From: Candidatus Enterovibrio altilux
Lineage (GTDB): Bacteria; Pseudomonadota; Gammaproteobacteria; Enterobacterales; Vibrionaceae
DNA length: 64,000 bases
Assembly: GCF_002381345.1 (NCBI RefSeq)
Contig: NZ_CP020660.1
Coordinates: 62,001 to 126,000 of the forward strand
Direction: 5' to 3'
Numbering within the stretch: the stretch's first letter is position 1; the number at the start of each line of letters is the position of its first letter. The translations under genes and the position numbers were made by a program. A model generated the notes under the pieces. It searched no databases. It worked only from the letters and a program-made list of their open reading frames with translations, and was not told the origin of the DNA. Shown piece by piece: positions 1 through 64,000 of the stretch.

Positions 1-278
1 AGCTCACCAGTTGGCTCACCACCGCCATTTGGGCTAAGACAGTTCCAGTAAAGCGTGTGGTTCCACATTTGTGCTGCATTATTGAAAACAACACCAGTTG
101 ATGTCTTGACAATCTCTTCCAAAGATCGATTCTCAAGCTCTGTACCTTCAACTATGCTATTAAGTTTAACAACGTAAGCGTGGTGATGTTTACCGTAGTG
201 ATATTCTATAGTCTCTTGAGACATATGTGGCTCAAGTGCATTTTTTTCGTAAGGGAGGACTGGTAGTTGAAATGCCAT
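1..278 (-). CDS. sodB: Iron superoxide dismutase, N-terminal part (cut by window edge)
   Basis: Cytoplasmic Fe-superoxide dismutase, which converts superoxide to peroxide and oxygen. Read on the minus strand from 278, the first 92 codons start MAFQLPVLPYEKNALEPHMS and continue with EYHYGKHHHAYV and NNAAQMWNHTLYWNCLSPNG, matching the N-terminal helical domain of SodB including the metal-ligand histidines around residues 27 and 74. The C-terminal half lies outside the window. The start at 278 fits the family and has GGAG nine bases upstream. An in-frame ATG five codons further up (293) is possible but less likely. The gene is divergent from grxD with a spacer of about 245 bp, the usual Vibrio arrangement. 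It appears intact as far as visible. Confidence 0.93.
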   Translation of the reverse strand, partial: MAFQLPVLPYEKNALEPHMSQETIEYHYGKHHHAYVVKLNSIVEGTELENRSLEEIVKTSTGVVFNNAAQMWNHTLYWNCLSPNGGGEPTGE

Positions 279-523
279 TACTTGATTCTCCATGATGGTG
301 GGGTTTCCCCCTAACATTATTGCTTCCTGTAGATTTTCTATACACTACATGAGTCGACGTTTCTACTTATAGACTGACTGCAAAGAAGTTTAACAAGTTT
401 TTACTGTATGAAAAGAATAATTTAAAAATTTATAAATATGCCTTTATAGTTTTTAGATGTTTTTTTATACTCTTTTTCCAGTTAAAATTGATATTATCGT
501 CACACTTGATGTTCGAGGAAGTA

Positions 524-865
524 ATGAAAACTATTGATAAAATTAAACAACAAATTGAAAAAAATACGATTTTACTTTATATGAAAGGTTCACCTAAGCA
601 ACCGAGTTGTGGCTTTTCTTCTCAATCCAGTCAAACACTAATAGCATGTGGTGAAAAATTTGCTTACGTAGATATTTTGCAAAATCCCGATATTCGCGCT
701 GAATTACCAGTATATGCGGAGTGGCCAACTTTTCCACAGCTTTGGATTGAAGGAGAGTTGATTGGTGGTTGTGATATCATTTTGGAAATGTTCCAAAAAG
801 GCGAGCTCCAGTCAATCGTCAAAAATGCTGCAGCACGTCGTGACAATGAAAAAATAATTAAGTGA
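524..865 (+). CDS. grxD: Monothiol glutaredoxin 4 (Grx4/GrxD)
   Basis: Monothiol CGFS glutaredoxin that carries and delivers [2Fe-2S] clusters with BolA-type partners in the cytoplasm. The 113-residue product has the CGFS active site at residues 29-32 preceded by KGSP, then the FAYVDILQNPDIRAELP and WPTFPQLWIEGELIGGCDI segments typical of Grx4. A longer frame begins at a TTG at 488, but the ATG at 524 follows GAGG at good spacing and gives the family's usual N-terminus, so I chose it. Divergent from sodB. An IS5-family relic begins only about 11 bp after the stop codon. Length is normal (E. coli 115 residues). Confidence 0.95.
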   Translation: MKTIDKIKQQIEKNTILLYMKGSPKQPSCGFSSQSSQTLIACGEKFAYVDILQNPDIRAELPVYAEWPTFPQLWIEGELIGGCDIILEMFQKGELQSIVKNAAARRDNEKIIK

Positions 866-876
866 ATTTTGAATTA

Positions 877-2183
877 TATTTCCTAAATCAGAGAACCAAA
901 CTATTAAGTAATAGTAGCTTATTAATGTTTTGAATTGATGAAAAAGGCATTTAGCTATGGAATCAAACTAAACAACAACATCAAAAAATATTAGTTTAGT
1001 GAGTGATGTAGCCATTACGATAACTCTCATGGACTTTGTTTCTTCATGCAAGTTTAAATAACACATCACAACACTAGGAACGGTTAGACAATCGCTTTTG
1101 TGTAGCTATACTGAATCTGGTCAGCTTATTTAACATTATTTATTATTGCGAGGTTTCTCTAATCTGAGCATTGTGATCCCTCAAACTCAATATCTCTCCG
1201 AATAATTGTTTTGATGTAAAATATTGCCGTCTTTGATAAGGAACGTTTGTGGTAACTATACCCCCCACTGTTCAGGCTGAGGTGAACCGTATAATTACTG
1301 GTAATTGATCACTAAATTACACAGATTATTTCGTTTTTAAAAAGTTGTTCTTTTTCTTGATGAGATGAGTGAAACCGCTCGTTTAATACGAGCGGTTTCA
1401 TAGCATTGCTTGGTATCGTAGGCACTCTCGCCTAATATTTTATGAATTTTCCGGCGGGTCTGTTTGAATAAGTTAGGTAGCACTTTATCGTCAGTTACAT
1501 TTGATGAGCTTAACTCAGCAGTAATGATTGCATGCGTATTTATATTTACCACTTCATGCAACTTGCGCCAGACTCACCATTTACTGTTAGTGCCATGCTT
1601 TCTTACTTTCCATTCTCTTTCACCGTAGACTTTGAGTCCTGTAAAATCCATAGCTAAATGTTAGATGGTTCCTGTATTCTTTGTTTTGAACATGACGTTA
1701 ATTATTTTGGCTCGCTTGCTGACGCATGAATAATAAGGGTATGACAATGACAGCTTAACTAATTAAAAATAGAATTTATGAATCCTTTCAGACCTCTCAA
1801 TGGCATTGAAAATACGCGTTTATCCATGAAGGATGTAGTCATGGCTAAGTCGTTAAATAAAGGAGGTCTGCCATCATTACCCGACTTAGTTTAGTTCTAT
1901 AGCTGAATGGCTTCCTAATTAATTCAGGCTGTTAGTGAGCCGCCATTGGTTAAAGCTTGATATATTGCCTCCAGTTAGCTGTTTAGAACATTAATTGATA
2001 ATTGAGCACTCTCATTTAGGAAACAAAAAGCTAAGGAATCATAACGTTCAGATGAGCGGAACTTACGGGATGGCAAAAACGTTAGATAGGCTGAGAGGGT
2101 TAGATATACTTAATACGAAAATGATCTTTTGTAATTTGTCATGTTGGGATTTGCTGTTTGCACTGGAATTAGGGAACAAAGTT
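877..2183 (-). mobile_element. Nested IS5-family relic: minus copy inside pieces of a plus copy
   Basis: Three pieces. 877-1031 is the internally deleted left part of a plus-oriented element, beginning TTTCCTAAATCAG. At 1032-2031 follows a nearly complete minus-oriented copy with eroded terminal repeats (GGACTTTGTTTCTT on the left, TTTAGGAAACAAAA on the right). 2031-2183 is the last 150 bp of a plus copy, ending GAATTAGGGAACAAAG. The transposase is full of stops; the longest open piece is 74 codons. The family is IS5 (IS903-like), assigned from pieced readings such as GLKVYGEGEW, WRKLHLAVD and SADGAYDT. The minus copy followed by a short plus tail is the chimeric form described in the findings. 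Confidence 0.85.
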
Positions 2184-4679
<2,496 letters not shown>

Positions 4680-5138
4680 GTCATACATTTTTAAATGAAA
4701 TCGATAGTATTGGTTTCATGCTGATTGTTGCGAAGATTGAATGGTTCCAAAAGGGCTTCATAAGAGATTTAAATGTTGGCGAAGCTCATTTTTTATGTCT
4801 AAGTTTTGAAAAAAGTATAGGTTACTGCCGAGTTTTGCCAAGACCACGATATTAATACGTTTCCAAAACATATTTCTTTAAAGTGAGTCTAAAAAGCGAT
4901 TAAATAAACTGGCTACATTGAGGTGCATAAACGACGTTATCATGCTGAGTAACTAGTTTAGGAATTGGGCTACTGCGTACTATTAAAAGTATCTGTCATA
5001 AGTTCATCATGTTGAAATTTACTATTCAAACTCACATGAGGAAACAAAACCTACTTGTATTACAGTTAGCGTCCTGCTTTCTAGATGTCTCAATGTCAGT
5101 CTAGCGCCTTAAAACATAACTTTAAAAGGAAGAAATTT
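4680..5138. other. Spacer with eroded IS right end
   Basis: Bases 4891-5050 hold an eroded right end of a plus-oriented IS5-family copy: GCGATTAAATAAACTGGC corresponds to the consensus GCGTTAAATAAGCTGAC, and the end reads CATGAGGAAACAAAAC. Between them is unrelated sequence. Upstream, 4718-4855 is a 45-codon open frame on the plus strand (starting MLIVAKIEWFQKGF) with no clear ribosome site. I do not recognise it and it may be chance or a gene scrap. No terminator is visible after ligA. Confidence 0.5.
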
Positions 5139-5489
5139 ATGAGTACAGTGGTTTACGGAATTAAGAATTGTAACACCATAAAAAAAGTCCTTATATGGCT
5201 AGAAGCTAAAAATCAACCCTTTTCATTTCACGATTATCGTAAAAATGGCATTAATCAAAATATGCTTAAAAAATTTATAAAAGAGCTTGGCTGGGAAAGA
5301 CTTGTTAATAAACAAGGCACTATTTTTCGCGCATTGTCCAAAGAACAAAAAAATAATTTAAATGAATTTAATGCTATTGCGTTAATGTTAATTCAACCGA
5401 CCATTATAAAACGCCCTGTACTGGAACATGAAGGCCACTATTATCTTGGCTTTAAACTGGATGAGTATGCTGTCATTTTTGGTGAATAA
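5139..5489 (+). CDS. yffB: ArsC/Spx-family thioredoxin-fold protein (YffB-like)
   Basis: A 116-residue member of the arsenate reductase/Spx family. It has a single N-terminal cysteine at residue 11 in YGIKNCNTIKK, then FHDYRKNGI and the ...KRPVLEHEG..YLGFK strand near the C-terminus, as in E. coli YffB and its Vibrio orthologs. Its physiological reaction is not settled; a glutathione-linked thiol role has been suggested for the family. An upstream GTG/ATG at 5085 would add 18 unrelated residues. The ATG at 5139 with AAAGGAAG upstream gives the conserved start MSTVVYGIKNC. dapE follows 66 bp downstream on the same strand, the same pairing as in enterics and vibrios, so the two are probably cotranscribed. 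Confidence 0.88.
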   Translation: MSTVVYGIKNCNTIKKVLIWLEAKNQPFSFHDYRKNGINQNMLKKFIKELGWERLVNKQGTIFRALSKEQKNNLNEFNAIALMLIQPTIIKRPVLEHEGHYYLGFKLDEYAVIFGE

Positions 5490-5555
5490 CGCCATCAAAA
5501 ATAGTAGAATTTAATTCGTAGTATTTAAATAAATTACGAGGATGCACATCCCCCC

Positions 5556-6692
5556 ATGACAGACAGTGCTGTATTATCTTTAGCTAAAAATTTAATCAAG
5601 CGTCCATCCGTAACCCCTATAGATGGAGGATGCCAAGAACTCATGATCCAACGACTTGAAAAAATACATTTTACTGTCGAACGGATGGTATTTGAAGATA
5701 CTACTAATCTATGGGCCCGCCGAGGTACTAAAGCCCCATTATTCGCTTTTGCCGGTCATACTGATGTTGTTCCATCTGGCCCTGTCGAGCAATGGCACAC
5801 ACCTCCGTTTGAACCAACAATCATTGAAGGATATCTGTATGGCCGTGGTGCAGCAGATATGAAAGGTTCTTTGGCGGCCATGGTGGTTGCTACTGAACGT
5901 TTTGTGGCAGAGAACCCAATTTACACTGGCTCATTGGCGTTTCTTATCACGTCTGATGAAGAAGGTTCGTTTATAAATGGCACTACTCGAGTGGTTGATA
6001 CCTTGGTAAAACGCAATGAAATTATTGATATGTGTATCGTGGGCGAACCTTCAAGCACAAATGTCGTAGGAGATGTAATAAAGAATGGCCGACGCGGTTC
6101 AATCACGGGCGACCTCATCGTCAAAGGAATTCAAGGCCACGTTGCTTACCCACAACTGGCACGCAACCCTATCCATCAAGTACTTCCTGCATTGGCTGAA
6201 CTTGCGAGTATGCTATGGGATAATGGAAATGAGTACTTTCCACCAACCAGCTTTCAAATTTCAAATTTAGCAGCAGGAACAGGCGTGAGTAATGTTATTC
6301 CCGGCAATTTTCAGGTGCAATTTAATTTACGTTTCAGTACAGAGTTAACCGCTGATAACATTAAATCACGTATTTATGCTGTGCTTAATAAACATAATCT
6401 GGAATATGATTTAGCTTGGACATTCAGTGGTTATCCCTTTTTAACAGATACAGGTACATTGCTTGATGCAGTTGTTACCGCCGTTGATGAAGTGAACAAT
6501 CAAAAACCTCAATTGTTGACAACAGGTGGCACTTCTGATGGGCGTTTTATCGCGCGGATGGGTACTCAAGTCATTGAACTCGGACCAGTAAATACAACCA
6601 TCCACAAAGTCAATGAGTGCGTCAGCATAGCTAATTTAGAAAAGCTATCTAACATGTATCAAAAAGTATTGAAAAAAATATTAGTACAATAA
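5556..6692 (+). CDS. dapE: Succinyl-diaminopimelate desuccinylase DapE
   Basis: Zinc aminopeptidase-family enzyme that hydrolyses N-succinyl-L,L-diaminopimelate to L,L-DAP and succinate in the lysine and peptidoglycan pathway. Metal and catalytic residues are in place: His68 and Asp70 ([10 protein letters not shown]), Asp101 ([10 protein letters not shown]), Glu135/Glu136 (SDEEG), and the late GGTSDGRF motif with its histidine partner in TTIHKVNE. The 378 residues match the usual 375-380. The start ATG at 5556 follows GAGGATG about 12 bases upstream. It follows the YffB-like gene and precedes a long IS-filled gap. No defect visible. Confidence 0.96.
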
Positions 6693-6742
6693 GTTAGACT
6701 ACTGTTGATTTAAAAAGTCAAATTTAGGATTATTATTAATTA

Positions 6743-7827
6743 GGCTTTGTTTCTTAATTTGAATTGAGATAGCAAATCCTCACATGATTAACGATTAAAC
6801 CATTACTTTCGTGTTAGGCATGCCTAGTCTTGCCAGTTTGTTTAATGCTTTTATCATAGCGTAGGTTTCATTAATCTGCATTGTATGATTCCTGAGACTT
6901 AATGTCCCTCTCAGTCGTTTTTTGACTAAAACCATTGCTGTCTTTGCCATGGAACGTTTATGGAAATCGGCTTTATTTTCTAAATAATGGAGCTAAATTT
7001 TTAAGCAATATTCTAAATAGTTAGGTTCGCTTAAATATTCAGATCTATGATAATCTTCACTACAAAACAACGAACTGGAAGCAGCATAATCAAACTGTAA
7101 TCAATTGTGACTCACTAACATTCTGGGTTCATGAAGAAGCTAATCAGCCATGAAATCAAACGAAGCAGGATAATAATGGGAGACCTCATTTATTTAATAC
7201 TTAGTCATTGATTCTATGAAGCTCAAAATCTGCGGTGAAGCAAAATGGAAAGTAAAAAAAAGATGGTACTGATGGGAAACGGCGAGTCTGACAAAAGCGG
7301 CATTTAACAGTAGATATAAATACGCTTGAAATCATTGCTACTGAGTGAAGTGTATCAAATGTGACTGATGATGAAGTGCTACTTACTTACTCATACAACC
7401 CCGCCGCAAAATTAATGAAATATCAGCCGATGGTGCTTATGACACCAGACAATGTGTGAAACCGTTCATATTAAACGAACGATTTCACTCATCCCACCAA
7501 GGCAAAAAATAATTTTTTGAAAACGAAATTATCCGCGTAATTTAAAGGTTAGTTACCAGAAGTTATACGGTTCAAATCAGCATTGAAAAACGAAATATGA
7601 TTATACTACACGCTCCTTACCAGAGACGGCAAAGTTTCGAATTAAAAAAATTTCTGTAAGGATATTGAGCTTAAAGAATTACAATGCTTAGATTAGTTAA
7701 TTCTACGTCATAATGAAAATGTTAAATAAGCTGATATAGCTAGTAAGTATGTTTAAAACGCAAACAAGAGTTTAATAGTGAATCATGTTGAGATTGGCGA
7801 TCTGAACTCTAAGTAAGAAATAAGACC
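6743..7827 (+). mobile_element. Composite IS5-family relic (inverted 3' arm plus deleted plus copy)
   Basis: Bases 6743-6968 are an inverted copy of the terminal 225 bp of the element, starting GGCTTTGTTTCTTAATTTGA and running to GGAACGTTTATGG. It is joined directly to a plus-oriented copy at 6969-7827 that starts GGCTTTATTTTCTAAAT and ends near AAGTAAGAAATAAGACC. The plus copy lacks about 210 bp between two copies of ACTTAGCCATT (here ACTTAGTCATTGATTC near 7201), consistent with slippage between direct repeats. The transposase is non-functional. Same architecture as 9229-10445, 42063-43332 and 48535-49767. Confidence 0.85.
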
Positions 7828-8289
7828 ACTTAAAGCATAAATTAATAAGTTAGTTCTCTGATTGAGAGAGCACAGTCCAATAAAAGCATACACGAAGATT
7901 AATCACGATTTTTAAAGAGCTAAAAATCAATAGTGGTATCTTATTTTCACCTACAACGTTATATAGATATAGTACATAATATTTTAGTTTGCACGTAAAT
8001 ATCATGCATTCACTATGATGTGGCCATGCAGCGATTTCTTTTTTAAAAGCTTGCTCTAGTTGCAGAACATACTTTAAGACTCAGCGATTCAATGTGGCAT
8101 AATTCATGCCTAGCTTACGCGCTGGAAACATATATTCGAGATCATAAACTCTTAATTGGTAAGCAATATATAGTTAAAACTAACAAGAATAAACGATAAA
8201 GAAGCCTATATTTTTTAAACCATGATCAACTTATTGTATTATGATTAGCTGAGGGCTAAGTTTTTATTTTGAATTTATATAATGTAAAA
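7828..8289. other. Spacer with no intact gene
   Basis: AT-rich spacer downstream of ribA (which runs leftward) and after the IS relic. Apart from the IS6-like transposase scrap at about 8017-8155 and a roughly 25-bp motif near 8214-8240 (TAAACCATGATCAACTTATT) that recurs at 22634 and 39210, I see nothing interpretable. No clear terminator for ribA. Confidence 0.5.
8017..8155 (-). pseudogene. IS6-like transposase fragment with nonsense codon
   Basis: Read on the minus strand, the stretch gives MFPARKLGMNYATLNR, then a TGA stop, then VLKYVLQLEQAFKKEIAAW. Restoring one base (TGA to TGG) gives the helix-turn-helix NYATLNRWVLKY..LEQAFKK, which resembles the N-terminal domain of IS6-family transposases (typical reading HATLNRWV.KY.P.LE..F). 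Only about 45 codons are visible and the catalytic domain is absent. It is separate from the IS5-type relics. A different transposase family with a similar helix-turn-helix is possible. Confidence 0.45.
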
Positions 8290-8886
8290 TTAAAGTGTTA
8301 ACTTGTGCTTACCGTAAGATATCTTAGCTTGCAAATATTGTCTATTATCGTTTTTTAAATGTGCTTTAGTGCCAATTACATCACTTAGTTCAATTCCATA
8401 TTCTTGAATTTCTTTTATTTTTTTTGGATTATTTGTGATAAGTTGAATTACTGTTACTCCAAGCGCTTTCAACATGTCTGCCGCATCTTCAAAGCTACGC
8501 AAGTCATCTGGAAAACCCAAATAATTATTCGCCTGATATGTATCCATACCCGAGCTTTGAAGCCCATAAGCATCAAGCTTATTATACAAGCCAATACCTC
8601 TTCCCTCTTGACGTAGATAAAGCAAGATACCACCTTGCTCACCCATCTTTTGAATCGTTTCTTCTAACTGTTCGCCACAATCACAACGAGAAGAGTGGAA
8701 AACATCCCCAGTAAGGCATTCGGAGTGAATGCGAACCAATGGTGTATCTTGAAACTGATCAACATTTTTAAAGATGATAGCGACGTGCTCATTCTCCGTG
8801 TTTAGACCTTCAAACGACAGAATTTCTGCGGGGGTTTGACTGCCTACACCCACATTCAAAGCAATCCTTGCTCTTATTTTTGCCAT
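8290..8886 (-). CDS. ribA: GTP cyclohydrolase II (riboflavin biosynthesis)
   Basis: Converts GTP to 2,5-diamino-6-ribosylamino-pyrimidinone 5'-phosphate, the first step of riboflavin synthesis. Zinc ligands Cys57, Cys68 and Cys70 sit in [10 protein letters not shown] and SSRCDCG; the catalytic stretch [15 protein letters not shown] and [11 protein letters not shown] are present. The frame opens at 8928, but the family start MAKIRARI corresponds to the ATG at 8886, which has GAGAA about 10 bases upstream, giving 198 residues. The sequence resembles the Vibrio RibA paralog type (ARI..VG......AEILSF) more than the E. coli one. Monocistronic, flanked by decayed DNA on both sides. Confidence 0.92.
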
Positions 8887-9094
8887 CGACTGTAATTCTC
8901 TTTTCATTCGGTTTTCACCGATATACACATTCTAGATCTCACAAGCCATGTACTTAGAACCATAAAATTATTACATTATAATATTTATTACAACATGATG
9001 GATAATCGTACCAGAACTCTAAACATACCGCCAATCAATCAACATCCACGTGATAATAATGTTCGAAAGCTATACTTTATAAAACTATCAATGC

Positions 9095-9227
9095 AAGCAT
9101 TTCAAGGCGATAGAAGGATGCCAAGCAACCATGGCAAAAAATTCAACTTTAACCACTAAGTTCACATCTATAATGGCTCCTTCGCCAATGCATACACCAG
9201 CTACATGACACTGTTGTCACCTATTAC
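9095..9227 (-). pseudogene. Hexapeptide-repeat acetyltransferase relic
   Basis: On the minus strand the bases just inside the IS boundary read VIGDNSVM in one frame and, after a one-base shift, AGVCIGEGAIIDVN..V, then FFAMVAWHPSIALKC and a stop. This is the left-handed beta-helix hexapeptide pattern (IG..... IGEGAII....V) followed by the usual end of xenobiotic/Vat-type acetyltransferases (Y.IVGG.PAK.I). The 5' part is missing because an IS5-family composite abuts it at 9229. A frameshift and lost residues make it a clear pseudogene. The substrate cannot be inferred. Confidence 0.5.
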
Positions 9228-9228
9228 A

Positions 9229-10445
9229 GGCTTTGTTTCCTAATGCAAGTTCAAATAGCAAATCCTCACATGATTAACTATTGAACAATCGCTTTTATGT
9301 TAGGTATATCTGGTCTTGTTAGCTTATTTAACGCTTTTATCATCGCGTCAGTTGCACTAGTCTGAGTTGTGTGATTCCCTAGGCTCACTGTTCCTCCCAG
9401 TAGTTTTTTGACTCGAACCATTGCTGTCTCTGTTAGGAAACGTTTATGATAACTGACCTTATTCCCTAAATAAGGGAACTAATTTCAACCAACACTCTAA
9501 ATAATTAAGATCGCTGAAATATTCAAGTTATGAATAGTTTCCGTTACAAAATAACTAACTGGGAGTAGTATAATCAAGCTTTAATCAACTGTGGTTCACT
9601 CACATTCTAGGTTAATGAAGAAGATATTTAGCTATGGAATCAAACTAAGCAGAGTAATCATGGGAGACCTCGTTTATTTAGCGACTTAGCCACTATGACG
9701 GCTCTCATGGTTAAATGCGTATTTTGTAATGCCATGGGGCAGTTTGCGAGGATTCCTCATTCTGCTTTCAAACTTGCTCAACTGCCATTGTCATGCTCCT
9801 ACTATTCATGCATTAACAAGCGAACCAAAACGGTTGATGCCACGTTCAAGACGAAGAATAAAGGAAGCACCCAGCTATTGATGCTACGGGACTAAAAGTC
9901 CACGGTGAAGGAGAATGGAAAGTAAAAAAGCATGGTACTGATAGAAAACGGCGAGTCTGGCGCAAGTACAGTAGATACAAATATGCATGGAGTCGTTGCA
10001 GCTGAGTTAAGTGTATCAAATGTGACTGACGGTGAAGTGTTACCTAAATTATTTAAACAGCCACGCTGCAAAATCAATGAAGTATAAGTCAATGGTACTT
10101 ACGGCACCAGCCAATGTTATGAAACCATTCGTATTAAACGAACGGTTTCACTCATACCATCAAGATTCGAGATGAATTACTAGAAGTTATACGATTCCAA
10201 GCAACATTGGAAAAGAGGTATGGTTACCATACACGTTCCTTATCAGAGACGGCAATATTTCGAGTTTAAAAACTATTAAAAAGAACATTGAGCTTAAGAG
10301 ATCATAATGCTCAGATTTGTGAAATTTACGCTATGATAAAAACGTTCAATAAGTTGACCTGGTTAGGTATGCCTAAAATAAAAGTGATTGTTTAATCGTT
10401 AATCATGTTAAAATTTTTATTTGAACTCAAATTAAGAAATAACAC
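9229..10445 (+). mobile_element. Composite IS5-family relic (inverted 3' arm plus full plus copy)
   Basis: An inverted 225-bp arm (9229-9454), beginning GGCTTTGTTTCCTAATGC and ending AAACGTTTATGATAACT, is fused to a nearly full-length plus copy (9455-10445; start GACCTTATTCCCTAAATAAG, eroded end CAAATTAAGAAATAA). Transposase pieces readable in the plus copy include MTALMVK, SCINKRTKTV and VKKHGTD, but frameshifts and stops break it; the longest open piece is 66 codons. The inner junction is the same as in the other composites. The left end truncates a relic acetyltransferase. Confidence 0.87.
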
Positions 10446-10446
10446 T

Positions 10447-10572
10447 GGTTTTTCCAGTAAATTAATCGAGAGTGATCCCTTTACTCATCAGGTCCATATC
10501 TTTCTCTATCAAGAAAATATTATTGAGTTTACTACAAACGATGTTGGTATCCGTAATTCAGCTCGAACTTGA
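10447..10572 (+). pseudogene. C-terminal scrap of an unidentified gene
   Basis: Directly after the IS relic the plus strand reads 41 codons without a stop: GFSSKLIESDPFTHQVHIF, then LYQENIIEFTTNDVGIRNSA, RT and a TGA. The residue mix looks like real protein, and the frame ends naturally, so I read it as the surviving tail of a gene whose 5' part was removed with the IS insertion. I do not recognise the family. It could also be a chance frame. No start codon or ribosome site is available. Confidence 0.3.
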
Positions 10573-10866
10573 GTGTTAAACATTATTATTAATGAGGTTT
10601 GTTTGTAGTTTTAAACATTTTAACAACACTGTGCAACTAAGCATCCTTTTAATATGCAGGAAATGGGATTCATCTACAAAGTGAATAAGTACCTCGTCTA
10701 AAAGCGATACTTCATATATGCGAGGATGAACGTATTGCTGTAATTTGAAGGCTCTACTCAAAATTAACAGCAGCTACAATTAGTATTCAGAAAAAGCTTA
10801 TACATTACGCAAGGAGCAAACCAATGAGTATATGACTGATTTTTATAAATCATAAAGTATAAAACC
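10573..10866. other. Spacer downstream of thiI
   Basis: No recognisable gene. A 61-codon minus-strand frame (10576-10761) contains QQYVHPRIYEVSLLDEVL but has no ribosome site or family match that I know. Near 10840-10856 there is a short imperfect AT hairpin (TGATTTTTATAAATCA) just beyond the thiI stop that might weakly terminate it. Confidence 0.35.
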
Positions 10867-12312
10867 CTATGGTCTATATACTTTAACGTTGTTAAAACCA
10901 TTTTCTTGCATATACATTGCTTGTAAACGACTCATAATACCATGATCACAGTAAAGTAAATATGTTTTATTTTGATCTAAATTACTAAATTTTGTTGCTA
11001 ATTTAAAAAATGGAATATGCGCTACTTCCACACCATCGATTTTTAATGTGCTATTGTCTTTTTCAGGACTACGAATATCCAAAATCACCGCATTAACTGG
11101 GATGTCTTTGATTAGCTCGACTTCTGGTGCTTTCTCAGTGCTTAGCTTTGCAATGTCACGAATATCGATAATACGCGCATTGTAAATAGCTTTGTTTAAC
11201 ACATCAAAGTTAAACTTAGCTTCTTCTATGTTTAACTTCGCTTTTTCAGCTTTGATGGTTGGCTTACGAGAAATTACGCCACAATATTCAGGCATGGTTT
11301 TAGCAAAATCTTCCGTACCTATATTACGCGCTAAATTAATGATATCTTCTTTGTCCCAATTGATCAGGGGACGAAGAATTAGTGTATCTGACACGTTGTC
11401 AATCATACGCAAGTTAGTGAGTGTTTGGCTTGAAACCTGTCCTAGTGCTTCGCCTGTGACTAATGCTTGAATATCGTACCTTTTTGCAACTTGAGATGCT
11501 GCACGAATAAACATGCGTTTAAGTACGACACCTATTTGACCATCCTCGACGTTTTCTAGAAGCTCAACTACAACAGGTTTAAAATCAATAGATACGAACT
11601 TTACTTTGGCAGAAGAACCAAATTTTTTCCAAAGGTAGTAAGCCGTTTGTTGAACACCTATTTCATGAATCGCACCACCAAGATTGAAAAAACAATAATG
11701 TACCTTACTACCACGTTTAATGTGCAGGTAGCTTGAAACACCTGAATCAAAACCACCAGAAATTAAGCTCAATACATCTTCTTGAGTTCCTAATGGAAAA
11801 CCACCCAAGCCTTTAAAACGTTCTCTAATAACGTTCACATTTTCTTTATCAACTTCCAAGCGAACCGTTATGTCAGGATTTTTCAATTGTACTCGTGCAG
11901 ATTTGACATATTGGTTTAAGTGATCACCTACGTAGCGCTCTACATCAATAGACGTAAATTCGTGATTACCACGGCGCTTAGCTCGGACGCAGAATGATTT
12001 GCCTTCAAGCTGATCACACACCGTCGCAGACACAATTTCATAGATATTGTGTAAATTTGTAAACGGTGTCTGTTCAACTTCTAGCACATGATGAATACCA
12101 GGAGTTTGGGTAAGCACTTCCAGTGCAATTTTGCGCTCAAAATCGTTTTTTAGGATAATTTCGATGTGATCACGCCGGTTGAATACAGCCATAGAATCTG
12201 ATTTTTTTTTAAGAATATTTCGGATGTTATTGTTTAAAATTTTCGTGAAGCGCTTCCGTACAGATTCACTTTTAACCATTACTTCTGGGTGAATTTTTAC
12301 AATAAATTTCAT
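10867..12312 (-). CDS. thiI: tRNA sulfurtransferase ThiI
   Basis: Makes 4-thiouridine at tRNA position 8 and supplies sulfur for the thiazole of thiamine. Domain order: N-terminal ferredoxin-like and THUMP region (residues 1-165), PP-loop ATP-binding motif SGGFDS at 185-190, the C-containing [12 protein letters not shown] loop, and a C-terminal rhodanese domain with catalytic Cys455 in [14 protein letters not shown]. The 481 residues end [11 protein letters not shown], as in E. coli (482). The rhodanese extension is kept, so the thiamine function is possible. It lies just downstream of pomB, about 100 bp apart, on the same strand. No obvious ribosome site. Confidence 0.96.
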
Positions 12313-12414
12313 AATAGGTTTCGCTAAAACTACGATAAAGGCGTGAATTATACATTAAGCATAACGTATTCGATATGACCCAACACGAACGAAACAGTAG
12401 TTTTACCACTAACG

Positions 12415-13362
12415 CTAATTTTTTTGAATAGGCTGAACAGGCGCGCCTGCAGACAATGCATCTGACTCTTTAGCTTTACCTTGCATTACTGAAATCTCCA
12501 CTCGACGGTTAAGGGCTTTATTTTCTACAGAATCATTCGACACGCGAGGCATTGAACCAGCTAGACCCTCTACACGCATTCGCATAGGATCAAATCCAGT
12601 CACCTGTTCCATTTCTTGTGCAACTGACACCGCACGTTGGGCGGATAAATCCCAATTAGATCGGTACAACTCTGAATCAAGTGGCGAATTATCCGTATGA
12701 CCGGAAACCCTAATTTCACCGGGAACATCTTTAACTAAATTAGCGATTTGACGAACTAAAGGACGGAATTTAGGTTGAAGGAAAGCAGAGCCTGCAGGGT
12801 ATGCACCTTGCTCTCGAATGCGAATAATGAGTTGCTGACCTAAGTTTTCAACCTCAATTATACCTTCTTCTATTTCTCGTTCAAGAGCTTGTACTACTAA
12901 TGGTGTTATGTTTGACATCGGTTCTACGTTTTTCGTATGTTCCTGCAATGAGACTTCATTTGTAGTTGAGCCGCCCTCTAATTTTGTAAATTTACGTTTT
13001 GATCCACCTGCACGATTCGATTCTCCGTCTTGAAAATTCAATGAACGCTGTGTTATGTTAATAGTATGTTGCATAATCACTTCAATCGGAGTAGGTTCAG
13101 GTCGTCCTGGGCGAAACTCTTGTGCAATAACGCTTGTACCTTTTGGAATATGTTTTACTTCTAATACATTTTGCACACCAAACGCAAACTTCATGGAGCC
13201 AGCAATTTGCCTGAACTTAAGTACATCCATTTCTGAAAAAGAGAGTAGGAGTACGAAAAAGCACATTAATAGTGACATTAAGTCTGCGAACGTACTCATC
13301 CAAGCAGGAAGGCCAGGAGGGGGACATTGGCATTCTTCTTTCACCTCAGGTCCCTTATGCAT
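12415..13362 (-). CDS. pomB: Sodium-driven flagellar stator protein PomB
   Basis: Inner-membrane stator subunit that, with PomA, conducts Na+ and anchors to peptidoglycan to drive the polar flagellum. The 315 residues start with a short cytoplasmic tail (CQCPPPGLPAWM), then one transmembrane segment (about 22-43) carrying the ion-binding Asp27 in TFADLMSLLMCFFVLLLSF, a plug/linker region (about 60-160), and a C-terminal OmpA-like domain with SGHTDNSPLDSELYRSNWDLS and NRRVEIS. The Vibrio form is specifically recognised by GVQN..EVK.IPKGTS and AQEFRPGRPEPTPI. The start overlaps the pomA end by 8 nt (translational coupling). Intact. Confidence 0.95.
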   Translation of the reverse strand: MHKGPEVKEECQCPPPGLPAWMSTFADLMSLLMCFFVLLLSFSEMDVLKFRQIAGSMKFAFGVQNVLEVKHIPKGTSVIAQEFRPGRPEPTPIEVIMQHTINITQRSLNFQDGESNRAGGSKRKFTKLEGGSTTNEVSLQEHTKNVEPMSNITPLVVQALEREIEEGIIEVENLGQQLIIRIREQGAYPAGSAFLQPKFRPLVRQIANLVKDVPGEIRVSGHTDNSPLDSELYRSNWDLSAQRAVSVAQEMEQVTGFDPMRMRVEGLAGSMPRVSNDSVENKALNRRVEISVMQGKAKESDALSAGAPVQPIQKN

Positions 13363-14116
13363 TTACATCAATGACACGTTTTTTTTCATTGAGGTAGTTT
13401 TTTAGGTAACCATCGATAACACGTGGATTTTGACCATCCTGAATGGAAAGAAGGCCATCCATAATGAGATGCCGATTCAATTTTTCTTGGTCTTTACGCA
13501 TGCGAAGTTTGTCTGCGATCGGAATGGCCACTATATTAGCAAGCATGGCACCATAGAGAGTTGTTAAAAGTGCAACTGCCATTGCAGGACCGATTGCTTT
13601 TGGATCATCCATGTTTGAAAGCATTGCAACCAGACCAACTAGTGTACCTATCATTCCCATTGCGGGAGCAACATCAGCAATAGCACTGTAAAACTGCGCA
13701 CCGTTATCATGTCGTTCATCGGTCATTGTGATGTCTTTTTGAAGAGTTATTTTTATAACTTCGGCGTCATGACCATCCACTAGCATATCTACGCCTTTTT
13801 TCATGAAAGAGTTGGTCACTTCCATCTCTTCTAATGCTAAAAAACCACCTTTACGTGCTGCATCAGCCATTTCAACTACTGTCGCAATCAAATCTTCAGG
13901 ATCATCAGTCTTAAACATGAAGGCCTTGCTTGCAATTTTAAATGCACCAAAAAATTGCACCATAGTGTATTTCATCATTACAACAGACATACTACCACCA
14001 AATACGATCAGCGCAGACGGCACATCCGCGAACATACTAAGGGTTCCACCCAACATCATCGCCATAATAATGAAAGCAAATGCGCCCAAAATCCCCACTA
14101 ATGTCGCAAGATCCAC
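13355..14116 (-). CDS. pomA: Sodium-driven flagellar stator protein PomA
   Basis: Four-helix inner-membrane stator subunit of the Na+ motor. Visible are TM1 (MDLATLVGILGAFAFIIMAM), TM2 (ALIVFGGSMSVVMMKYT), a charged cytoplasmic loop (residues 60-150) that contacts the rotor protein FliG, then TM3 with VAPAMGMIGTLVGLVAML (the conserved loop/proline region) and TM4 (LLTTLYGAMLANIVAIPIADKL). The 253 residues equal the Vibrio PomA length. First gene of a pomA-pomB pair, transcribed leftward. A roughly 200-bp spacer separates it from divergent xseB and should hold both promoters. Its conservation implies the cell still builds flagella at some stage. Confidence 0.95.
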   Translation of the reverse strand: MDLATLVGILGAFAFIIMAMMLGGTLSMFADVPSALIVFGGSMSVVMMKYTMVQFFGAFKIASKAFMFKTDDPEDLIATVVEMADAARKGGFLALEEMEVTNSFMKKGVDMLVDGHDAEVIKITLQKDITMTDERHDNGAQFYSAIADVAPAMGMIGTLVGLVAMLSNMDDPKAIGPAMAVALLTTLYGAMLANIVAIPIADKLRMRKDQEKLNRHLIMDGLLSIQDGQNPRVIDGYLKNYLNEKKRVIDVNA

Positions 14117-14324
14117 AGCTAGATTCCCTTTATATGTAGCCAGATTAACCCGCGAATTATCTAACTATCTTAATAACTACTATGTTTAGCGGCAGTAACG
14201 ATAATAATTTTAACGGTTCAATGAAATTTATAAAAAATTAAATATACATAATTCCATTTAAGGGTTTGACCCTCATCAGGTGCTGGGTTAACTTTTCCAT
14301 AATTATTTCTAATGTAGAATGATC

Positions 14325-14570
14325 ATGGCAGTTAAAAAGTTAGAAAATATAACCTTTGAGGAAACACTCAAAGAGTTGGATAGTATTATTAATGCCCTTG
14401 AAAATGGGGAACTCTCTCTAAACTCAGCACTAAAACAATTTGAACGAGGTATATCACTAGCTCGGCAAGGGCAGAAGACCTTAACAGATGCTGAACAACG
14501 CATCGCAATTCTTTTGGCTAAAAATGATAATGCGCCGTTAGAACAGTTCGAAGATACTTGCGATGAATAG
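14325..14570 (+). CDS. xseB: Exodeoxyribonuclease VII small subunit
   Basis: Small subunit of exonuclease VII, a single-strand-specific nuclease with XseA. The 81 residues begin MAVKKLENITFEETLKEL and contain LENGELSLNSALKQFERGI, the two-helix signature of XseB. An ATG two codons upstream (14319) is equally possible; 14325 gives the conserved MA.KK start. The 3' end overlaps ispA by 8 nt, the standard xseB-ispA(-dxs) operon start. The dxs gene that should follow is displaced by about 1 kb of dead transposon. Confidence 0.93.
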   Translation: MAVKKLENITFEETLKELDSIINALENGELSLNSALKQFERGISLARQGQKTLTDAEQRIAILLAKNDNAPLEQFEDTCDE

Positions 14571-15462
14571 CTCTACACTGCAAATTGCTCTTCGTCAATA
14601 TAAACAACGTAGCATTGTGCAACTTGAGCACTGGATGGATTCGCTCGGTCATAAAGATCAGCCTTTAATTCAAGCCATGAAACATGGCTCTTTACTTGGG
14701 GGAAAGCGCATACGGCCTTATCTCACTTATGTAACAGGCCAACTTTTAGGCTTATCTGATGAAGCACTAGATACACCAGCTGCAGCTGTCGAATGCATGC
14801 ATGCTTATGCGCTTATTCACGATGATTTGCCAGCAATGGATGACGACAACTTACGTCGAGGGCAACCGACTTGTCACGTTGCATTCGATGAGGCGAATGC
14901 GGTGCTTGCAGGTGATGCACTTCAAACCCTAGCCTTCACCATTCTTGCTGAAGGTGAGCTTTGTGACCAAGGTAATGCGTATCGTATTCACATGATAAGG
15001 GAACTTGCATTTGCATCTGGTGCAGCAGGTATGTGCTTAGGACAAGCACTTGATCTTGCGGCAAAAGGCAAACACATAGACCTTCAAGCACTAGAAACCA
15101 TTCATCGACACAAAACTGGTGCACTAATAAGATGCGCAGTTAGACTGGGTGCTTATGCCGCGGGGGGGAAAGGAGTTAGATGTCTACAGCAGTTCGATAA
15201 ATTTTCTGAAGCAATAGGTCTCGCTTTTCAGGTGCAAGATGATATTATCGATATTACAAGCGATACAAAAACACTTGGAAAACCACAAGGTTCCGATATT
15301 GAGGCGAATAAAAGTACCTATCCCGCATTGTTCGGTATTGAAGGAGCAAAAGAGAAAGCAGAGCTTCTCTATAAAGAATCAATACACGCGCTTGATGCAA
15401 TTCCCTATAATACACAACAATTGGAACTATTCGCCAAGTATATCATCGAGCGTAATAACTAA
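14563..15462 (+). CDS. ispA: Farnesyl diphosphate synthase IspA
   Basis: Condenses isopentenyl diphosphate with dimethylallyl and geranyl diphosphate to farnesyl diphosphate for ubiquinone, undecaprenyl carrier and quinone tails. The 299 residues show GGKRIRPYL, the first aspartate-rich motif DDLPAMD (87-93) followed by RRG, and the second, DDIID (226-230), with KPQGSD. Overlaps xseB by 8 nt, so coupled. The codons for AAGGKG contain a seven-G run (15162-15168), a possible slippage spot, but the frame is intact here. A short intergenic repeat begins about 29 nt after the stop. Confidence 0.95.
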   Translation: MNSSTLQIALRQYKQRSIVQLEHWMDSLGHKDQPLIQAMKHGSLLGGKRIRPYLTYVTGQLLGLSDEALDTPAAAVECMHAYALIHDDLPAMDDDNLRRGQPTCHVAFDEANAVLAGDALQTLAFTILAEGELCDQGNAYRIHMIRELAFASGAAGMCLGQALDLAAKGKHIDLQALETIHRHKTGALIRCAVRLGAYAAGGKGVRCLQQFDKFSEAIGLAFQVQDDIIDITSDTKTLGKPQGSDIEANKSTYPALFGIEGAKEKAELLYKESIHALDAIPYNTQQLELFAKYIIERNN

Positions 15463-16506
15463 AAAAATAAGTCGTGCCAAGCGAATATATACTCATAATC
15501 ATTGAAGGTGCTGGATTTATTAATTATTTAGGCTCATGCTATCAACTGTATAAATTTTTTAATCAATAGTAAAAAATACAAACTAAAAATCCAACATGAT
15601 ATGATGTGTAATGGTCAAGCACGGGACCGTATAAAAGTGGTATTTTTCAGATTCTAAGGTTGGAAGAAGCCATTATTTCTAAGGTTCTACCTAGCCATAA
15701 AAAAATTAGTTTTATGTTTCCTCAAAGACTACGAAGAATTTGAAAAACTGAAATTTAAAAATGGTGGCGTAAACAGCTATCTATCATTGAGCCAATACCC
15801 ACTATTAAGTACTTCAGCACGTTAATGTGCTATTATGCTTATTAAATGATTGCCTGTTAATGAACTGTTTGGGGAGAATACACGGTAGCATGGATGCACA
15901 AGTGGCCTCATACACATTTAATATCGAAAAATAAAAAAATTATATTCTTAATTATAAGGCATGGAAGTCTCTTTGTACTAAAGATGAATTCATGTTATTC
16001 GTTGATGCCATAGATGATTATGCAAAAGGCATTATAATGTTCTCGAAACGGCTGGTAACCGTAGTTGTCTGAATATCATTGGCACCATAAATTTTCGTGA
16101 TATTGCGGGCACTGTGGTTAGAGAGTATGAGATAATAAACAGTATAAATATTGCCTGTTTTTTTCAAATTGAGAGAGAATGACGTATTAGCTCATCAGTG
16201 CTATGCTATTCTCGGTGGATCGGGATGTTATTGAAGTGACTTCGTCACAGATGTGTCAGCTGTTCTCAATATGGAATTTCACTATTTGTTTCCTTACAGA
16301 CCAAATTTAACTTTGATAGAGTGGCCATGGAAAGTGGAACATGAAGAATCAGGAAATAAAGAGTACTTTAAAAGTTAGCTTTATTTCCCAAAAGCTATTG
16401 AGTAATTTTTCATTGTGACTCTTATAAAGATTCTAAACTTTTTGATCTCCCGAATAAATAATAAGTTTCAGGTGCCCAAACCTGGATTTTCAAGTTGATT
16501 GAGTAT
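15463..16506. other. Gap between ispA and dxs: repeat plus dead transposon
   Basis: In vibrios dxs follows ispA almost directly. Here about 1 kb intervenes. 15491-15540 is a copy of a short intergenic repeat (ATAATCATTGAAGGTGCTGG ... GGCTCATGCT) also seen at 27331, and related to those at 30611 and 54172. The rest, from about 15650 to 16440, is mostly the IS630-like relic described separately. 16440-16506 is unique sequence before dxs and must carry its ribosome site and perhaps a promoter. Confidence 0.6.
15650..16440 (+). pseudogene. IS630-family transposase relic
   Basis: Broken plus-strand readings match IS630-type DDE transposases in order: LLFVDAID at about 15990, ETAGNRSCLNIIGTINF at about 16045 (family: T.G.R..LNI.GA.N), a short IINSINIACFFQIE stretch, and FHYLFPYRPNLTLIEWPWK at about 16275 (family: YLPPYSPNLNPIERLWK, containing the last catalytic Glu). 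Several frameshifts and stops make it non-functional, and no terminal repeats are evident. It belongs to a different family from the abundant IS5-type relics and physically separates ispA from dxs. Confidence 0.6.
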
Positions 16507-18372
16507 ATGACGCTCGATATCGCAAAATACCCAACGCTCGCACTGGCAAATACTCCCGATGAACTGCGAAGACTCCCGCGGGACACATTACCGACATTAT
16601 GTGCAGAGCTACGCACATACCTCCTCAACTCTGTTAGCGATTCTAGCGGACATTTTGCCTCGGGTTTAGGAGCAGTAGAGCTAACTGTAGCGCTGCATTA
16701 TGTCTACAATACACCTTTTGATCATTTAGTATGGGATGTTGGACACCAGGCTTATCCTCATAAAATTTTGACAGGACGCCGTGAACGCTTGTCTTCCATC
16801 CGCCAGAAAGGAGGATTGCACCCCTTCCCTTGGCGTGAAGAAAGTGAATACGACGTTTTGTCTATTGGTCACAGTTCCACGTCTATCAGTGCTACACTTG
16901 GGCTCGCAATTGTTGCTGAAAAAGAAGGTCGTGAGCGTAAAGTTGTGAGTGTTATTGGTGATGGTGCCATTACTGCAGGCATGGCGTTTGAAGCAATGAA
17001 CCACGCTGGTGATGTGCACTCAGACATGTTGGTTGTCCTCAATGATAATGAAATGTCTATTTCCGAAAACGTCGGTGCTTTAAACAATCATCTAGCACAG
17101 TTATTGTCGGGTAATTTTTATACTTCCATTCGTGAAGGCGGAAAAAAAGTTCTTTCGGGCGCCCCACCAATTAAAGAATTAGTCCGTCGTGTAGAAGAGC
17201 ATCTGAAAGGCATGGTTGTTCCTGGGACCTTATTCGAAGAGCTAGGTTTTAACTACATAGGACCTGTTAATGGTCATGATGTAGAAGAATTAGCCAAAAC
17301 GCTTAAGAACATACGTAATCTTAATGGTCCACAATTTCTGCATGTTATGACAAAAAAAGGTAAAGGCTATGAGCCTGCGGAAAAAGATCCTATAGGCTAT
17401 CATTCCGTGCCTAAATTTAACCCAGCAGATAACAAACTCCCAAAAACTAAAACTTCGGGTCCAACTTTCTCCAAAATTTTTGGCGATTGGTTGTGTGACA
17501 TGGCAGCAGAGGATAAAAAACTACTCGCCATTACACCAGCCATGCGCGAAGGCTCTGGTATGGTTCGTTTTTCCAAAGAATATCCAGATCGTTATTTTGA
17601 CGTCGCGATCGCAGAACAGCATGCAGTCACCTTAGGGGCAGGTATGGCAATTGGCGGGTATAATCCTATTGTCGCAATTTATTCGACCTTCCTACAACGT
17701 GGCTATGACCAATTGATCCATGATGTTGCCATCATGGATTTACACGTAATGTTTGCGATTGATCGCGGTGGTTTGGTAGGTGCTGACGGTCAAACCCATC
17801 AAGGGGCATTTGATTTAAGCTTCATGCGTTGTATTCCAAACATGGTGATCATGGCACCAAGCGATGAAAATGAATGTCGTCAAATGCTCTATACTGGTCA
17901 CAAGTACCAAGGTCCATCAGCCGTCCGGTACCCTCGAGGTACGGGCTGTGGCGCTGAAGTTCAACAAAAAATGATAACACTTATTATTGGCAAAGGCATT
18001 ATTCGTCGTCAAGGTGAAAGCATTGCAATCCTAAGTTTTGGTACTATGTTAACCTATGTACTTGAAGCCGCAAAAAATATTAACGCGACTGTGGCAGACA
18101 TGCGTTTTGTTAAGCCATTGGATGAAGCATTGATCGACGAGTTAGTTGCAACGCATGATGCAATAGTCACAGTTGAAGAAAATGCTATTGCAGGTGGTGC
18201 AGGGTCTGGTGTTATTGAATATTTGATGAAATCACGTCAAATTAAACCAGTCCTTCAGATTGGTCTGCCGGATAAGTTTATCCATCAAGGTACGCAGCAA
18301 GAATTACATGAAGAATTAGAGATTGATAGCAAAGGCATAGAGGCACAGATTAGGCGCTACCTTGCAGACTAA
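16507..18372 (+). CDS. dxs: 1-deoxy-D-xylulose-5-phosphate synthase
   Basis: Thiamine-diphosphate enzyme joining pyruvate and glyceraldehyde 3-phosphate, the first step of the MEP isoprenoid pathway. The product has 621 residues. The N-terminal domain carries [11 protein letters not shown] and the TPP motif [15 protein letters not shown] (GDG at 151-153); the central domain has the catalytic-Glu segment [15 protein letters not shown] and [14 protein letters not shown]; the C-terminal domain has [16 protein letters not shown] frame opening at TTG 16495 adds four residues; ATG 16507 gives the conserved [19 protein letters not shown] start. It is separated from ispA by a dead IS630-like element, so it probably needs its own promoter. 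Confidence 0.96.
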
Positions 18373-18408
18373 TGTCAGAATAGTCACCTATGCAATAGGC
18401 TGTTCTTA

Positions 18409-19461
18409 GGACCTTTTTCCCTAAATCAGCGAACTGAATTATCAATCTGCGCTCTAAACAGCTAGGATCACTGAAACGTTTAGTTCACTGAATCAACTTT
18501 GCTACAAAACAACTCACTGGAAGTCGTATAATTAAGCTTTAATCAATAGTGGCTCACTAATGTTTTTGATTAATGAAACAACTACTCAACTATGGAATCA
18601 AACTAAGTAGGGTAATTATGGGAGACGTCGTTTATTTAGTAACTTAGTCATATTACGATAGCCTCCCATGGTTAAACGCGTATTCTCAATGCTATTGAGA
18701 GGTCTACAAGATTTTATTAATTTATTTTTAAACTTGCTTAATGACCATTGTAATGCGCTGACTATTCATGTGTTAGCAAGCGAGCTAAAATAGTTAACGT
18801 CGTGTTTAAAACGAAGAATAAAGCAATCATTGAGCACTTAGCCATTGATTCTGCAGGGCTCCAAGTCTACGGTGAAGGAGAATGGAAAGTAAAAAAAGCA
18901 TGGTACTAATGGGAAACTACGAATCTTGCGCAAGTTACATGTAGAAGTAGACATAAAGGCGCATGAAATTATTACTCTTGAGTTAAGTGAATCAAATGTA
19001 ACTGACGGTTAAGCGTTGCATAACTTACTTAAATAGGCCCACCACAGAATTAATGTAATATCAGGTGATAGTGCTGACGACACAAGATAATATTACAAAA
19101 TTATTCGTATGTAACGCACGGTTCCACTCATCCCACCAAGAAAAGAAGCAACTTTTTGGAACCGCGATCATCTGCGTAATTTAGCGGTCAATTACCAGAA
19201 GTTATGCAGTTCAAATTAGATTGGAACATGAGGTATGGCTACTATAAATGCTCCTTATTATAGACAGCAATGGTCGAGTTAAAAAACTGCTTGTAGGGAC
19301 ATTGAGCCTAAGGGATCATAATGCTTAGATTAGCGAAACCTATACCATGATAAAAGCGTCAAACAAGCTGACAGGGATAGATATGTCAAAAGTGAAAGCA
19401 ATTGTCTAATAGTGAACCATATTAAGATTTGCTAACTGGACTCAAATTAGGAAACAAAGCC
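18409..19461 (+). mobile_element. Simple IS5-family relic, plus orientation, near full length
   Basis: The best view of the element's full extent (about 1,053 bp): eroded left end GGACCTTTTTCCCTAAATC and right end AATTAGGAAACAAAGCC. The transposase is readable only in fragments (ALINSGSLMF, KVYGEGEWKVKKAWY, SLRDHNA) across frames. Unlike many other copies there is no inverted arm. The right end lies 17 bp from the stop of ygfZ, which runs toward it. The left end is about 36 bp after the dxs stop, so it sits exactly between two convergent genes. Confidence 0.87.
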
Positions 19462-19478
19462 ATACATACTAGATATAT

Positions 19479-20456
19479 TTAGGCATCTTCTAAGCTGTAA
19501 GGCAGTGGTAGCTTTTGCCAAATCGCTGTCGTATTAGCAAGACGGAACTCTGTATCATCGCCTAAGTTGTTTGATATAACAACCAGAGCCAATGCTTGCC
19601 CATCATCAAATGGATAACCTGATAAAATTATGCCTCCAGGACGCCAGCTCTTACCCACGCGGCGTTCCATTACATCACCAGCTTCTAGTAATGTATCAGT
19701 GTAACCTTGCATTAGATAAGTTGCTCGATTATTTACGCCACGGTATTTAGCTCGAGCCACAGTTTCTTGACCTATATAACAACCTTTTTTGAAATTAATC
19801 GCGTTAAGTGCTTGGAGATTTAGTGATTGCGGTATAAATTTATTGGTTGTATCATACGTAAGTGAAGGGATTGCAGCGCGTAGTTCGAGTAAATTCCACA
19901 GTGATGAATCACTTAATGTAGCTCTTTCAGTCAATTCATTCAGTAAGCTATCCGCTTCAAAGGTCTCCATGGCAAGTAACCAACGATTAGGTTCGATGCG
20001 AACGGCTGTACCTGTTTGGGTAGCGCATACATTATTGTTTCCTATGTCACGGGACAGCATCGTATCATCTGCTTTTGCACCAGCGATGCCAAGTAATATT
20101 AGGGTACTGATCTCAAAATTTATTTTTGAAAAAATAGCGTATTTTTTAAGTTCGATCAGTTGTTTTTCAGCGATGGCAGTTGGTTGAGTGTAAGCAATGC
20201 ATTCAAGATGATGAAAAAGGCGTAGTACTGACCACACTTTACCTTTTGCATCACAATGCGCAGCAAGAGTTGAGAAGTGTCTGTTCAACGACACTAAGTC
20301 ACACGTGAGCTGACCTTGCAGGTAACTAATAGCATCATCACCTTTGACGGTAATAAGTGTGGTGTTGTCGAGGGCAATTACCGATAATGCTGGTAAAATG
20401 CTATTCGAAAACAATGGTAATCGGGAGAAATCGTGTGTTTGATACCAGTTAGTCAT
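19479..20456 (-). CDS. ygfZ: Folate-binding tRNA-modifying / Fe-S protein YgfZ
   Basis: Tetrahydrofolate-binding protein of the GcvT-like family needed for some Fe-S enzymes such as the tRNA methylthiolase MiaB. The 325 residues contain the diagnostic KGCYIGQE motif at Lys224-Gly-Cys226 followed by TVARAKYRG, plus VKGDDAISYLQGQLTCD near the N-terminus and CDAKGKVWSVLRLF. Length matches the family (about 325). No sdhE neighbour is seen, and both sides are IS relics. Intact. Confidence 0.94.
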   Translation of the reverse strand: MTNWYQTHDFSRLPLFSNSILPALSVIALDNTTLITVKGDDAISYLQGQLTCDLVSLNRHFSTLAAHCDAKGKVWSVLRLFHHLECIAYTQPTAIAEKQLIELKKYAIFSKINFEISTLILLGIAGAKADDTMLSRDIGNNNVCATQTGTAVRIEPNRWLLAMETFEADSLLNELTERATLSDSSLWNLLELRAAIPSLTYDTTNKFIPQSLNLQALNAINFKKGCYIGQETVARAKYRGVNNRATYLMQGYTDTLLEAGDVMERRVGKSWRPGGIILSGYPFDDGQALALVVISNNLGDDTEFRLANTTAIWQKLPLPYSLEDA

Positions 20457-20577
20457 AGTATTTTTCTTGTAAATATTTAGATCACCATGATAATGCTCTA
20501 ATGAAAGAAAGTCAGCATTTTACATACTCTATCTATAATGTACTGAATCTTATTATTGGTTTGAGACGTCAAAAACT

Positions 20578-21912
20578 AACTTTATTTTTAAATTAGCGAA
20601 CTAAATTATTAACCCACTCTGCTAAGTAGCAAGATGCACTGAAGTATTCAGGTCTATGGTTGAGCTTAGTCACAAAACAACTAACTGAACGCTATATAAT
20701 TAATCATGGCTTTCAACATTTTGGATTAATAAAAAAGCCATTCAACTATGGAATTAAACTAGGCAGAGTAATCATGAAACACTTTGCTTATTAAGCAACT
20801 TAGCAATTACGAGGGCTCTCATGGTTAAACGGACTTTCTTTCCTCATTCGAGTTCAAACAGTAAATTGCCACATGATTGATTATTAGGCAATTGTTTTCG
20901 TGTTAGATATACTTAATTTTGTAAGCTTATTTAACGCTTTTATCATGGGGCACGCTTCTCTAATCTGAGCATTATGATTTTTTAAACGCAATGTACCTTT
21001 TAGAAGCGTGTGACTCTAAATATTACCGTCTTTGATAGAGAATATTTATGGTGACCATGCCTCATTTTCTACGATTAATTTGAACTGTATAATTTCTGGT
21101 GACTGACCGCAAAATTATATGAATGCTCTTGTTTACAAAAAATTGTTTTTTTTGGTGGGATGAGCGGAACCGCTCGTTTAATACGAACGGTTTTATAATA
21201 TTGTCTGGTATCGTAACCACTCTCGGCTGATATTTCATTCATTTTTCAGCGGGTCTGCTGCTTGGATAAATTAGGTAACACTTCACCGTTAGTCACATTT
21301 GATGCACCTAACTCAGTAGTAATGATTTCATGCGTATTTATATCTACCGCTAAATATAACTTACACCAGGCTCGCCGCTCCCCATCAGTGCCATGCTTTT
21401 TTATTTTTCATTTTCCTGCACCGTAGACTTTGAGTTCCGTAGAATTAATGCTAAGTCACTAAATGATCTAGATCTCCCATGATTACTTTGCTTAATTTGA
21501 TTCTATAGCTAAATAGCTTCTTTATGAATTCAAAATATTAGTGAACCACTATTGATTAAAGCTTGATTATACTGTTTTCAGTTCATTATTTGATAGCAAA
21601 AATTATTTATAGACCTGAATATCTAAGTGATTCTAACTGTTTAGAGTATTACTTGAAAATTTAGTTTCCTTATTTAGAGAATAAAACCAATTACCATAAA
21701 CGTTCCCTATCAGGGGCGGCAATGTTTAGAGTCAAAAATTTATTTGGAGGGACATTGATCTTAAGAGAGCATAATGCTCCGATTAGCTAACCCTGCGCCA
21801 TGATCAAAGTGTTACATAAGCTGATAGGGCTAGGTATTCCTAAAATAAAGCAAGCATCTAATCATTGATTATATTGGAACCTTCTATTTGAATGTAACTT
21901 AAGACAAATAAT
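20578..21912 (-). mobile_element. Composite IS5-family relic nested behind a plus fragment
   Basis: 20578-20830 is the left 250 bp of a plus copy, ending CTCTCATGGTTAAAC. At 20831 (GGACTTTCTTTCC) a minus copy begins and runs to about 21688. It lacks about 210 bp at the 11-bp repeat (reads GAATTAATGCTAAGTCACT at about 21441). At 21689-21912 the plus-oriented 3' arm follows (ACCATAAACGTTCCCTATC ... AAGACAAATAA). Minus copy plus arm is the mirror image of the composites at 6743 and 42063. The leading plus fragment ends at nearly the same place as the one at 877-1031. Confidence 0.85.
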
Positions 21913-22023
21913 TTGTACTTCATTAAGAATAATAAAAATGGCACTTGTACCGCGTTATTTTTTATTACTTATCATGCATATTTCATTATGCCTATAAATT
22001 TATCCGGAGCTTACTATGATAAA

Positions 22024-22206
22024 CTATAAATCAAAATCATCATCTTGTAAGTTACCCAGCATATTGATATCTTGTAGTTCTTTACGAAGACGCTGTCGAT
22101 CTTTTAGTGCTTCTATTTCTCTCCATTTAAGCTTTGCTTGCTTCGTCCGTCTGCCGCGTTGTGGTTGTTCTTTTTCAAAGATTTCATAAAAGATAAAGCG
22201 ATTCAT
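22024..22206 (-). CDS. DUF3545-family small protein
   Basis: A 60-residue, highly charged protein (MNRFIFYEIFEKEQPQRG..., then KLKWREIEALKDRQRLRKEL and an acidic end DDDFDL). The WREIEALKDRQRL..EL core matches the DUF3545 family of small Vibrionaceae/Shewanella proteins of unknown function. The ATG at 22206 follows GAGGTGAATC, a strong ribosome site, which supports it as a real gene. It is the only gene between two IS relic clusters. Predicted basic helix followed by an acidic tail; no membrane segment or signal. Confidence 0.8.
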   Translation of the reverse strand: MNRFIFYEIFEKEQPQRGRRTKQAKLKWREIEALKDRQRLRKELQDINMLGNLQDDDFDL

Positions 22207-22660
22207 GATTCACCTCATTTTCCTAGCGGTTATTCTTTAAATACCAGCCTTTTGATAAAATAAAATTGAAGTGTTACCCATTTATTGCATTTAAGTGAAG
22301 TTTTTGGAATGTGTAAATCACCTCTTCTAAAGGTTTATACGAAATGCATACAGTGGTATAGTCTTATGTATTTTTTACTATACGTAAAGAACAATGGTAA
22401 TTGAGGTCATGTATTCAATAAGTTGATGATGATCTGAAAATTATGCATACGATCAATGAATATACTAATGACTTTATCATGCATTTAAGTTGATTTGAAA
22501 TATCAGATTGTTTCTATCTTGAGTCATTTCAAGCAAATGGAGGAATTATGAATTCATAGTATTATTGTACCTAGTGTAATGTGTCTACTTTTATGAATAG
22601 TTATTGTGGCTACCGTTTATTTTGAGGATTAGCGTTAAATCATAATCAACTTATTTAATA
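22207..22660. other. Spacer without recognisable gene
   Basis: Upstream region of the DUF3545 gene; its promoter must lie near the right side of 22206. The rest is AT-rich. 22594-22658 contains two short motifs that recur elsewhere in the window (TAGTTATTGTGGCTACC, also at 52536; TAAATCATAATCAACTTATT, also at 8214 and 39210). No open frame with a ribosome site other than a three-codon one after GGAGGAATT at about 22540-22557. Confidence 0.4.
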
Positions 22661-23624
22661 GGCTCTGTTTCCTAATTTGAATGCAGATAATGAATTTCAG
22701 TATAATGAACTATTAGGTGCTCACTTTTGTTTTAGGCATACTTAGCTCGATTAGCTTATGTAACGCTTTTATCATAGCTTCGGTTTAACCAATGTAGGCA
22801 TTGCAATCCCTTAGGTTCAACGCTTCTCTGAGTAGTTTTGGACTCGAACCGTTGCCGTCTCTGCTATGGAACGTTTATAATAGCTATGCATCATTTTTCA
22901 ATGCTGGTTTGAACCTTCTAATTTTTGGTAACTGACCACTAAATTACATGAGTGACCGAACTCTCCAAAAACTGCTTCCTTCCTTGATGGGATGATTGGA
23001 ACCGCTCATTTAATGCGAACGGTTTCATAACCGCCATTGCCTGATATTTTATTAATTTTTCGCGAGGCCAATTTGAACAAGTTAGGTAGCACTTCACCGG
23101 CAGTCATATTTAATGCACTTAACCCAGCAGGAATGATTTCATGCGTATTGATATCTACTACTAAATGTAACTTGCGCCAGGCTCGCAGTTTCCCATCAGT
23201 ACCATGCTTTGTTATTTTCCATTGTCCTTCACCTTAGACTTTGAAGGCCGTAGTAATGACTAAGCCGCTAAATAAAGGAAGTCTCCCATGATTACCCTGC
23301 TTAGTTTTATTCCATAGCTAAATAGCTTCTTCATCAATTAAGAAGGTTAGTAAACCCCGATTAATTAAAGCTTCATTATACGGTTCCTATTAGTTATTTG
23401 GCAGTTTAGTTCCCTGATTTAGTAAATAAAATCGCTTTGAATAAAAAAACCCTTCGGAGGGAAATTAGGTTTAAGTGATTATAATGCCTAAATTAATGCA
23501 ACTTACGTCACGATAAAAGCATTAAATAAACTGACAGGGATAGGTATGTCTAACACGAAAGTTCTCGTCTAATAGGGAATTATGTTGAGATTCAATATCT
23601 GAATTTAAATTAGGAAACAAAGTT
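22661..23624 (-). mobile_element. Composite IS5-family relic, minus copy with plus 3' arm
   Basis: Minus copy 22661-23433 (starts GGCTCTGTTTCCTAATTTG, ends CCTGATTTAGTAAATAAAA) followed by a plus arm 23434-23624 (TTGAATAAAAAAACCC ... AAATTAGGAAACAAAG). The minus copy lacks about 210 bp: the reading jumps at TAGTAATGACTAAGCCGC (about 23251), the site where the two AATGGCTAAGT repeats would recombine. The arm is about 190 bp rather than 225, so the inner junction has lost some bases. No transposase frame survives. Confidence 0.85.
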
Positions 23625-24052
23625 TAAATTCACTGATGACGCATCCACTTTAAAAGAGGCTAATCATATGTACAATTTACTGTAGATACGGTTCTTTATT
23701 TTCATAAAGAAAATAAGACTAATATTTTGGAATAAATAATGTGAAGAATATAGTTATCCACAAAATTTGTGGGTAACCTCTGCCAAAAATGAGTCTGATA
23801 GTAATCTCTATAATCAATATATTTTTAATTCAACATGCTAAAGTAGAACGTTATTTGATAAATTTCCGAATGAGAGATACAATTCAAAGTTGAATAAAGC
23901 TTGTTTAAGTAAATAAAAATAAAATGATTCTATTTTAATATCCCATTAATAATTTATAGGTCACTTTTTAATCACCCGAATTTAGCTCTAAAATTCCATG
24001 AAATAGATTAATTTTGTGCTAGTAGCACGCACTCGATTCTGCAGTGCTAATC
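23625..24052. other. Spacer with an inverted pair of DnaA-box-like 9-mers
   Basis: AT-rich, no gene. At 23754-23762 is TTATCCACA and at 23768-23776 its near-inverse TGTGGGTAA, separated by five bases, making a 23-bp interrupted palindrome. Nothing else interpretable; no terminal repeats or long open frame. Confidence 0.45.
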
Positions 24053-25257
24053 ATCTTTATTTCTTAATTTGAGCTCAGATAGCAAATTTTAATATGATTT
24101 ACTATAAGAAGAATGCTTTTATTTTAGACATACTTAGTTCTGTTAGCTAATTTAACGTTTTTATAATGGTGTAGACTTCACTAATTTGATATTGTAATCC
24201 TTAGCTCAATGTCTCTCCCAGTAGTTTCTTAACTTGAAATATTGCCGTCTTTGGCAGGGAATTAAGGAGCGTTTATGGTAGCCATATTTCGTTTTCCAAT
24301 GCTGATTAGAACCGTATCATTTCTGGCGACTTATCGTTAAATTACGCGGATGATTGCGTTCCCCAAAAATGGTTTTTCTTCGTTGCATAAGTGAAACTTC
24401 TCATTTAATCGGAACGTTCTTATAACATGGTCTGGTGTGGCAAGCATCACCGACTAATGTTACATTAATTTTTTAACGAGTTTACTGGAGCAAGTTAGGT
24501 AGTATTGGGTCGTCAAGTCACATTTGATGCACTTAACTTAGTAACAATGATTTCAGACGTATTTATATCTATCGCTAAATGTAACTTGCGTCAGACTCGC
24601 TGTTTCCCATTAGTACAATTTTTTTACTTTCCATTCGCTTTCATCGTAAACTTTGAGTTTAGTAGCATCAATGGTTAAGTGCTGGATGGTTACTTTAGTC
24701 TTTGTTTTGAACTCGACGCTAACTCTTTTGGCTCGCTTGTTAAGACGTGAATAGTGAGGGCATGACAATAGTAGTTGAGTCAGTTTAAAAATAAAATTAA
24801 TGAATTCTTGATGACTTCTTCATGGCATGGAGAATACGCATTTAACCGTTGGGCTGTCGTTATGGTTAAATTGTTGAAAAGCCGAAATTTTTGATGATTA
24901 CCTAGCTTAATTTGATTTCATAGCTGAATAGCTTCTTTATCAATTCAGAATGTTAGTTAGCTACGATTGATTAAAGCTTGATTATACTGCTTGTAGTTAG
25001 TTGTTTTGTAGCAAAGTTTATCCATAAACCTGAATATTTAAGTTAGTTTAGCTGTTTAAAGAGTAGACTGATAATTTAGTTCCTTGCTTTAGGAAACACA
25101 GCCCTAAGGGAGCACACAGTTCAGATTAATGAAATCTACGGCATGATAAAAGCGTCAAATAAGCTGACAGGACTAGATATGCCTAAAACGAAAGTGATTG
25201 TTTAATAGTGAATTATGCTGGAGTTTGCTCTTTGAACTCGAATTAGGAAACAAAGTC
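24053..25257 (-). mobile_element. Composite IS5-family relic, minus copy with 150-bp plus arm
   Basis: Nearly full-length minus copy 24053-25103 (left TTTATTTCTTAATTTGAG, right TTTAGGAAACACAGCC) joined to a plus arm 25104-25257 that begins CTAAGGGAGCACACAG and ends AATTAGGAAACAAAGTC. The same junction (IS end followed directly by CTAAGG) is present in the 1032-2183 relic. The minus copy here is not deleted at the 11-bp repeat. All reading frames are interrupted. Confidence 0.85.
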
Positions 25258-25558
25258 ACTTGATCCTAAAGCGTGAATATTATTATGATTCATAGTCAGT
25301 ACAATAATATGCGTTTTAACTTTCATTATACTCAAACTGGAAGGTTCAATAGTGGTGCAGATCTCAACCATTGTTCATTTTGTATCTTTGCTAGGTACTT
25401 ATTTGCTGGCAAAAAAATTTAATAGCAGAGGTAGCCGCAATAATCATACCGAGAATAAGTGAATACATGGGCAGACTTTGTATACTTGGATGCTGATGAT
25501 TGAACGCATGTTTAATCAAGCTCTTTCTTCACCAAAGTATTACATGATGATTCCGTGG
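25258..25558 (-). other. Spacer with possible membrane-protein tail
   Basis: On the minus strand a frame of about 40 codons ends at 25391 (reading LPMYSLILGMIIAATSAI, then KFFCQQIST and a TAG). It has one hydrophobic stretch like a transmembrane helix and could be the tail of a lost gene or a very small membrane protein. I see no convincing start or family. The rest is unremarkable. Confidence 0.25.
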
Positions 25559-26053
25559 CTAGGGTAGTTTTATATGCTTCTTTTCTATTTTTTCTGCACG
25601 ACGACGACGGAAAAAAGCTTGAATCTGTTCACGACATTCTTTTTTCATCACTCCACCTTGAAAAGCGACATGGTGGTTAACACCTTCATAATTAAACAAG
25701 TTCATGATACTCCCTGCTGCCCCCGTTTTTGTATCAGGTGTTCCGTAGACTACTTTTTTAATACGACTGTGTACCATAGCGCATGCACACATTGGACACG
25801 GTTCTAGCGTGACATACAATACGGCATCTAACAAACGGTAATTTTCAAGCGTTCTCCCCGCGTGACGTAATGCTATCATTTCCGCATGTGCCGTTGCATC
25901 ATGCTGACCAATTAAACGGTTCCAACCTTCGCCAATTACGATGTTATGAAGAACGATAACGGCACCTACTGGCACTTCTCCCTCCACTCCTGCATTGCCA
26001 GCAAGCTCGATTGCTCGTTGCATGAATTGGTAGTCTATTTCGATTTGTGTCAT
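25559..26053 (-). CDS. tadA: tRNA-specific adenosine deaminase TadA
   Basis: Deaminates A34 to inosine in tRNA-Arg(ACG), essential for decoding. The zinc-deaminase motifs are complete: His56-Ala-Glu58 (TAHAEMIAL) and Cys86-Pro-Met-Cys89 (EPCPMCACAM). The frame opens at 26161, but the first 36 codons run into IS5-derived DNA (the relic begins at 26127), so the conserved-looking start MTQIEIDYQFM at 26053, with GGAA about 10 bases upstream, is preferred (164 residues; E. coli 167). ATGs at 26065 and 26074 are alternatives. The IS end lies about 75 bp upstream of the start, so promoter sequence may be partly IS-derived. Confidence 0.94.
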   Translation of the reverse strand: MTQIEIDYQFMQRAIELAGNAGVEGEVPVGAVIVLHNIVIGEGWNRLIGQHDATAHAEMIALRHAGRTLENYRLLDAVLYVTLEPCPMCACAMVHSRIKKVVYGTPDTKTGAAGSIMNLFNYEGVNHHVAFQGGVMKKECREQIQAFFRRRRAEKIEKKHIKLP

Positions 26054-26126
26054 GTTGTTTTCCATAGCAGGCATGTAATCACTCGGTATGATGCTAAGTA
26101 TCTCACTGTAGCATATGTCAAAAAAG

Positions 26127-26913
26127 AGCTCTGTTTCTTCATTCAAATGCAGATAGTACATTTAAATATGATTAATGATTAAACAACCGCATTTGTTTTA
26201 GGTGTGCCTAATCTTGTCAGCTTATTTAATGCTTGTATCATGGCGTAAGTTAGACTAATCTGAGCATTATGATCTCGTAAGCTCACCGTCTTTTTGATTA
26301 GTTTTTTGATTCAAAATATTGCCGCCTTGAATAGGGAACGTTTATAATAATTATACCTTATTTTTCAATGCTTACTTGAGCTGTATAACTTCTTATAACT
26401 GACCGCTAAATTACGCGGGTAAACTCGTTTTCAAAAAATTGTTCCTTTCTTGGTGAGATGAGTGAAACCGCTCGTTTAATACGAACGGTTTCGTAACGTT
26501 GTCCGGTGTCGTAGGCGCCATCGGCTGATATTTCATTGATTTCCTCGCGGGTCTGTTTGAGTAAGTTAGGTAGCACTTCACTGTCAGTCACATTTGATGT
26601 GCTTAACTCAGCAGCAATGATTCCATACGTATTTATATCTATCCCAAGGTATAACTTGCATCAAATTCATCGTAGACTTTGAGCCCTGTAAAATAAATGG
26701 CTAAGTGTGGAATGTTACCTTTATTTTTCGTCTCGAATGTGACGTTAGCCGTTTTGGCTCGCTTATTAATGCATGAAAAGTAAGGGCATGACAACTGCAG
26801 TTAAGCAAAGTTTGAAACAAAGTTTATGCCTAACACGTAAGCGATTGTTTTATAGTGAATCATGCTGGTGTTTGCTATCTGAATTGGAATCAAAAAACAA
26901 AGCTATATGATTA
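26127..26913 (-). mobile_element. Truncated composite IS5-family relic
   Basis: Minus copy 26127-26820 (start AGCTCTGTTTCTTCATTC) breaking off after GACAACTGCAGTTAAGC, then about 90 bp of plus-oriented right end (26821-26913; TTTATGCCTAACACG ... ACAAAGC). The missing part is the third of the element that encodes the N-terminus of the transposase. Longest open frame 61 codons (TDSEVLPNLLKQTREEI). It lies directly upstream of tadA. Confidence 0.83.
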
Positions 26914-26960
26914 CATGAACACGTTAATTTAGCTATTGTTATTGGGTATTCTCTTTCTCT

Positions 26961-27155
26961 TCATCGAAAATTTTTTCTAAAATTTTCAATTTCGTCGAAT
27001 CTCGCCTCGTGACCGAGTATTGCATCAGCTTGCTTGCTAGGTGTATTCAGCTTTTTAAGTGCGGCATCTAGCATTACGTCTAGCGTATCGACTGTTTTAG
27101 CTCTGCGAAAAAAAATGAGCCAATCTGTCCGGTTGGAAGGTTTTGTCTTTTGCAT
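26961..27155 (-). CDS. Hha/YmoA-like small regulator
   Basis: A 64-residue protein, MQKTKPSNRTDWLIFFRRA, then KTVDTLDVMLDAALKKL and GHEARFDEIENF. The pattern TDWL..FRRAKTVDTL...L......L.......AD...H.ARFDEI resembles the Hha/YmoA family ([20 protein letters not shown]...ADHRLAEL), which modulate H-NS at transferred and virulence genes. The ATG at 27155 has AAGAGAG at good spacing; the frame's earlier start at 27173 lacks this. Small basic cytoplasmic protein. Assignment is by eye over a short protein, hence moderate confidence. Isolated between tadA and IS relics. Confidence 0.55.
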   Translation of the reverse strand: MQKTKPSNRTDWLIFFRRAKTVDTLDVMLDAALKKLNTPSKQADAILGHEARFDEIENFRKNFR

Positions 27156-27330
27156 ATACTCTCTTGATTGCAACGTTGAGAAGTTATTTTAAGTAAGATT
27201 GATTTGAAAGGAAGTGTCTATCATTTATGGAATGATTTTAATTGAAATAAGCAAATTATGATAGTAATATGTATTTATACAAATGATCTTTCTAGATTAA
27301 GTATGTTTATTATATCTTTATTTTTGTATT

Positions 27331-27383
27331 TATACCAGTAATCATTGAAAATCTTTAGTTTATTAAAGATGCAGGCTCATGCT
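27331..27383. repeat. Short intergenic repeat copy
   Basis: TACCAGTAATCATTGAAAAT followed by AGATGCAGGCTCATGCT resembles the repeat after ispA (15491-15540) and the ones after ptsG (30611) and the coiled-coil gene (54172), which share TTGAAGATG..GGATTTAGCATC-type cores. It ends only a few bases before an IS relic begins at 27389. Confidence 0.45.
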
Positions 27384-27388
27384 CTACA

Positions 27389-28753
27389 CTGTTTTATTTC
27401 GTAACTTGAGTTTAGATAGCACATTTTAACATGATTAACTATGAAACGAGTGCTTTTATTTTAAGCATATGTAGCTTGGTTAACTTATGTAACTCTTTTA
27501 TCATGGCGTAGATTTCGCTAATCTGAGCATTATAATTCCTTAAGCTCAATGTCCCGCTAAGTAGTTTTTTGACTATAAATATTGTCGTCTCTGATCGGCA
27601 ACATTTATAGTAACCATATCTCGTTTTGCAATGCTGATTGGAACTGTATTACTTCTGGGAACTGACCGCTAAATTACACGGATGATCTCGTTCCTCAAAA
27701 GTTACTTCTTATTTTGGTGGTATGAGTGAAACTGCTCGTTTCATACGAACGGTTTTGTACATTTATCTGATATAGCAAGTATCGCCGTCAGTTACATTTG
27801 ATGTATGTAACTCAGCAGCAATGATTTCATGCTTACTTATACCGACCGCTAAATGTAATGTATGCCAGACTCGTTATTTCCCATCAGTGCCATGCTTTTT
27901 TACTGTACATTTTCCTTCGCCACAGGCTTTGAGCTCTGTAGCATCAATAGATAAATCAATGAGGTCTCTCATTATTATAATGCTTAGTTTGATTCCATAG
28001 CTGAATAGCTTTTTAATCAATCCAAAATGTTAGTTAGTTACGATTGATTATACTGCCTCCAGTTAGTTGTTTTGTAGCGAAGATTGCTCATAGACCCGAA
28101 TATTTGAGTGAGCCTAGTTGTTCAAGGTGCTAGTTGAAAATTTAGTTCCATAATTTAGGAAATAAAACGAGTTACTAGAAACGTTCGATGGCAGAGATAG
28201 TAATGGTTCAAGTTAAAAAACTATTAGTAGGGATCTTAAGTCTAATGAATCACATAACTCAGATTAGTGAAACCGGCGGCATGATAGAAGTGTTAAATAA
28301 GCTGACAAGATTAAGTATGTCTAATACGAAAACTATTGTCTAATAGTGAATTATGTGGGGATTTGTTACCTGAATTTAAGCTAGGAAACAAAGTCGCTAC
28401 GGAGCTAAAAATCTATGGTAAAGGTGAATGGAAAGTAAAAAACATGGTACTAATGGAAAATGACGAATCTGACGCATGTGATATTTAGAGGTAGATATGA
28501 ATACACATGAAATTAATGCTGCTCAGTAAAGAGCGGTTTAACTTGCTTGAATAGACCCGCTGAAGGAGTAGTGAAAAATCATGCGATAGTGCTTACGACA
28601 CCAGATAATGTTACAAATTAGTACGTATTAAACGATCGGTTTCACTCATCCCACCAAGAAAAGAAGCAACTTTTTGGAAATGAGGTTATCCGCGTAATTT
28701 GGCGATCAATTACTCATAGTTATAAGGTTCAAATTCACCTTAAAAAACTAGAC
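27389..28753 (-). mobile_element. Composite IS5-family relic followed by a permuted middle segment
   Basis: Minus copy 27389-28169 (TGTTTTATTTCGTAACTTGA ... TTTAGGAAATAAAACG), deleted at the 11-bp repeat site near 27950. Plus 3' arm 28170-28395 (TTACTAGAAACGTTCG ... AGGAAACAAAGTC). Then, unusually, 28396-28753 is the middle of a plus copy (GGAGCTAAAAATCTATGG ... GTTCAAATTCACC), which in an intact element lies immediately before the arm sequence. So arm and middle appear in permuted order. Confidence 0.83.
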
Positions 28754-29166
28754 AACGATTCTACATTTTTAATAAATTAAATACTTTCAATAAGTAAGAG
28801 TATAGACTTACTTTTAGCTTACTGGTATAAGGTTAAATTATATTGAAAATATTATTACAATATGTATTATTTTATTACATATAATAACTTTTTTTAAAAT
28901 ATTTTCTTTATTATTATTTAAATAATTTAACTAAAAGCATCCGTTTAAATTATTTAAATACAATAGCTTAATTAGCCTGATAAATACAATTAATGTGATT
29001 TTGTTTGTGATATATATATAGTTTTTAACTAAACTCACTGTATGACATAGAGTCATATAAGCAGCATCTTTATATTATACATTCATTTACACATATTGAT
29101 AAGTTGTCTAGCACTCAATTGGATAGAGGTTTGAGTGTAACTTGCATTATCCTCAGGAGCATTATT
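28754..29166. promoter_or_regulatory. AT-rich leader upstream of ptsG
   Basis: No gene. Very AT-rich, with several TATAAT-like hexamers (for example TATATTATAC near 29073). Half of a CRP-type site (AATGTGATTTTGTTTGTGA near 28991) is present, but not a full TGTGA-N6-TCACA palindrome. The ptsG ribosome site is CTCAGGAGC at 29153-29161. The ptsG promoter should lie here; I cannot place it exactly. Confidence 0.35.
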
Positions 29167-30600
29167 ATGTTTAAAAATCTTTTTGCAAATCTGCAAAAAG
29201 TCGGTAAGGCACTGATGCTACCCGTATCAGTAATGCCTGTTGCAGGCATTTTGCTAGGTATTGGTGCTGCAGACTTCTCGTGGCTACCAAGCATTGTTTC
29301 TACCACTATGATGAGCGCTGGCGCTGCAATTTTTGGGCATATGGGATTGTTGTTCGCTATTGGTTTAGCCCTTGGCTTTACAAATAACAATGGTGTTTCA
29401 GGCCTAGCGGCAGTAGTAGGCTACTACATCATGATCAATATACTGAAGGTTATGGCTGGTGTATTCGGAGTTGAATCAATCGAGACTGGTGTGTTGGGAG
29501 GTATTTTGGCTGGGGGTGTTGCAGCTTGGGTCTTTAACCGTTTCTTCCGCATTCAATTACCGGATTATATTAGTTTCTTCGCAGGTCAACGTTCAGTACC
29601 AATTATCACTGGTTTCTTAAGTATTGGGCTTGCAATTGTTTTGTCGGTTATTTGGCCTCCGATTGGTTCGATTATTGCTACGTTCTCTCACTGGGCCGCG
29701 GTTCAAAATCCTGAATTAGCTTTTGGTATTTATGGCATTGTTGAACGTGCGTTAATCCCCTTTGGATTGCACCATATTTGGAACGCACCGTTTTTTTATG
29801 AAGCAGGTCAATGTATTACACCAGCTGGTGTGACCCATACTGGTATCTTGACTTGCTACATGGTAGCTGATGAAACATCACGTATGACAGGGAATGGCTT
29901 TGGTCAATTAGCTGGTGGATTTATGTACAAAATGTTTGGTTTGCCAGCTGCTGCTATTGCAATATGGCACACTGCTAAACCGGAAAACCGAGCTAAAGTT
30001 GGTGGAATGATGATGTCTGCAGCACTGACTTCCTTCTTAACGGGTATTACTGAACCAATAGAATTTGTATTCCTTTTTGTTGCCCCAGTTCTTTATGTTA
30101 TTCATGCTGTACTGGCTGGCACTGCATATGCTCTGACTAACATCTTAGGTATGGTTCATGGGACATCGTTTTCTCATGGTTTGATTGACTTTGTTGTTTT
30201 GTCAGCTAATTCGCAAAAAATATGGTTGTTTTTATTATTGGGTATGGCATATGCAGTGTTCTATTATATTGTATTTCGTGTCACTATCGTGAAGCTCGAT
30301 CTGAAAACACTTGGGCGTGAAGATGAAGAAAAAAATGATAAAATGACAATGAGCAGCGGCTCTGATATGGCTAAGGAATTAGTCATGGCACTTGGTGGTA
30401 AAGACAATATCACCGGTTTAGATGCATGTATCACTCGTCTTCGCATTGCTGTTGCTTCAACTGATCATGTTGATCAAGATAAGCTAAAGAAATTAGGTGC
30501 AGTTGGTGTGGTTATTGTAGGTGGAGGTGTTCAAGCGGTCTTCGGCACAAAGTCTGATAACTTAAAAGCAGAAATGGATGAGTGGATTCGTAATAACTAA
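29167..30600 (+). CDS. ptsG: PTS glucose-specific transporter IIBC
   Basis: Inner-membrane enzyme IICB that imports and phosphorylates glucose. The 477 residues contain a multi-helix IIC domain (residues 1 to about 380, with [35 protein letters not shown] and [17 protein letters not shown]) and a C-terminal IIB domain with the phosphorylation cysteine Cys421 in [13 protein letters not shown]. The Cys numbering equals that of E. coli PtsG. The frame starts at 29104, but the ATG at 29167 follows AGGAG at 8 bases and gives the family start [20 protein letters not shown]. No other PTS gene is adjacent. A short intergenic repeat follows the stop. Confidence 0.95.
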
Positions 30601-30610
30601 TACCCATGGT

Positions 30611-30648
30611 CATACCCAATTAACTTGAAGATGCAGGCTTTAGCATCT
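30611..30648. repeat. Short intergenic repeat copy after ptsG
   Basis: CATACCCAATTAACTTGAAG then ATGCAGGCTTTAGCATC, 11 bp after the ptsG stop. Matches the repeat at 54172-54211 (TTCAATTAATTTGAAGATGA..GGATTTTGCATC) and, more loosely, those at 15491 and 27331. This resembles a short intergenic repeat that I recall as common in Vibrionaceae genomes. Confidence 0.5.
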
Positions 30649-30757
30649 AAAAAGTAGTATTCATCTTGAACTTCAAAGCATATGCACTTTTTGGGAGAAT
30701 AGCTGTTAACAATTGTTTCATAACTGATCTGTTGGGTTAATATTTGGGCCACAAGAA

Positions 30758-32007
30758 AGCTATGTTTCCTAATCCAAGTTTAAATAGCAAACCGCAACAT
30801 AATTCATTATTAAACAATTACTTTCGTTTTAGGTATACCTAGCTCTGTCAGCTTATGTAACGCTTTTATCATGGCGGAGGTTTCGTTAATATAAGTATTA
30901 TGATCACTTAGGTTCAATGTACTTTTCGTAATTTTTTGATTCAAAACATTACCATTTTTGATATGGAGTATTTGTGGTAATCATACCTCTTTTTCTTGTG
31001 CTTGTTCGAATCGTATAGCTTTTGGTAAGTAACTGTTAAATTATGCTACTTACCTGATTCCTAATAAGTTATTCCTTTTTTAGTGGAATGATTAGAACCA
31101 CTCGTTTCATACAAATGATTTCGTAACATTGCCTTGTGTCGTAAGTTTCATCGCCGGATATTTCATTGATTTTTCGGTAAGTTTGTTTAAGCAAATTACG
31201 TAGCATTTAACGGCCAGTCATATTTGATGCATTTAACTCAGCAGCAATGACTTCATGCGTATTTATATCTATGGCTAAATGTAACTTGCGCCAGACTTCG
31301 CTGTTTTTCATTAGTACCAGAGCTTTCTTACTTTCATTCGTCTTCACTGTAAACGTTGAAACTTGCAGAATTAATGGTTAAGAGCTGGGTGGTTCTTAGT
31401 TTTCGTCTTGAACATAACATTAACCGTTTTCACTCGCTTGCTAATGAATAGTGAGGTGCGTGACAACGGCAGTTGAGCAAGTTTGAAAATAGAATTAATG
31501 AATCCTTGCAGAGCTCTCAATGGCATTTAAAATGCGCATTTAACCATGAGAGGCATCATAATGGCTAAATCGTTAAATAAATTAGGTTTCCCATGATTAT
31601 CCTGCCTAGTTTGATTCCATAGCTAAATAGCGTCTTCATTAACCCAGAATGTTAGTAACCCACGATTCATTAAAGCTTGATTATACTGCTTCCAGTTAGT
31701 TGTTTTGTAGCGCAACTTGTTCATAAATTTGAATGTTTAAGTTAACCTAGCTGTTTAGCAGTGTAGATTGATAATTTAGTTCCCTTATTTAGAAAATAAA
31801 GTTGCAGAGATGGTAATGTCTTGAATTAAAAACTACGTGGAGGGACATTGATCCTAATGGACTACAACGCTCAGATTGATAAAACCTACGCCATGATAAA
31901 AGCACCAAATAAGCTGATAGAATGAGTTACACCTGAAACAAAAGTAATCGTCTAATAGTGAATTGTATTGAAATTTGCTATCTGAATTTGAATTAGAAAA
32001 TAAAGTC
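30758..32007 (-). mobile_element. Composite IS5-family relic, minus copy with plus 3' arm
   Basis: Full-length minus copy 30758-31803 (AGCTATGTTTCCTAATCC ... TTATTTAGAAAATAAAG) plus a 205-bp plus arm 31804-32007 (CAGAGATGGTAATGTCTTGA ... TTAGAAAATAAAGTC). The arm junction has lost about 20 bp relative to the canonical GGTTACCATAAACG start. No internal deletion at the 11-bp repeat. Reading frames are destroyed throughout. Confidence 0.85.
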
Positions 32008-32468
32008 TTTAGGATGAACCTGATCATATTGCAAATCATTACTAATGGGAATGCTTTTTTTATTTAATGAACTTGATTATGGTAAAGAACTGGGATTAGG
32101 TTCGTTTCAAGGTAAGCTAGTTTATTTTCGTATTTTATATAGTAAAAGAGCCTACCACAGGGCTTTCACTCAAAAAAATTTTTCCATAAAAATGTTTAAT
32201 GTGATACTGCAAGTAATTTAGAAATTATCTTACCATGTCATATGAAGAATAAACTTAAATACTATTTAATATAGATAGTCAAGAAAAAGCAAAAAATAAT
32301 AGTTTTATGAAACCGCTTTCACTTGCTTGGTCAATAAATCGTAAAACACGTCTAAATTTAAGTTTTTTTATGGTTTTTCAGATACAAGTAATTATAATAC
32401 TAAGCACTTATTTTGTCAATTCGTATGCAATCTCTATTGTCGTCTTGCACAAAGAGACAGGAAGGAAA
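32008..32468 (+). other. proQ upstream region with an unnamed short ORF
   Basis: 32051-32221 is a 56-codon plus-strand ORF (MLFLFNELDYGKELGLGSFQ..., ending FNVILQVI) preceded by ATGGGA. The N-terminal half has protein-like composition, but I know no family, and it could be the remnant of a gene formerly upstream of proQ. After it the sequence is AT-rich to the proQ start and should hold its promoter. A partial hairpin AGAGCC..GGGCTTT near 32145-32165 is within the ORF. Confidence 0.3.
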
Positions 32469-33125
32469 ATGGAAAATACTGAAAAACTGGTCAATAGCAA
32501 ACAAATTATTGCCTATATCGCTGAACTTTTTCCAAACTGTTTTACTCTAAGAGGTAAAGCGCATCCCCTAAAAATTGGCATATTCCAAGATTTGTCAGAG
32601 CGTATTGCTGATGATCCAAAGGTAAGTAAAACCCAACTTCGTGCCGCTATTCGTCAATATACATCTTCCTGGCGTTACCTTTACGGTATGAAAGCTGGCT
32701 CTGTTCGCGTGGATCTAGATGGTGTTAATTGTGGTGAACTTGAGCAAGAGCATATTGACCACGCTCAAACAATATTAGCTGAGAGCAAAGCTCGTGTTGC
32801 AGAACGTCGTAAAGAACAAGTGGTAGAGCAGGATAAGAAAAAGGCGAATGGGAAAGACAAGAAAAGGCTGAAAGTAGATAAATTAACAGCTAACCAAATA
32901 ACACTTCGATCAAAAAAAATAAAAAATACCAAGGTTAATAAGAAACCTGTTGAGTTACGTCGTGAACTCAATACTAAAGATATTATTGTAGGTAAGCACG
33001 TTAACATTAACATAGGCAATGGTAACATGCCCGCTACGGTTGTAGAATTGAATAAAAATGAGATTCGCGTACGTTTGAGTAATGGTTTGACCATGCTAAT
33101 TAAGGCGGAACACCTCAACTCATAA
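32469..33125 (+). CDS. proQ: RNA chaperone ProQ
   Basis: FinO-family RNA-binding protein that stabilises small RNAs and 3' ends of mRNAs. The N-terminal FinO/ProQ domain is clear ([65 protein letters not shown], the last near residue 80). A lysine-rich linker follows (residues 110-165), and the C-terminal Tudor-like domain ends [21 protein letters not shown]. The frame opens at 32307, but the ATG at 32469 with AGGAA just upstream gives the family start; 218 residues versus 232 in E. coli. prc follows 17 bp downstream, the conserved proQ-prc operon. Confidence 0.93.
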
Positions 33126-33142
33126 AGGAAAATCCGCGACGC

Positions 33143-35137
33143 ATGACCGGTCGAATCCGTTTTTTTATGATTATTGCCAGCATGATGTTGACAACATCAG
33201 AGCACGCCTTAGAGACTAAGTATGATTCTGGCAACTTACCTACACTGATGCCTGAAGCACAGCATAAGACTGCTAGCAAGCGTATTATCCACCATTTCGA
33301 ACAATCGCATTACAGGGAATTCAAACTGAATGATGCATTTTCAACAAAAATTTTCAGTAGCTATCTCAAAACACTTGATTTCAATCGATTGTTTTTCACG
33401 CAACAAGAAGTTAATGTATTATCGAAGTGGCGTTTGGAGTTTGATGATCAATTACGTTCAGGTAATACTTCTGCGGCTTATAATATTTTCAACGTATCAT
33501 TGCAAAATCATTTTGAGCGATATCAATACGCATTATCTTTGCTGGATAGTGAAATTACGTTTAATATAGATGAGGTAATGCTCATTGATCGTAGTGATGA
33601 TGTATGGGCAAAGGATGAAGCCGAGCTCAATGAGCTTTGGCGTTTACGAGTTAAAAATGATGCATTGAACTTGAAGTTAGCAGGAAAAGAATGGGCTGAC
33701 ATTCAAGCAACATTGAAAAAACGTTATAATAATGTCCTTAAGCACTTAATCCAGACCAAGAGTGAAGATGTATTTCAAGTCTATATGAATGCATTCTTTC
33801 GTGAGGTTGACCCTCATACCAGTTATCTTTCACCACGTACTGCAGAACGATTTCAATCAGAAATGCATTTGTCTTTGGAAGGGATTGGTGCGGTGCTGCA
33901 AATTGAAGATGATTTTACGGTAATTCGTTCTTTGGTTTCGGGTGGACCTGCATCAAATTCTAAGAAACTATCTCCAGGTGATCGAATTATTGGAGTTGCT
34001 CAGGACGATAATCCAGTTGTTAATATTATTGGGTGGCGTCTTGACGACGTCATCCAGTTGATCAAAGGTCCGAAGGCTAGCAAAGTAAGACTCGAAATTT
34101 TGCCGAAAGGTACTGATTCAAAAAGTTACAAGGTAATGATTGTTCGTGATAAAATTCGTTTAAAAGAGCGCGCAGTCAAATCTGAAGTATTAAAAAATAG
34201 TGTAGGCATTATCTCAGTGCCAAGTTTTTATGTTGGTCTTGCTGAAGATACTAAGAAAGAAATCTCCAAACTCAATAGAAATAGAGTAACTGGTATAGTT
34301 ATTGATCTTCGCAATAATGGTGGTGGTGCGCTGAATGAGGCGTCTGCATTAACGGGTTTATTTATAAAAAGTGGTCCTGTTGTTCAGGTTCGCTATAGTA
34401 ATGGACGCGTTAAAATAAATAGTGATAGTGATAATGCCATTTACTATGATGGGCCTTTAACTGTGCTGATTAACCGTTACTCTGCATCTGCATCCGAAAT
34501 ATTTGCTGCAGCATTGCAAGACTATGGTCGGGCTATAATTCTTGGTGAACAATCATTTGGTAAAGGAACGGTTCAACAACATAGTTCACTGAAATATATT
34601 TACGATTTGTTCGATAAGCCCTTAGGATATATTCAATATACTATTCAAAAATTCTACCGCATTAACGGTGACAGTACGCAGAACCGAGGTGTTGTTCCTG
34701 ATATTGCTTTTCCAACAGCTGTTAATCCGGATGAAACTGGTGAAAGTATAGCAAAAAATGCATTGCCGTGGGATAACATTGATCCAGTAGTATATAATAA
34801 AGTGGACACCACTAAAACATTAGTGGTGGCATTAGACAGAATTCACAAATCTCGTATTAAGAAAGATGTAGAATTCGGTTTTATTCGTGAAGATATTGCT
34901 GAATACAAATTACGTAAAGAGGATAAAAAGATTTCACTTAATGAAAAGTCACGCCTTGCTACACGTGAAGAAGCTGATGCTAAGCGTTTAGCCCGTTTGA
35001 ATAGTCGTCAAGTAATGTTGAGTGCTAAGCCATTCAAAACATTAGATGATGTACCAAGTGACTATGAAGAACCTGATGCTTATTTGAATGAAGCTGCAGC
35101 GATTACATTGGATTTAGCTAAATTCAGGAAAGGCTAG
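33143..35137 (+). CDS. prc: Tail-specific periplasmic protease Prc (Tsp)
   Basis: Carboxy-terminal processing protease that trims FtsI and degrades tagged or misfolded periplasmic proteins and peptidoglycan hydrolases. The 664 residues carry an N-terminal signal-like segment (IRFFMIIASMMLTTSEHA), a PDZ domain (about 250-330; GIGAVLQIEDDFTVI, GGPAS), the serine motif YSASASEIFAAAL at about 446-458 and the lysine of FGKGTVQQ at 474, the S/K dyad of this family. The C-terminal DUF3340 region ends YLNEAAAITLDLAKF. Length is close to E. coli Prc (682). Cotranscribed with proQ. The IS fragment starts about 54 bp downstream. Confidence 0.95.
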   Translation: MTGRIRFFMIIASMMLTTSEHALETKYDSGNLPTLMPEAQHKTASKRIIHHFEQSHYREFKLNDAFSTKIFSSYLKTLDFNRLFFTQQEVNVLSKWRLEFDDQLRSGNTSAAYNIFNVSLQNHFERYQYALSLLDSEITFNIDEVMLIDRSDDVWAKDEAELNELWRLRVKNDALNLKLAGKEWADIQATLKKRYNNVLKHLIQTKSEDVFQVYMNAFFREVDPHTSYLSPRTAERFQSEMHLSLEGIGAVLQIEDDFTVIRSLVSGGPASNSKKLSPGDRIIGVAQDDNPVVNIIGWRLDDVIQLIKGPKASKVRLEILPKGTDSKSYKVMIVRDKIRLKERAVKSEVLKNSVGIISVPSFYVGLAEDTKKEISKLNRNRVTGIVIDLRNNGGGALNEASALTGLFIKSGPVVQVRYSNGRVKINSDSDNAIYYDGPLTVLINRYSASASEIFAAALQDYGRAIILGEQSFGKGTVQQHSSLKYIYDLFDKPLGYIQYTIQKFYRINGDSTQNRGVVPDIAFPTAVNPDETGESIAKNALPWDNIDPVVYNKVDTTKTLVVALDRIHKSRIKKDVEFGFIREDIAEYKLRKEDKKISLNEKSRLATREEADAKRLARLNSRQVMLSAKPFKTLDDVPSDYEEPDAYLNEAAAITLDLAKFRKG

Positions 35138-35190
35138 TAGCAAGATAACGATACCTAAGTAACTTATAGCAATAGAATTAATATTCTTAT

Positions 35191-35842
35191 AGTACGGGAT
35201 GGTTCCTCTAGTCTTCGTCTTAAACACGACATTACCCACTTTAATTCGCTTGCTAATGTATGAATAGTGAGAGCATAGCAACGACAGTTGAGCAAGTATG
35301 AAAATAGAATGAGCAGATCCTTGCAGACCTTTTAATGACATTACAAATATGCGCTTAACTATGAAAGCTGTAGTGATGGTTAGGTTGCTCACTAAATGAG
35401 GTCTCCCATAATTATTTCGTTTAGTTTAATTCCATCGTTGAATATTTTATTTATCACTCTACAATTTTAGTGAGCCCCGATTGATTAAAATTTTATCATG
35501 CTGCTTTCAGTTAGCTGTTGTGTAGCGAAGATTGTTCATAGGCCTGGATATTGAAGTGAGTCTAGTTGTTTAAAGTATTAGTTGAAAATTTAGTTATCTT
35601 ATTTAGGAAGTAAAGCCGGTTAGCATAAATGTTCCCTAGCAAAAACAGCAGTAGTTAGAATTAAAAAACTACTGCTAGGGACATTGAGTCTAAGACATCA
35701 CACAACTTAGATTAGCGAAACCTAAGCCATGACAAAACGTTAAATAAGCTGACAAAACTAGGTGCACCTAACACGCAAGCGATGGTCTAATAGTGAATCA
35801 TGTTGAGATTTGTTATCTGAACTAGAATTAAAAAGTAAAGCC
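35191..35842 (-). mobile_element. 5'-truncated composite IS5-family relic
   Basis: Only the second half of the minus copy remains (35191-35617; GGATGGTTCCTCTAGTC ... AGGAAGTAAAGCC), directly followed by the 225-bp plus arm (35618-35842; GGTTAGCATAAATGTTCCC ... AAAAAGTAAAGCC). This copy preserves the canonical inner junction, IS end ...AAAGCC joined to GGTTACCATAAACG..., most clearly. The arm contains a 10-bp inverted repeat AGCAGTAGTT/AACTACTGCT at 35647-35676 that is not in the consensus. Confidence 0.84.
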
Positions 35843-35920
35843 ACTTTTAAATCAGAATTAACGTATTGAAGTCAATGCCTGCGTTTGAATCCTTTGCGGA
35901 CTGTACGTTGATTTTTGGAT

Positions 35921-37606
35921 TCAAAATAAAATAACGAGAAGTGTACCTGCAAAAGTCAATAATACGTTCGCAATGGCGTAAGTGCCTGCGTAGCCAAGTG
36001 CTGGAACAATGCTGCTAGCATGTTGGTTCATCATATCCATCGCAGGTGCGCAAGTTCGAGCTCCGATGATGGCACCAAACAGTAGAGCACGGTTCATCTT
36101 TAGAATGTACGCCCCAACCAAATAAGCAAGAAGCACGGGAACAATACTTACAGCTAGTGCCCCCAGTATGATAGTGCAGCCCATTTGTTGTAGATATTCC
36201 CACAAATTTCCGCCAGCACTCAAGCCTATACCTACCATGAACGTCATTAAACCAAGTTCTTTCACCATATTAATTGCACCTTGAGGGACGTGACCAAAGG
36301 TTGGGTGGTTTGCACGTAAGAACCCAAGCAAAATACCCGAAATTAACAACCCAGATGTGTTACCTAGACCAAGTGTCATTTGGCCAAATGTCATGGTAAC
36401 TAAACCAAAAATGAGGCCAAAGATAAAAAATGAGCAAAACGCCAACATGTCTGATACTTGACTGTGAATCGAGATAAAACCTATACGTTCAGCAAGTCCT
36501 AATACTCGGCGTTTTTCACCACTGACCTGTAATACATCGCCTTTAGATAACATGATGTTATGATCCATTGGCATTTCAATCTGTGCACGCACTACACGGT
36601 TCAAAAAACAACCGTATTCAGACAGGTTTAAATCAGAGAGGCGTTTTCCGATAATACTGCCGTTCTTGACCACAATCTCTTCTTCAACCACTTGCAGGTC
36701 GAGTAAGTCGCGGTCAAAGACTTCTTTGCCATTACGAAAAAATGGATCGAGACGTGCGTGACTATCAGGGTAACCTACTAAAGCAATTTCATCTCCTTCT
36801 TGCAAAATAGCATCACCGTCAGGGTTTGCTAAAATACCGTTACGACGTATACGTTCTATGTAAGAACCTGTTTGTCGATAAATGCCCAGTTCTCGCAAGT
36901 TTCGTCCATCCACCCAGTTGATGAGTTCAGGGCCTACCCGATATGCTCGGATGATTGGCAGATATACTTTGCGCTGAGATGAACTGCCTAGACCACGTTC
37001 CATGGTAATTTTTTGCGCAGAGTGCGCGAGATTTTCCTTTTGCAATTTAGGCATTAGGTTAGCGACCAGAATTAGACTAATAAGGCCAACGAGATAGGAG
37101 AGGGCGTAGCCCACACTGAGGTTATTTATCATCTCAGCAAGTTGTTGGGGGGAATAACCCATACCTGCTAAACCCGCATTAAGCGCATCTTTGGCGCCTA
37201 CCAATACAGGCGTAGCGGTCATTGCACCTGCCATCATTCCTGTAGCAATGCTGTTATCCAAAGCAAATTGATAACGCATCAATAGTGTGATACCCACAGA
37301 AGCGCTGAGCACTGTAAGGGCAAGCACTAAATAGGATTTGCTATCGCGAAAAAAGACACCAAAGAAGTTTGGGCCAGCTTCGATGCCTACACAAAAGATG
37401 AACAGCATAAAGCCTATGTTCAATGCTTCAGGGCTAAAGATAAAACCAGCATGCCCAAAACTAAGGGCTGTCATAAGCATCCCAATAGAATTACCAAATT
37501 GGAAATTACCAATTCTGATTTTTCCAATGGCAAGACCAATAGCAAGAACAACAAAAAGAAGAAGAATATCATTTTGTACAAGCAAGTTGTATACGTCTAT
37601 ATTCAC
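35921..37606 (-). CDS. ybjL: YbjL-type putative transporter (AAE family)
   Basis: Inner-membrane protein of the aspartate:alanine exchanger family, substrate unknown. The 561 residues, exactly the E. coli YbjL length, consist of an N-terminal helix bundle ([40 protein letters not shown]), two central RCK_C/TrkA_C domains (about 205-380; [33 protein letters not shown]) and a C-terminal helix bundle ([14 protein letters not shown]). The start is a GTG at 37606 ([13 protein letters not shown]) with no strong ribosome site. TrkA_C domains often sense nucleotides or ions, but here this is inference. Intact and flanked by IS relics. Confidence 0.9.
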
Positions 37607-37747
37607 TTAACCGTAATCCGCATGCAAGAGGAGGAAAATTCTGGAGCGATATTATACACACTTTGTAGTTTTTGTAATGAAAAGGTTCGTAATACTTAGT
37701 ATTTTATTCTATGAAATTATTAAAATTTAGACAATGGCTTATAAAAA

Positions 37748-39133
37748 GCTTTGTTTCCTAAATTAGGGCACTAAATTATCAATCTACGCTTTCAACAGCT
37801 CGGCTTATTAATGTTCGAGATTAATGAAAAAAACTACCCAGCTATGGAATCAAACTTAGCAGAATAATCATAAGAGACTTCGTTTACTTAGCAACTTAGC
37901 CATTGCGACAGCTCTCATGGTTAAAAGCGTATTTTTAACGCCTTTGAAAGATTTTAGAGGATTCATTAGTTCTATGTTCAAACTTGCTTAACTGCCAGTA
38001 TTATACCCTCACTGGTCATGCATTAGCAAGTGAGCCAAAATGGTTAACGTCGAGTTCAAAATGAAGGCTAGGTGAAGACGATTGGAACAGCCTTGTTTCT
38101 TAATTCGAGTTCAGATAACAAATTTCAATATGATTCGCTATTAAACAATCGCTTTTGTTATAGGCATACCTAGTCTTATCAAATTATGTAACGTTTTTAT
38201 CATCGCGTAGGTTTCGCTAATCTGAACGGCGTGCGCCCTTAGATTCAATGTCCTTTCAAGTGTTTTTTTGATTCAAAATATTACCGTCTCTGATAGGGAA
38301 CGTTTATGGTAATTATACTTCTTTTCCAAGGCTGATTGAAACCGTATAACTTCTGGTAACTGACCGTTAAATTACGCGGGTAACTTCGTTTCCAAAAAGT
38401 TGTTTCTTTTCTTGGTGGTATGAGCAGAACCGTTCGTTTAATACGAACGGTTTCGTAGCATTGTTTGATATGGCAAGCACCATCGCCTGATATTTCATTG
38501 CTTCAGAAGCAGAGCTGTTTGAGTAAGTTAGACAGCACCTCACCGTCAGTCACATGTGATGTCCTTAACTTAACAGCAATGATTTCACGTGTATTTATAT
38601 CTACCACTATATGTAACTCACGCCGGACTCGCCGTCTCCCATCAGTGCATGCTTTTTTACTTACTATTAACCTTTACCGTAACTTTCTGTTTCGTAAAAT
38701 AGATGGTTAATGCTGGATAATTTTTTGAATCTTTGTCCTGAACGCGACGTTAATCATCTTGTCTCTCTTGCTAATGTCTGAATAGGGAGGACATGACAAT
38801 GGCAGGTGAGTAAGTTTGAAAACAAAATTAATGAATCCTTGCAGATTTATCAACGTGTTGAAATACTTGTTTGACCATGAAAGCCGTCATAGTAGTTAAT
38901 TTGTTAAATAAACGAGGTCTCCCATGATTACTCTGCTTAGTTTGATTCCATAGCTAAATGGCTTCTTCATCAACCCAAAAGATTAGTGAACCACGATTAA
39001 TTAAAGTTTTATTATACTGTTTCCAGTTAATTATTTTGTAATGAAGCTTGTCCATAGACCTGTATATTTAAGTGAACTTAGCTGTTTAGAACGTAAATTG
39101 ATAACTGAGCTCCCTGATTTAAAAAGCAAAGCC
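37748..39133 (-). mobile_element. Full-length minus IS5-family relic joined to a plus fragment
   Basis: 37748-38088 is the left third of a plus copy (GCTTTGTTTCCTAAATTAGG), with an internal loss near 37795. It is cut at GACGATTGGAACAG, where a complete minus copy begins (38090-39133; GCCTTGTTTCTTAATTCG ... TTAAAAAGCAAAGCC, 1,044 bp). No right arm follows. An 81-codon frame on the plus strand here (38465-38710) is antisense chance. The minus copy carries an internal perfect stem AACCGTTCGT/ACGAACGGTT at 38428-38452. Confidence 0.84.
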
Positions 39134-39432
39134 GGTCTTATATTCAAAATTATCGAAAATGCACAATAATGTGAATTAGTGCATGTATTGAATATGAGCA
39201 TTATCTTTAAAGCACGATCAGTTTATTAAATACATGACCATAACATCAATACTAAGTGAAAAATTTGGTTGGCAAGCTTCATGCAATGATATGCACAGTA
39301 ACGACATCGTGTGGATTGATAAACGTACTGACAGTTTTTACTGAATAGACATGCATAACGACAGTCAAAATGAAAAATGTCTAATTCAACAAACACACTG
39401 TATCTTGTTTCGGACATCATGGGAGCATATGC
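39134..39432. other. Upstream region of the hybrid kinase
   Basis: No gene seen. A roughly 25-bp motif TAAAGCACGATCAGTTTATT near 39210 resembles ones at 8214 and 22634. The kinase ribosome site GGGAGCATATGC is at 39421-39432. A promoter is expected here but no strong -35/-10 pair stands out. Confidence 0.35.
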
Positions 39433-41262
39433 ATGAAATTTAATGAGTTACCATTATGGTTCAAGTATATTATGCTAGTATTAATGTTGACGGTAGGTTT
39501 GAGTTATATAGCTGGAGAAGCTATTCGCTCATTTGAAAAACGTTATCTTGAGCAACAAATGGACACACAAATTAAAGCTAATTTTTCAGCGCTTGCAGCC
39601 ACCTTTTCTGCTGATGTAATTGCTGAACGACGCACCTACTTGAACAATAAACTGAAACAGCTTGCTGTACATTACTCTGATCTTTGCTACGTATCTATCC
39701 TAAATATCAATGGCACTGAAGTAGGACAATGGGGTGACAGACCACATGATGACAACTCAATGGCATTAAATTTCACCAATAATATTAATCACGTAAATCA
39801 ACTTGCAGGCTCCATGCGTATCTCGCTAAGCAAAAAACAGATGATGAAAGACATCAATGTTCACGTAGAGCAAATGCGTATGTACACTGCTATCACCTTG
39901 CTGACACTAGCAGCATTAATTTACATTATTTCTCAGTATTTATTACTTTCACCAATTTCCCGAATCAACCAACGGCTAATGTCAATCGCACATGCTGATT
40001 TTACTTTGCATAAAAGTCACGATGAACTCAAACGTCTCGATAACTGTGTTGACATGTTATCGGTTCACATCATGCAAAAAGAGGCAAGAGAACTTGAATT
40101 GGAAGAGGCCAAAGGGGCTGCAGTAACCGCAAATGTTGCAAAGTCTCAATTCATTGCAACCATGAGCCATGAAATTCGTACACCAATGCATGCTATCATG
40201 GGTGCTCTTGATATATTAAAAGAAGAGTCCCTTCCTTCATATTGTGAAAATCTTACCAAGATGGCTGATGATGCTGCTAATTTACTACTTAGTCAATTAA
40301 ATGACATTCTCGATTACTCTAAGATTGATGTAGGCACATTAAAGGTTCAAGAAGAAGAATTCGATATTAGTGAAGTGGGCAAAAGTGTTTTTGCTCTTTT
40401 CGAAACTGCGGCCAAGAAAAAAAACATTACTTTATCCTTTTGTAATAACCTAAATCATCGTTTTTTGGCCAGCACAGATAAAGGAAAATTTGCTCAAATA
40501 TTGACAAACTTAGTTGGTAATGCACTTAAATTTACTAACGATGGCCAAGTAGAATTAATCATGACTCATACTTTTCCAAAAGGCATAAAAATTCAAGTTC
40601 GAGATTCCGGTATCGGTATTGATAATATATATAAAGACATCATATTCGAACCATTCAGACAGAAAGATGCCACCTTCGCCCGTAAGTATGGTGGTGTAGG
40701 TATGGGACTAGCAATATCAAGTAAATTAACAACATTGTTGGGTGGTAAACTGACCCTTGAGAGCAACGTTAATGAAGGAAGCGAATTTACAATTATACTT
40801 CCTTGCCAGATGCACTTCCCGGAAGAAAGCATATCTGCAATAGAGAACCACGAGTCATATCATACTAGCAGTGAAATACTTATTTTACTGGTAGAAGATA
40901 ATGTTGCGAATCAACTCGTAGCAAGAACAATGTTAGAACGTTCAGGCTTTAAAGTTATTACCGCAAATAATGGGCGTGAAGCTATAGAAGCTATAATGCT
41001 AGATCATTATACAATAATTTTAATGGATTTACAAATGCCGGAGATGGACGGTTTTGAAGCTTGCAAAGCTATTCGAACACTCAATGAGCATGGTCGAGCT
41101 CTACCCATTCTTGCTATGACTGCAAATGTAAGCGATCAAGATAAAGAAAAGTGTAGACGTGTCGGTATGGATGATTTTTTACCGAAACCTGTGAGTAAAA
41201 AATGCATGATTAATGTAATATTAAAATGGGCTGGTAAAAAACATCTAGCATTTGACGCATAG
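39433..41262 (+). CDS. Membrane hybrid sensor histidine kinase
   Basis: Two-component sensor with its own receiver. Order in the 609 residues: TM1 (about 10-28), a periplasmic sensor region (30-148), TM2 (about 152-172), a HAMP-like linker (173-225), the HisKA phospho-acceptor His246 in ATMSHEIRTPM, the HATPase with NLVGNALKFT (N-box 359-368), DSGIGID and GVGMGLAIS, and a C-terminal REC domain with Glu488/Asp489, phospho-acceptor Asp532 in ILMDLQMPEMDG and Lys585 in LPKPVSK. All key residues are intact. No Hpt domain in this protein and no response regulator nearby, so a separate Hpt relay is likely. The signal and the specific family member are unknown. An IS relic starts 3 bp after the stop. 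Confidence 0.9.
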   Translation: MKFNELPLWFKYIMLVLMLTVGLSYIAGEAIRSFEKRYLEQQMDTQIKANFSALAATFSADVIAERRTYLNNKLKQLAVHYSDLCYVSILNINGTEVGQWGDRPHDDNSMALNFTNNINHVNQLAGSMRISLSKKQMMKDINVHVEQMRMYTAITLLTLAALIYIISQYLLLSPISRINQRLMSIAHADFTLHKSHDELKRLDNCVDMLSVHIMQKEARELELEEAKGAAVTANVAKSQFIATMSHEIRTPMHAIMGALDILKEESLPSYCENLTKMADDAANLLLSQLNDILDYSKIDVGTLKVQEEEFDISEVGKSVFALFETAAKKKNITLSFCNNLNHRFLASTDKGKFAQILTNLVGNALKFTNDGQVELIMTHTFPKGIKIQVRDSGIGIDNIYKDIIFEPFRQKDATFARKYGGVGMGLAISSKLTTLLGGKLTLESNVNEGSEFTIILPCQMHFPEESISAIENHESYHTSSEILILLVEDNVANQLVARTMLERSGFKVITANNGREAIEAIMLDHYTIILMDLQMPEMDGFEACKAIRTLNEHGRALPILAMTANVSDQDKEKCRRVGMDDFLPKPVSKKCMINVILKWAGKKHLAFDA

Positions 41263-41265
41263 ATC

Positions 41266-42062
41266 GGTTTTATTTCTAAATTAAGGAACTAAATTATCAA
41301 GATACGTTCTAAACAACTAGATTCACTTAAATATTCAGGTCTGTGAACCCGCTTCACTACAAGATAATCAATTGGCAACAGTGTAATCAAGTTTTAATCA
41401 ATAGTGGTTCATTAATATTCTGGATTGATTAAGAAGCTACTCAACTATGACATCAAACTAAGCGGGGGAATCATGGGTAACTTCGTTTATTTAGTGACTT
41501 ACCACTTACAACGGCTCATGGTTAAACGCATATTTTTAATGCTATTGAAAGGGCAGTAAAAATTCATTAATTCTATTTTTCAAACCTACTCAATTACCGT
41601 TATTATGCTCTCATTATTCATGCATTAGCAAACGAGCCAAAACGGTTAATGTCGTGTGTAATATGAAGACTAAAGGCCTTACCCAGCACTTAGCTATTGA
41701 TTCTACTAATCGGAAAATTTACGGTAAAAACGAACGGCGAATAAAAAAGTATGGCACTTACAGCAAGCGTCTAGTTTGACGTAAGTTACATTTAGTGATA
41801 GATATAAATACGGATGAAATCATTGCTGATGATTGAAATCTATCAAATATGACTAACAGTGTCGTGTTGCCTAATTTGCTTAAATAGACCAGATGAAGAA
41901 TCATCAGGCGATAGTGCTTACAACGCCACACAATGTTACGCAATGGTTCGTATTAAATGAGTGATACCACTTATCTCACCAAGAACAGGGACAACTTTTG
42001 GGAATGAGGTCATCCTCGTAATTTAGCGGTTAATTTTTCGTAATTATACGGCAAATGAGCAT
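41266..42062 (+). mobile_element. 3'-truncated IS5-family relic, plus orientation
   Basis: Starts GGTTTTATTTCTAAATTAAG only three bases after the kinase stop. Runs through eroded transposase pieces (CISKRAKTVN, HLAIDST) to ATTATACGGCAAATGAGCAT, where it is replaced by the inverted arm of the next composite at 42063. It lacks about the last 250 bp, the part that the adjoining composite carries as inverted arm. Confidence 0.83.
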
Positions 42063-43332
42063 GGCTGTGTTTCTTAATTTTAATTTAGATAGTACATCCC
42101 AACATAATTCACTATTAATAATTACTTTCGTGTGAGATATCCCTAGTTTTGTTAGCTTATGTAACACGTTTATCATGGCGTCGGTTTTTTAATTTAAGTT
42201 GTATGATTCCTTAGGCTCAATGTGCTTCTCAGTAGTTTTTTGACTCGACCTATTGCTGTTTTTATTAAAAAATATTTATTTGAATTGGCATTATTTCCTA
42301 AATAAAATTTAAATTTTCAATCAATACTCCAAACAGTTAGGCTCACTTAAATATTCAGGTTTATGAATAATCTGCGCTACAGAACAACTAACTGGAAGAA
42401 GTATAATTAAGCTTTAATTAATCGTGACTCACTAACATCCTGGATTGGTGCAGAAGCTATTTAGCTATGGAATCAAACGGAGCAAAGTAATCATGGGAGA
42501 TCTCGTTAATTTAGCAACTGAGTCATTACGGTAGCCCTCATGGTGAAATGCATATTTTTAATACCATTGAGAGGTCTGCAAGGGTTAATTAATTTTGTTT
42601 TCAAATTTGCTCAATTGCCGTTGCCATGCCCTCACTATTCATGCATTAGCAAACGAGTCAAAACGGTTAACGTCACGTTCAAGACGAAGAATAAAAGAAA
42701 CATTCAGCACTTAGCTATTGCTTCTATGGAGCTAAAAGCCTACGGTGAAGGAAAACGAAAAGTAAAAAAGCATGATACTGATGAAAAATGGGGAGTTTGG
42801 TGCAAATTACACTTAGTGGTAGATATAAATATGCATGAAATCATTGCTGCTGAGTTAAATGCATAAAATGTGACTGATGATGAAGTGCTACCTAATTTGC
42901 TTAAACAGACCCGCCAAAAAATCAATGGAATATTAGCCGATGGTGTTTACGACACCAAACAATGCTACGAAATCGTTCGTATTAAACGAGTGGTTCCACT
43001 TATCCCACCAAAAAAAGGAATAATTTTTTGAAAATGAGGTTATCCGTGTAATTTAGCGGTCAGTTGCTAAAATTATACGGTTTCAATCAGCATTGAAAAA
43101 CGAGGCATAGTTGCCATAAACGTTCCCTATCAAAGATGGCAATATTTTTAATAGAAAATTATTGGGAGGTACATTGAGCCTAAGAGAATACAATGCTCAG
43201 ATTAGCGAAACTCCCGTCGCGATAAAACGTTAAATAAGTTTACCGGGTTAGATATGCTTAAAATGCAAACGATTATTTAATAGTTAATCCTGTTGAAATT
43301 CATTATCTGAACTCGAATTAGCAAATAAAGTC
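42063..43332 (+). mobile_element. Composite IS5-family relic, least eroded copy
   Basis: Inverted 3' arm 42063-42286 (GGCTGTGTTTCTTAATTTTA ... AAATATTTATTTGAATT) joined to a full plus copy 42287-43332 (GGCATTATTTCCTAAATAA ... AATTAGCAAATAAAGTC). The plus copy has the longest transposase stretch in the window: 108 codons at 42540-42866 (MVKCIFLIPLRGLQGLI, SCISKRVKTVNVTF, WCKLHLVVDINMHEIIAAEL), ending at a TAA before the second catalytic region. An intact transposase of this group would be about 300 residues, so it is dead. It ends about 39 bp before tamA. Confidence 0.87.
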
Positions 43333-43371
43333 TGAACAGTGTGAAGCTCAAAGTGAGAAAAAGACATTCAG

Positions 43372-45099
43372 TTGATGATGAAGAAAAAATTAATATCTTG
43401 GCTAATGAGTGGATTGATGTGGGTGCATGGGGCAGTAATCGCAGGCATTAAATTTGACATTCATGGTCTCGAGGAACGATTGAAAGAAAATGTTAGCGTT
43501 TACCTTGATGCTATACCCGATAGCGAACGACAGTTGGATTTTGGTTTTCAAGCGCGTATTACCAACGAAGTCAGCAAAGCCCTGCAAGCACTTGGGCACT
43601 ACGATTCGACAATCGTGTTTTCCATCGAAGATAATATGTCTAATAAAGATATCACTGTAGTTCTTGATATAAAAGATGGCCCTCCGATATTGATCACTGA
43701 TGTTGATGTGCAACTCAATGGTGCTGCGGCATTCGATCCTGCATTTGCAACCTTTTTGAAATCGGCTCCTAAAAAGGGTGATGTATTAAATCAAGGACAA
43801 TATGATGCCCTTAAATCTGGTATACAGAGCCTTGCCATTCGACGTGGATACTTCGATAGTGATTACGCACTAACGCGTTTAGAAGTCGCACCGAAGCTTA
43901 AAAAAGCGTATATTCGACTTCATTTCAATAGTGGAAGCCGTTATCACTTAGGTCAAATTATTTATAAAAATAGTCATATTAACGAACAGCTATTAGACAG
44001 TATATTGATGCTTAAAGAAGGCAATCCATATTTAGCTAGTGATTTAAGTGCTTACAATCAAGCATTGTCCAACACGGGTTGGTTCTCTTCGGTATTGATT
44101 GAGGCGGAGTTCGATTACATGCGCGACAATCGCATACCTATTTCAGTGTATCTTAATCCTGCGCCGAGCAATCAATTGGAAACTGGTATTGGTTACTCAA
44201 CGGATTCTGGTCTTAGGGTTAAATTTGGTTGGATGAAGCCGTGGTTGAACAGGCGCGGGCATAGTCTGCATACGGATCTGTATGTGTCGAAACCAAAGAC
44301 AATTTTGGGGTCTACCTACAAGATTCCTCTCGAAGGTTTTCAGCATAAGTATTATGAAGTGCAAATTGGTTTTGTTAAGCATGAGAATAGTAATATAGAG
44401 AGTTTTGCATGGTCGTCATCCGTTTCTCGTCACTGGAAATATGACTCTGGTTGGCAAGGCTCTGTGCATTTTAACTGGTTGTATACAGGTTATACGCAAG
44501 GTACAAATGTAAATATTATAAACCTATTCTTGCCGGGTATTAATTTTTTTCGCGTAAAACATCAAAGTGGTGCGATGTCATCCTGGGGGGGCAAAGAATC
44601 AATTACATTTGATGTCACCGATCGCCTATGGGGAGCTGAGATCAATTTGCGTCGCGTGGTTTGGCAAACATCATGGATCCGCAGTCTCAATACAAACAAT
44701 CGAATTATCATGCGTTTGAATGGTGGTGGCGTGTTCACTCACGAATTTAAGCGTGTACCGCCATCACTGCGTTTCTTCGCCGGTGGTGATAACAGTATCC
44801 GTGGTTACGGGTATGAGTTAATTTCGCCAAAAAATAATATAGGTAAACCACTAGGTGGTAGCTACATAACGACTGGTAGCTTAGAATATAACTATCGGAT
44901 AACAGGTAATTATTGGGTAGCTATGTTTACGGATGTAGGCGATACATGGACAAACAGAGCTCCGTCTTGGAATATGTCAGTTGGTGTTGGTGTACGTTGG
45001 GAATCTCCTATTGGTCCAGTACGATTTGATGTTGCCCATGGCTTTAAAAACACAAGAGATGACTTTCGATTACACTTTAGTTTAGGGCCAGAGCTATGA
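43372..45099 (+). CDS. tamA: Outer-membrane translocation/assembly protein TamA
   Basis: Omp85-family outer-membrane protein that with TamB promotes autotransporter insertion and lipid transport. The 575 residues start with a signal peptide (MMMKKKLISWLMSGLMWVHGAVIA), then three POTRA domains (about 25-260; FDIHGLEERLKENVSVYLD, ALQALGHYDSTIVF, SNTGWFSSVLIEAEF) and a C-terminal 16-strand barrel (from LETGIGYSTDSGLRVKFGW) with the conserved FFAGGDNSIRGYGYELISP segment and the terminal beta signal FRLHFSLGPEL. Length equals the usual 575-580. A seven-G run at 44585-44591 is in frame. tamB, normally immediately downstream, is absent here. Confidence 0.94.
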   Translation: MMMKKKLISWLMSGLMWVHGAVIAGIKFDIHGLEERLKENVSVYLDAIPDSERQLDFGFQARITNEVSKALQALGHYDSTIVFSIEDNMSNKDITVVLDIKDGPPILITDVDVQLNGAAAFDPAFATFLKSAPKKGDVLNQGQYDALKSGIQSLAIRRGYFDSDYALTRLEVAPKLKKAYIRLHFNSGSRYHLGQIIYKNSHINEQLLDSILMLKEGNPYLASDLSAYNQALSNTGWFSSVLIEAEFDYMRDNRIPISVYLNPAPSNQLETGIGYSTDSGLRVKFGWMKPWLNRRGHSLHTDLYVSKPKTILGSTYKIPLEGFQHKYYEVQIGFVKHENSNIESFAWSSSVSRHWKYDSGWQGSVHFNWLYTGYTQGTNVNIINLFLPGINFFRVKHQSGAMSSWGGKESITFDVTDRLWGAEINLRRVVWQTSWIRSLNTNNRIIMRLNGGGVFTHEFKRVPPSLRFFAGGDNSIRGYGYELISPKNNIGKPLGGSYITTGSLEYNYRITGNYWVAMFTDVGDTWTNRAPSWNMSVGVGVRWESPIGPVRFDVAHGFKNTRDDFRLHFSLGPEL

Positions 45100-45177
45100 T
45101 GCATTTAACTCAGTAATTTTGCGTCGCAGCGGTGCATTGATTATCACATTTGGGAGTGTAAAATTTGAAATGCTAGT

Positions 45178-45945
45178 CAGCTTCGTTTCCGAATATGAGT
45201 TCAGATAGTAAATTTTAACACAATTAACCACTAGATGCTTGCTCTGTGTTAGGCATGCTTAGCCCTGTTAACTTACGTGACGTTTTTATTATCGCGTAGG
45301 TTTCATCAATATGGGCATTGTAATTTTTTTGGCTCAATGTCCCTCCCAATAATTTTTTGATTCAAAACATTGCTGGATTTGATATGGAACGTTTATGGTA
45401 ATTATACCTTATTTTTTAATGTTGATTTGAACCGTATCACTTCTAATAACTAACCACTAAATTACGTGGTTAGCCTCTTTTTTAAAAAGTTACTTCTTTT
45501 CTTGGTGGGATGAGTGGAACCGCTCGTTGAATACGAATAGTTTTGTAAAATTATTTTATGTCATCAGCAATATTGTCGGATAGCCAATTGATTTTACAGC
45601 AGATCTCTTTAAACAAATTAGGCTGCTTTTTACCGTTAGTGGAATGCTTTGTTACTTTTTATTCATCTTCATTGTAGACGTTGAGCCCTGTAAAATTAAT
45701 GGCTACGTGTTGAATATTTTTTTTGAGCTTTATCTTGAACGCGACATTAACAGTTTTGGTTTGCTTGCTAATGCATGAACAATGAGAATAGGGCAACGAC
45801 AGGACAGCTGAGCAAGTTTGAGCACAGAATTAATGCATCCTTGCAAACTTCTCAATTACATTAAAAATACGTGTTTGACTATGAAAACCATCGCAATGTT
45901 TAAATCGCTCAATAAACGAGGTTTTCCCCACGATTATCTGACAAG
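45178..45945 (-). mobile_element. 3'-truncated IS5-family relic, minus orientation
   Basis: Starts CAGCTTCGTTTCCGAATATG, about 78 bp after the tamA stop. Runs through typical minus-copy landmarks (CTCAATGTCCCTCCCAATAA, TTGATTTGAACCGTATCAC) to CGAGGTTTTCCCCACGATTA and then stops; the last 300 bp or so, including the far terminal repeat, are missing. It lies between tamA and the phosphatase gene, in the position where tamB would be. Confidence 0.83.
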
Positions 45946-45969
45946 TTTTAGGTGCGCAAGTTGGCATCT

Positions 45970-46482
45970 TTAAGTTAATTGAGTCTCAGATATGGTTTTA
46001 TCAAAATAATCAAGAATACTATCACTAGCATTTTCAATTAAATTTAATACATGTTCGAAATCACGAGTACTGCCAAAGTAAGGGTCTGGGATTTCATTCA
46101 ATTTTGATTTACTATGACTTAAAAACAGTGAAATTTTATGTTTGTACTCAGGTGGACAGATATCTATAAGATCGGCATAGTTTGCTTTGTCTGCTGCTAA
46201 AATCATGTTACATCGTTCGAAATCAGTATCTTTTATCTGCCTTGAACGGATTCCAAAAAAACTGTACCCCCTTGCTTCACCTGCTTTTTTGCTACGATAA
46301 TCTGGTTTACTTCCAGCATGGAAGCCAATGGTTCCAGCAGAATCAATATCCACGTTTAATCCGCGCTCTGCCGCTCGTGCACGCAATATAGCCTCACCTG
46401 TTGGGGAACGACAGATATTGCCCATACAGACAACAAGAATTTTAGGTATTAAAATAGATGTATCAGACAATTGACGGGACAT
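45970..46482 (-). CDS. Low-molecular-weight protein-tyrosine phosphatase
   Basis: Cytoplasmic phosphatase of the LMW-PTP family. The P-loop is complete: Cys19 and Arg25 in VVCMGNICRSP (C-X5-R-S), and the general-acid loop is present as Asp133 in IPDPYFG. 170 residues, slightly longer than the usual 150-160 because of a 12-residue N-terminal extension (MSRQLSDTSILI). The ATG at 46482 follows GATGGACC. Wzb/Etp-type enzymes act on bacterial tyrosine kinases in polysaccharide export, but no wza/wzc genes are here, and it may be the stand-alone Vibrio type. The true substrate is unknown. Confidence 0.92.
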   Translation of the reverse strand: MSRQLSDTSILIPKILVVCMGNICRSPTGEAILRARAAERGLNVDIDSAGTIGFHAGSKPDYRSKKAGEARGYSFFGIRSRQIKDTDFERCNMILAADKANYADLIDICPPEYKHKISLFLSHSKSKLNEIPDPYFGSTRDFEHVLNLIENASDSILDYFDKTISETQLT

Positions 46483-46587
46483 GGTCCATCCAGAACTAGA
46501 TATCAGTAAAATATGATGATACTTAATACGCTAAAATAGAGCAAAAATATTTTATTAAATTATGAGGTACTACTTACTCTTAATACT

Positions 46588-47593
46588 AGCATTGTTTCCT
46601 AAATCAGGTGAACTAAAGTATTAAGCTACGTTTTAATAGCTAGGTTCATTTAAATATTCAGGTATATGGGCAAACTTTACTGCAAAATAACCAACTAATA
46701 GTAGTATAATAAAGCTTTACTTGATCATCGCTCACTAATATTTTAAATTGATGAAGAAGCTATTCAGCTGTAAAATTAAACTAAGCTGGGTAATAGGGGG
46801 GGAGATCTCGTTTACTGCAGAACTTAGCTATTACGACGATTCATGGTCAAATGTGTATTTTAATGCCATCAAAAAGTCTACAAGGATTAATTTATTTTGT
46901 TTTCAAAGGTGCTAAATCATCGTTTCAATGTCATCATTATTAATGCATTTGCAAGTGAATCAAAACGGTTAATGTCGCACTCATGACGAAGATTAAAGGA
47001 ACCATTTAGCACTTAGCCCTTGGTTCTGCGAGGATGAAAATTTACAGTGGGGGCGGATTAAAAGTAAAAAAGCATTGCATTGATGGGAAACGTAGAGTCT
47101 GGCACAAATTACATTTAGCGCTAAATATAAATACGCATAAAATAATTGCTTCTGAGTTAAGTGCATCAAATGTGACTAACGACGAGGTGCTATCTAACTT
47201 ATTCAAACAGACTTGTCAAAAAAATTAATTAAATATCAGCCGATAGAGCTTATTATATAAGATAGTATTACAAAACTCTTTGCATTAAACGAGCGGTTTC
47301 ACTCATATTCCACCTAAAAAGAAGTCGCTTGTGAAGAACATGGTTATCCACAGAATTTAGAGGTCAGTTACCATAAATTTTTCGATGAAAGACGGTAATG
47401 TTTAGAGTCAAGAAGCTATTCGGGGGGGGGACATTGAGCCTAAGGGATTACAATACTCCATATTGATGCAACTGGAGCCATGATAAAAGCATTAAATAAG
47501 TAGACTGAGCTAGATATGCCTAAAATGAAAGCAATTCTTTCATAGTTCATCATGTAGAAATTTGCTATCTGAACTCGCATTAAAGAACAAAAC
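46588..47593 (+). mobile_element. Simple IS5-family relic, plus orientation
   Basis: Plus copy without an arm: left end AGCATTGTTTCCTAAATCAG, right end CATTAAAGAACAAAAC. A 64-codon open piece (47034-47228) reads RVWHKLHLALNINTHKIIAS, the second catalytic region of the transposase. Two homopolymer expansions stand out: seven G at about 46796-46802 (consensus CATGGGAG) and nine G at about 47422-47430 (consensus CTGGGAGGGAC). Confidence 0.85.
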
Positions 47594-47619
47594 TATTGAC
47601 ATTAAGAATAATTGATTAG

Positions 47620-48035
47620 CTAAACTGGATGATGAAAACAATCATCTATATGGGTGGCTATCGCTTTCAAAATGTCACGCCGTGAAACAATACCTACTAA
47701 TCGCCCATTTTCACACACAGGATATACTTTTGGTATCCCTGGCAGCATTTGTTCTGCAAGTATAATGATGTTGTCGTCAGGCGTGATTGTAACAACTTCT
47801 TTATGCATACAGTCTTCGACCGTATTGGTGTCTTGGCAGTAATAACCCACTTTTAACAGTTTATGGATCATATCCTGCTCAGACAAAAAGCCCATAAGAT
47901 GACTATTATTATCAATGACAGGACCGCCTGTTTGATGAAAATTTAACAGTTTTTTCAGTGCGATCGACAAAGTCATAGAAGTTTTAAAAGTCACTGGTTT
48001 CTAGTCATATAGTCTCTGACTTTTATTGATTCCAT
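47620..48035 (-). pseudogene. CBS-domain protein gene broken by a one-base frameshift
   Basis: Two CBS domains of a small Vibrio-type protein are readable: ...SIALKKLLNFHQTGGPVID, GFLSEQDMIHKLLKVGYYCQ, then VEDCMHKEVVTITPDD, RLVGIVSRRDILKAI. The natural start is the ATG at 48035, preceded by a strong GGGGGA ribosome site, reading MESIKVRDYMTRN; then at about 47999 the frame is lost by one base (AGAAACCAGTGAC would need one more base), giving a TGA. The remainder (PVTFKTSMTLS...) continues in the other frame to the stop at 47620. An internal GTG at 47994 could at best give a truncated 124-residue protein. CBS pairs usually bind adenosine nucleotides. Confidence 0.75.
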
Positions 48036-48534
48036 AAATCCCCCTATTTGGAACATTAAGTAGCCTGAACTGCGCACAATAAAGTAGCTAATACCACAGT
48101 GAGTGACCTAAGTGTTTGAAAAACTATTGATTACACAAGTATGTGCACAAAAATAATGGAGACGCTATTTTTGTCAATGTTGACGGTTTCTGCCAAATTT
48201 TTTCACTATATGGAAAAACACCTAATTTTTCGATGTCAAACAAAGAAACAAGCCTTTCGTCTCGCTATCCGCGTAATAATGGTGAGAGTAATAGTTTTTC
48301 ATCAATTTTGGCATCGAGACTCCAAAATTTACTACATTCATTTTGTTTACCGCTACCTCACTAATTAATTTGCTGAATTAACAATTGCACGTAAATGCTC
48401 ATGTCCGTGCAAAATATGCTGGTTCAACTTTGCTCTTACCTTATTCACCGTTTGGCTTATGCGCCGTTTAAATTAATTAAAAACAGAGCATAACTCTTTA
48501 CGTTACTATTTAGTGTTGACTAAGGGGGTGAAAC
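48036..48534. other. Spacer with an uncharacterised 73-codon frame
   Basis: A plus-strand frame at 48143-48364 starts MHKNNGDAIFVNVDGFCQIF and ends SFCLPLPH. The first half looks protein-like, but there is no ribosome site, and an overlapping 75-codon frame covers the same bases, so it may be a relic or chance. The remainder holds nothing that I recognise. It contains the region where the CBS gene promoter should be (just right of 48050). Confidence 0.25.
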
Positions 48535-49767
48535 TACTAACATTATTCTAGTTTAGACAGTAAATTTCAACATGATTTGACTATTAGACAATCGCTTTCG
48601 TGTTAGACAGACTTCGTCCTGTCATCTTACGTAATGCTTTTACCATGGCGTCGGTTTCACTAATCTGAGCTATGTGATTTCTTAGGCTCAATGTCCTTCC
48701 CAGTAGCTTTTTTAACTCGACCCATTGCTTTTTTTGCTATGGAACGTTTATGGTGATCGGCTTTATTTCCTAAATAAGGGAACTAAATTTTCAATCAACA
48801 CTCTAAACAGTGAGGCTCACTTAAATATTCAGGTTTATGAATAAGCTTCGCTACAAAATAACTAACTGGAAGCAGTATGATCAAGTTCTAATAAATAGTA
48901 GCTCACTGACATTCTGAATGGATGAAGAAATTATTCAGCTATGGAATCAAACTAAGCAGGATAATCATGGGAGACCTCGTTTACTTAGCGACTTACCCAT
49001 TACGATGGCTTTCATAGTTAAACGCGTATTTTCAATTCCATTGAGAGGTCTTTAAGAATTAATTAATGCTGTTTTTAAATTTGTACAGATGCCGTTATCA
49101 TGCCCTTACTATTGATGCATTAACAAGCGGGCCAAAATAGTTAACTTGTGTTCCATATGAAGGTTCAAAGTTTATGGTGAAGGTGAATAGAAAGTAAAAA
49201 AGCATGGCTCTGACGGTAAATCTTGAGTCTGGCACAAGCTACATTTAGCGATAGATATAAATATGCATGAAATTATTGCTGTTGACTTAAGTGCATCAAA
49301 TGTGGCTGACGGTTAAATGCTACTTTACTTGCTCAAACAGATCCGCCGCAGAATAAATGAAACATAAGATGAGGGAGTTTACGACCCTAGATAATGTTAC
49401 GAAATCATTCGTATTAAATGGGGAGTTTCAGTCATTTTACCAAAAAAAGGAACAATTTTTTAAAAACGAAGCCATCCGTGTAATTTAGCGGTTAGTTACC
49501 AGAAGTCATGCGGCTCAAATCAGCATTCAAAAACGAAATATGATAGTCATAAACATTTTTTAACAGAGGCGATCATCGTTCGAGTTAAAAAATTTTTTAG
49601 AGGAACATTGAACCTAAGGGAGCATGATGCTCAGATTAAGGAAACCTACGCCATGCTCAAAGCGTTAAATGAACTTACCGGGCTAGGTATTCCTAAAACA
49701 ACAGTGATTGTTTAATTGTTAATCATATTAAAATTGATTATCTGAACCCGGATTAGGAAACTAAGTC
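48535..49767 (+). mobile_element. Composite IS5-family relic (inverted 3' arm plus plus copy)
   Basis: Arm 48535-48758, whose own terminal repeat is nearly erased but then matches well (AGTTTAGACAGTAAATTTCA ... GGAACGTTTATGG). The junction TGATCGGCTTTATTTCC leads into a plus copy 48759-49767 (ends GATTAGGAAACTAAGTC). The plus copy has a small deletion in the transposase near 49155 and many stops. It ends about 15 bp before the terminator of the DUF406 gene. Confidence 0.86.
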
Positions 49768-49782
49768 GAAACAAGGCCAAAT

Positions 49783-49814
49783 AAAAAAAGTTATTGATTG
49801 TAATAACTTTTTTT
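49783..49814 (-). terminator. Rho-independent terminator of the DUF406 gene
   Basis: A 13-bp perfect stem: seven A then GTTATT (49783-49795), a six-base loop, and AATAAC followed by seven T (49802-49814). It lies about 40 bp beyond the stop of the minus-strand DUF406 gene, and the A/T tails make it potentially bidirectional. The clearest intrinsic terminator in the window. Confidence 0.75.
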
Positions 49815-49854
49815 ATTTATGCCTATTAACTTTAGTGATTAGGCAGTGTAAGAA

Positions 49855-50151
49855 TTATCTAGTGAAAACACGGCTACGTAGTTCAAAAATTAATTTTTCT
49901 GCACTGCATTCAAATTTTAGTTTCACTTGTAGCCGATTGAACGCAAAATCGGTTGCTTCATCAAAGTCATGAATGACATAAGCATTTACTTGCTTTGCTA
50001 GAGCTAAATAATCGTGAAACTTAGCAATAGCAGCCGTTTTGTTTGAAGCAAATATTTCAACGTCAGCAACATCATCTCCTTCACTAATAACATAACCTAT
50101 TTCAACGGCAACCCCGCATGCATCACATACTTGATATTCTTTGTGGTTCAT
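49855..50151 (-). CDS. DUF406 (YfcZ/YiiS-like) protein
   Basis: A 98-residue cytoplasmic protein, MNHKEYQVCDACGVAVEIGY, then VEIFASNKTAAIAKFHDYLALAKQ and KLKFECSAEKLIFELRSR. The end matches the DUF406 family pattern (DF.F.CEAE.LIFQL..R in E. coli YfcZ), whose function is unknown. The two cysteines CDAC near the start are typical. The frame opens at 50193; the ATG at 50151 with AAGAGAG upstream is the better start. It has its own terminator at 49783-49814. Short and single-gene. Confidence 0.82.
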   Translation of the reverse strand: MNHKEYQVCDACGVAVEIGYVISEGDDVADVEIFASNKTAAIAKFHDYLALAKQVNAYVIHDFDEATDFAFNRLQVKLKFECSAEKLIFELRSRVFTR

Positions 50152-50409
50152 TGTGTGCTCTCTTGATGAGGGATAATAATAGTTATTATCCATTAAAATT
50201 TTCGTAATATTACTAAATCAAACATTCATAGCTGTGAATTTTTTTGTTGGGATGGAAGTCGCTATTGTATAACATCTACCCAGGTTATTGCATGTGTCAT
50301 GCTACAAATAAAAAGTTTTAAAGCTAAAATGGTTCGTAAGATCAATTTAGACATGTAATGTTTTTACTGATGCATTTGTCCTCCTCCGTTTTATAGCCAA
50401 ACTGATACA

Positions 50410-50904
50410 GCTTTGTTTCCTAAATGAAGGAATTAAATTGAGCCAGATAATGGGGGGGACCTCGTTTATCTAGCAAAATAGCTATCACAATGGGTCTCAT
50501 AGTCAAATAAATATTTTTAATGCCATTGAGAGGTTTACGGGGGATTCATTAACTCTGTTTTAAGCTTGCTCAACTGTTGTTGTCATTCGTGTATTATTTA
50601 TGTATGAGAAAGCAAGTTACAAAGGCCAACATTGCGTTCAAGACGAAAACTAACGGAACTATCCAGTACTTTGCATTGATTCTACGGAGGATGAAAGCTT
50701 ATAAGGAGGAGAATAGCTAAATTATTAAATAAATGAGTTCTTTATCCGATTATTCAGCTCGGTTTAATTTCATAACTGAATGGCTTCTACACCAATCTAA
50801 AACGTTAGTAAGCAATAATTAATTAAATTGTTGTTGTATTGCTTCTAGCTGGTTATTTTGCGGCGCCGCTTGTCCATTGACCTGAATGCTCAAGGAAATA
50901 AAAC
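50410..50904. mobile_element. Foldback IS5-family scrap (plus left part, minus right part)
   Basis: 50410-50714 is a shrunken left half of a plus copy (GCTTTGTTTCCTAAATGAAG; lost segment near 50440, where AATGGGGGGGACC has a seven-G run) ending in GAGGAGAATAG. It switches without a gap into the right part of a minus copy at 50715-50904 (ATTATTAAATAAATGAGTTC ... CTCAAGGAAATAAAAC). It therefore forms another inverted structure with both outer ends derived from the same IS end. It abuts the 3' end of the aldehyde dehydrogenase gene. Confidence 0.78.
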
Positions 50905-50906
50905 CC

Positions 50907-52403
50907 TTATAATCTAATCCACGTAGCTTTGAATTCAGTGTATTTTTCAAATGCATGCAGAGATTTATCTCGTCCGTTTCCTGACTGTTTGTAACCACCG
51001 AATGGGCATGTCATGTCACCACCATTATAGTGGTTTATCCATACCATTCCAGTTTTTAACGCTTTTGCTGTTTTATGCGCTTTGCTTATGTTAGAGGTCC
51101 AGACCGCAGAGGCAAGGCCATAGTTTGTATCGTTCGCAATAGCGATAGCTTCTTCGATGGTATCGAAAGTAATCACGGATAGCACAGGCCCGAAGATTTC
51201 TTCGCGTGCAATGCTCATGGTGTTGTCTACATTATCGAAGACTGTCGGCTCAATAAATAAACCGCCTGATTGTTCCATTACCTGCGAGCCACCGCATACA
51301 ATATTTGCACCTGAGGCAGTACCTTTTTTGATATATTCCAACACTGTATCAAATTGTTGTTGGTCTATTATGGCGCCAACCTGCGTATCTGGATCAAGCG
51401 GGTGCCCTGGTTGCCAGCCTTTTAACGCAGTAACTACTTTTTCAATGAATGCATTTTTAATTGATGCTTCCACGAGAAGACGAGAGCCTGCTGTGCATAC
51501 TTCTCCTTGGTTAAAGGCAATAGCAGATGCTGCTGAGTCAGCAGCATCATCAAGATTAGGAGCATCAGCAAAAACAATATTAGGACTCTTTCCGCCGGCT
51601 TCAACCCATACGCGCTTCATGTTAGATTTACCTGCATCAATCATTAATTGCTTGGCAATACGTGTCGAGCCGGTAAAGACTAGCGTATCTATATCCATGT
51701 GCAAAGCGAGTGCTTTGCCTACTGTGTGGCCAAAACCTGGGAGTACATTTAACACACCTTTTGGTATACCTGCGTCCATCGCCAATTGCGCTAAACGGAT
51801 AGCCGAAAGAGGCGATTTTTCTGATGGTTTCAAGATCACTGAGTTCCCTGAAGCCAGCGCGGGGCCGAGTTTCCAACATGCCATCAGCATGGGAAAATTC
51901 CATGGTACAATTGCTGCTATAACACCAATAGGCTCGCGGGTAATCATGCCGATTTCATTGTGCGGCGTCGGGGCTAATTCATCATAAATTTTATCGACAG
52001 CCTCACCTGACCATTGAATGGCACGAGCGGAGCTATTGACATCCACTTCTTTTGAATAACGAATAGGTTTACCCATATCTAGGGTTTCAAGAAGTGCTAA
52101 TTCATTGCCATTTTTTTTGATCAATTCCGCAAATAAAATTATGATTTTTTTTCGTTCAGCAGGGGCTAATTGTGACCATACACCACTATTAAATACGGTG
52201 CGTGCACTTAAAACAGCATGGTTTGCGTCTGCGAGATCACAACTGGCTACATTAGCGAGCAATCTTCCATCTATAGGGCTGATGCAAGCAAAAGTATTAT
52301 TAGATGCGGCATTAATGTATTCACCGTCAATAAAAGCCTGTCCACGAATGTTAAGTTTTTTTGCGTAAGATTCCCAATCACTGCGTGACACTAATGAATT
52401 CAT
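50907..52403 (-). CDS. NAD(P)-dependent aldehyde dehydrogenase, PuuC-like
   Basis: Oxidises an aldehyde to the acid with NAD(P)+. Catalytic Cys303 (GEVCTAGSRL), general base Glu268 (VEAGGKSPN), Asn169 of PWNFPM and the cofactor motif FTGSTRIAK are all present. The 498 residues resemble E. coli PuuC (gamma-glutamyl-gamma-aminobutyraldehyde dehydrogenase, 495) in the N-terminal SRSDWESYAKKLNIRGQAFI, in PTPHNEIGMITREPIGVIAA and in WINHYNGGDMTCPFGGYKQSG. The usual EL before GGKSP is EA here. No other putrescine-pathway gene is adjacent, so the substrate is uncertain. The 3' end lies two bases from an IS scrap. Confidence 0.88.
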   Translation of the reverse strand: MNSLVSRSDWESYAKKLNIRGQAFIDGEYINAASNNTFACISPIDGRLLANVASCDLADANHAVLSARTVFNSGVWSQLAPAERKKIIILFAELIKKNGNELALLETLDMGKPIRYSKEVDVNSSARAIQWSGEAVDKIYDELAPTPHNEIGMITREPIGVIAAIVPWNFPMLMACWKLGPALASGNSVILKPSEKSPLSAIRLAQLAMDAGIPKGVLNVLPGFGHTVGKALALHMDIDTLVFTGSTRIAKQLMIDAGKSNMKRVWVEAGGKSPNIVFADAPNLDDAADSAASAIAFNQGEVCTAGSRLLVEASIKNAFIEKVVTALKGWQPGHPLDPDTQVGAIIDQQQFDTVLEYIKKGTASGANIVCGGSQVMEQSGGLFIEPTVFDNVDNTMSIAREEIFGPVLSVITFDTIEEAIAIANDTNYGLASAVWTSNISKAHKTAKALKTGMVWINHYNGGDMTCPFGGYKQSGNGRDKSLHAFEKYTEFKATWIRL

Positions 52404-52620
52404 ATTTATCTCTGTATTACTTATGATAAACTAAATTTTTACTCACTATGCACCATGTAAAAATGTTTTACAAATAAGTTATTAGGTATGTGTTCAATCG
52501 ATTGCCATTAGTTTCATATACTTACTTTTTGTGGAGTAGTTATTGTGGCTATCATGTATGCTAACTACTGTTTTGTTAGCACCTAATTACAGTTCAAAAG
52601 TACGGCATTGAGTATGGTGG

Positions 52621-53313
52621 AGACTTTGTTTCCTAATCCTAGTTCAGATAACAAATTTCAACATAATTCGCGATTAGACGCGCGCTTTAGTTTTAGGTAT
52701 ACCTAATCAATTAGCTTATTTAACGCTTTTATCATGGTATAGGTAGCGCCAATCTGGGCATGGTACTCCCTTCGACTCAAGATCCCTCCGAATATTTTTT
52801 TAACTTGAACCATGTCTTTATTTCCTAAATCAGAGAACTAAATTATTAATCTATGTTCTCAATGGCTAGGATCATTTGAATACTTAGGTCTATGAGCAAA
52901 CTTTGCTACAAAAGAATTAACTGGAAGCAGTATAATTAAGCTTTAATCAATCGTAGTTCACTAATATTATGGATTGATGAAGAGACCACTCAGTTATGCA
53001 ATCAAACCAAGCAGTGTAATCATGGAAAACAACGTTTATTTAGTGACTTAGTCATTACAACAGACCTCCTGGTTAAACGTGTGTTATCAATGCCATCGAG
53101 AGGTCTCCAAGGATTGATTAATTCTATTTTCAAACTGACTCAACTGCCGTTGTTATTTCCTCACTATTCATGCATTACCAAGCGTGCCAAAATAGTTAAT
53201 GTTGCGTCCAAGATGAAAATTCAAGGAATCGTTTAGCACTTAGTCATTGATTTTATGGGGTTAGAAATCTACGAGAAGGACGCATGGGAAGTAAACAACC
53301 ATGGCAGTTAGCA
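52621..53313 (+). mobile_element. Composite IS5-family relic, 3'-truncated
   Basis: Inverted arm 52621-52807 (AGACTTTGTTTCCTAATCC ... TTTTAACTTGAACC) joined to the left half of a plus copy 52808-53313 (GTCTTTATTTCCTAAATCAG ... ACCATGGCAGTTAGCATT). The junction is at ATGGTTCGAGTC in the arm, about 40 bp shorter than the canonical one and probably the same as at 23433. Transposase pieces WIDEETTQL and ALMVK-like survive in part. It lies upstream of the coiled-coil membrane gene. Confidence 0.83.
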
Positions 53314-53385
53314 TTAACAAACTATGATTATACTAGTAGATCGTGTATCTTATGTAGTATTAGTTTTTATAGGGATTATTGACGC

Positions 53386-54147
53386 GTGCTTATGAATATC
53401 TCCTTAATTGCTGTCTTGTGCGTCCTTTTGTTTGGGCTAATTGTCGGTTACAATATTATGGCTCAGTATAGACAGCGTCTGGAGTCATCAAAGCGTCAGG
53501 AAATGGCTAAATATATTGCGGTTATTGATACCACTGAGGAGCTAATAGGTAATGCGCATAATTTACCATTTAGCGGTTCTTTGCTTGTTTGTCTTAATAA
53601 CAAAATTCTTGATGCATTAAAAACAATGCATGATATTGACAGATCAGATCGTTCACTTGAACAACGTATAGTGGATGTTCAAGGTCAGATTAAGCAGATT
53701 CAGCATGCTTACCAAAACCAAGATTCAACTTCATTTCGCGTATCCGATAGTGACCGTGAAGCGATTTCAATGTTAAAGCTAGTTAAACGTCTTCGTGCCG
53801 TAATTAAAGCAGAACACACCAAAGGTCGAATGCTAACACAATTATTTGTGGCTGAAAATTTGCGTCTTGAACAAATGCAAGTAAAAATAAACATAGAGAA
53901 TGTATTGAAGCGTGTTAATGATGCAAGGATAAAAGGCCAGCTGGGCACTGCTCAGCAGCTTATTAAAAAGGCTATTGAGGTAGTCAGCTCTAAAAATAAT
54001 GCATATTGTCAATCCGCAAAAGAGTCGCTCAACGAGATGCTTGATGAAGTTAACCAAGCACTGAACAAGGGTCACGAGTCAGCAAAATCAAGAGCAACTG
54101 ACAACAAAGAGCTCGACGAATTGTTTGCGCCAAAGAAAAAATGGTAA
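53386..54147 (+). CDS. Single-pass membrane protein with coiled coil
   Basis: About 253 residues. An N-terminal transmembrane helix (MNISLIAVLCVLLFGLIVGY) is followed by a long, charged, helix-rich cytoplasmic part with heptad-like stretches (SLEQRIVDVQGQIKQIQHAY; LRLEQMQVKINIENVLKRV) and a lysine/aspartate-rich end (LDELFAPKKKW). I recall similar Vibrio proteins annotated loosely as DNA-repair ATPase-like, but no ATPase motif is visible, so I give no function. Start: a GTG at 53386 lies 11 bases after AGGG; the ATG at 53392 is the alternative. It lies between IS relics, with a repeat copy 25 bp after the stop. Confidence 0.75.
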   Translation: MLMNISLIAVLCVLLFGLIVGYNIMAQYRQRLESSKRQEMAKYIAVIDTTEELIGNAHNLPFSGSLLVCLNNKILDALKTMHDIDRSDRSLEQRIVDVQGQIKQIQHAYQNQDSTSFRVSDSDREAISMLKLVKRLRAVIKAEHTKGRMLTQLFVAENLRLEQMQVKINIENVLKRVNDARIKGQLGTAQQLIKKAIEVVSSKNNAYCQSAKESLNEMLDEVNQALNKGHESAKSRATDNKELDELFAPKKKW

Positions 54148-54171
54148 TACCATGCACTTTCTTTAACAATT

Positions 54172-54211
54172 TACGTTCAATTAATTTGAAGATGATGGAT
54201 TTTGCATCTGG
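54172..54211. repeat. Short intergenic repeat copy
   Basis: TACGTTCAATTAATTTGAAG then ATGATGGATTTTGCATCTGG, 24 bp after the stop of the coiled-coil membrane gene. Same family as 30611-30648 (after ptsG). An IS relic starts about 15 bp later. Confidence 0.48.
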
Positions 54212-54225
54212 AACTTACTAGGTAT

Positions 54226-55493
54226 TTTCGTTCTAAACAGCTCAGTTCACTTAAATATTCAGATCTATGGATAAAGTTCGCTACATAACAACCAACGGGA
54301 ATCAGTGTAATCACGCTTTAAATCATTATGGTTCATTAATATTTTGAATTTTTGCAAAAGCCATTCAGTGATCGAATTAAACTGAGTAGAGCAATCATGA
54401 GAAGCCGCGTTTATTTAGAGACTTGATCATTGCAATAATTTTCATAGTTAAACGCGTATTTTCAATGTTATTGAGAGGTTTACAAGTATTCATTAATTAT
54501 ATTTTCAAATTTGCTCAACTATCGTTGTCATCCCTTCACTATTCATGCATTAGCAAGCGAGCCAAAACGGCTAATGTCAGGTTCAAAATGAAGACTAAAG
54601 GAATCATCCCGCACTGAGCCATTAGTTCTACGGGGATCAAAGTCTACGGTCAAGTGCTATCGAACTTGTTCAAACAGACCGGCCAAAAAATCAATGAAGT
54701 ACTAGCCGATAGTGCTTACGTTCCTGTTCGTATTAAACGAGCGATTCCACTTATCTTACAAAGAAAAGGAGTAACTTTTGAAAACGAGGTTATCCGCGTA
54801 ATTTATCGGTTAGTTACCATAAATATTTCCTATCAGTGACCGCCATGGTAAAAGTATTGCATGAGCTGACTGGGTTAGGTATGTCTAAAATAAAAGTAAT
54901 TGTTTAATCGTAAATCATGTTGGGATTTGCTACTTGCATTCGAATTAGGAAAGAAAGCCACGTTAAATATAAGTTATGCCATACTTGATGTTTACCGTCA
55001 GTCTCATGCTTTTTTACTTTCCATTTCATCTTTGCCGCAAATTTTTAGCCACGTGGAATCAATAGCTAAGCGCTAGATAGTTCCTTTATTTTTTGTTTTG
55101 AACGTGACGTTAACCGTTTGGGTGTGCTTGCTAATGCATGGATAGTGAGGGCATAACAACGGTAGTTGAGTTAATTTGAAAACAGAAGTAATTAATCCTT
55201 GTAGACCTCTCAATCGCATTGAAAACATGCGTTTAATCAGAAGAGCTGTCGTAATAGCTAATTTACTAGATAAATGAGGTCTCCTATGATTACCCTGCGT
55301 AGTTTTATTACATAGCCGAATGGCTTTTTCATCAATTCAGAAGATTAGCTAGCCACATTAATTCAAGCTTCATTATGCTTCTGCCAGTTCGTTTGTTTAT
55401 AGCGAAGCTTGCTCATAGACCTGAATGTTTCAGTTAACCTAGCTGTTTAAAGCGTAAATTGATAATTTAGTTCCCTGATTTAGGAAAAAAGCC
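54226..55493. mobile_element. Two IS5-family relics back to back
   Basis: 54226-54959 is a plus copy lacking its first 40 bp or so (starts TTTTCGTTCTAAACAGC) and with two internal losses, near 54653 and 54846 (GTCTACGGTCAAGTGC; CGCCATGGTAAAAG); its end is AATTAGGAAAGAAAGCC. Five bases later, 54964-55493 is the second half of a minus copy (TAAATATAAGTTATGCC ... TTTAGGAAAAAAGCC). Together they form a tail-to-tail pair, as if from a larger array. gdhB begins about 150 bp downstream. Confidence 0.83.
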
Positions 55494-55646
55494 GATCTAT
55501 AGTAGCGTCTTGGATGTTTAAGAAATCAAAATTTTTTAATGCTTTCCGACATATAATATGATTTTAAATCATTCAGAAATCAAATGCCTGCAATCACTAC
55601 TAGTATATACTCATAGAGATTACATAATCAATAAATGGAATAAATT

Positions 55647-58600
55647 ATGACCACTTATGATCCTATTGTGCCGGTGTTGCTTGAAAAAGTTTATCATCTA
55701 ATTGACGAAAAACTGGACAAAAAACAACAACCACTTGTAGAGACTTTGGCTAAAAGAATCCTGGGATCCATATCTGATCATGATTTACAAGAAAGGAATG
55801 AATCTGATCTATACGGTGCTGTTATCAGTCTTTGGCACCATTTAAATACTTTTGATCAATCTAAAATATTTGCGAAAGTGTTTAATCCCACGCTCAGCTG
55901 TGATGGTTGGCAATCTACCCATACTATTGTTGAAATTCTTACACCAGATGCGTCATTCTTGGTTGACTCAGTACGTATGGCACTAAATCGTTTTGAGGTT
56001 ACTACCCACTTAATGGTCCATGATCCACAGAGTGTTGTAAAAAACACGAAGGGCAACGTTACTCAAATTGGTAATGAAAAGGGCGAACGCCAAACTGTGT
56101 TCCATATTGAAATTGATAAGATAACAAGTAAAAAAGAAATGGCAGCACTCGAAAAAGACCTAATTGAAACGCTCACGGATGTGGCACTTGTTGTGAACGA
56201 TTGGCAACCCATGCATGATAAAATGGAAGAGCTTATTGTAGATCTAAAAAAGAGACAGCCACCTGTTGATAAAGAGCGTCAAGAACAGGCGATTGAATTC
56301 CTAAAATGGGTTAGTGCACATAATTTCACCTTTATGAGTTATAAATACTATGACTTGTTGGCGATCGAAGGTGACCACATATTAAAATCGTCTGATCAAG
56401 CTGGACTAGGGTTAGCTAAAAAATTTCACTTGCTGAGACTCGGTATTAAGTTATCTGAAATCCCAGAGTCTGCGAGAGCAACAGCGCTTCGTAAAGAATT
56501 GTTGATTATTAATAAAGGTAACAGTAAATCGCGTGTTCATCGCCCTAGATATGTCGATTATATCGGTATTAAGTGTTTCGATAGCAAGGGGAATGTAGTT
56601 GGCGAACATAGATTTCATGGTCTTTATACCTCGTCTACGTATAACCAGCCAACGAATAGCATTCCAGTATTGCGAAATAAAGTTCAGCGGGTACTAGAGA
56701 TGAGTGGCTATTACCGAGGTTCACATTCTTGGAAAGCACTGTCGAATATCATCAAAAATTTTCCGCGGGATGAGTTGTTTCAAGCAACCGAAGCTGAAAT
56801 GCTCGCTATCGGAATGGGTATTGTGCAAGTACAAGACAGGGATATGCTACGAATTTTTATTCGTCGTGACCAATTAGGGCGTTTTTTTTCCTGTATGGTG
56901 TATGTTGCACGTGAGCGTTACAATACAGAGCTTCGACGTGCTACACAGCGTATTTTGAAGCAATACTTTGGCTCAAAAGAAGACGTAGAATTTACAACAT
57001 TTTTTTCTGAAAGTCTGCTGGCAAGAACTCATTACATTGTACGTGTTGATAACAATAACTTCGATATTGATGTGAAAAAAATTGAAGATAATCTGAGAGA
57101 AGCAGCAGCAACATGGCATGATCGTCTAGAAGAGACCATTCTTGCTAACTTTGGAGAAAACAATGGTTCACTTGTTGCTAAACGTTTTTTTCGAGCATTC
57201 CCTCGCTCTTATCAAGAAGTAATGTTACCGAGTTCTGCGGTTGCTGATATTGAATGTCTTAATAGTTTGAGTGACAGCAAGCAACTCGACATGTTGTTTT
57301 ATCGTCCACAAGAAGAACCTTCTACTTCGCGAGCTGTGCGACTTAAATTATTCCAAAGGGGGGAGGCTATACACCTGTCCGATGTGATGCCTATGCTCGA
57401 AAATTTAGGTTTACGCGTGATTGGTGAGGCACCGTATAAAGTGGAGACTACAACGGGAAATATTTTTTGGATTTTGGATTTTTCAATGTTGCATAGCGCA
57501 AATAATGGTTTGGATCTTTCGGAAGTACGCGATAAGTTTCAAAATGCGTTTGCTGCAATTTGCGAAGGGCGCTTAGAAAGCGATGGTTTTAATCGATTAG
57601 TTTTGAATGCTGGTTTATCTGGTCGTGAAGTTACGATTCTTCGAAGTTACTCACGTTACATGCGCCAAGTGGCTTTCCCATTTAGCCAATCGTATATTGA
57701 AGAAACGCTATCTTCACACGCTGATTTGGCACAGTTATTAGTAAAGTTATTTAACAAGCGCTTTGATCCACAGTCATACTGTGAGAAAGCACAAGACAAG
57801 ATCATCAAGTTAATTGAAAAAAAATTGGACCAAGTTGAAAGCTTGGACGACGATCGTATTATTCGTCGCTACATGGAAATAATTCTTGCAACACTGCGCA
57901 CCAATTATTATCAACAAGACAAAAAAACTGGTGAGTTAAAGGACTATTTATCATTTAAAGTGGAACCATCGAAGATTCCAGAAATTCCAAAACCTGTTCC
58001 TGCCTTTGAAATCTTTGTTTACTCGCCAGATATTGAAGGTGTGCACCTTCGTGGCGGAAAAGTTGCTCGTGGTGGTCTTCGTTGGTCTGATCGTCAGGAA
58101 GATTTTCGAACAGAAGTGTTAGGTTTAATGAAAGCGCAGCAAGTTAAGAACACAGTCATCGTACCCGTAGGAGCAAAAGGAGGATTCGTTTGTAAGAAGC
58201 AACATTCTCTAATCGGTCGTGACGAAATTTTCGCTGAAGGGCAGCGTTGCTACCGTACCTTTATTCGTGGTTTGTTGGACATATCAGACAATATTATTGA
58301 AGGCACTTTAACATCACCTATATATACAGTTTGTCATGATGAGGATGATGCCTATTTAGTTGTTGCTGCGGATAAAGGTACGACAACTTTTTCTGATTTA
58401 GCAAACTCCGTATCTGAAGAATACAACTTCTGGTTGGGAGATGCTTTTGCATCTGGTGGTTCCAATGGCTATGACCATAAAACCATGGGAATTACTGCAA
58501 AAGGTGCATGGGAATCAGTGAAACGTCATTTCCGCGAAATAGATATTGATTGTCAAAAAGCTGATTTTACCTGTGTTGCGATTGGTGATATGGCTGGTGA

Positions 58601-60464
58601 TGTATTTGGAAACGGAATGCTGCTTTCAAAGCACATTCGTCTTCAGGCAGCTTTCAACCATATGCATATATTTATTGATCCAACCCCAAATTCAGCAAAA
58701 TCATGGGTTGAGCGTGATCGACTTTTCAAACTCCCGCGTTCAAGCTGGGAAGATTACAACAAGAAACTTATTTCAAAAGGGGGAAATATATTTTCTCGTC
58801 AGTCCAAAGCGATAAAATTGTCTCCTGAAATTCAAAAAATGCTGGGTGTGCATAAGAACACCATGACGCCCAACGAACTGATAAAGCAAATTCTAAAAGC
58901 CAATGTTGATCTTTTGTGGAATGGTGGTATTGGTACTTATGTTAAAGCTGAATCCGAAACACATACTGATGTAGGAGATCGAGCGAACGATGCTGTACGC
59001 CTTAATGGTAACGAGTTAGGCGCTAAGATTGTAGGTGAAGGAGGTAATCTGGGGATGACTCAGTTAGCGCGATTTGAGTACGCCATGAATGGCGGACGTG
59101 TAAATACAGACTTTATCGATAATGTTGCGGGTGTAAATTGCTCAGATAATGAAGTCAACATCAAGATCTTGCTTAATGGATTGGTTGCAGCAGGAGATTT
59201 GACGTACAAGCAACGTAACGAATTGCTTGTACGAATGGAAGATGAAGTTTCTGATATCGTGCTTGCTAATGCATACTGTCAGAGTGAATCTATCTCTGTA
59301 ATGGAAACTCAGCAGGTGGCATTATTGAAAGAGCAGATCCATTTTATTCATTATCTTGAAAAAAACTGGAATCTGGATCGCGGGCTTGAATACTTACCAG
59401 ATGATGAAGCGCTAACAGAACGTCATCTTCATGGTAAGGGATTAACTCGGCCAGAAATAGCAGTGCTAGTTGCTTATGGTAAAATGATATTGAAAAAGCA
59501 GTTCGTCATAGACGAAATCACTCAAGATCCTTATTTCGGCGCTTTATTGCAAGTTTATTTTCCTAGTGAGTTACAATGTCACTATCGAGATGCAATGGAG
59601 TACCATCCACTACGAACTGAAATCATTGCGACGAGTTTGGCAAATCAAATGTCTAACTGCATGGGGTTTAATTTTGTATCTAGGATGCAAGATGAAACTG
59701 GTGCAAGTGTTGGAGAAATTGCGTTAGCATATGCCGTAGCGCATAATATATTTAATTTTAATGTACTATTTGAAGATATTCGTACATTAGACAATCAAAT
59801 TATCACTGATGTGCAATATACTATTTTGTTCAGATGTCGTCGTATGTTGCGTCGTGCTACGCGGTGGATATTGCGGAATCGCGCGCGAGGCCAAGGGATT
59901 CAAGAGCAATTGGCGTTCTATAAACCTGCAATCAAGAATTTATCAGATCACCTTGAAAAATATTTAGTTTCATCAGAAGTTAAAGAGCACGAACAACAAG
60001 CAGCCGGTTATATGCAAAGTGGTGTGCCAAAAAAAATTGCAAATAAAGTCTCATGTCTAACTAGTTTGTTTGCTGGTTTGGATTTGGCACAAGTCTCTGA
60101 TCAAGTGAATCAGCCATTTGATGTGGTGGCGCGTTTGTACTTTGTTCTGGGCGACACTATGTCTTTGCATTGGTTTTTGAAACAAATAACTAATCAACCA
60201 GTGGAAAATCATTGGCAAGCATTAGCTCGAGCTTCATTTAGAGAAGATTTAGGTTGGCAACAACGTTTACTGACAGCACGAATTTTAGCTGATATGAATA
60301 AAGGCGAATCTGCTGAAATCGGTTTGGAAACTTGGATGATAAAACACGCCGTAAGTTTAGGTCGTTGGGAAAGTATTGTTGCCGAATTTAAAGTCGGTTC
60401 AGCGCATGAATTTGCTAAATTTTCTGTTGCATTGCGGGAACTTACGCTTTTAAATTTGAATTAA
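55647..60464 (+). CDS. gdhB: NAD-specific glutamate dehydrogenase, large type
   Basis: Catabolic enzyme converting glutamate to 2-oxoglutarate and ammonium with NAD+, feeding the TCA cycle. A 1605-residue GDH-180-class protein (usual about 1600): a long N-terminal ACT-like regulatory region (1 to about 700, with TPDASFLVDSVRMALNRF and GYYRGSHSWKAL), the catalytic domain from about 795 (RGGKVARGGLRWSDRQEDFR, KNTVIVPVGAKGGF), the NAD-binding region near 975 (CVAIGDMAGDVFGNGML) and a helical C-terminal domain (KGLTRPEIAVLVAYGKMILK). The ATG at 55647 follows GGAATAAATT. pyrD follows 45 bp downstream, matching the Vibrio gene order. Intact despite being the largest gene in the window. Confidence 0.94.
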   Translation: MTTYDPIVPVLLEKVYHLIDEKLDKKQQPLVETLAKRILGSISDHDLQERNESDLYGAVISLWHHLNTFDQSKIFAKVFNPTLSCDGWQSTHTIVEILTPDASFLVDSVRMALNRFEVTTHLMVHDPQSVVKNTKGNVTQIGNEKGERQTVFHIEIDKITSKKEMAALEKDLIETLTDVALVVNDWQPMHDKMEELIVDLKKRQPPVDKERQEQAIEFLKWVSAHNFTFMSYKYYDLLAIEGDHILKSSDQAGLGLAKKFHLLRLGIKLSEIPESARATALRKELLIINKGNSKSRVHRPRYVDYIGIKCFDSKGNVVGEHRFHGLYTSSTYNQPTNSIPVLRNKVQRVLEMSGYYRGSHSWKALSNIIKNFPRDELFQATEAEMLAIGMGIVQVQDRDMLRIFIRRDQLGRFFSCMVYVARERYNTELRRATQRILKQYFGSKEDVEFTTFFSESLLARTHYIVRVDNNNFDIDVKKIEDNLREAAATWHDRLEETILANFGENNGSLVAKRFFRAFPRSYQEVMLPSSAVADIECLNSLSDSKQLDMLFYRPQEEPSTSRAVRLKLFQRGEAIHLSDVMPMLENLGLRVIGEAPYKVETTTGNIFWILDFSMLHSANNGLDLSEVRDKFQNAFAAICEGRLESDGFNRLVLNAGLSGREVTILRSYSRYMRQVAFPFSQSYIEETLSSHADLAQLLVKLFNKRFDPQSYCEKAQDKIIKLIEKKLDQVESLDDDRIIRRYMEIILATLRTNYYQQDKKTGELKDYLSFKVEPSKIPEIPKPVPAFEIFVYSPDIEGVHLRGGKVARGGLRWSDRQEDFRTEVLGLMKAQQVKNTVIVPVGAKGGFVCKKQHSLIGRDEIFAEGQRCYRTFIRGLLDISDNIIEGTLTSPIYTVCHDEDDAYLVVAADKGTTTFSDLANSVSEEYNFWLGDAFASGGSNGYDHKTMGITAKGAWESVKRHFREIDIDCQKADFTCVAIGDMAGDVFGNGMLLSKHIRLQAAFNHMHIFIDPTPNSAKSWVERDRLFKLPRSSWEDYNKKLISKGGNIFSRQSKAIKLSPEIQKMLGVHKNTMTPNELIKQILKANVDLLWNGGIGTYVKAESETHTDVGDRANDAVRLNGNELGAKIVGEGGNLGMTQLARFEYAMNGGRVNTDFIDNVAGVNCSDNEVNIKILLNGLVAAGDLTYKQRNELLVRMEDEVSDIVLANAYCQSESISVMETQQVALLKEQIHFIHYLEKNWNLDRGLEYLPDDEALTERHLHGKGLTRPEIAVLVAYGKMILKKQFVIDEITQDPYFGALLQVYFPSELQCHYRDAMEYHPLRTEIIATSLANQMSNCMGFNFVSRMQDETGASVGEIALAYAVAHNIFNFNVLFEDIRTLDNQIITDVQYTILFRCRRMLRRATRWILRNRARGQGIQEQLAFYKPAIKNLSDHLEKYLVSSEVKEHEQQAAGYMQSGVPKKIANKVSCLTSLFAGLDLAQVSDQVNQPFDVVARLYFVLGDTMSLHWFLKQITNQPVENHWQALARASFREDLGWQQRLLTARILADMNKGESAEIGLETWMIKHAVSLGRWESIVAEFKVGSAHEFAKFSVALRELTLLNLN

Positions 60465-60509
60465 AAATTGAATGTGTAAATAATACAGTTTCCGTGTTTC
60501 GGAGGTTAT

Positions 60510-61520
60510 ATGATGTATCGCTTTGCCAGAGCGGCCATTTTTAAGCTTGACCCAGAGCATGCTCATGATCTGATCATTAAAAATCTTTCTCGTTTCACTG
60601 ACACTCTGTTAGATGTTTTTTATCGTCAAGACCTTCCGCTGCGTCCTGTTCAAGTCATGGGATTGCATTTTAAAAATCCAGTAGGCCTTGCGGCAGGCTT
60701 AGACAAAAACGGGGAGTGCATTGACGCATTTCGCGTAATGGGGTTTGGTTTTGTAGAAGTAGGAACGGTTACACCACGTCCTCAATCAGGCAATGATAAA
60801 CCACGTCTTTTCCGTGTACTTCCAGCTGAAGGTATTATCAATCGCATGGGGTTCAATAATGCAGGTGTTGATGCACTGGTTGCAAATGTAAAGAAGACAA
60901 AATACGAAGGTATTGTCGGGATCAATATCGGTAAAAATAAAGATACATTACTAGCAAATGGTAAAAATGACTATTTAATTTGCATGGAGAAAGTCTATAA
61001 TACTGCAGATTATATTGCGATTAATATATCTTCGCCAAATACGTCAGGTCTTCGTGCAATGCAATATGGTGAAGCACTGGATGATTTATTGCATTCACTG
61101 AAAGTGCGGCAAAATGAATTGGCTCAAGATAGTGGTAAATATGTACCGCTTGCATTAAAGATCGCGCCAGATATGATAGAAGACGAATTGATTCAGGTTG
61201 CTGATGCTTTGATTCGTCATAACATTGATGGTGTTATTGCTACTAACACAACCTTGGATAGGTCATTGGTAAAAGGTATGCCGTACGCTCAAGAGCAGGG
61301 TGGTTTAAGTGGGCGTCCTGTTCAAAACCGAAGCACTGAAGTGATTCGTCGTTTGTATCAAGAATTGAATGGTAAGTTGCCAATAATAGGAGTGGGTGGC
61401 ATTGATTCAGTTATAGCTGCAAAAGAAAAAATAATGGCTGGTGCTGTGCTTATTCAAGTTTGCTCTGGTTTTATCTACCATGGTCCAAAACTGGTTAAGA
61501 GTATTGTTAACAATATTTAA
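60510..61520 (+). CDS. pyrD: Dihydroorotate dehydrogenase (quinone), class 2
   Basis: Membrane-associated FMN enzyme oxidising dihydroorotate to orotate with quinone, in pyrimidine synthesis. The 336 residues include the N-terminal membrane-contacting helix ([20 protein letters not shown]), [16 protein letters not shown], the catalytic-serine segment [12 protein letters not shown], the FMN segment [10 protein letters not shown], and [28 protein letters not shown]. Length equals that of E. coli PyrD (336). A strong GGAGG lies just upstream of the first of two tandem ATGs (60510 and 60513). Probably cotranscribed with gdhB. Confidence 0.96.
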
Positions 61521-61654
61521 CCCAAAAGTTAAGTAATTAGCAAGAAGGAAAATTAGGGTTACCATTTTTTGTTTCAATTTAATTAAATTTCGGAAAAAAC
61601 ACATATTCAATCAGACATGTGTGTTAAGTAGTCTTTTGATACCTCCGCAAAAGT

Positions 61655-62624
61655 ATTAATGCTTGAACACAAGACAATGTTACGAAACAGCTCGTTCAAT
61701 ACGTATTGTTTCGTAACATTGTCTTGTGTCGGAAACATTATCGGCTGATATTCCATTGATTTTTTTAACGGTACTGGTTGAGCAAGTTAGGCCTTACTTC
61801 ACCGTTAGTCACACTTGACGCACTTAACTGAGCAGCAATGATTTCATGCGTCTTTACATCTACCGCTCAATGTAACTTGTACCATACTCGACGTTTTCCA
61901 TCAGTGCCATGCTTTTTTACTTGCCGTCTAGCTGCACCGTAGACTTTGATCCCTGTAGAATCAATGGCTAAGTGTTGAATAAGTTTGAAAATCTTCGGCT
62001 TACACACGACATTAACGGTTTTGGCTCATTTGCTAATGCATGAATAATGAGGGTATGATAACTGTAGTTGAGCAGGTGTGAAAATAAAATTAATGAATGC
62101 TTACAGATCTCTCAATGTCATTTCAAATATACATTTAACCATGAAAGACGCTATCATGGCTAAATCTCTAAATAAACGAGGTCTCCCATGATTATCTTGC
62201 TCCGTTTGATGCCATAGCTGCATAGCTTTTCCATTAATCCAAAATGTTAGTTAGCCATAATTGATTAAAGATTGATTATGCAGCTTCCAGTTAGTTATTT
62301 TGTAGTGAAGATTCTTCATAGACCTGAATATTTAAGTGAGCCTAACCGTTTAGAGTATTGATTAAAAATTTAGTTTTCTTATTTAAAAAATAAAGCCGGT
62401 TACCATAAATCTTTCCTAGCAGAGACAGCAATGGTTCGAGTCAAAAATTACTGGGAGGGATGTTTTGCCGAAGGAATCACATAACCAGGCTAGTGAAACC
62501 GATGCCATGATAAAAGCGTCAAATAAGCTGACATGGTTAGTAAGTGTGCTGAAAATACAAGCAAAAGTTTAATAGTGGATCATATTGAAATTTGTTATCT
62601 GCACTCTAATTAAAAAACAAAGCT
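61655..62624 (-). mobile_element. Truncated composite IS5-family relic with perfect hairpin at its broken end
   Basis: Minus copy missing its first third (61690-62397; GTTTCGTAACATTGTC ... AAAAAATAAAGCC) followed by the canonical 225-bp plus arm (62398-62624; GGTTACCATAAATC ... TTAAAAAACAAAGC). At the broken left edge about 40 bp of plus-oriented element precede it, so that 61667-61688 and 61708-61729 are perfect 22-bp inverted repeats (each containing GACAATGTTACG or its complement). It ends 46 bp before the ABC ATPase gene. Confidence 0.83.
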
Positions 62625-62670
62625 GTGAAAGTGCTCACTGAGGTGATGTCATAGACATATTTAAAAATTT

Positions 62671-63585
62671 ATGAAAGCAATCGCAATAGATAATTTGGTT
62701 AAAGTATATGACACAAGTATAAAAGCGCTGAAAGAAGTATCTTTGACTGTAAAGCAAGGTGATTTCTACGCATTGCTAGGTCCTAATGGGGCGGGTAAAT
62801 CTACCCTCATAGGTATCATTAGCTCTTTGGTGAACAAAACATCGGGAAATGTAAAAATTTTTGGATACGATATTGACATTGATCTTGTTGAAGCAAAGAA
62901 GCAACTAGGTTTAGTGCCGCAAGAATTTAACTTCAATCAATATGAAAAAGTGCAACAAATTTTATTGAATCAAGCCGGATATTATGGTGTAGATCGTGAC
63001 ACCGCAAGAGTGCGAGCAAAAAAATATCTTTCTTTGCTCGATTTATGGGAGAAACGAAATGAGCCATCGAAAACGCTGTCTGGTGGCATGAAACGTCGTC
63101 TCATGTTAGCAAGAGCATTGATGCATGAGCCAAAGTTACTGATTCTTGATGAACCTACAGCAGGTGTTGATATTGAATTACGCCGTTCAATGTGGACTTT
63201 TTTAAAAGATATGAATGAAAGCGGCATCACTATTATTTTAACAACGCATTATCTTGAAGAGGCGGAAACACTATGCCGAAACATTGGGATTATTAATCGA
63301 GGAGAATTAATTGAAGACACATCTATAACGTTGCTTTTAAAAAAGATAAATATTGAAACGTTCTTGTTAGACGTGGCTCCTCACAGCCAAGTTGTAACGC
63401 TGAATAATGTGAAATGGCAGCAAATTAGTGACAATACTTTAGAAGTGGAAATTCATAAATCCATTGGCCTTAACACAGTTTTTTCGCAATTGACGGAACA
63501 AAAAATTCAAGTTCTTTCGATGCGTAATAAAACAAATAGGCTTGAAGAGTTATTTATAGCTTTGGTACGAAATAGTGTGCTGTGA
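62671..63585 (+). CDS. yadG: ABC transporter ATP-binding protein, YadG-like
   Basis: Nucleotide-binding subunit of an ABC-2 type exporter. Walker A GPNGAGKST at 37-45, Q-loop LGLVPQEFNFN, signature LSGGMKRRL, Walker B LLILDEPTAGVD and switch histidine in LTTHYLEEAE are all intact; 304 residues versus 308 for E. coli YadG. It would energise the YadH permease, but the sequence after the stop offers only a ten-codon beginning (ATG at 63598) before an IS relic at 63627, so the partner is missing at this spot. The upstream IS arm is 46 bp away, and the ribosome site is weak. Paralogous ABC-2 ATPases are possible. Confidence 0.88.
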   Translation: MKAIAIDNLVKVYDTSIKALKEVSLTVKQGDFYALLGPNGAGKSTLIGIISSLVNKTSGNVKIFGYDIDIDLVEAKKQLGLVPQEFNFNQYEKVQQILLNQAGYYGVDRDTARVRAKKYLSLLDLWEKRNEPSKTLSGGMKRRLMLARALMHEPKLLILDEPTAGVDIELRRSMWTFLKDMNESGITIILTTHYLEEAETLCRNIGIINRGELIEDTSITLLLKKINIETFLLDVAPHSQVVTLNNVKWQQISDNTLEVEIHKSIGLNTVFSQLTEQKIQVLSMRNKTNRLEELFIALVRNSVL

Positions 63586-63626
63586 AGACACAAGTATGAA
63601 TGAAAAAAAATTAAAAGTTAAATATA

Positions 63627-64000
63627 GGCTTTGTTTCTTAAATTATGGAACTGAATTACTAATCTATGCTTTAAACAGCTAAGTTTGCTTACATACTTAG
63701 GTTTATGGACAAATTTTGCTGTAAAATAAACACTTGGGAACAGTATAATCAAACTTTAATTATTCATAGCTCACTAATATTTTGGATTGACATAGACGTC
63801 ATGTAGCTATGGAATTAAATGCAGCTAGTAATAGAGGGAAACGTCGTTTATTTAGCGACTTAGCCATTTTTAGCGGTCGATGTAAATATGCATGAAATAA
63901 TCGCTGCTGGGCTTAATGTATCAAATGTGACTAACGGTGAAGTGCTATCTAGCTTGCTTAAACAGATCCGCCGCAGAATTGATGAAGTATCATGCCATCG
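63627..64000 (+). mobile_element. IS5-family relic at window end, plus orientation
   Basis: Starts GGCTTTGTTTCTTAAATTAT. Left part to about 63868 (GACTTAGCCATT), then a jump to the middle of the transposase (TTTAGCGGTCGATGTAAA), losing about 350 bp at an ATT microhomology. It continues to the edge of the window (CTTAAACAGATCCGCC). The right end is not seen. It lies where a yadH permease gene would be expected. Confidence 0.83.

Follow-up and report, generated by a model that had tools for sequence, protein, structure and literature searches.

The window, the whole 64,000-nucleotide stretch of DNA analysed here, comes from a bacterium that has a reduced genome and lights the lures of deep-sea anglerfish. 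An earlier note had listed 13 places in it at which a whole IS5-family insertion sequence (IS) was described as joined to an inverted second copy of its own 3'-terminal end, and had argued that the chimera itself moved. These places raise the question of whether the composites descend from one mobile unit or were each formed where they now lie.

Structure and number of the composites

A search with an IS-body profile of 1051 positions, built from 20 copies, recovered all 13 listed composites: each has an IS copy flanked on its 5' side by an inverted 3'-terminal arm, and the coordinates agree with those first given to about 10 bases (Table 1). Not every copy was whole: the right part was missing at 35191, 52621 and 61690, the left end was missing at 1032 and 22661, and an internal deletion was present at 6743, 20831, 22661 and 27389. 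The inner junction was common to eight of the 13 places (6743, 9229, 20831, 27389, 35191, 42063, 48535 and 61690), where the arm joined at model position 826. The other five did not share it, with junctions at about 897 (24053 and 1032), 845 (30758) and 859 (52621), or with the junction lost (22661).

Table 1. Composite copies in the window, with three simple copies for comparison. Variants are given as composite-type:other (arm-type:other for arms); model positions are those of the IS-body profile.
Coordinates	Strand	Class	Structure and remarks	Variants
6743..7827	+	826-class composite	arm (inverted) 6743-6969; model 230-423 deleted within the body (6969-7827)	arm 10:0
9229..10446	+	826-class composite	arm 9229-9454 followed by the body; outer tip present on each side	arm 8:1
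20832..21913	-	826-class composite	classed by junction and body variants; arm variants ordinary, arm may have been replaced	body 11:1, arm 2:8
27390..28395	-	826-class composite	two internal deletions; aligned junction at 819, hence automatic score 'other'; placed at 826 by eye and by arm variants	arm 9:0
35191..35841	-	826-class composite	body stops at model 427, so that the right end is missing	arm 9:1
42063..43332	+	826-class composite	full length; adjoined by a truncated simple copy (41267-42064)	body 17:0
48535..49767	+	826-class composite	full length; profile match from 48544, start as in the earlier note	arm 7:3
61684..62623	-	826-class composite	body stops at model 713	body 11:2, arm 5:4
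24053..25257	-	different-junction composite (model ~897)	mixed variants	body 8:6, arm 3:3
1032..2183	-	probable second 897-junction composite	left end missing; model 3-97 matched by C1:63994-64088	
30758..32007	-	845-junction-class composite	ordinary sequence type	body 5:11
52622..53308	+	arm joined at model ~859	body stops at model 495; sequence of the ordinary type; nested insertion, probably a separate one	body 1:8
22661..23624	-	no junction class	arm and body; left end and junction lost	
26127..26904	-		small arm (model 972-1050) beside 5'-truncated body; extra case, not listed earlier	
18410..19461	+	simple copy	full length, no arm detected	4:11
38089..39133	-	simple copy	full length, no arm detected	2:14
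46588..47594	+	simple copy	full length, no arm detected	5:9

The 826-class unit, in a 20-copy consensus, measured 1277 bp: a 226-bp stretch of IS right end ran directly into the left tip of an IS of 1051 bp, with zero spare bases between arm and left tip and with the outer arm tip as a conserved, exact boundary; the junction comparison took in 34 of the 37 junctions in the sample described below. By eye, no bases were common to both sides of the joint. The left end is internal in the composite and both outer ends are right ends, while simple copies keep a left and a right outer end. The outer boundaries were right-end tips, in agreement with the claim that both ends are the same IS end, and formed long terminal inverted repeats of 226 bp that were identical at 204 of 226 sites in the consensus. 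The arm is not the 3' end of its own body, as had been supposed: the arm and body consensus sequences differed at 22 of the 226 sites, and arms were no closer to their own body than to other bodies. The 1277-bp consensus contains the transposase frame, which only one or two stops interrupt. Shared internal deletions do not define non-autonomous subfamilies, because the same end points (model 66-141, 244-424 and 285-332) were found in both simple and composite copies; these end points lay at short direct repeats of 11 bp (244-424), 8 bp (285-332) and only 5 bp (66-141).

The proposed search for the junction across the rest of the genome yielded at least 150 junction-spanning matches, on all four contigs (C1-C4). 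A 20-base junction pattern, with up to two mismatches, occurred 75 times in the genome, against 0 times for the reversed pattern. In an evenly spaced sample of 464 kb, made up of the window and loci L039-L058 only, 37 of the 56 composites carried the 826 junction, and 69 left-ended copies had no detected arm. Loci L009-L038 and L122-L161 were picked by match to the composite, so that counts from them are biased, and loci L162-L178 by match to junction models, mostly of minor junctions.

Ancestry of the 826-class arms and bodies

The pooled set of 319 elements was reduced to 300 by overlap removal. Variant sites were chosen on the members with sample labels, which numbered 30 among the 96 826-class composites and 66 among the 99 simple copies, and were then scored on a different set; some of the 66 test composites fall in sample stretches, though carried under another locus label. 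Arm variants were found in 59/66 arms and in 5/52 of the own 3' ends, and body variants, with the same split-set design, in 60/66 composite bodies and 10/33 simple copies. Because the test copies had been fetched by similarity to the composite, we repeated the comparison with sites outside the search model. At these stricter sites the arm variants were found in 50/66 arms, 9/53 own 3' ends and 1/9 simple 3' ends, and the body variants in 52/64 composite bodies and 12/32 simple copies. The variant scores are noisy, as the stricter sites score 14/66 arms as ordinary and 12/32 simple copies as composite-type.

Identity of the arms in the sample was 0.700 to their own right end, 0.703 to other right ends and 0.721 to other arms. 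Trees from the sample required 11 label changes for arms and 9 for bodies, compared with 23.6 and 19.1 for shuffled labels; neither tree contained a single clean clade of composites. Most 826-class arms have a common origin, as do most bodies, and it is well supported that this chimera behaves as one inherited mobile unit. The idea that the chimera itself moved therefore stands for the 826 class, by its common junction, its arm and body variants, its clustering on trees and its mostly unrelated flanks. It is not supported for the other five listed places, where the junctions are different or lost, which the earlier note had itself named as evidence against a mobile unit.

Every composite could instead have formed locally, by repeated inverted insertion of an IS at one hot spot and loss of the rest of the host copy. 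Nested IS copies are common, mostly in inverted orientation and often on one side only; the junctions at model 241 and at model 114 were each seen three times; and the 845 class (13 copies) has a common junction, but its within-class identity is 0.677 against 0.683 to simple right ends, in a comparison that used the first 60 of the 96 826-class composites. What makes this explanation unlikely is that most 826-class arms carry variants rare in other right ends, that most bodies share other variants, that arm-to-arm identity exceeds arm-to-right-end identity and that the composites cluster on trees. Since the arm variants are common to the arms and the arms are not closer to their own body, local formation of the 826 class is strongly disfavoured. 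For most minor junction classes local nested insertion is probably the right account, and the four listed places with other junctions look like separate IS-into-IS insertions. Within-class identity gave no support to the idea that composites with the 845 or the 897 junction are mobile chimeras in their own right; the 10 arm-specific sites in the 845 class (control mean 3.7, maximum 8) are only a hint.

Movement of the chimera and its proposed origin

The 826-class composites were dispersed to unrelated sites: 28 of the 128 flanks of 64 composites contained IS sequence, and the other 100 included three similar pairs. The check for target-site duplications, also proposed earlier, does not separate the two forms, as simple and composite copies alike were without detectable duplications. 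The mean 9-bp match was 0.293 at the 64 composites with both tips (0.284 in shuffled flanks) and 0.319 at 39 simple copies (0.305 in shuffled flanks), and a 7/8 or 7/9 match was found at only three of the 64 composites. Abutting IS fragments were one-sided in 18 of 21 cases, which indicates that the flanks have been rearranged. The founder nested locus was not found among the loci examined. Rearranged flanks and missing target duplications would suit a spread of the chimera by homologous recombination or segmental duplication among copies, with no transposition, but with just three similar pairs among 100 IS-free flanks and copies on all four contigs we regard this as the least likely course. 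Gene conversion of a simple copy would lack a second homologous side, because the arm lies outside the left end and the sequence beyond it is unrelated.

Within the sample, position 7 of the inner left end was A in 28 of 29 composites, while the outer arm tips had G in 16 and A in 8 of 25, and clean simple left ends had A in 19 of 56. All three of the tested composite body variants were found together in 23 of 30 composites and in 2 of 57 clean simple copies of the sample, so the chimera has left few arm-less offspring. With an inner left end that is nearly fixed for A at position 7 and has rarely yielded arm-less copies, the chimera probably moved from right end to right end. Movement of the chimera as a normal IS, by its left and right ends, with the arm carried along by read-through or one-ended events, would be consistent with a body that retains a complete IS including the left end, and with outer target duplications that could not be shown. 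It predicts arm-less copies with composite variants, against which stand the 2 of 57 just mentioned and the exact, conserved boundary at the outer arm tip, and we consider it very unlikely. Composite bodies differed from their own consensus by 15.4% and simple copies by 18.1% (sample only); the two-right-ended element is shown to be younger than the simple copies.

The reading that we favour, with a probability of roughly 0.8, is a nested inverted insertion followed by transposition of a 1277-bp two-right-ended unit, a later wave that left at least 150 copies and decay of the family. An IS5-family element of about 1053 bp would have inserted, inverted, into a slightly different copy, within the transposase gene at GGTTACCAT. 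The outward-facing right end of the host copy would thereby have been left 226 bp from the left tip of the inserted copy. A single 1277-bp unit, reaching from the host right end over the left end and gene of the inserted copy as far as the right end of that copy, would then have transposed, with its two outward right ends presumably paired by the transposase. The inner left end would have been silent or nearly so, with a founder change of G to A at position 7 that may have disabled it. The chimera would then have given rise to the later wave on all four contigs, before the whole family decayed.

A further, tentative possibility is end replacement, in which an IS lineage with a left end crippled by the G-to-A change at position 7 regained mobility, perhaps to a higher level than before, when nested insertion captured a second right end, and in which this two-right-ended unit drove a late wave of the IS expansion. 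If so, insertion into a sibling copy could restore ISs that are dead or weakened, and genomes saturated with ISs could generate new transposons out of the IS ends that they already contain.

Relatives and known systems

The 20-base junction pattern was absent from the 17 other genomes of the genus. Across 199 genomes, with up to two mismatches, it matched the symbiont's own genome and gave four single matches elsewhere, each with two mismatches; the reversed control pattern gave two single matches. An 80-base junction model, searched in 18 genomes of the genus, matched the own genome, G012 (91 matches, best E 1e-7) and G017 (3 matches). On rescanning, the matches at 13 loci of G012 and G017 were weak, with no score above 33 bits, and in most of them a single side of the joint aligned well. 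By the body profile of six loci, the three from G012 were ordinary body fragments, and those from G017 were two arm-less left ends and one without a match.

Intact relatives at loci L065 and L066 matched the transposase family NF033579 at 363.7 and 380.6 bits (cutoff 140), and the simple-class consensus was 86-88% identical to three relatives. No inverted 3'-end match was found in relatives at 80 loci. The ends of the element are presumably IS903-like, and IS903-like elements make a 9-bp target duplication. A perfect 9-bp duplication was found in 17 of the 55 Vibrio relatives with both ends found, in a check that took the first 60 of the 80 loci and used an end pattern favouring G at position 7. 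The IS from which the chimera is built resembles the IS5-family ISs of Vibrionaceae in transposase family (via the intact relatives), in its GGCTTTGTT ends and in the length of about 1053 bp; these relatives are simple left-end/right-end elements, whereas in the chimera both outer ends are right ends.

Passages of PMC6020299 report 672 IS5-family transposase genes in the symbiont, all classed as pseudogenes because end repeats were missing or copies truncated, and these passages do not mention composite copies. Part of the IS expansion is made up of an element that differs in structure, having two right ends, and the composites offer a concrete, testable route from nested IS copies to new mobile units. 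The result suggests that tools seeking left-end/right-end pairs would miscount such elements. Among the matches listed in the open-licence literature (titles and abstract openings), we found no bacterial element of the same build.

Tn5, Tn10 and Tn903 are composite transposons with inverted IS copies that move by their outside ends. In the chimera, likewise, two IS copies lie in inverted orientation, the outer ends are alike and one copy has the whole transposase gene, but there is no cargo (zero bases between the copies), and the second copy is cut to a 226-bp arm abutting the left tip. Its use of the outer right ends is inferred from dispersal and from the rarely used left end. Eukaryotic foldback elements have long terminal inverted repeats that form a fold-back unit; the chimera shares such repeats, but its arms simply repeat the IS 3' end and enclose an IS5-family gene. 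Miniature inverted-repeat elements (MITEs) are short and have no transposase gene. Bacterial MITEs are, like the chimera, IS-derived and at high copy number in a reduced genome, a Cardinium MITE being one listed example, whereas the chimera, at 1277 bp, is longer than its parent IS and has kept the transposase gene.

Structure and abundance of the composite

The genome contains 2,143,356 bases on four contigs, with the window at positions 62,001-126,000 of the first (1,604,691 bases). A published account of "Ca. Enterovibrio luxaltus" strain CC26 (PMC6020299), a symbiont living in the light organ of the anglerfish Cryptopsaras couesii, puts the number of IS5-family transposase genes in its genome at 672 and classes every transposase as a pseudogene. 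At window positions ~8300-8890 we noted by eye a frame resembling GTP cyclohydrolase II (ribA).

We built a consensus from 20 full-length composites, which showed a 226 bp arm and a 1051 bp body. The body is a whole IS, with left tip GGCTTTATTTCC, a transposase frame and a right tip ending AAACAAAGCC, and its 1051 positions give the model numbering used here. The arm is body positions 826-1051, inverted and joined to the left tip without a spare base (...ATGGTAACC followed directly by GGCTTTATTTCC), so both outer ends of the composite are right ends. The consensus arm and the consensus body's own 3' end were identical at 204 of 226 sites.

Copy number was measured in a sample fixed by place and made up of the window and twenty 20-kb stretches (464 kb in total), 27% of which is this one IS family. 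The sample held 56 composites, of which 37 had the 826 junction; in a further 69 left-ended copies no arm was detected (simple copies), although arm remnants were kept in 9 of 66 copies otherwise counted arm-less. An 80-base junction profile matched at least 150 places across all four contigs, every match crossing the joint, and scaling from the sample proportion suggests about 170 copies with the 826 junction genome-wide.

Common origin and movement of the 826 class

Diagnostic variants, telling arms from 3' ends and composite bodies from simple ones, were picked in a set of 30 composites with 66 simple copies, then tried on other copies. Arm-type scores were found in 59/66 arms, 5/52 of the composites' own 3' ends and 1/9 simple 3' ends, and composite-type bodies in 60/66 composites versus 10/33 simple copies, in test copies that had been fetched by composite likeness, partly with a model holding some diagnostic sites. 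At stricter sites outside the search model, 50/66 arms were arm-type (14 ordinary, 2 undecided), as were 9/53 own 3' ends and 1/9 simple 3' ends, and bodies were composite-type in 52/64 composites versus 12/32 simple copies; both contrasts thus persist there, though weaker.

Arm identity in the sample was 0.700 to the own right end (n=21), 0.703 to other right ends and 0.721 to other arms; after pooling with loci picked by likeness to the composite or junction models, the values were 0.701, 0.706 and 0.738. Label changes on the sample trees numbered 11 for arms versus 23.6 shuffled (minimum 16; 78 rows) and 9 for composite bodies versus 19.1 (minimum 14; 73 rows), and on the pooled trees 23 versus 65.4 and 24 versus 48.5. 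Neither the arm tree nor the body tree showed a single clean clade, as expected of short, decayed copies. One composite (window 20832-21913) had composite body variants (11:1) beside an ordinary arm (2:8), which may have been exchanged with another copy's.

In 64 composites with both tips, 28/128 flanks were IS sequence, and the remaining 100 IS-free flanks gave only 3 similar pairs. With their shared variants and nearly all unrelated flanks, the 826-class copies bear out the proposal of an earlier note that the chimera itself moved: a two-right-ended chimera was amplified as a unit. The target duplications which that note had suggested looking for gave no signal, with 9-bp matching of 0.293 at these 64 composites (0.284 shuffled) and 0.319 at 39 simple copies (0.305 shuffled); partial matches were left in three of each. 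This says nothing against the composites, because the loss is just as complete at simple copies, whereas Vibrio-type relatives keep perfect 9-bp duplications (17/55). Known causes of missing duplications discussed in PMC11708052 include recombination between copies and adjacent deletions. Of 21 826-class composites adjoining IS fragments, 18 had them at a single side, and in no case did overlapping host coordinates frame the composite. The sole framed nest among the copies checked was a simple copy inside another (L047:18235-20000, host overlap model 747-753, 7 positions).

Had the inner left end served for movement as well, many arm-less copies should carry composite variants. Among sample simple copies without an arm remnant (n=57), 2 carried all three diagnostic variants and 1 carried two, against 23 and 6 of 30 sample composites; the pooled counts were 3 and 2 of 79 simple copies, and 73 and 17 of 96 composites. 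The inner left end thus seems to have been largely silent. Position 7 of the composite left end was A in 28/29 sample copies. It was G in 16/25 and A in 8/25 outer arm tips, G in 32/56 and A in 19/56 clean simple left ends, and G in nearly all relatives' ends found by a search pattern that itself favours G. Since composite left ends are near-uniformly A and other ends mostly G, this A is most likely the founder state. This part of IS903-like ends has a binding role, and the A may weaken the left end.

Minor junctions, decay and distribution

Of the 13 places listed in the earlier note, 8 had the 826 junction; the other five did not show it (table). Genome-wide, 13 copies were assigned to the 845 junction and about 6 to 897. 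Minor-junction arms scored as ordinary (0/7 arm-type), and within-class identity was not raised in the 845 class. Small-scale amplification of these composites is the alternative to repeated insertion at favoured sites, which is the simpler reading.

Coordinates of composites with other or lost junctions, internally deleted copies and mirror-image chimeras (L, fetched genome loci)
Feature	Position	Junction or structure
Non-826 composite	window 24053	897
Non-826 composite	window 1032	897 (probable)
Non-826 composite	window 30758	845
Non-826 composite	window 52621	859
Composite	window 22661	lost
Internal-deletion copy	window 6969-7824	recurring endpoints
Internal-deletion copy	window 20833-21688	recurring endpoints
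Internal-deletion copy	window 27393-28168	recurring endpoints
Mirror-image chimera	L042:632-1096	left-end fragment (model 1-241) inverted against right tip
Mirror-image chimera	L044:12962-13250	left-end fragment (model 1-241) inverted against right tip
Mirror-image chimera	L057:17206-17884	left-end fragment (model 1-241) inverted against right tip

The copies are in an advanced state of decay. Distance to the own consensus was 15.4% for composite bodies (n=26) and 18.1% for simple bodies (n=54) in the sample. G>A and C>T made up 55% of changes from consensus in pooled 826-class bodies. In 300 pooled copies, no stop-to-stop sense frame was longer than 179 residues, compared with ~304 in a relative. 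Internal deletions with the same endpoints (model 244-424, 66-141 and 285-332), where short direct repeats lie, recurred in both simple and composite copies, at further loci outside the window as well.

Simple-IS relatives were found in many Vibrio and some Shewanella and Photobacterium, with an inverted 3'-end match at 0/80 relative loci. The junction search in relatives, also suggested earlier, found the 20-base pattern in none of 17 other genomes of the genus. The junction model matched weakly in two of the genus genomes, G012 (91) and G017 (3), and at the 13 loci inspected there, six of them twice, no left end carried an arm. With neither junction nor arm found in these genomes and relatives, the chimera may be private to this lineage, at a scope of one genome per species.

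Probable birth by nested insertion

By eye, the left-tip joint is exact and shares no bases, which is what transposition makes and fits birth by insertion. One IS copy would have inserted inverted into another at GGTTACCAT, and the two outward right ends would then have moved jointly; these two ordinary steps account for all parts. The founder nested locus was not found. Nests of this sort are nonetheless common: fragments abutting 161 right tips in the sample comprised 22 on the opposite strand and 8 on the same strand, and 18 of the 22 extended to a left tip, the mirror-image arrangement. The three mirror-image chimeras in the table have the same junction; they are possibly left/left composites or mark a favoured insertion site. 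A serial nest at L049:17348-18985 reads left-end fragment, right-end arm, left-end fragment, right-end arm and body, with model 114-115 serving twice as joint.

The composite differs from the standard IS5 family by its outer ends, although all its parts are IS5-family derived. In its workings it resembles an inverted-IS composite transposon that has been stripped of cargo.
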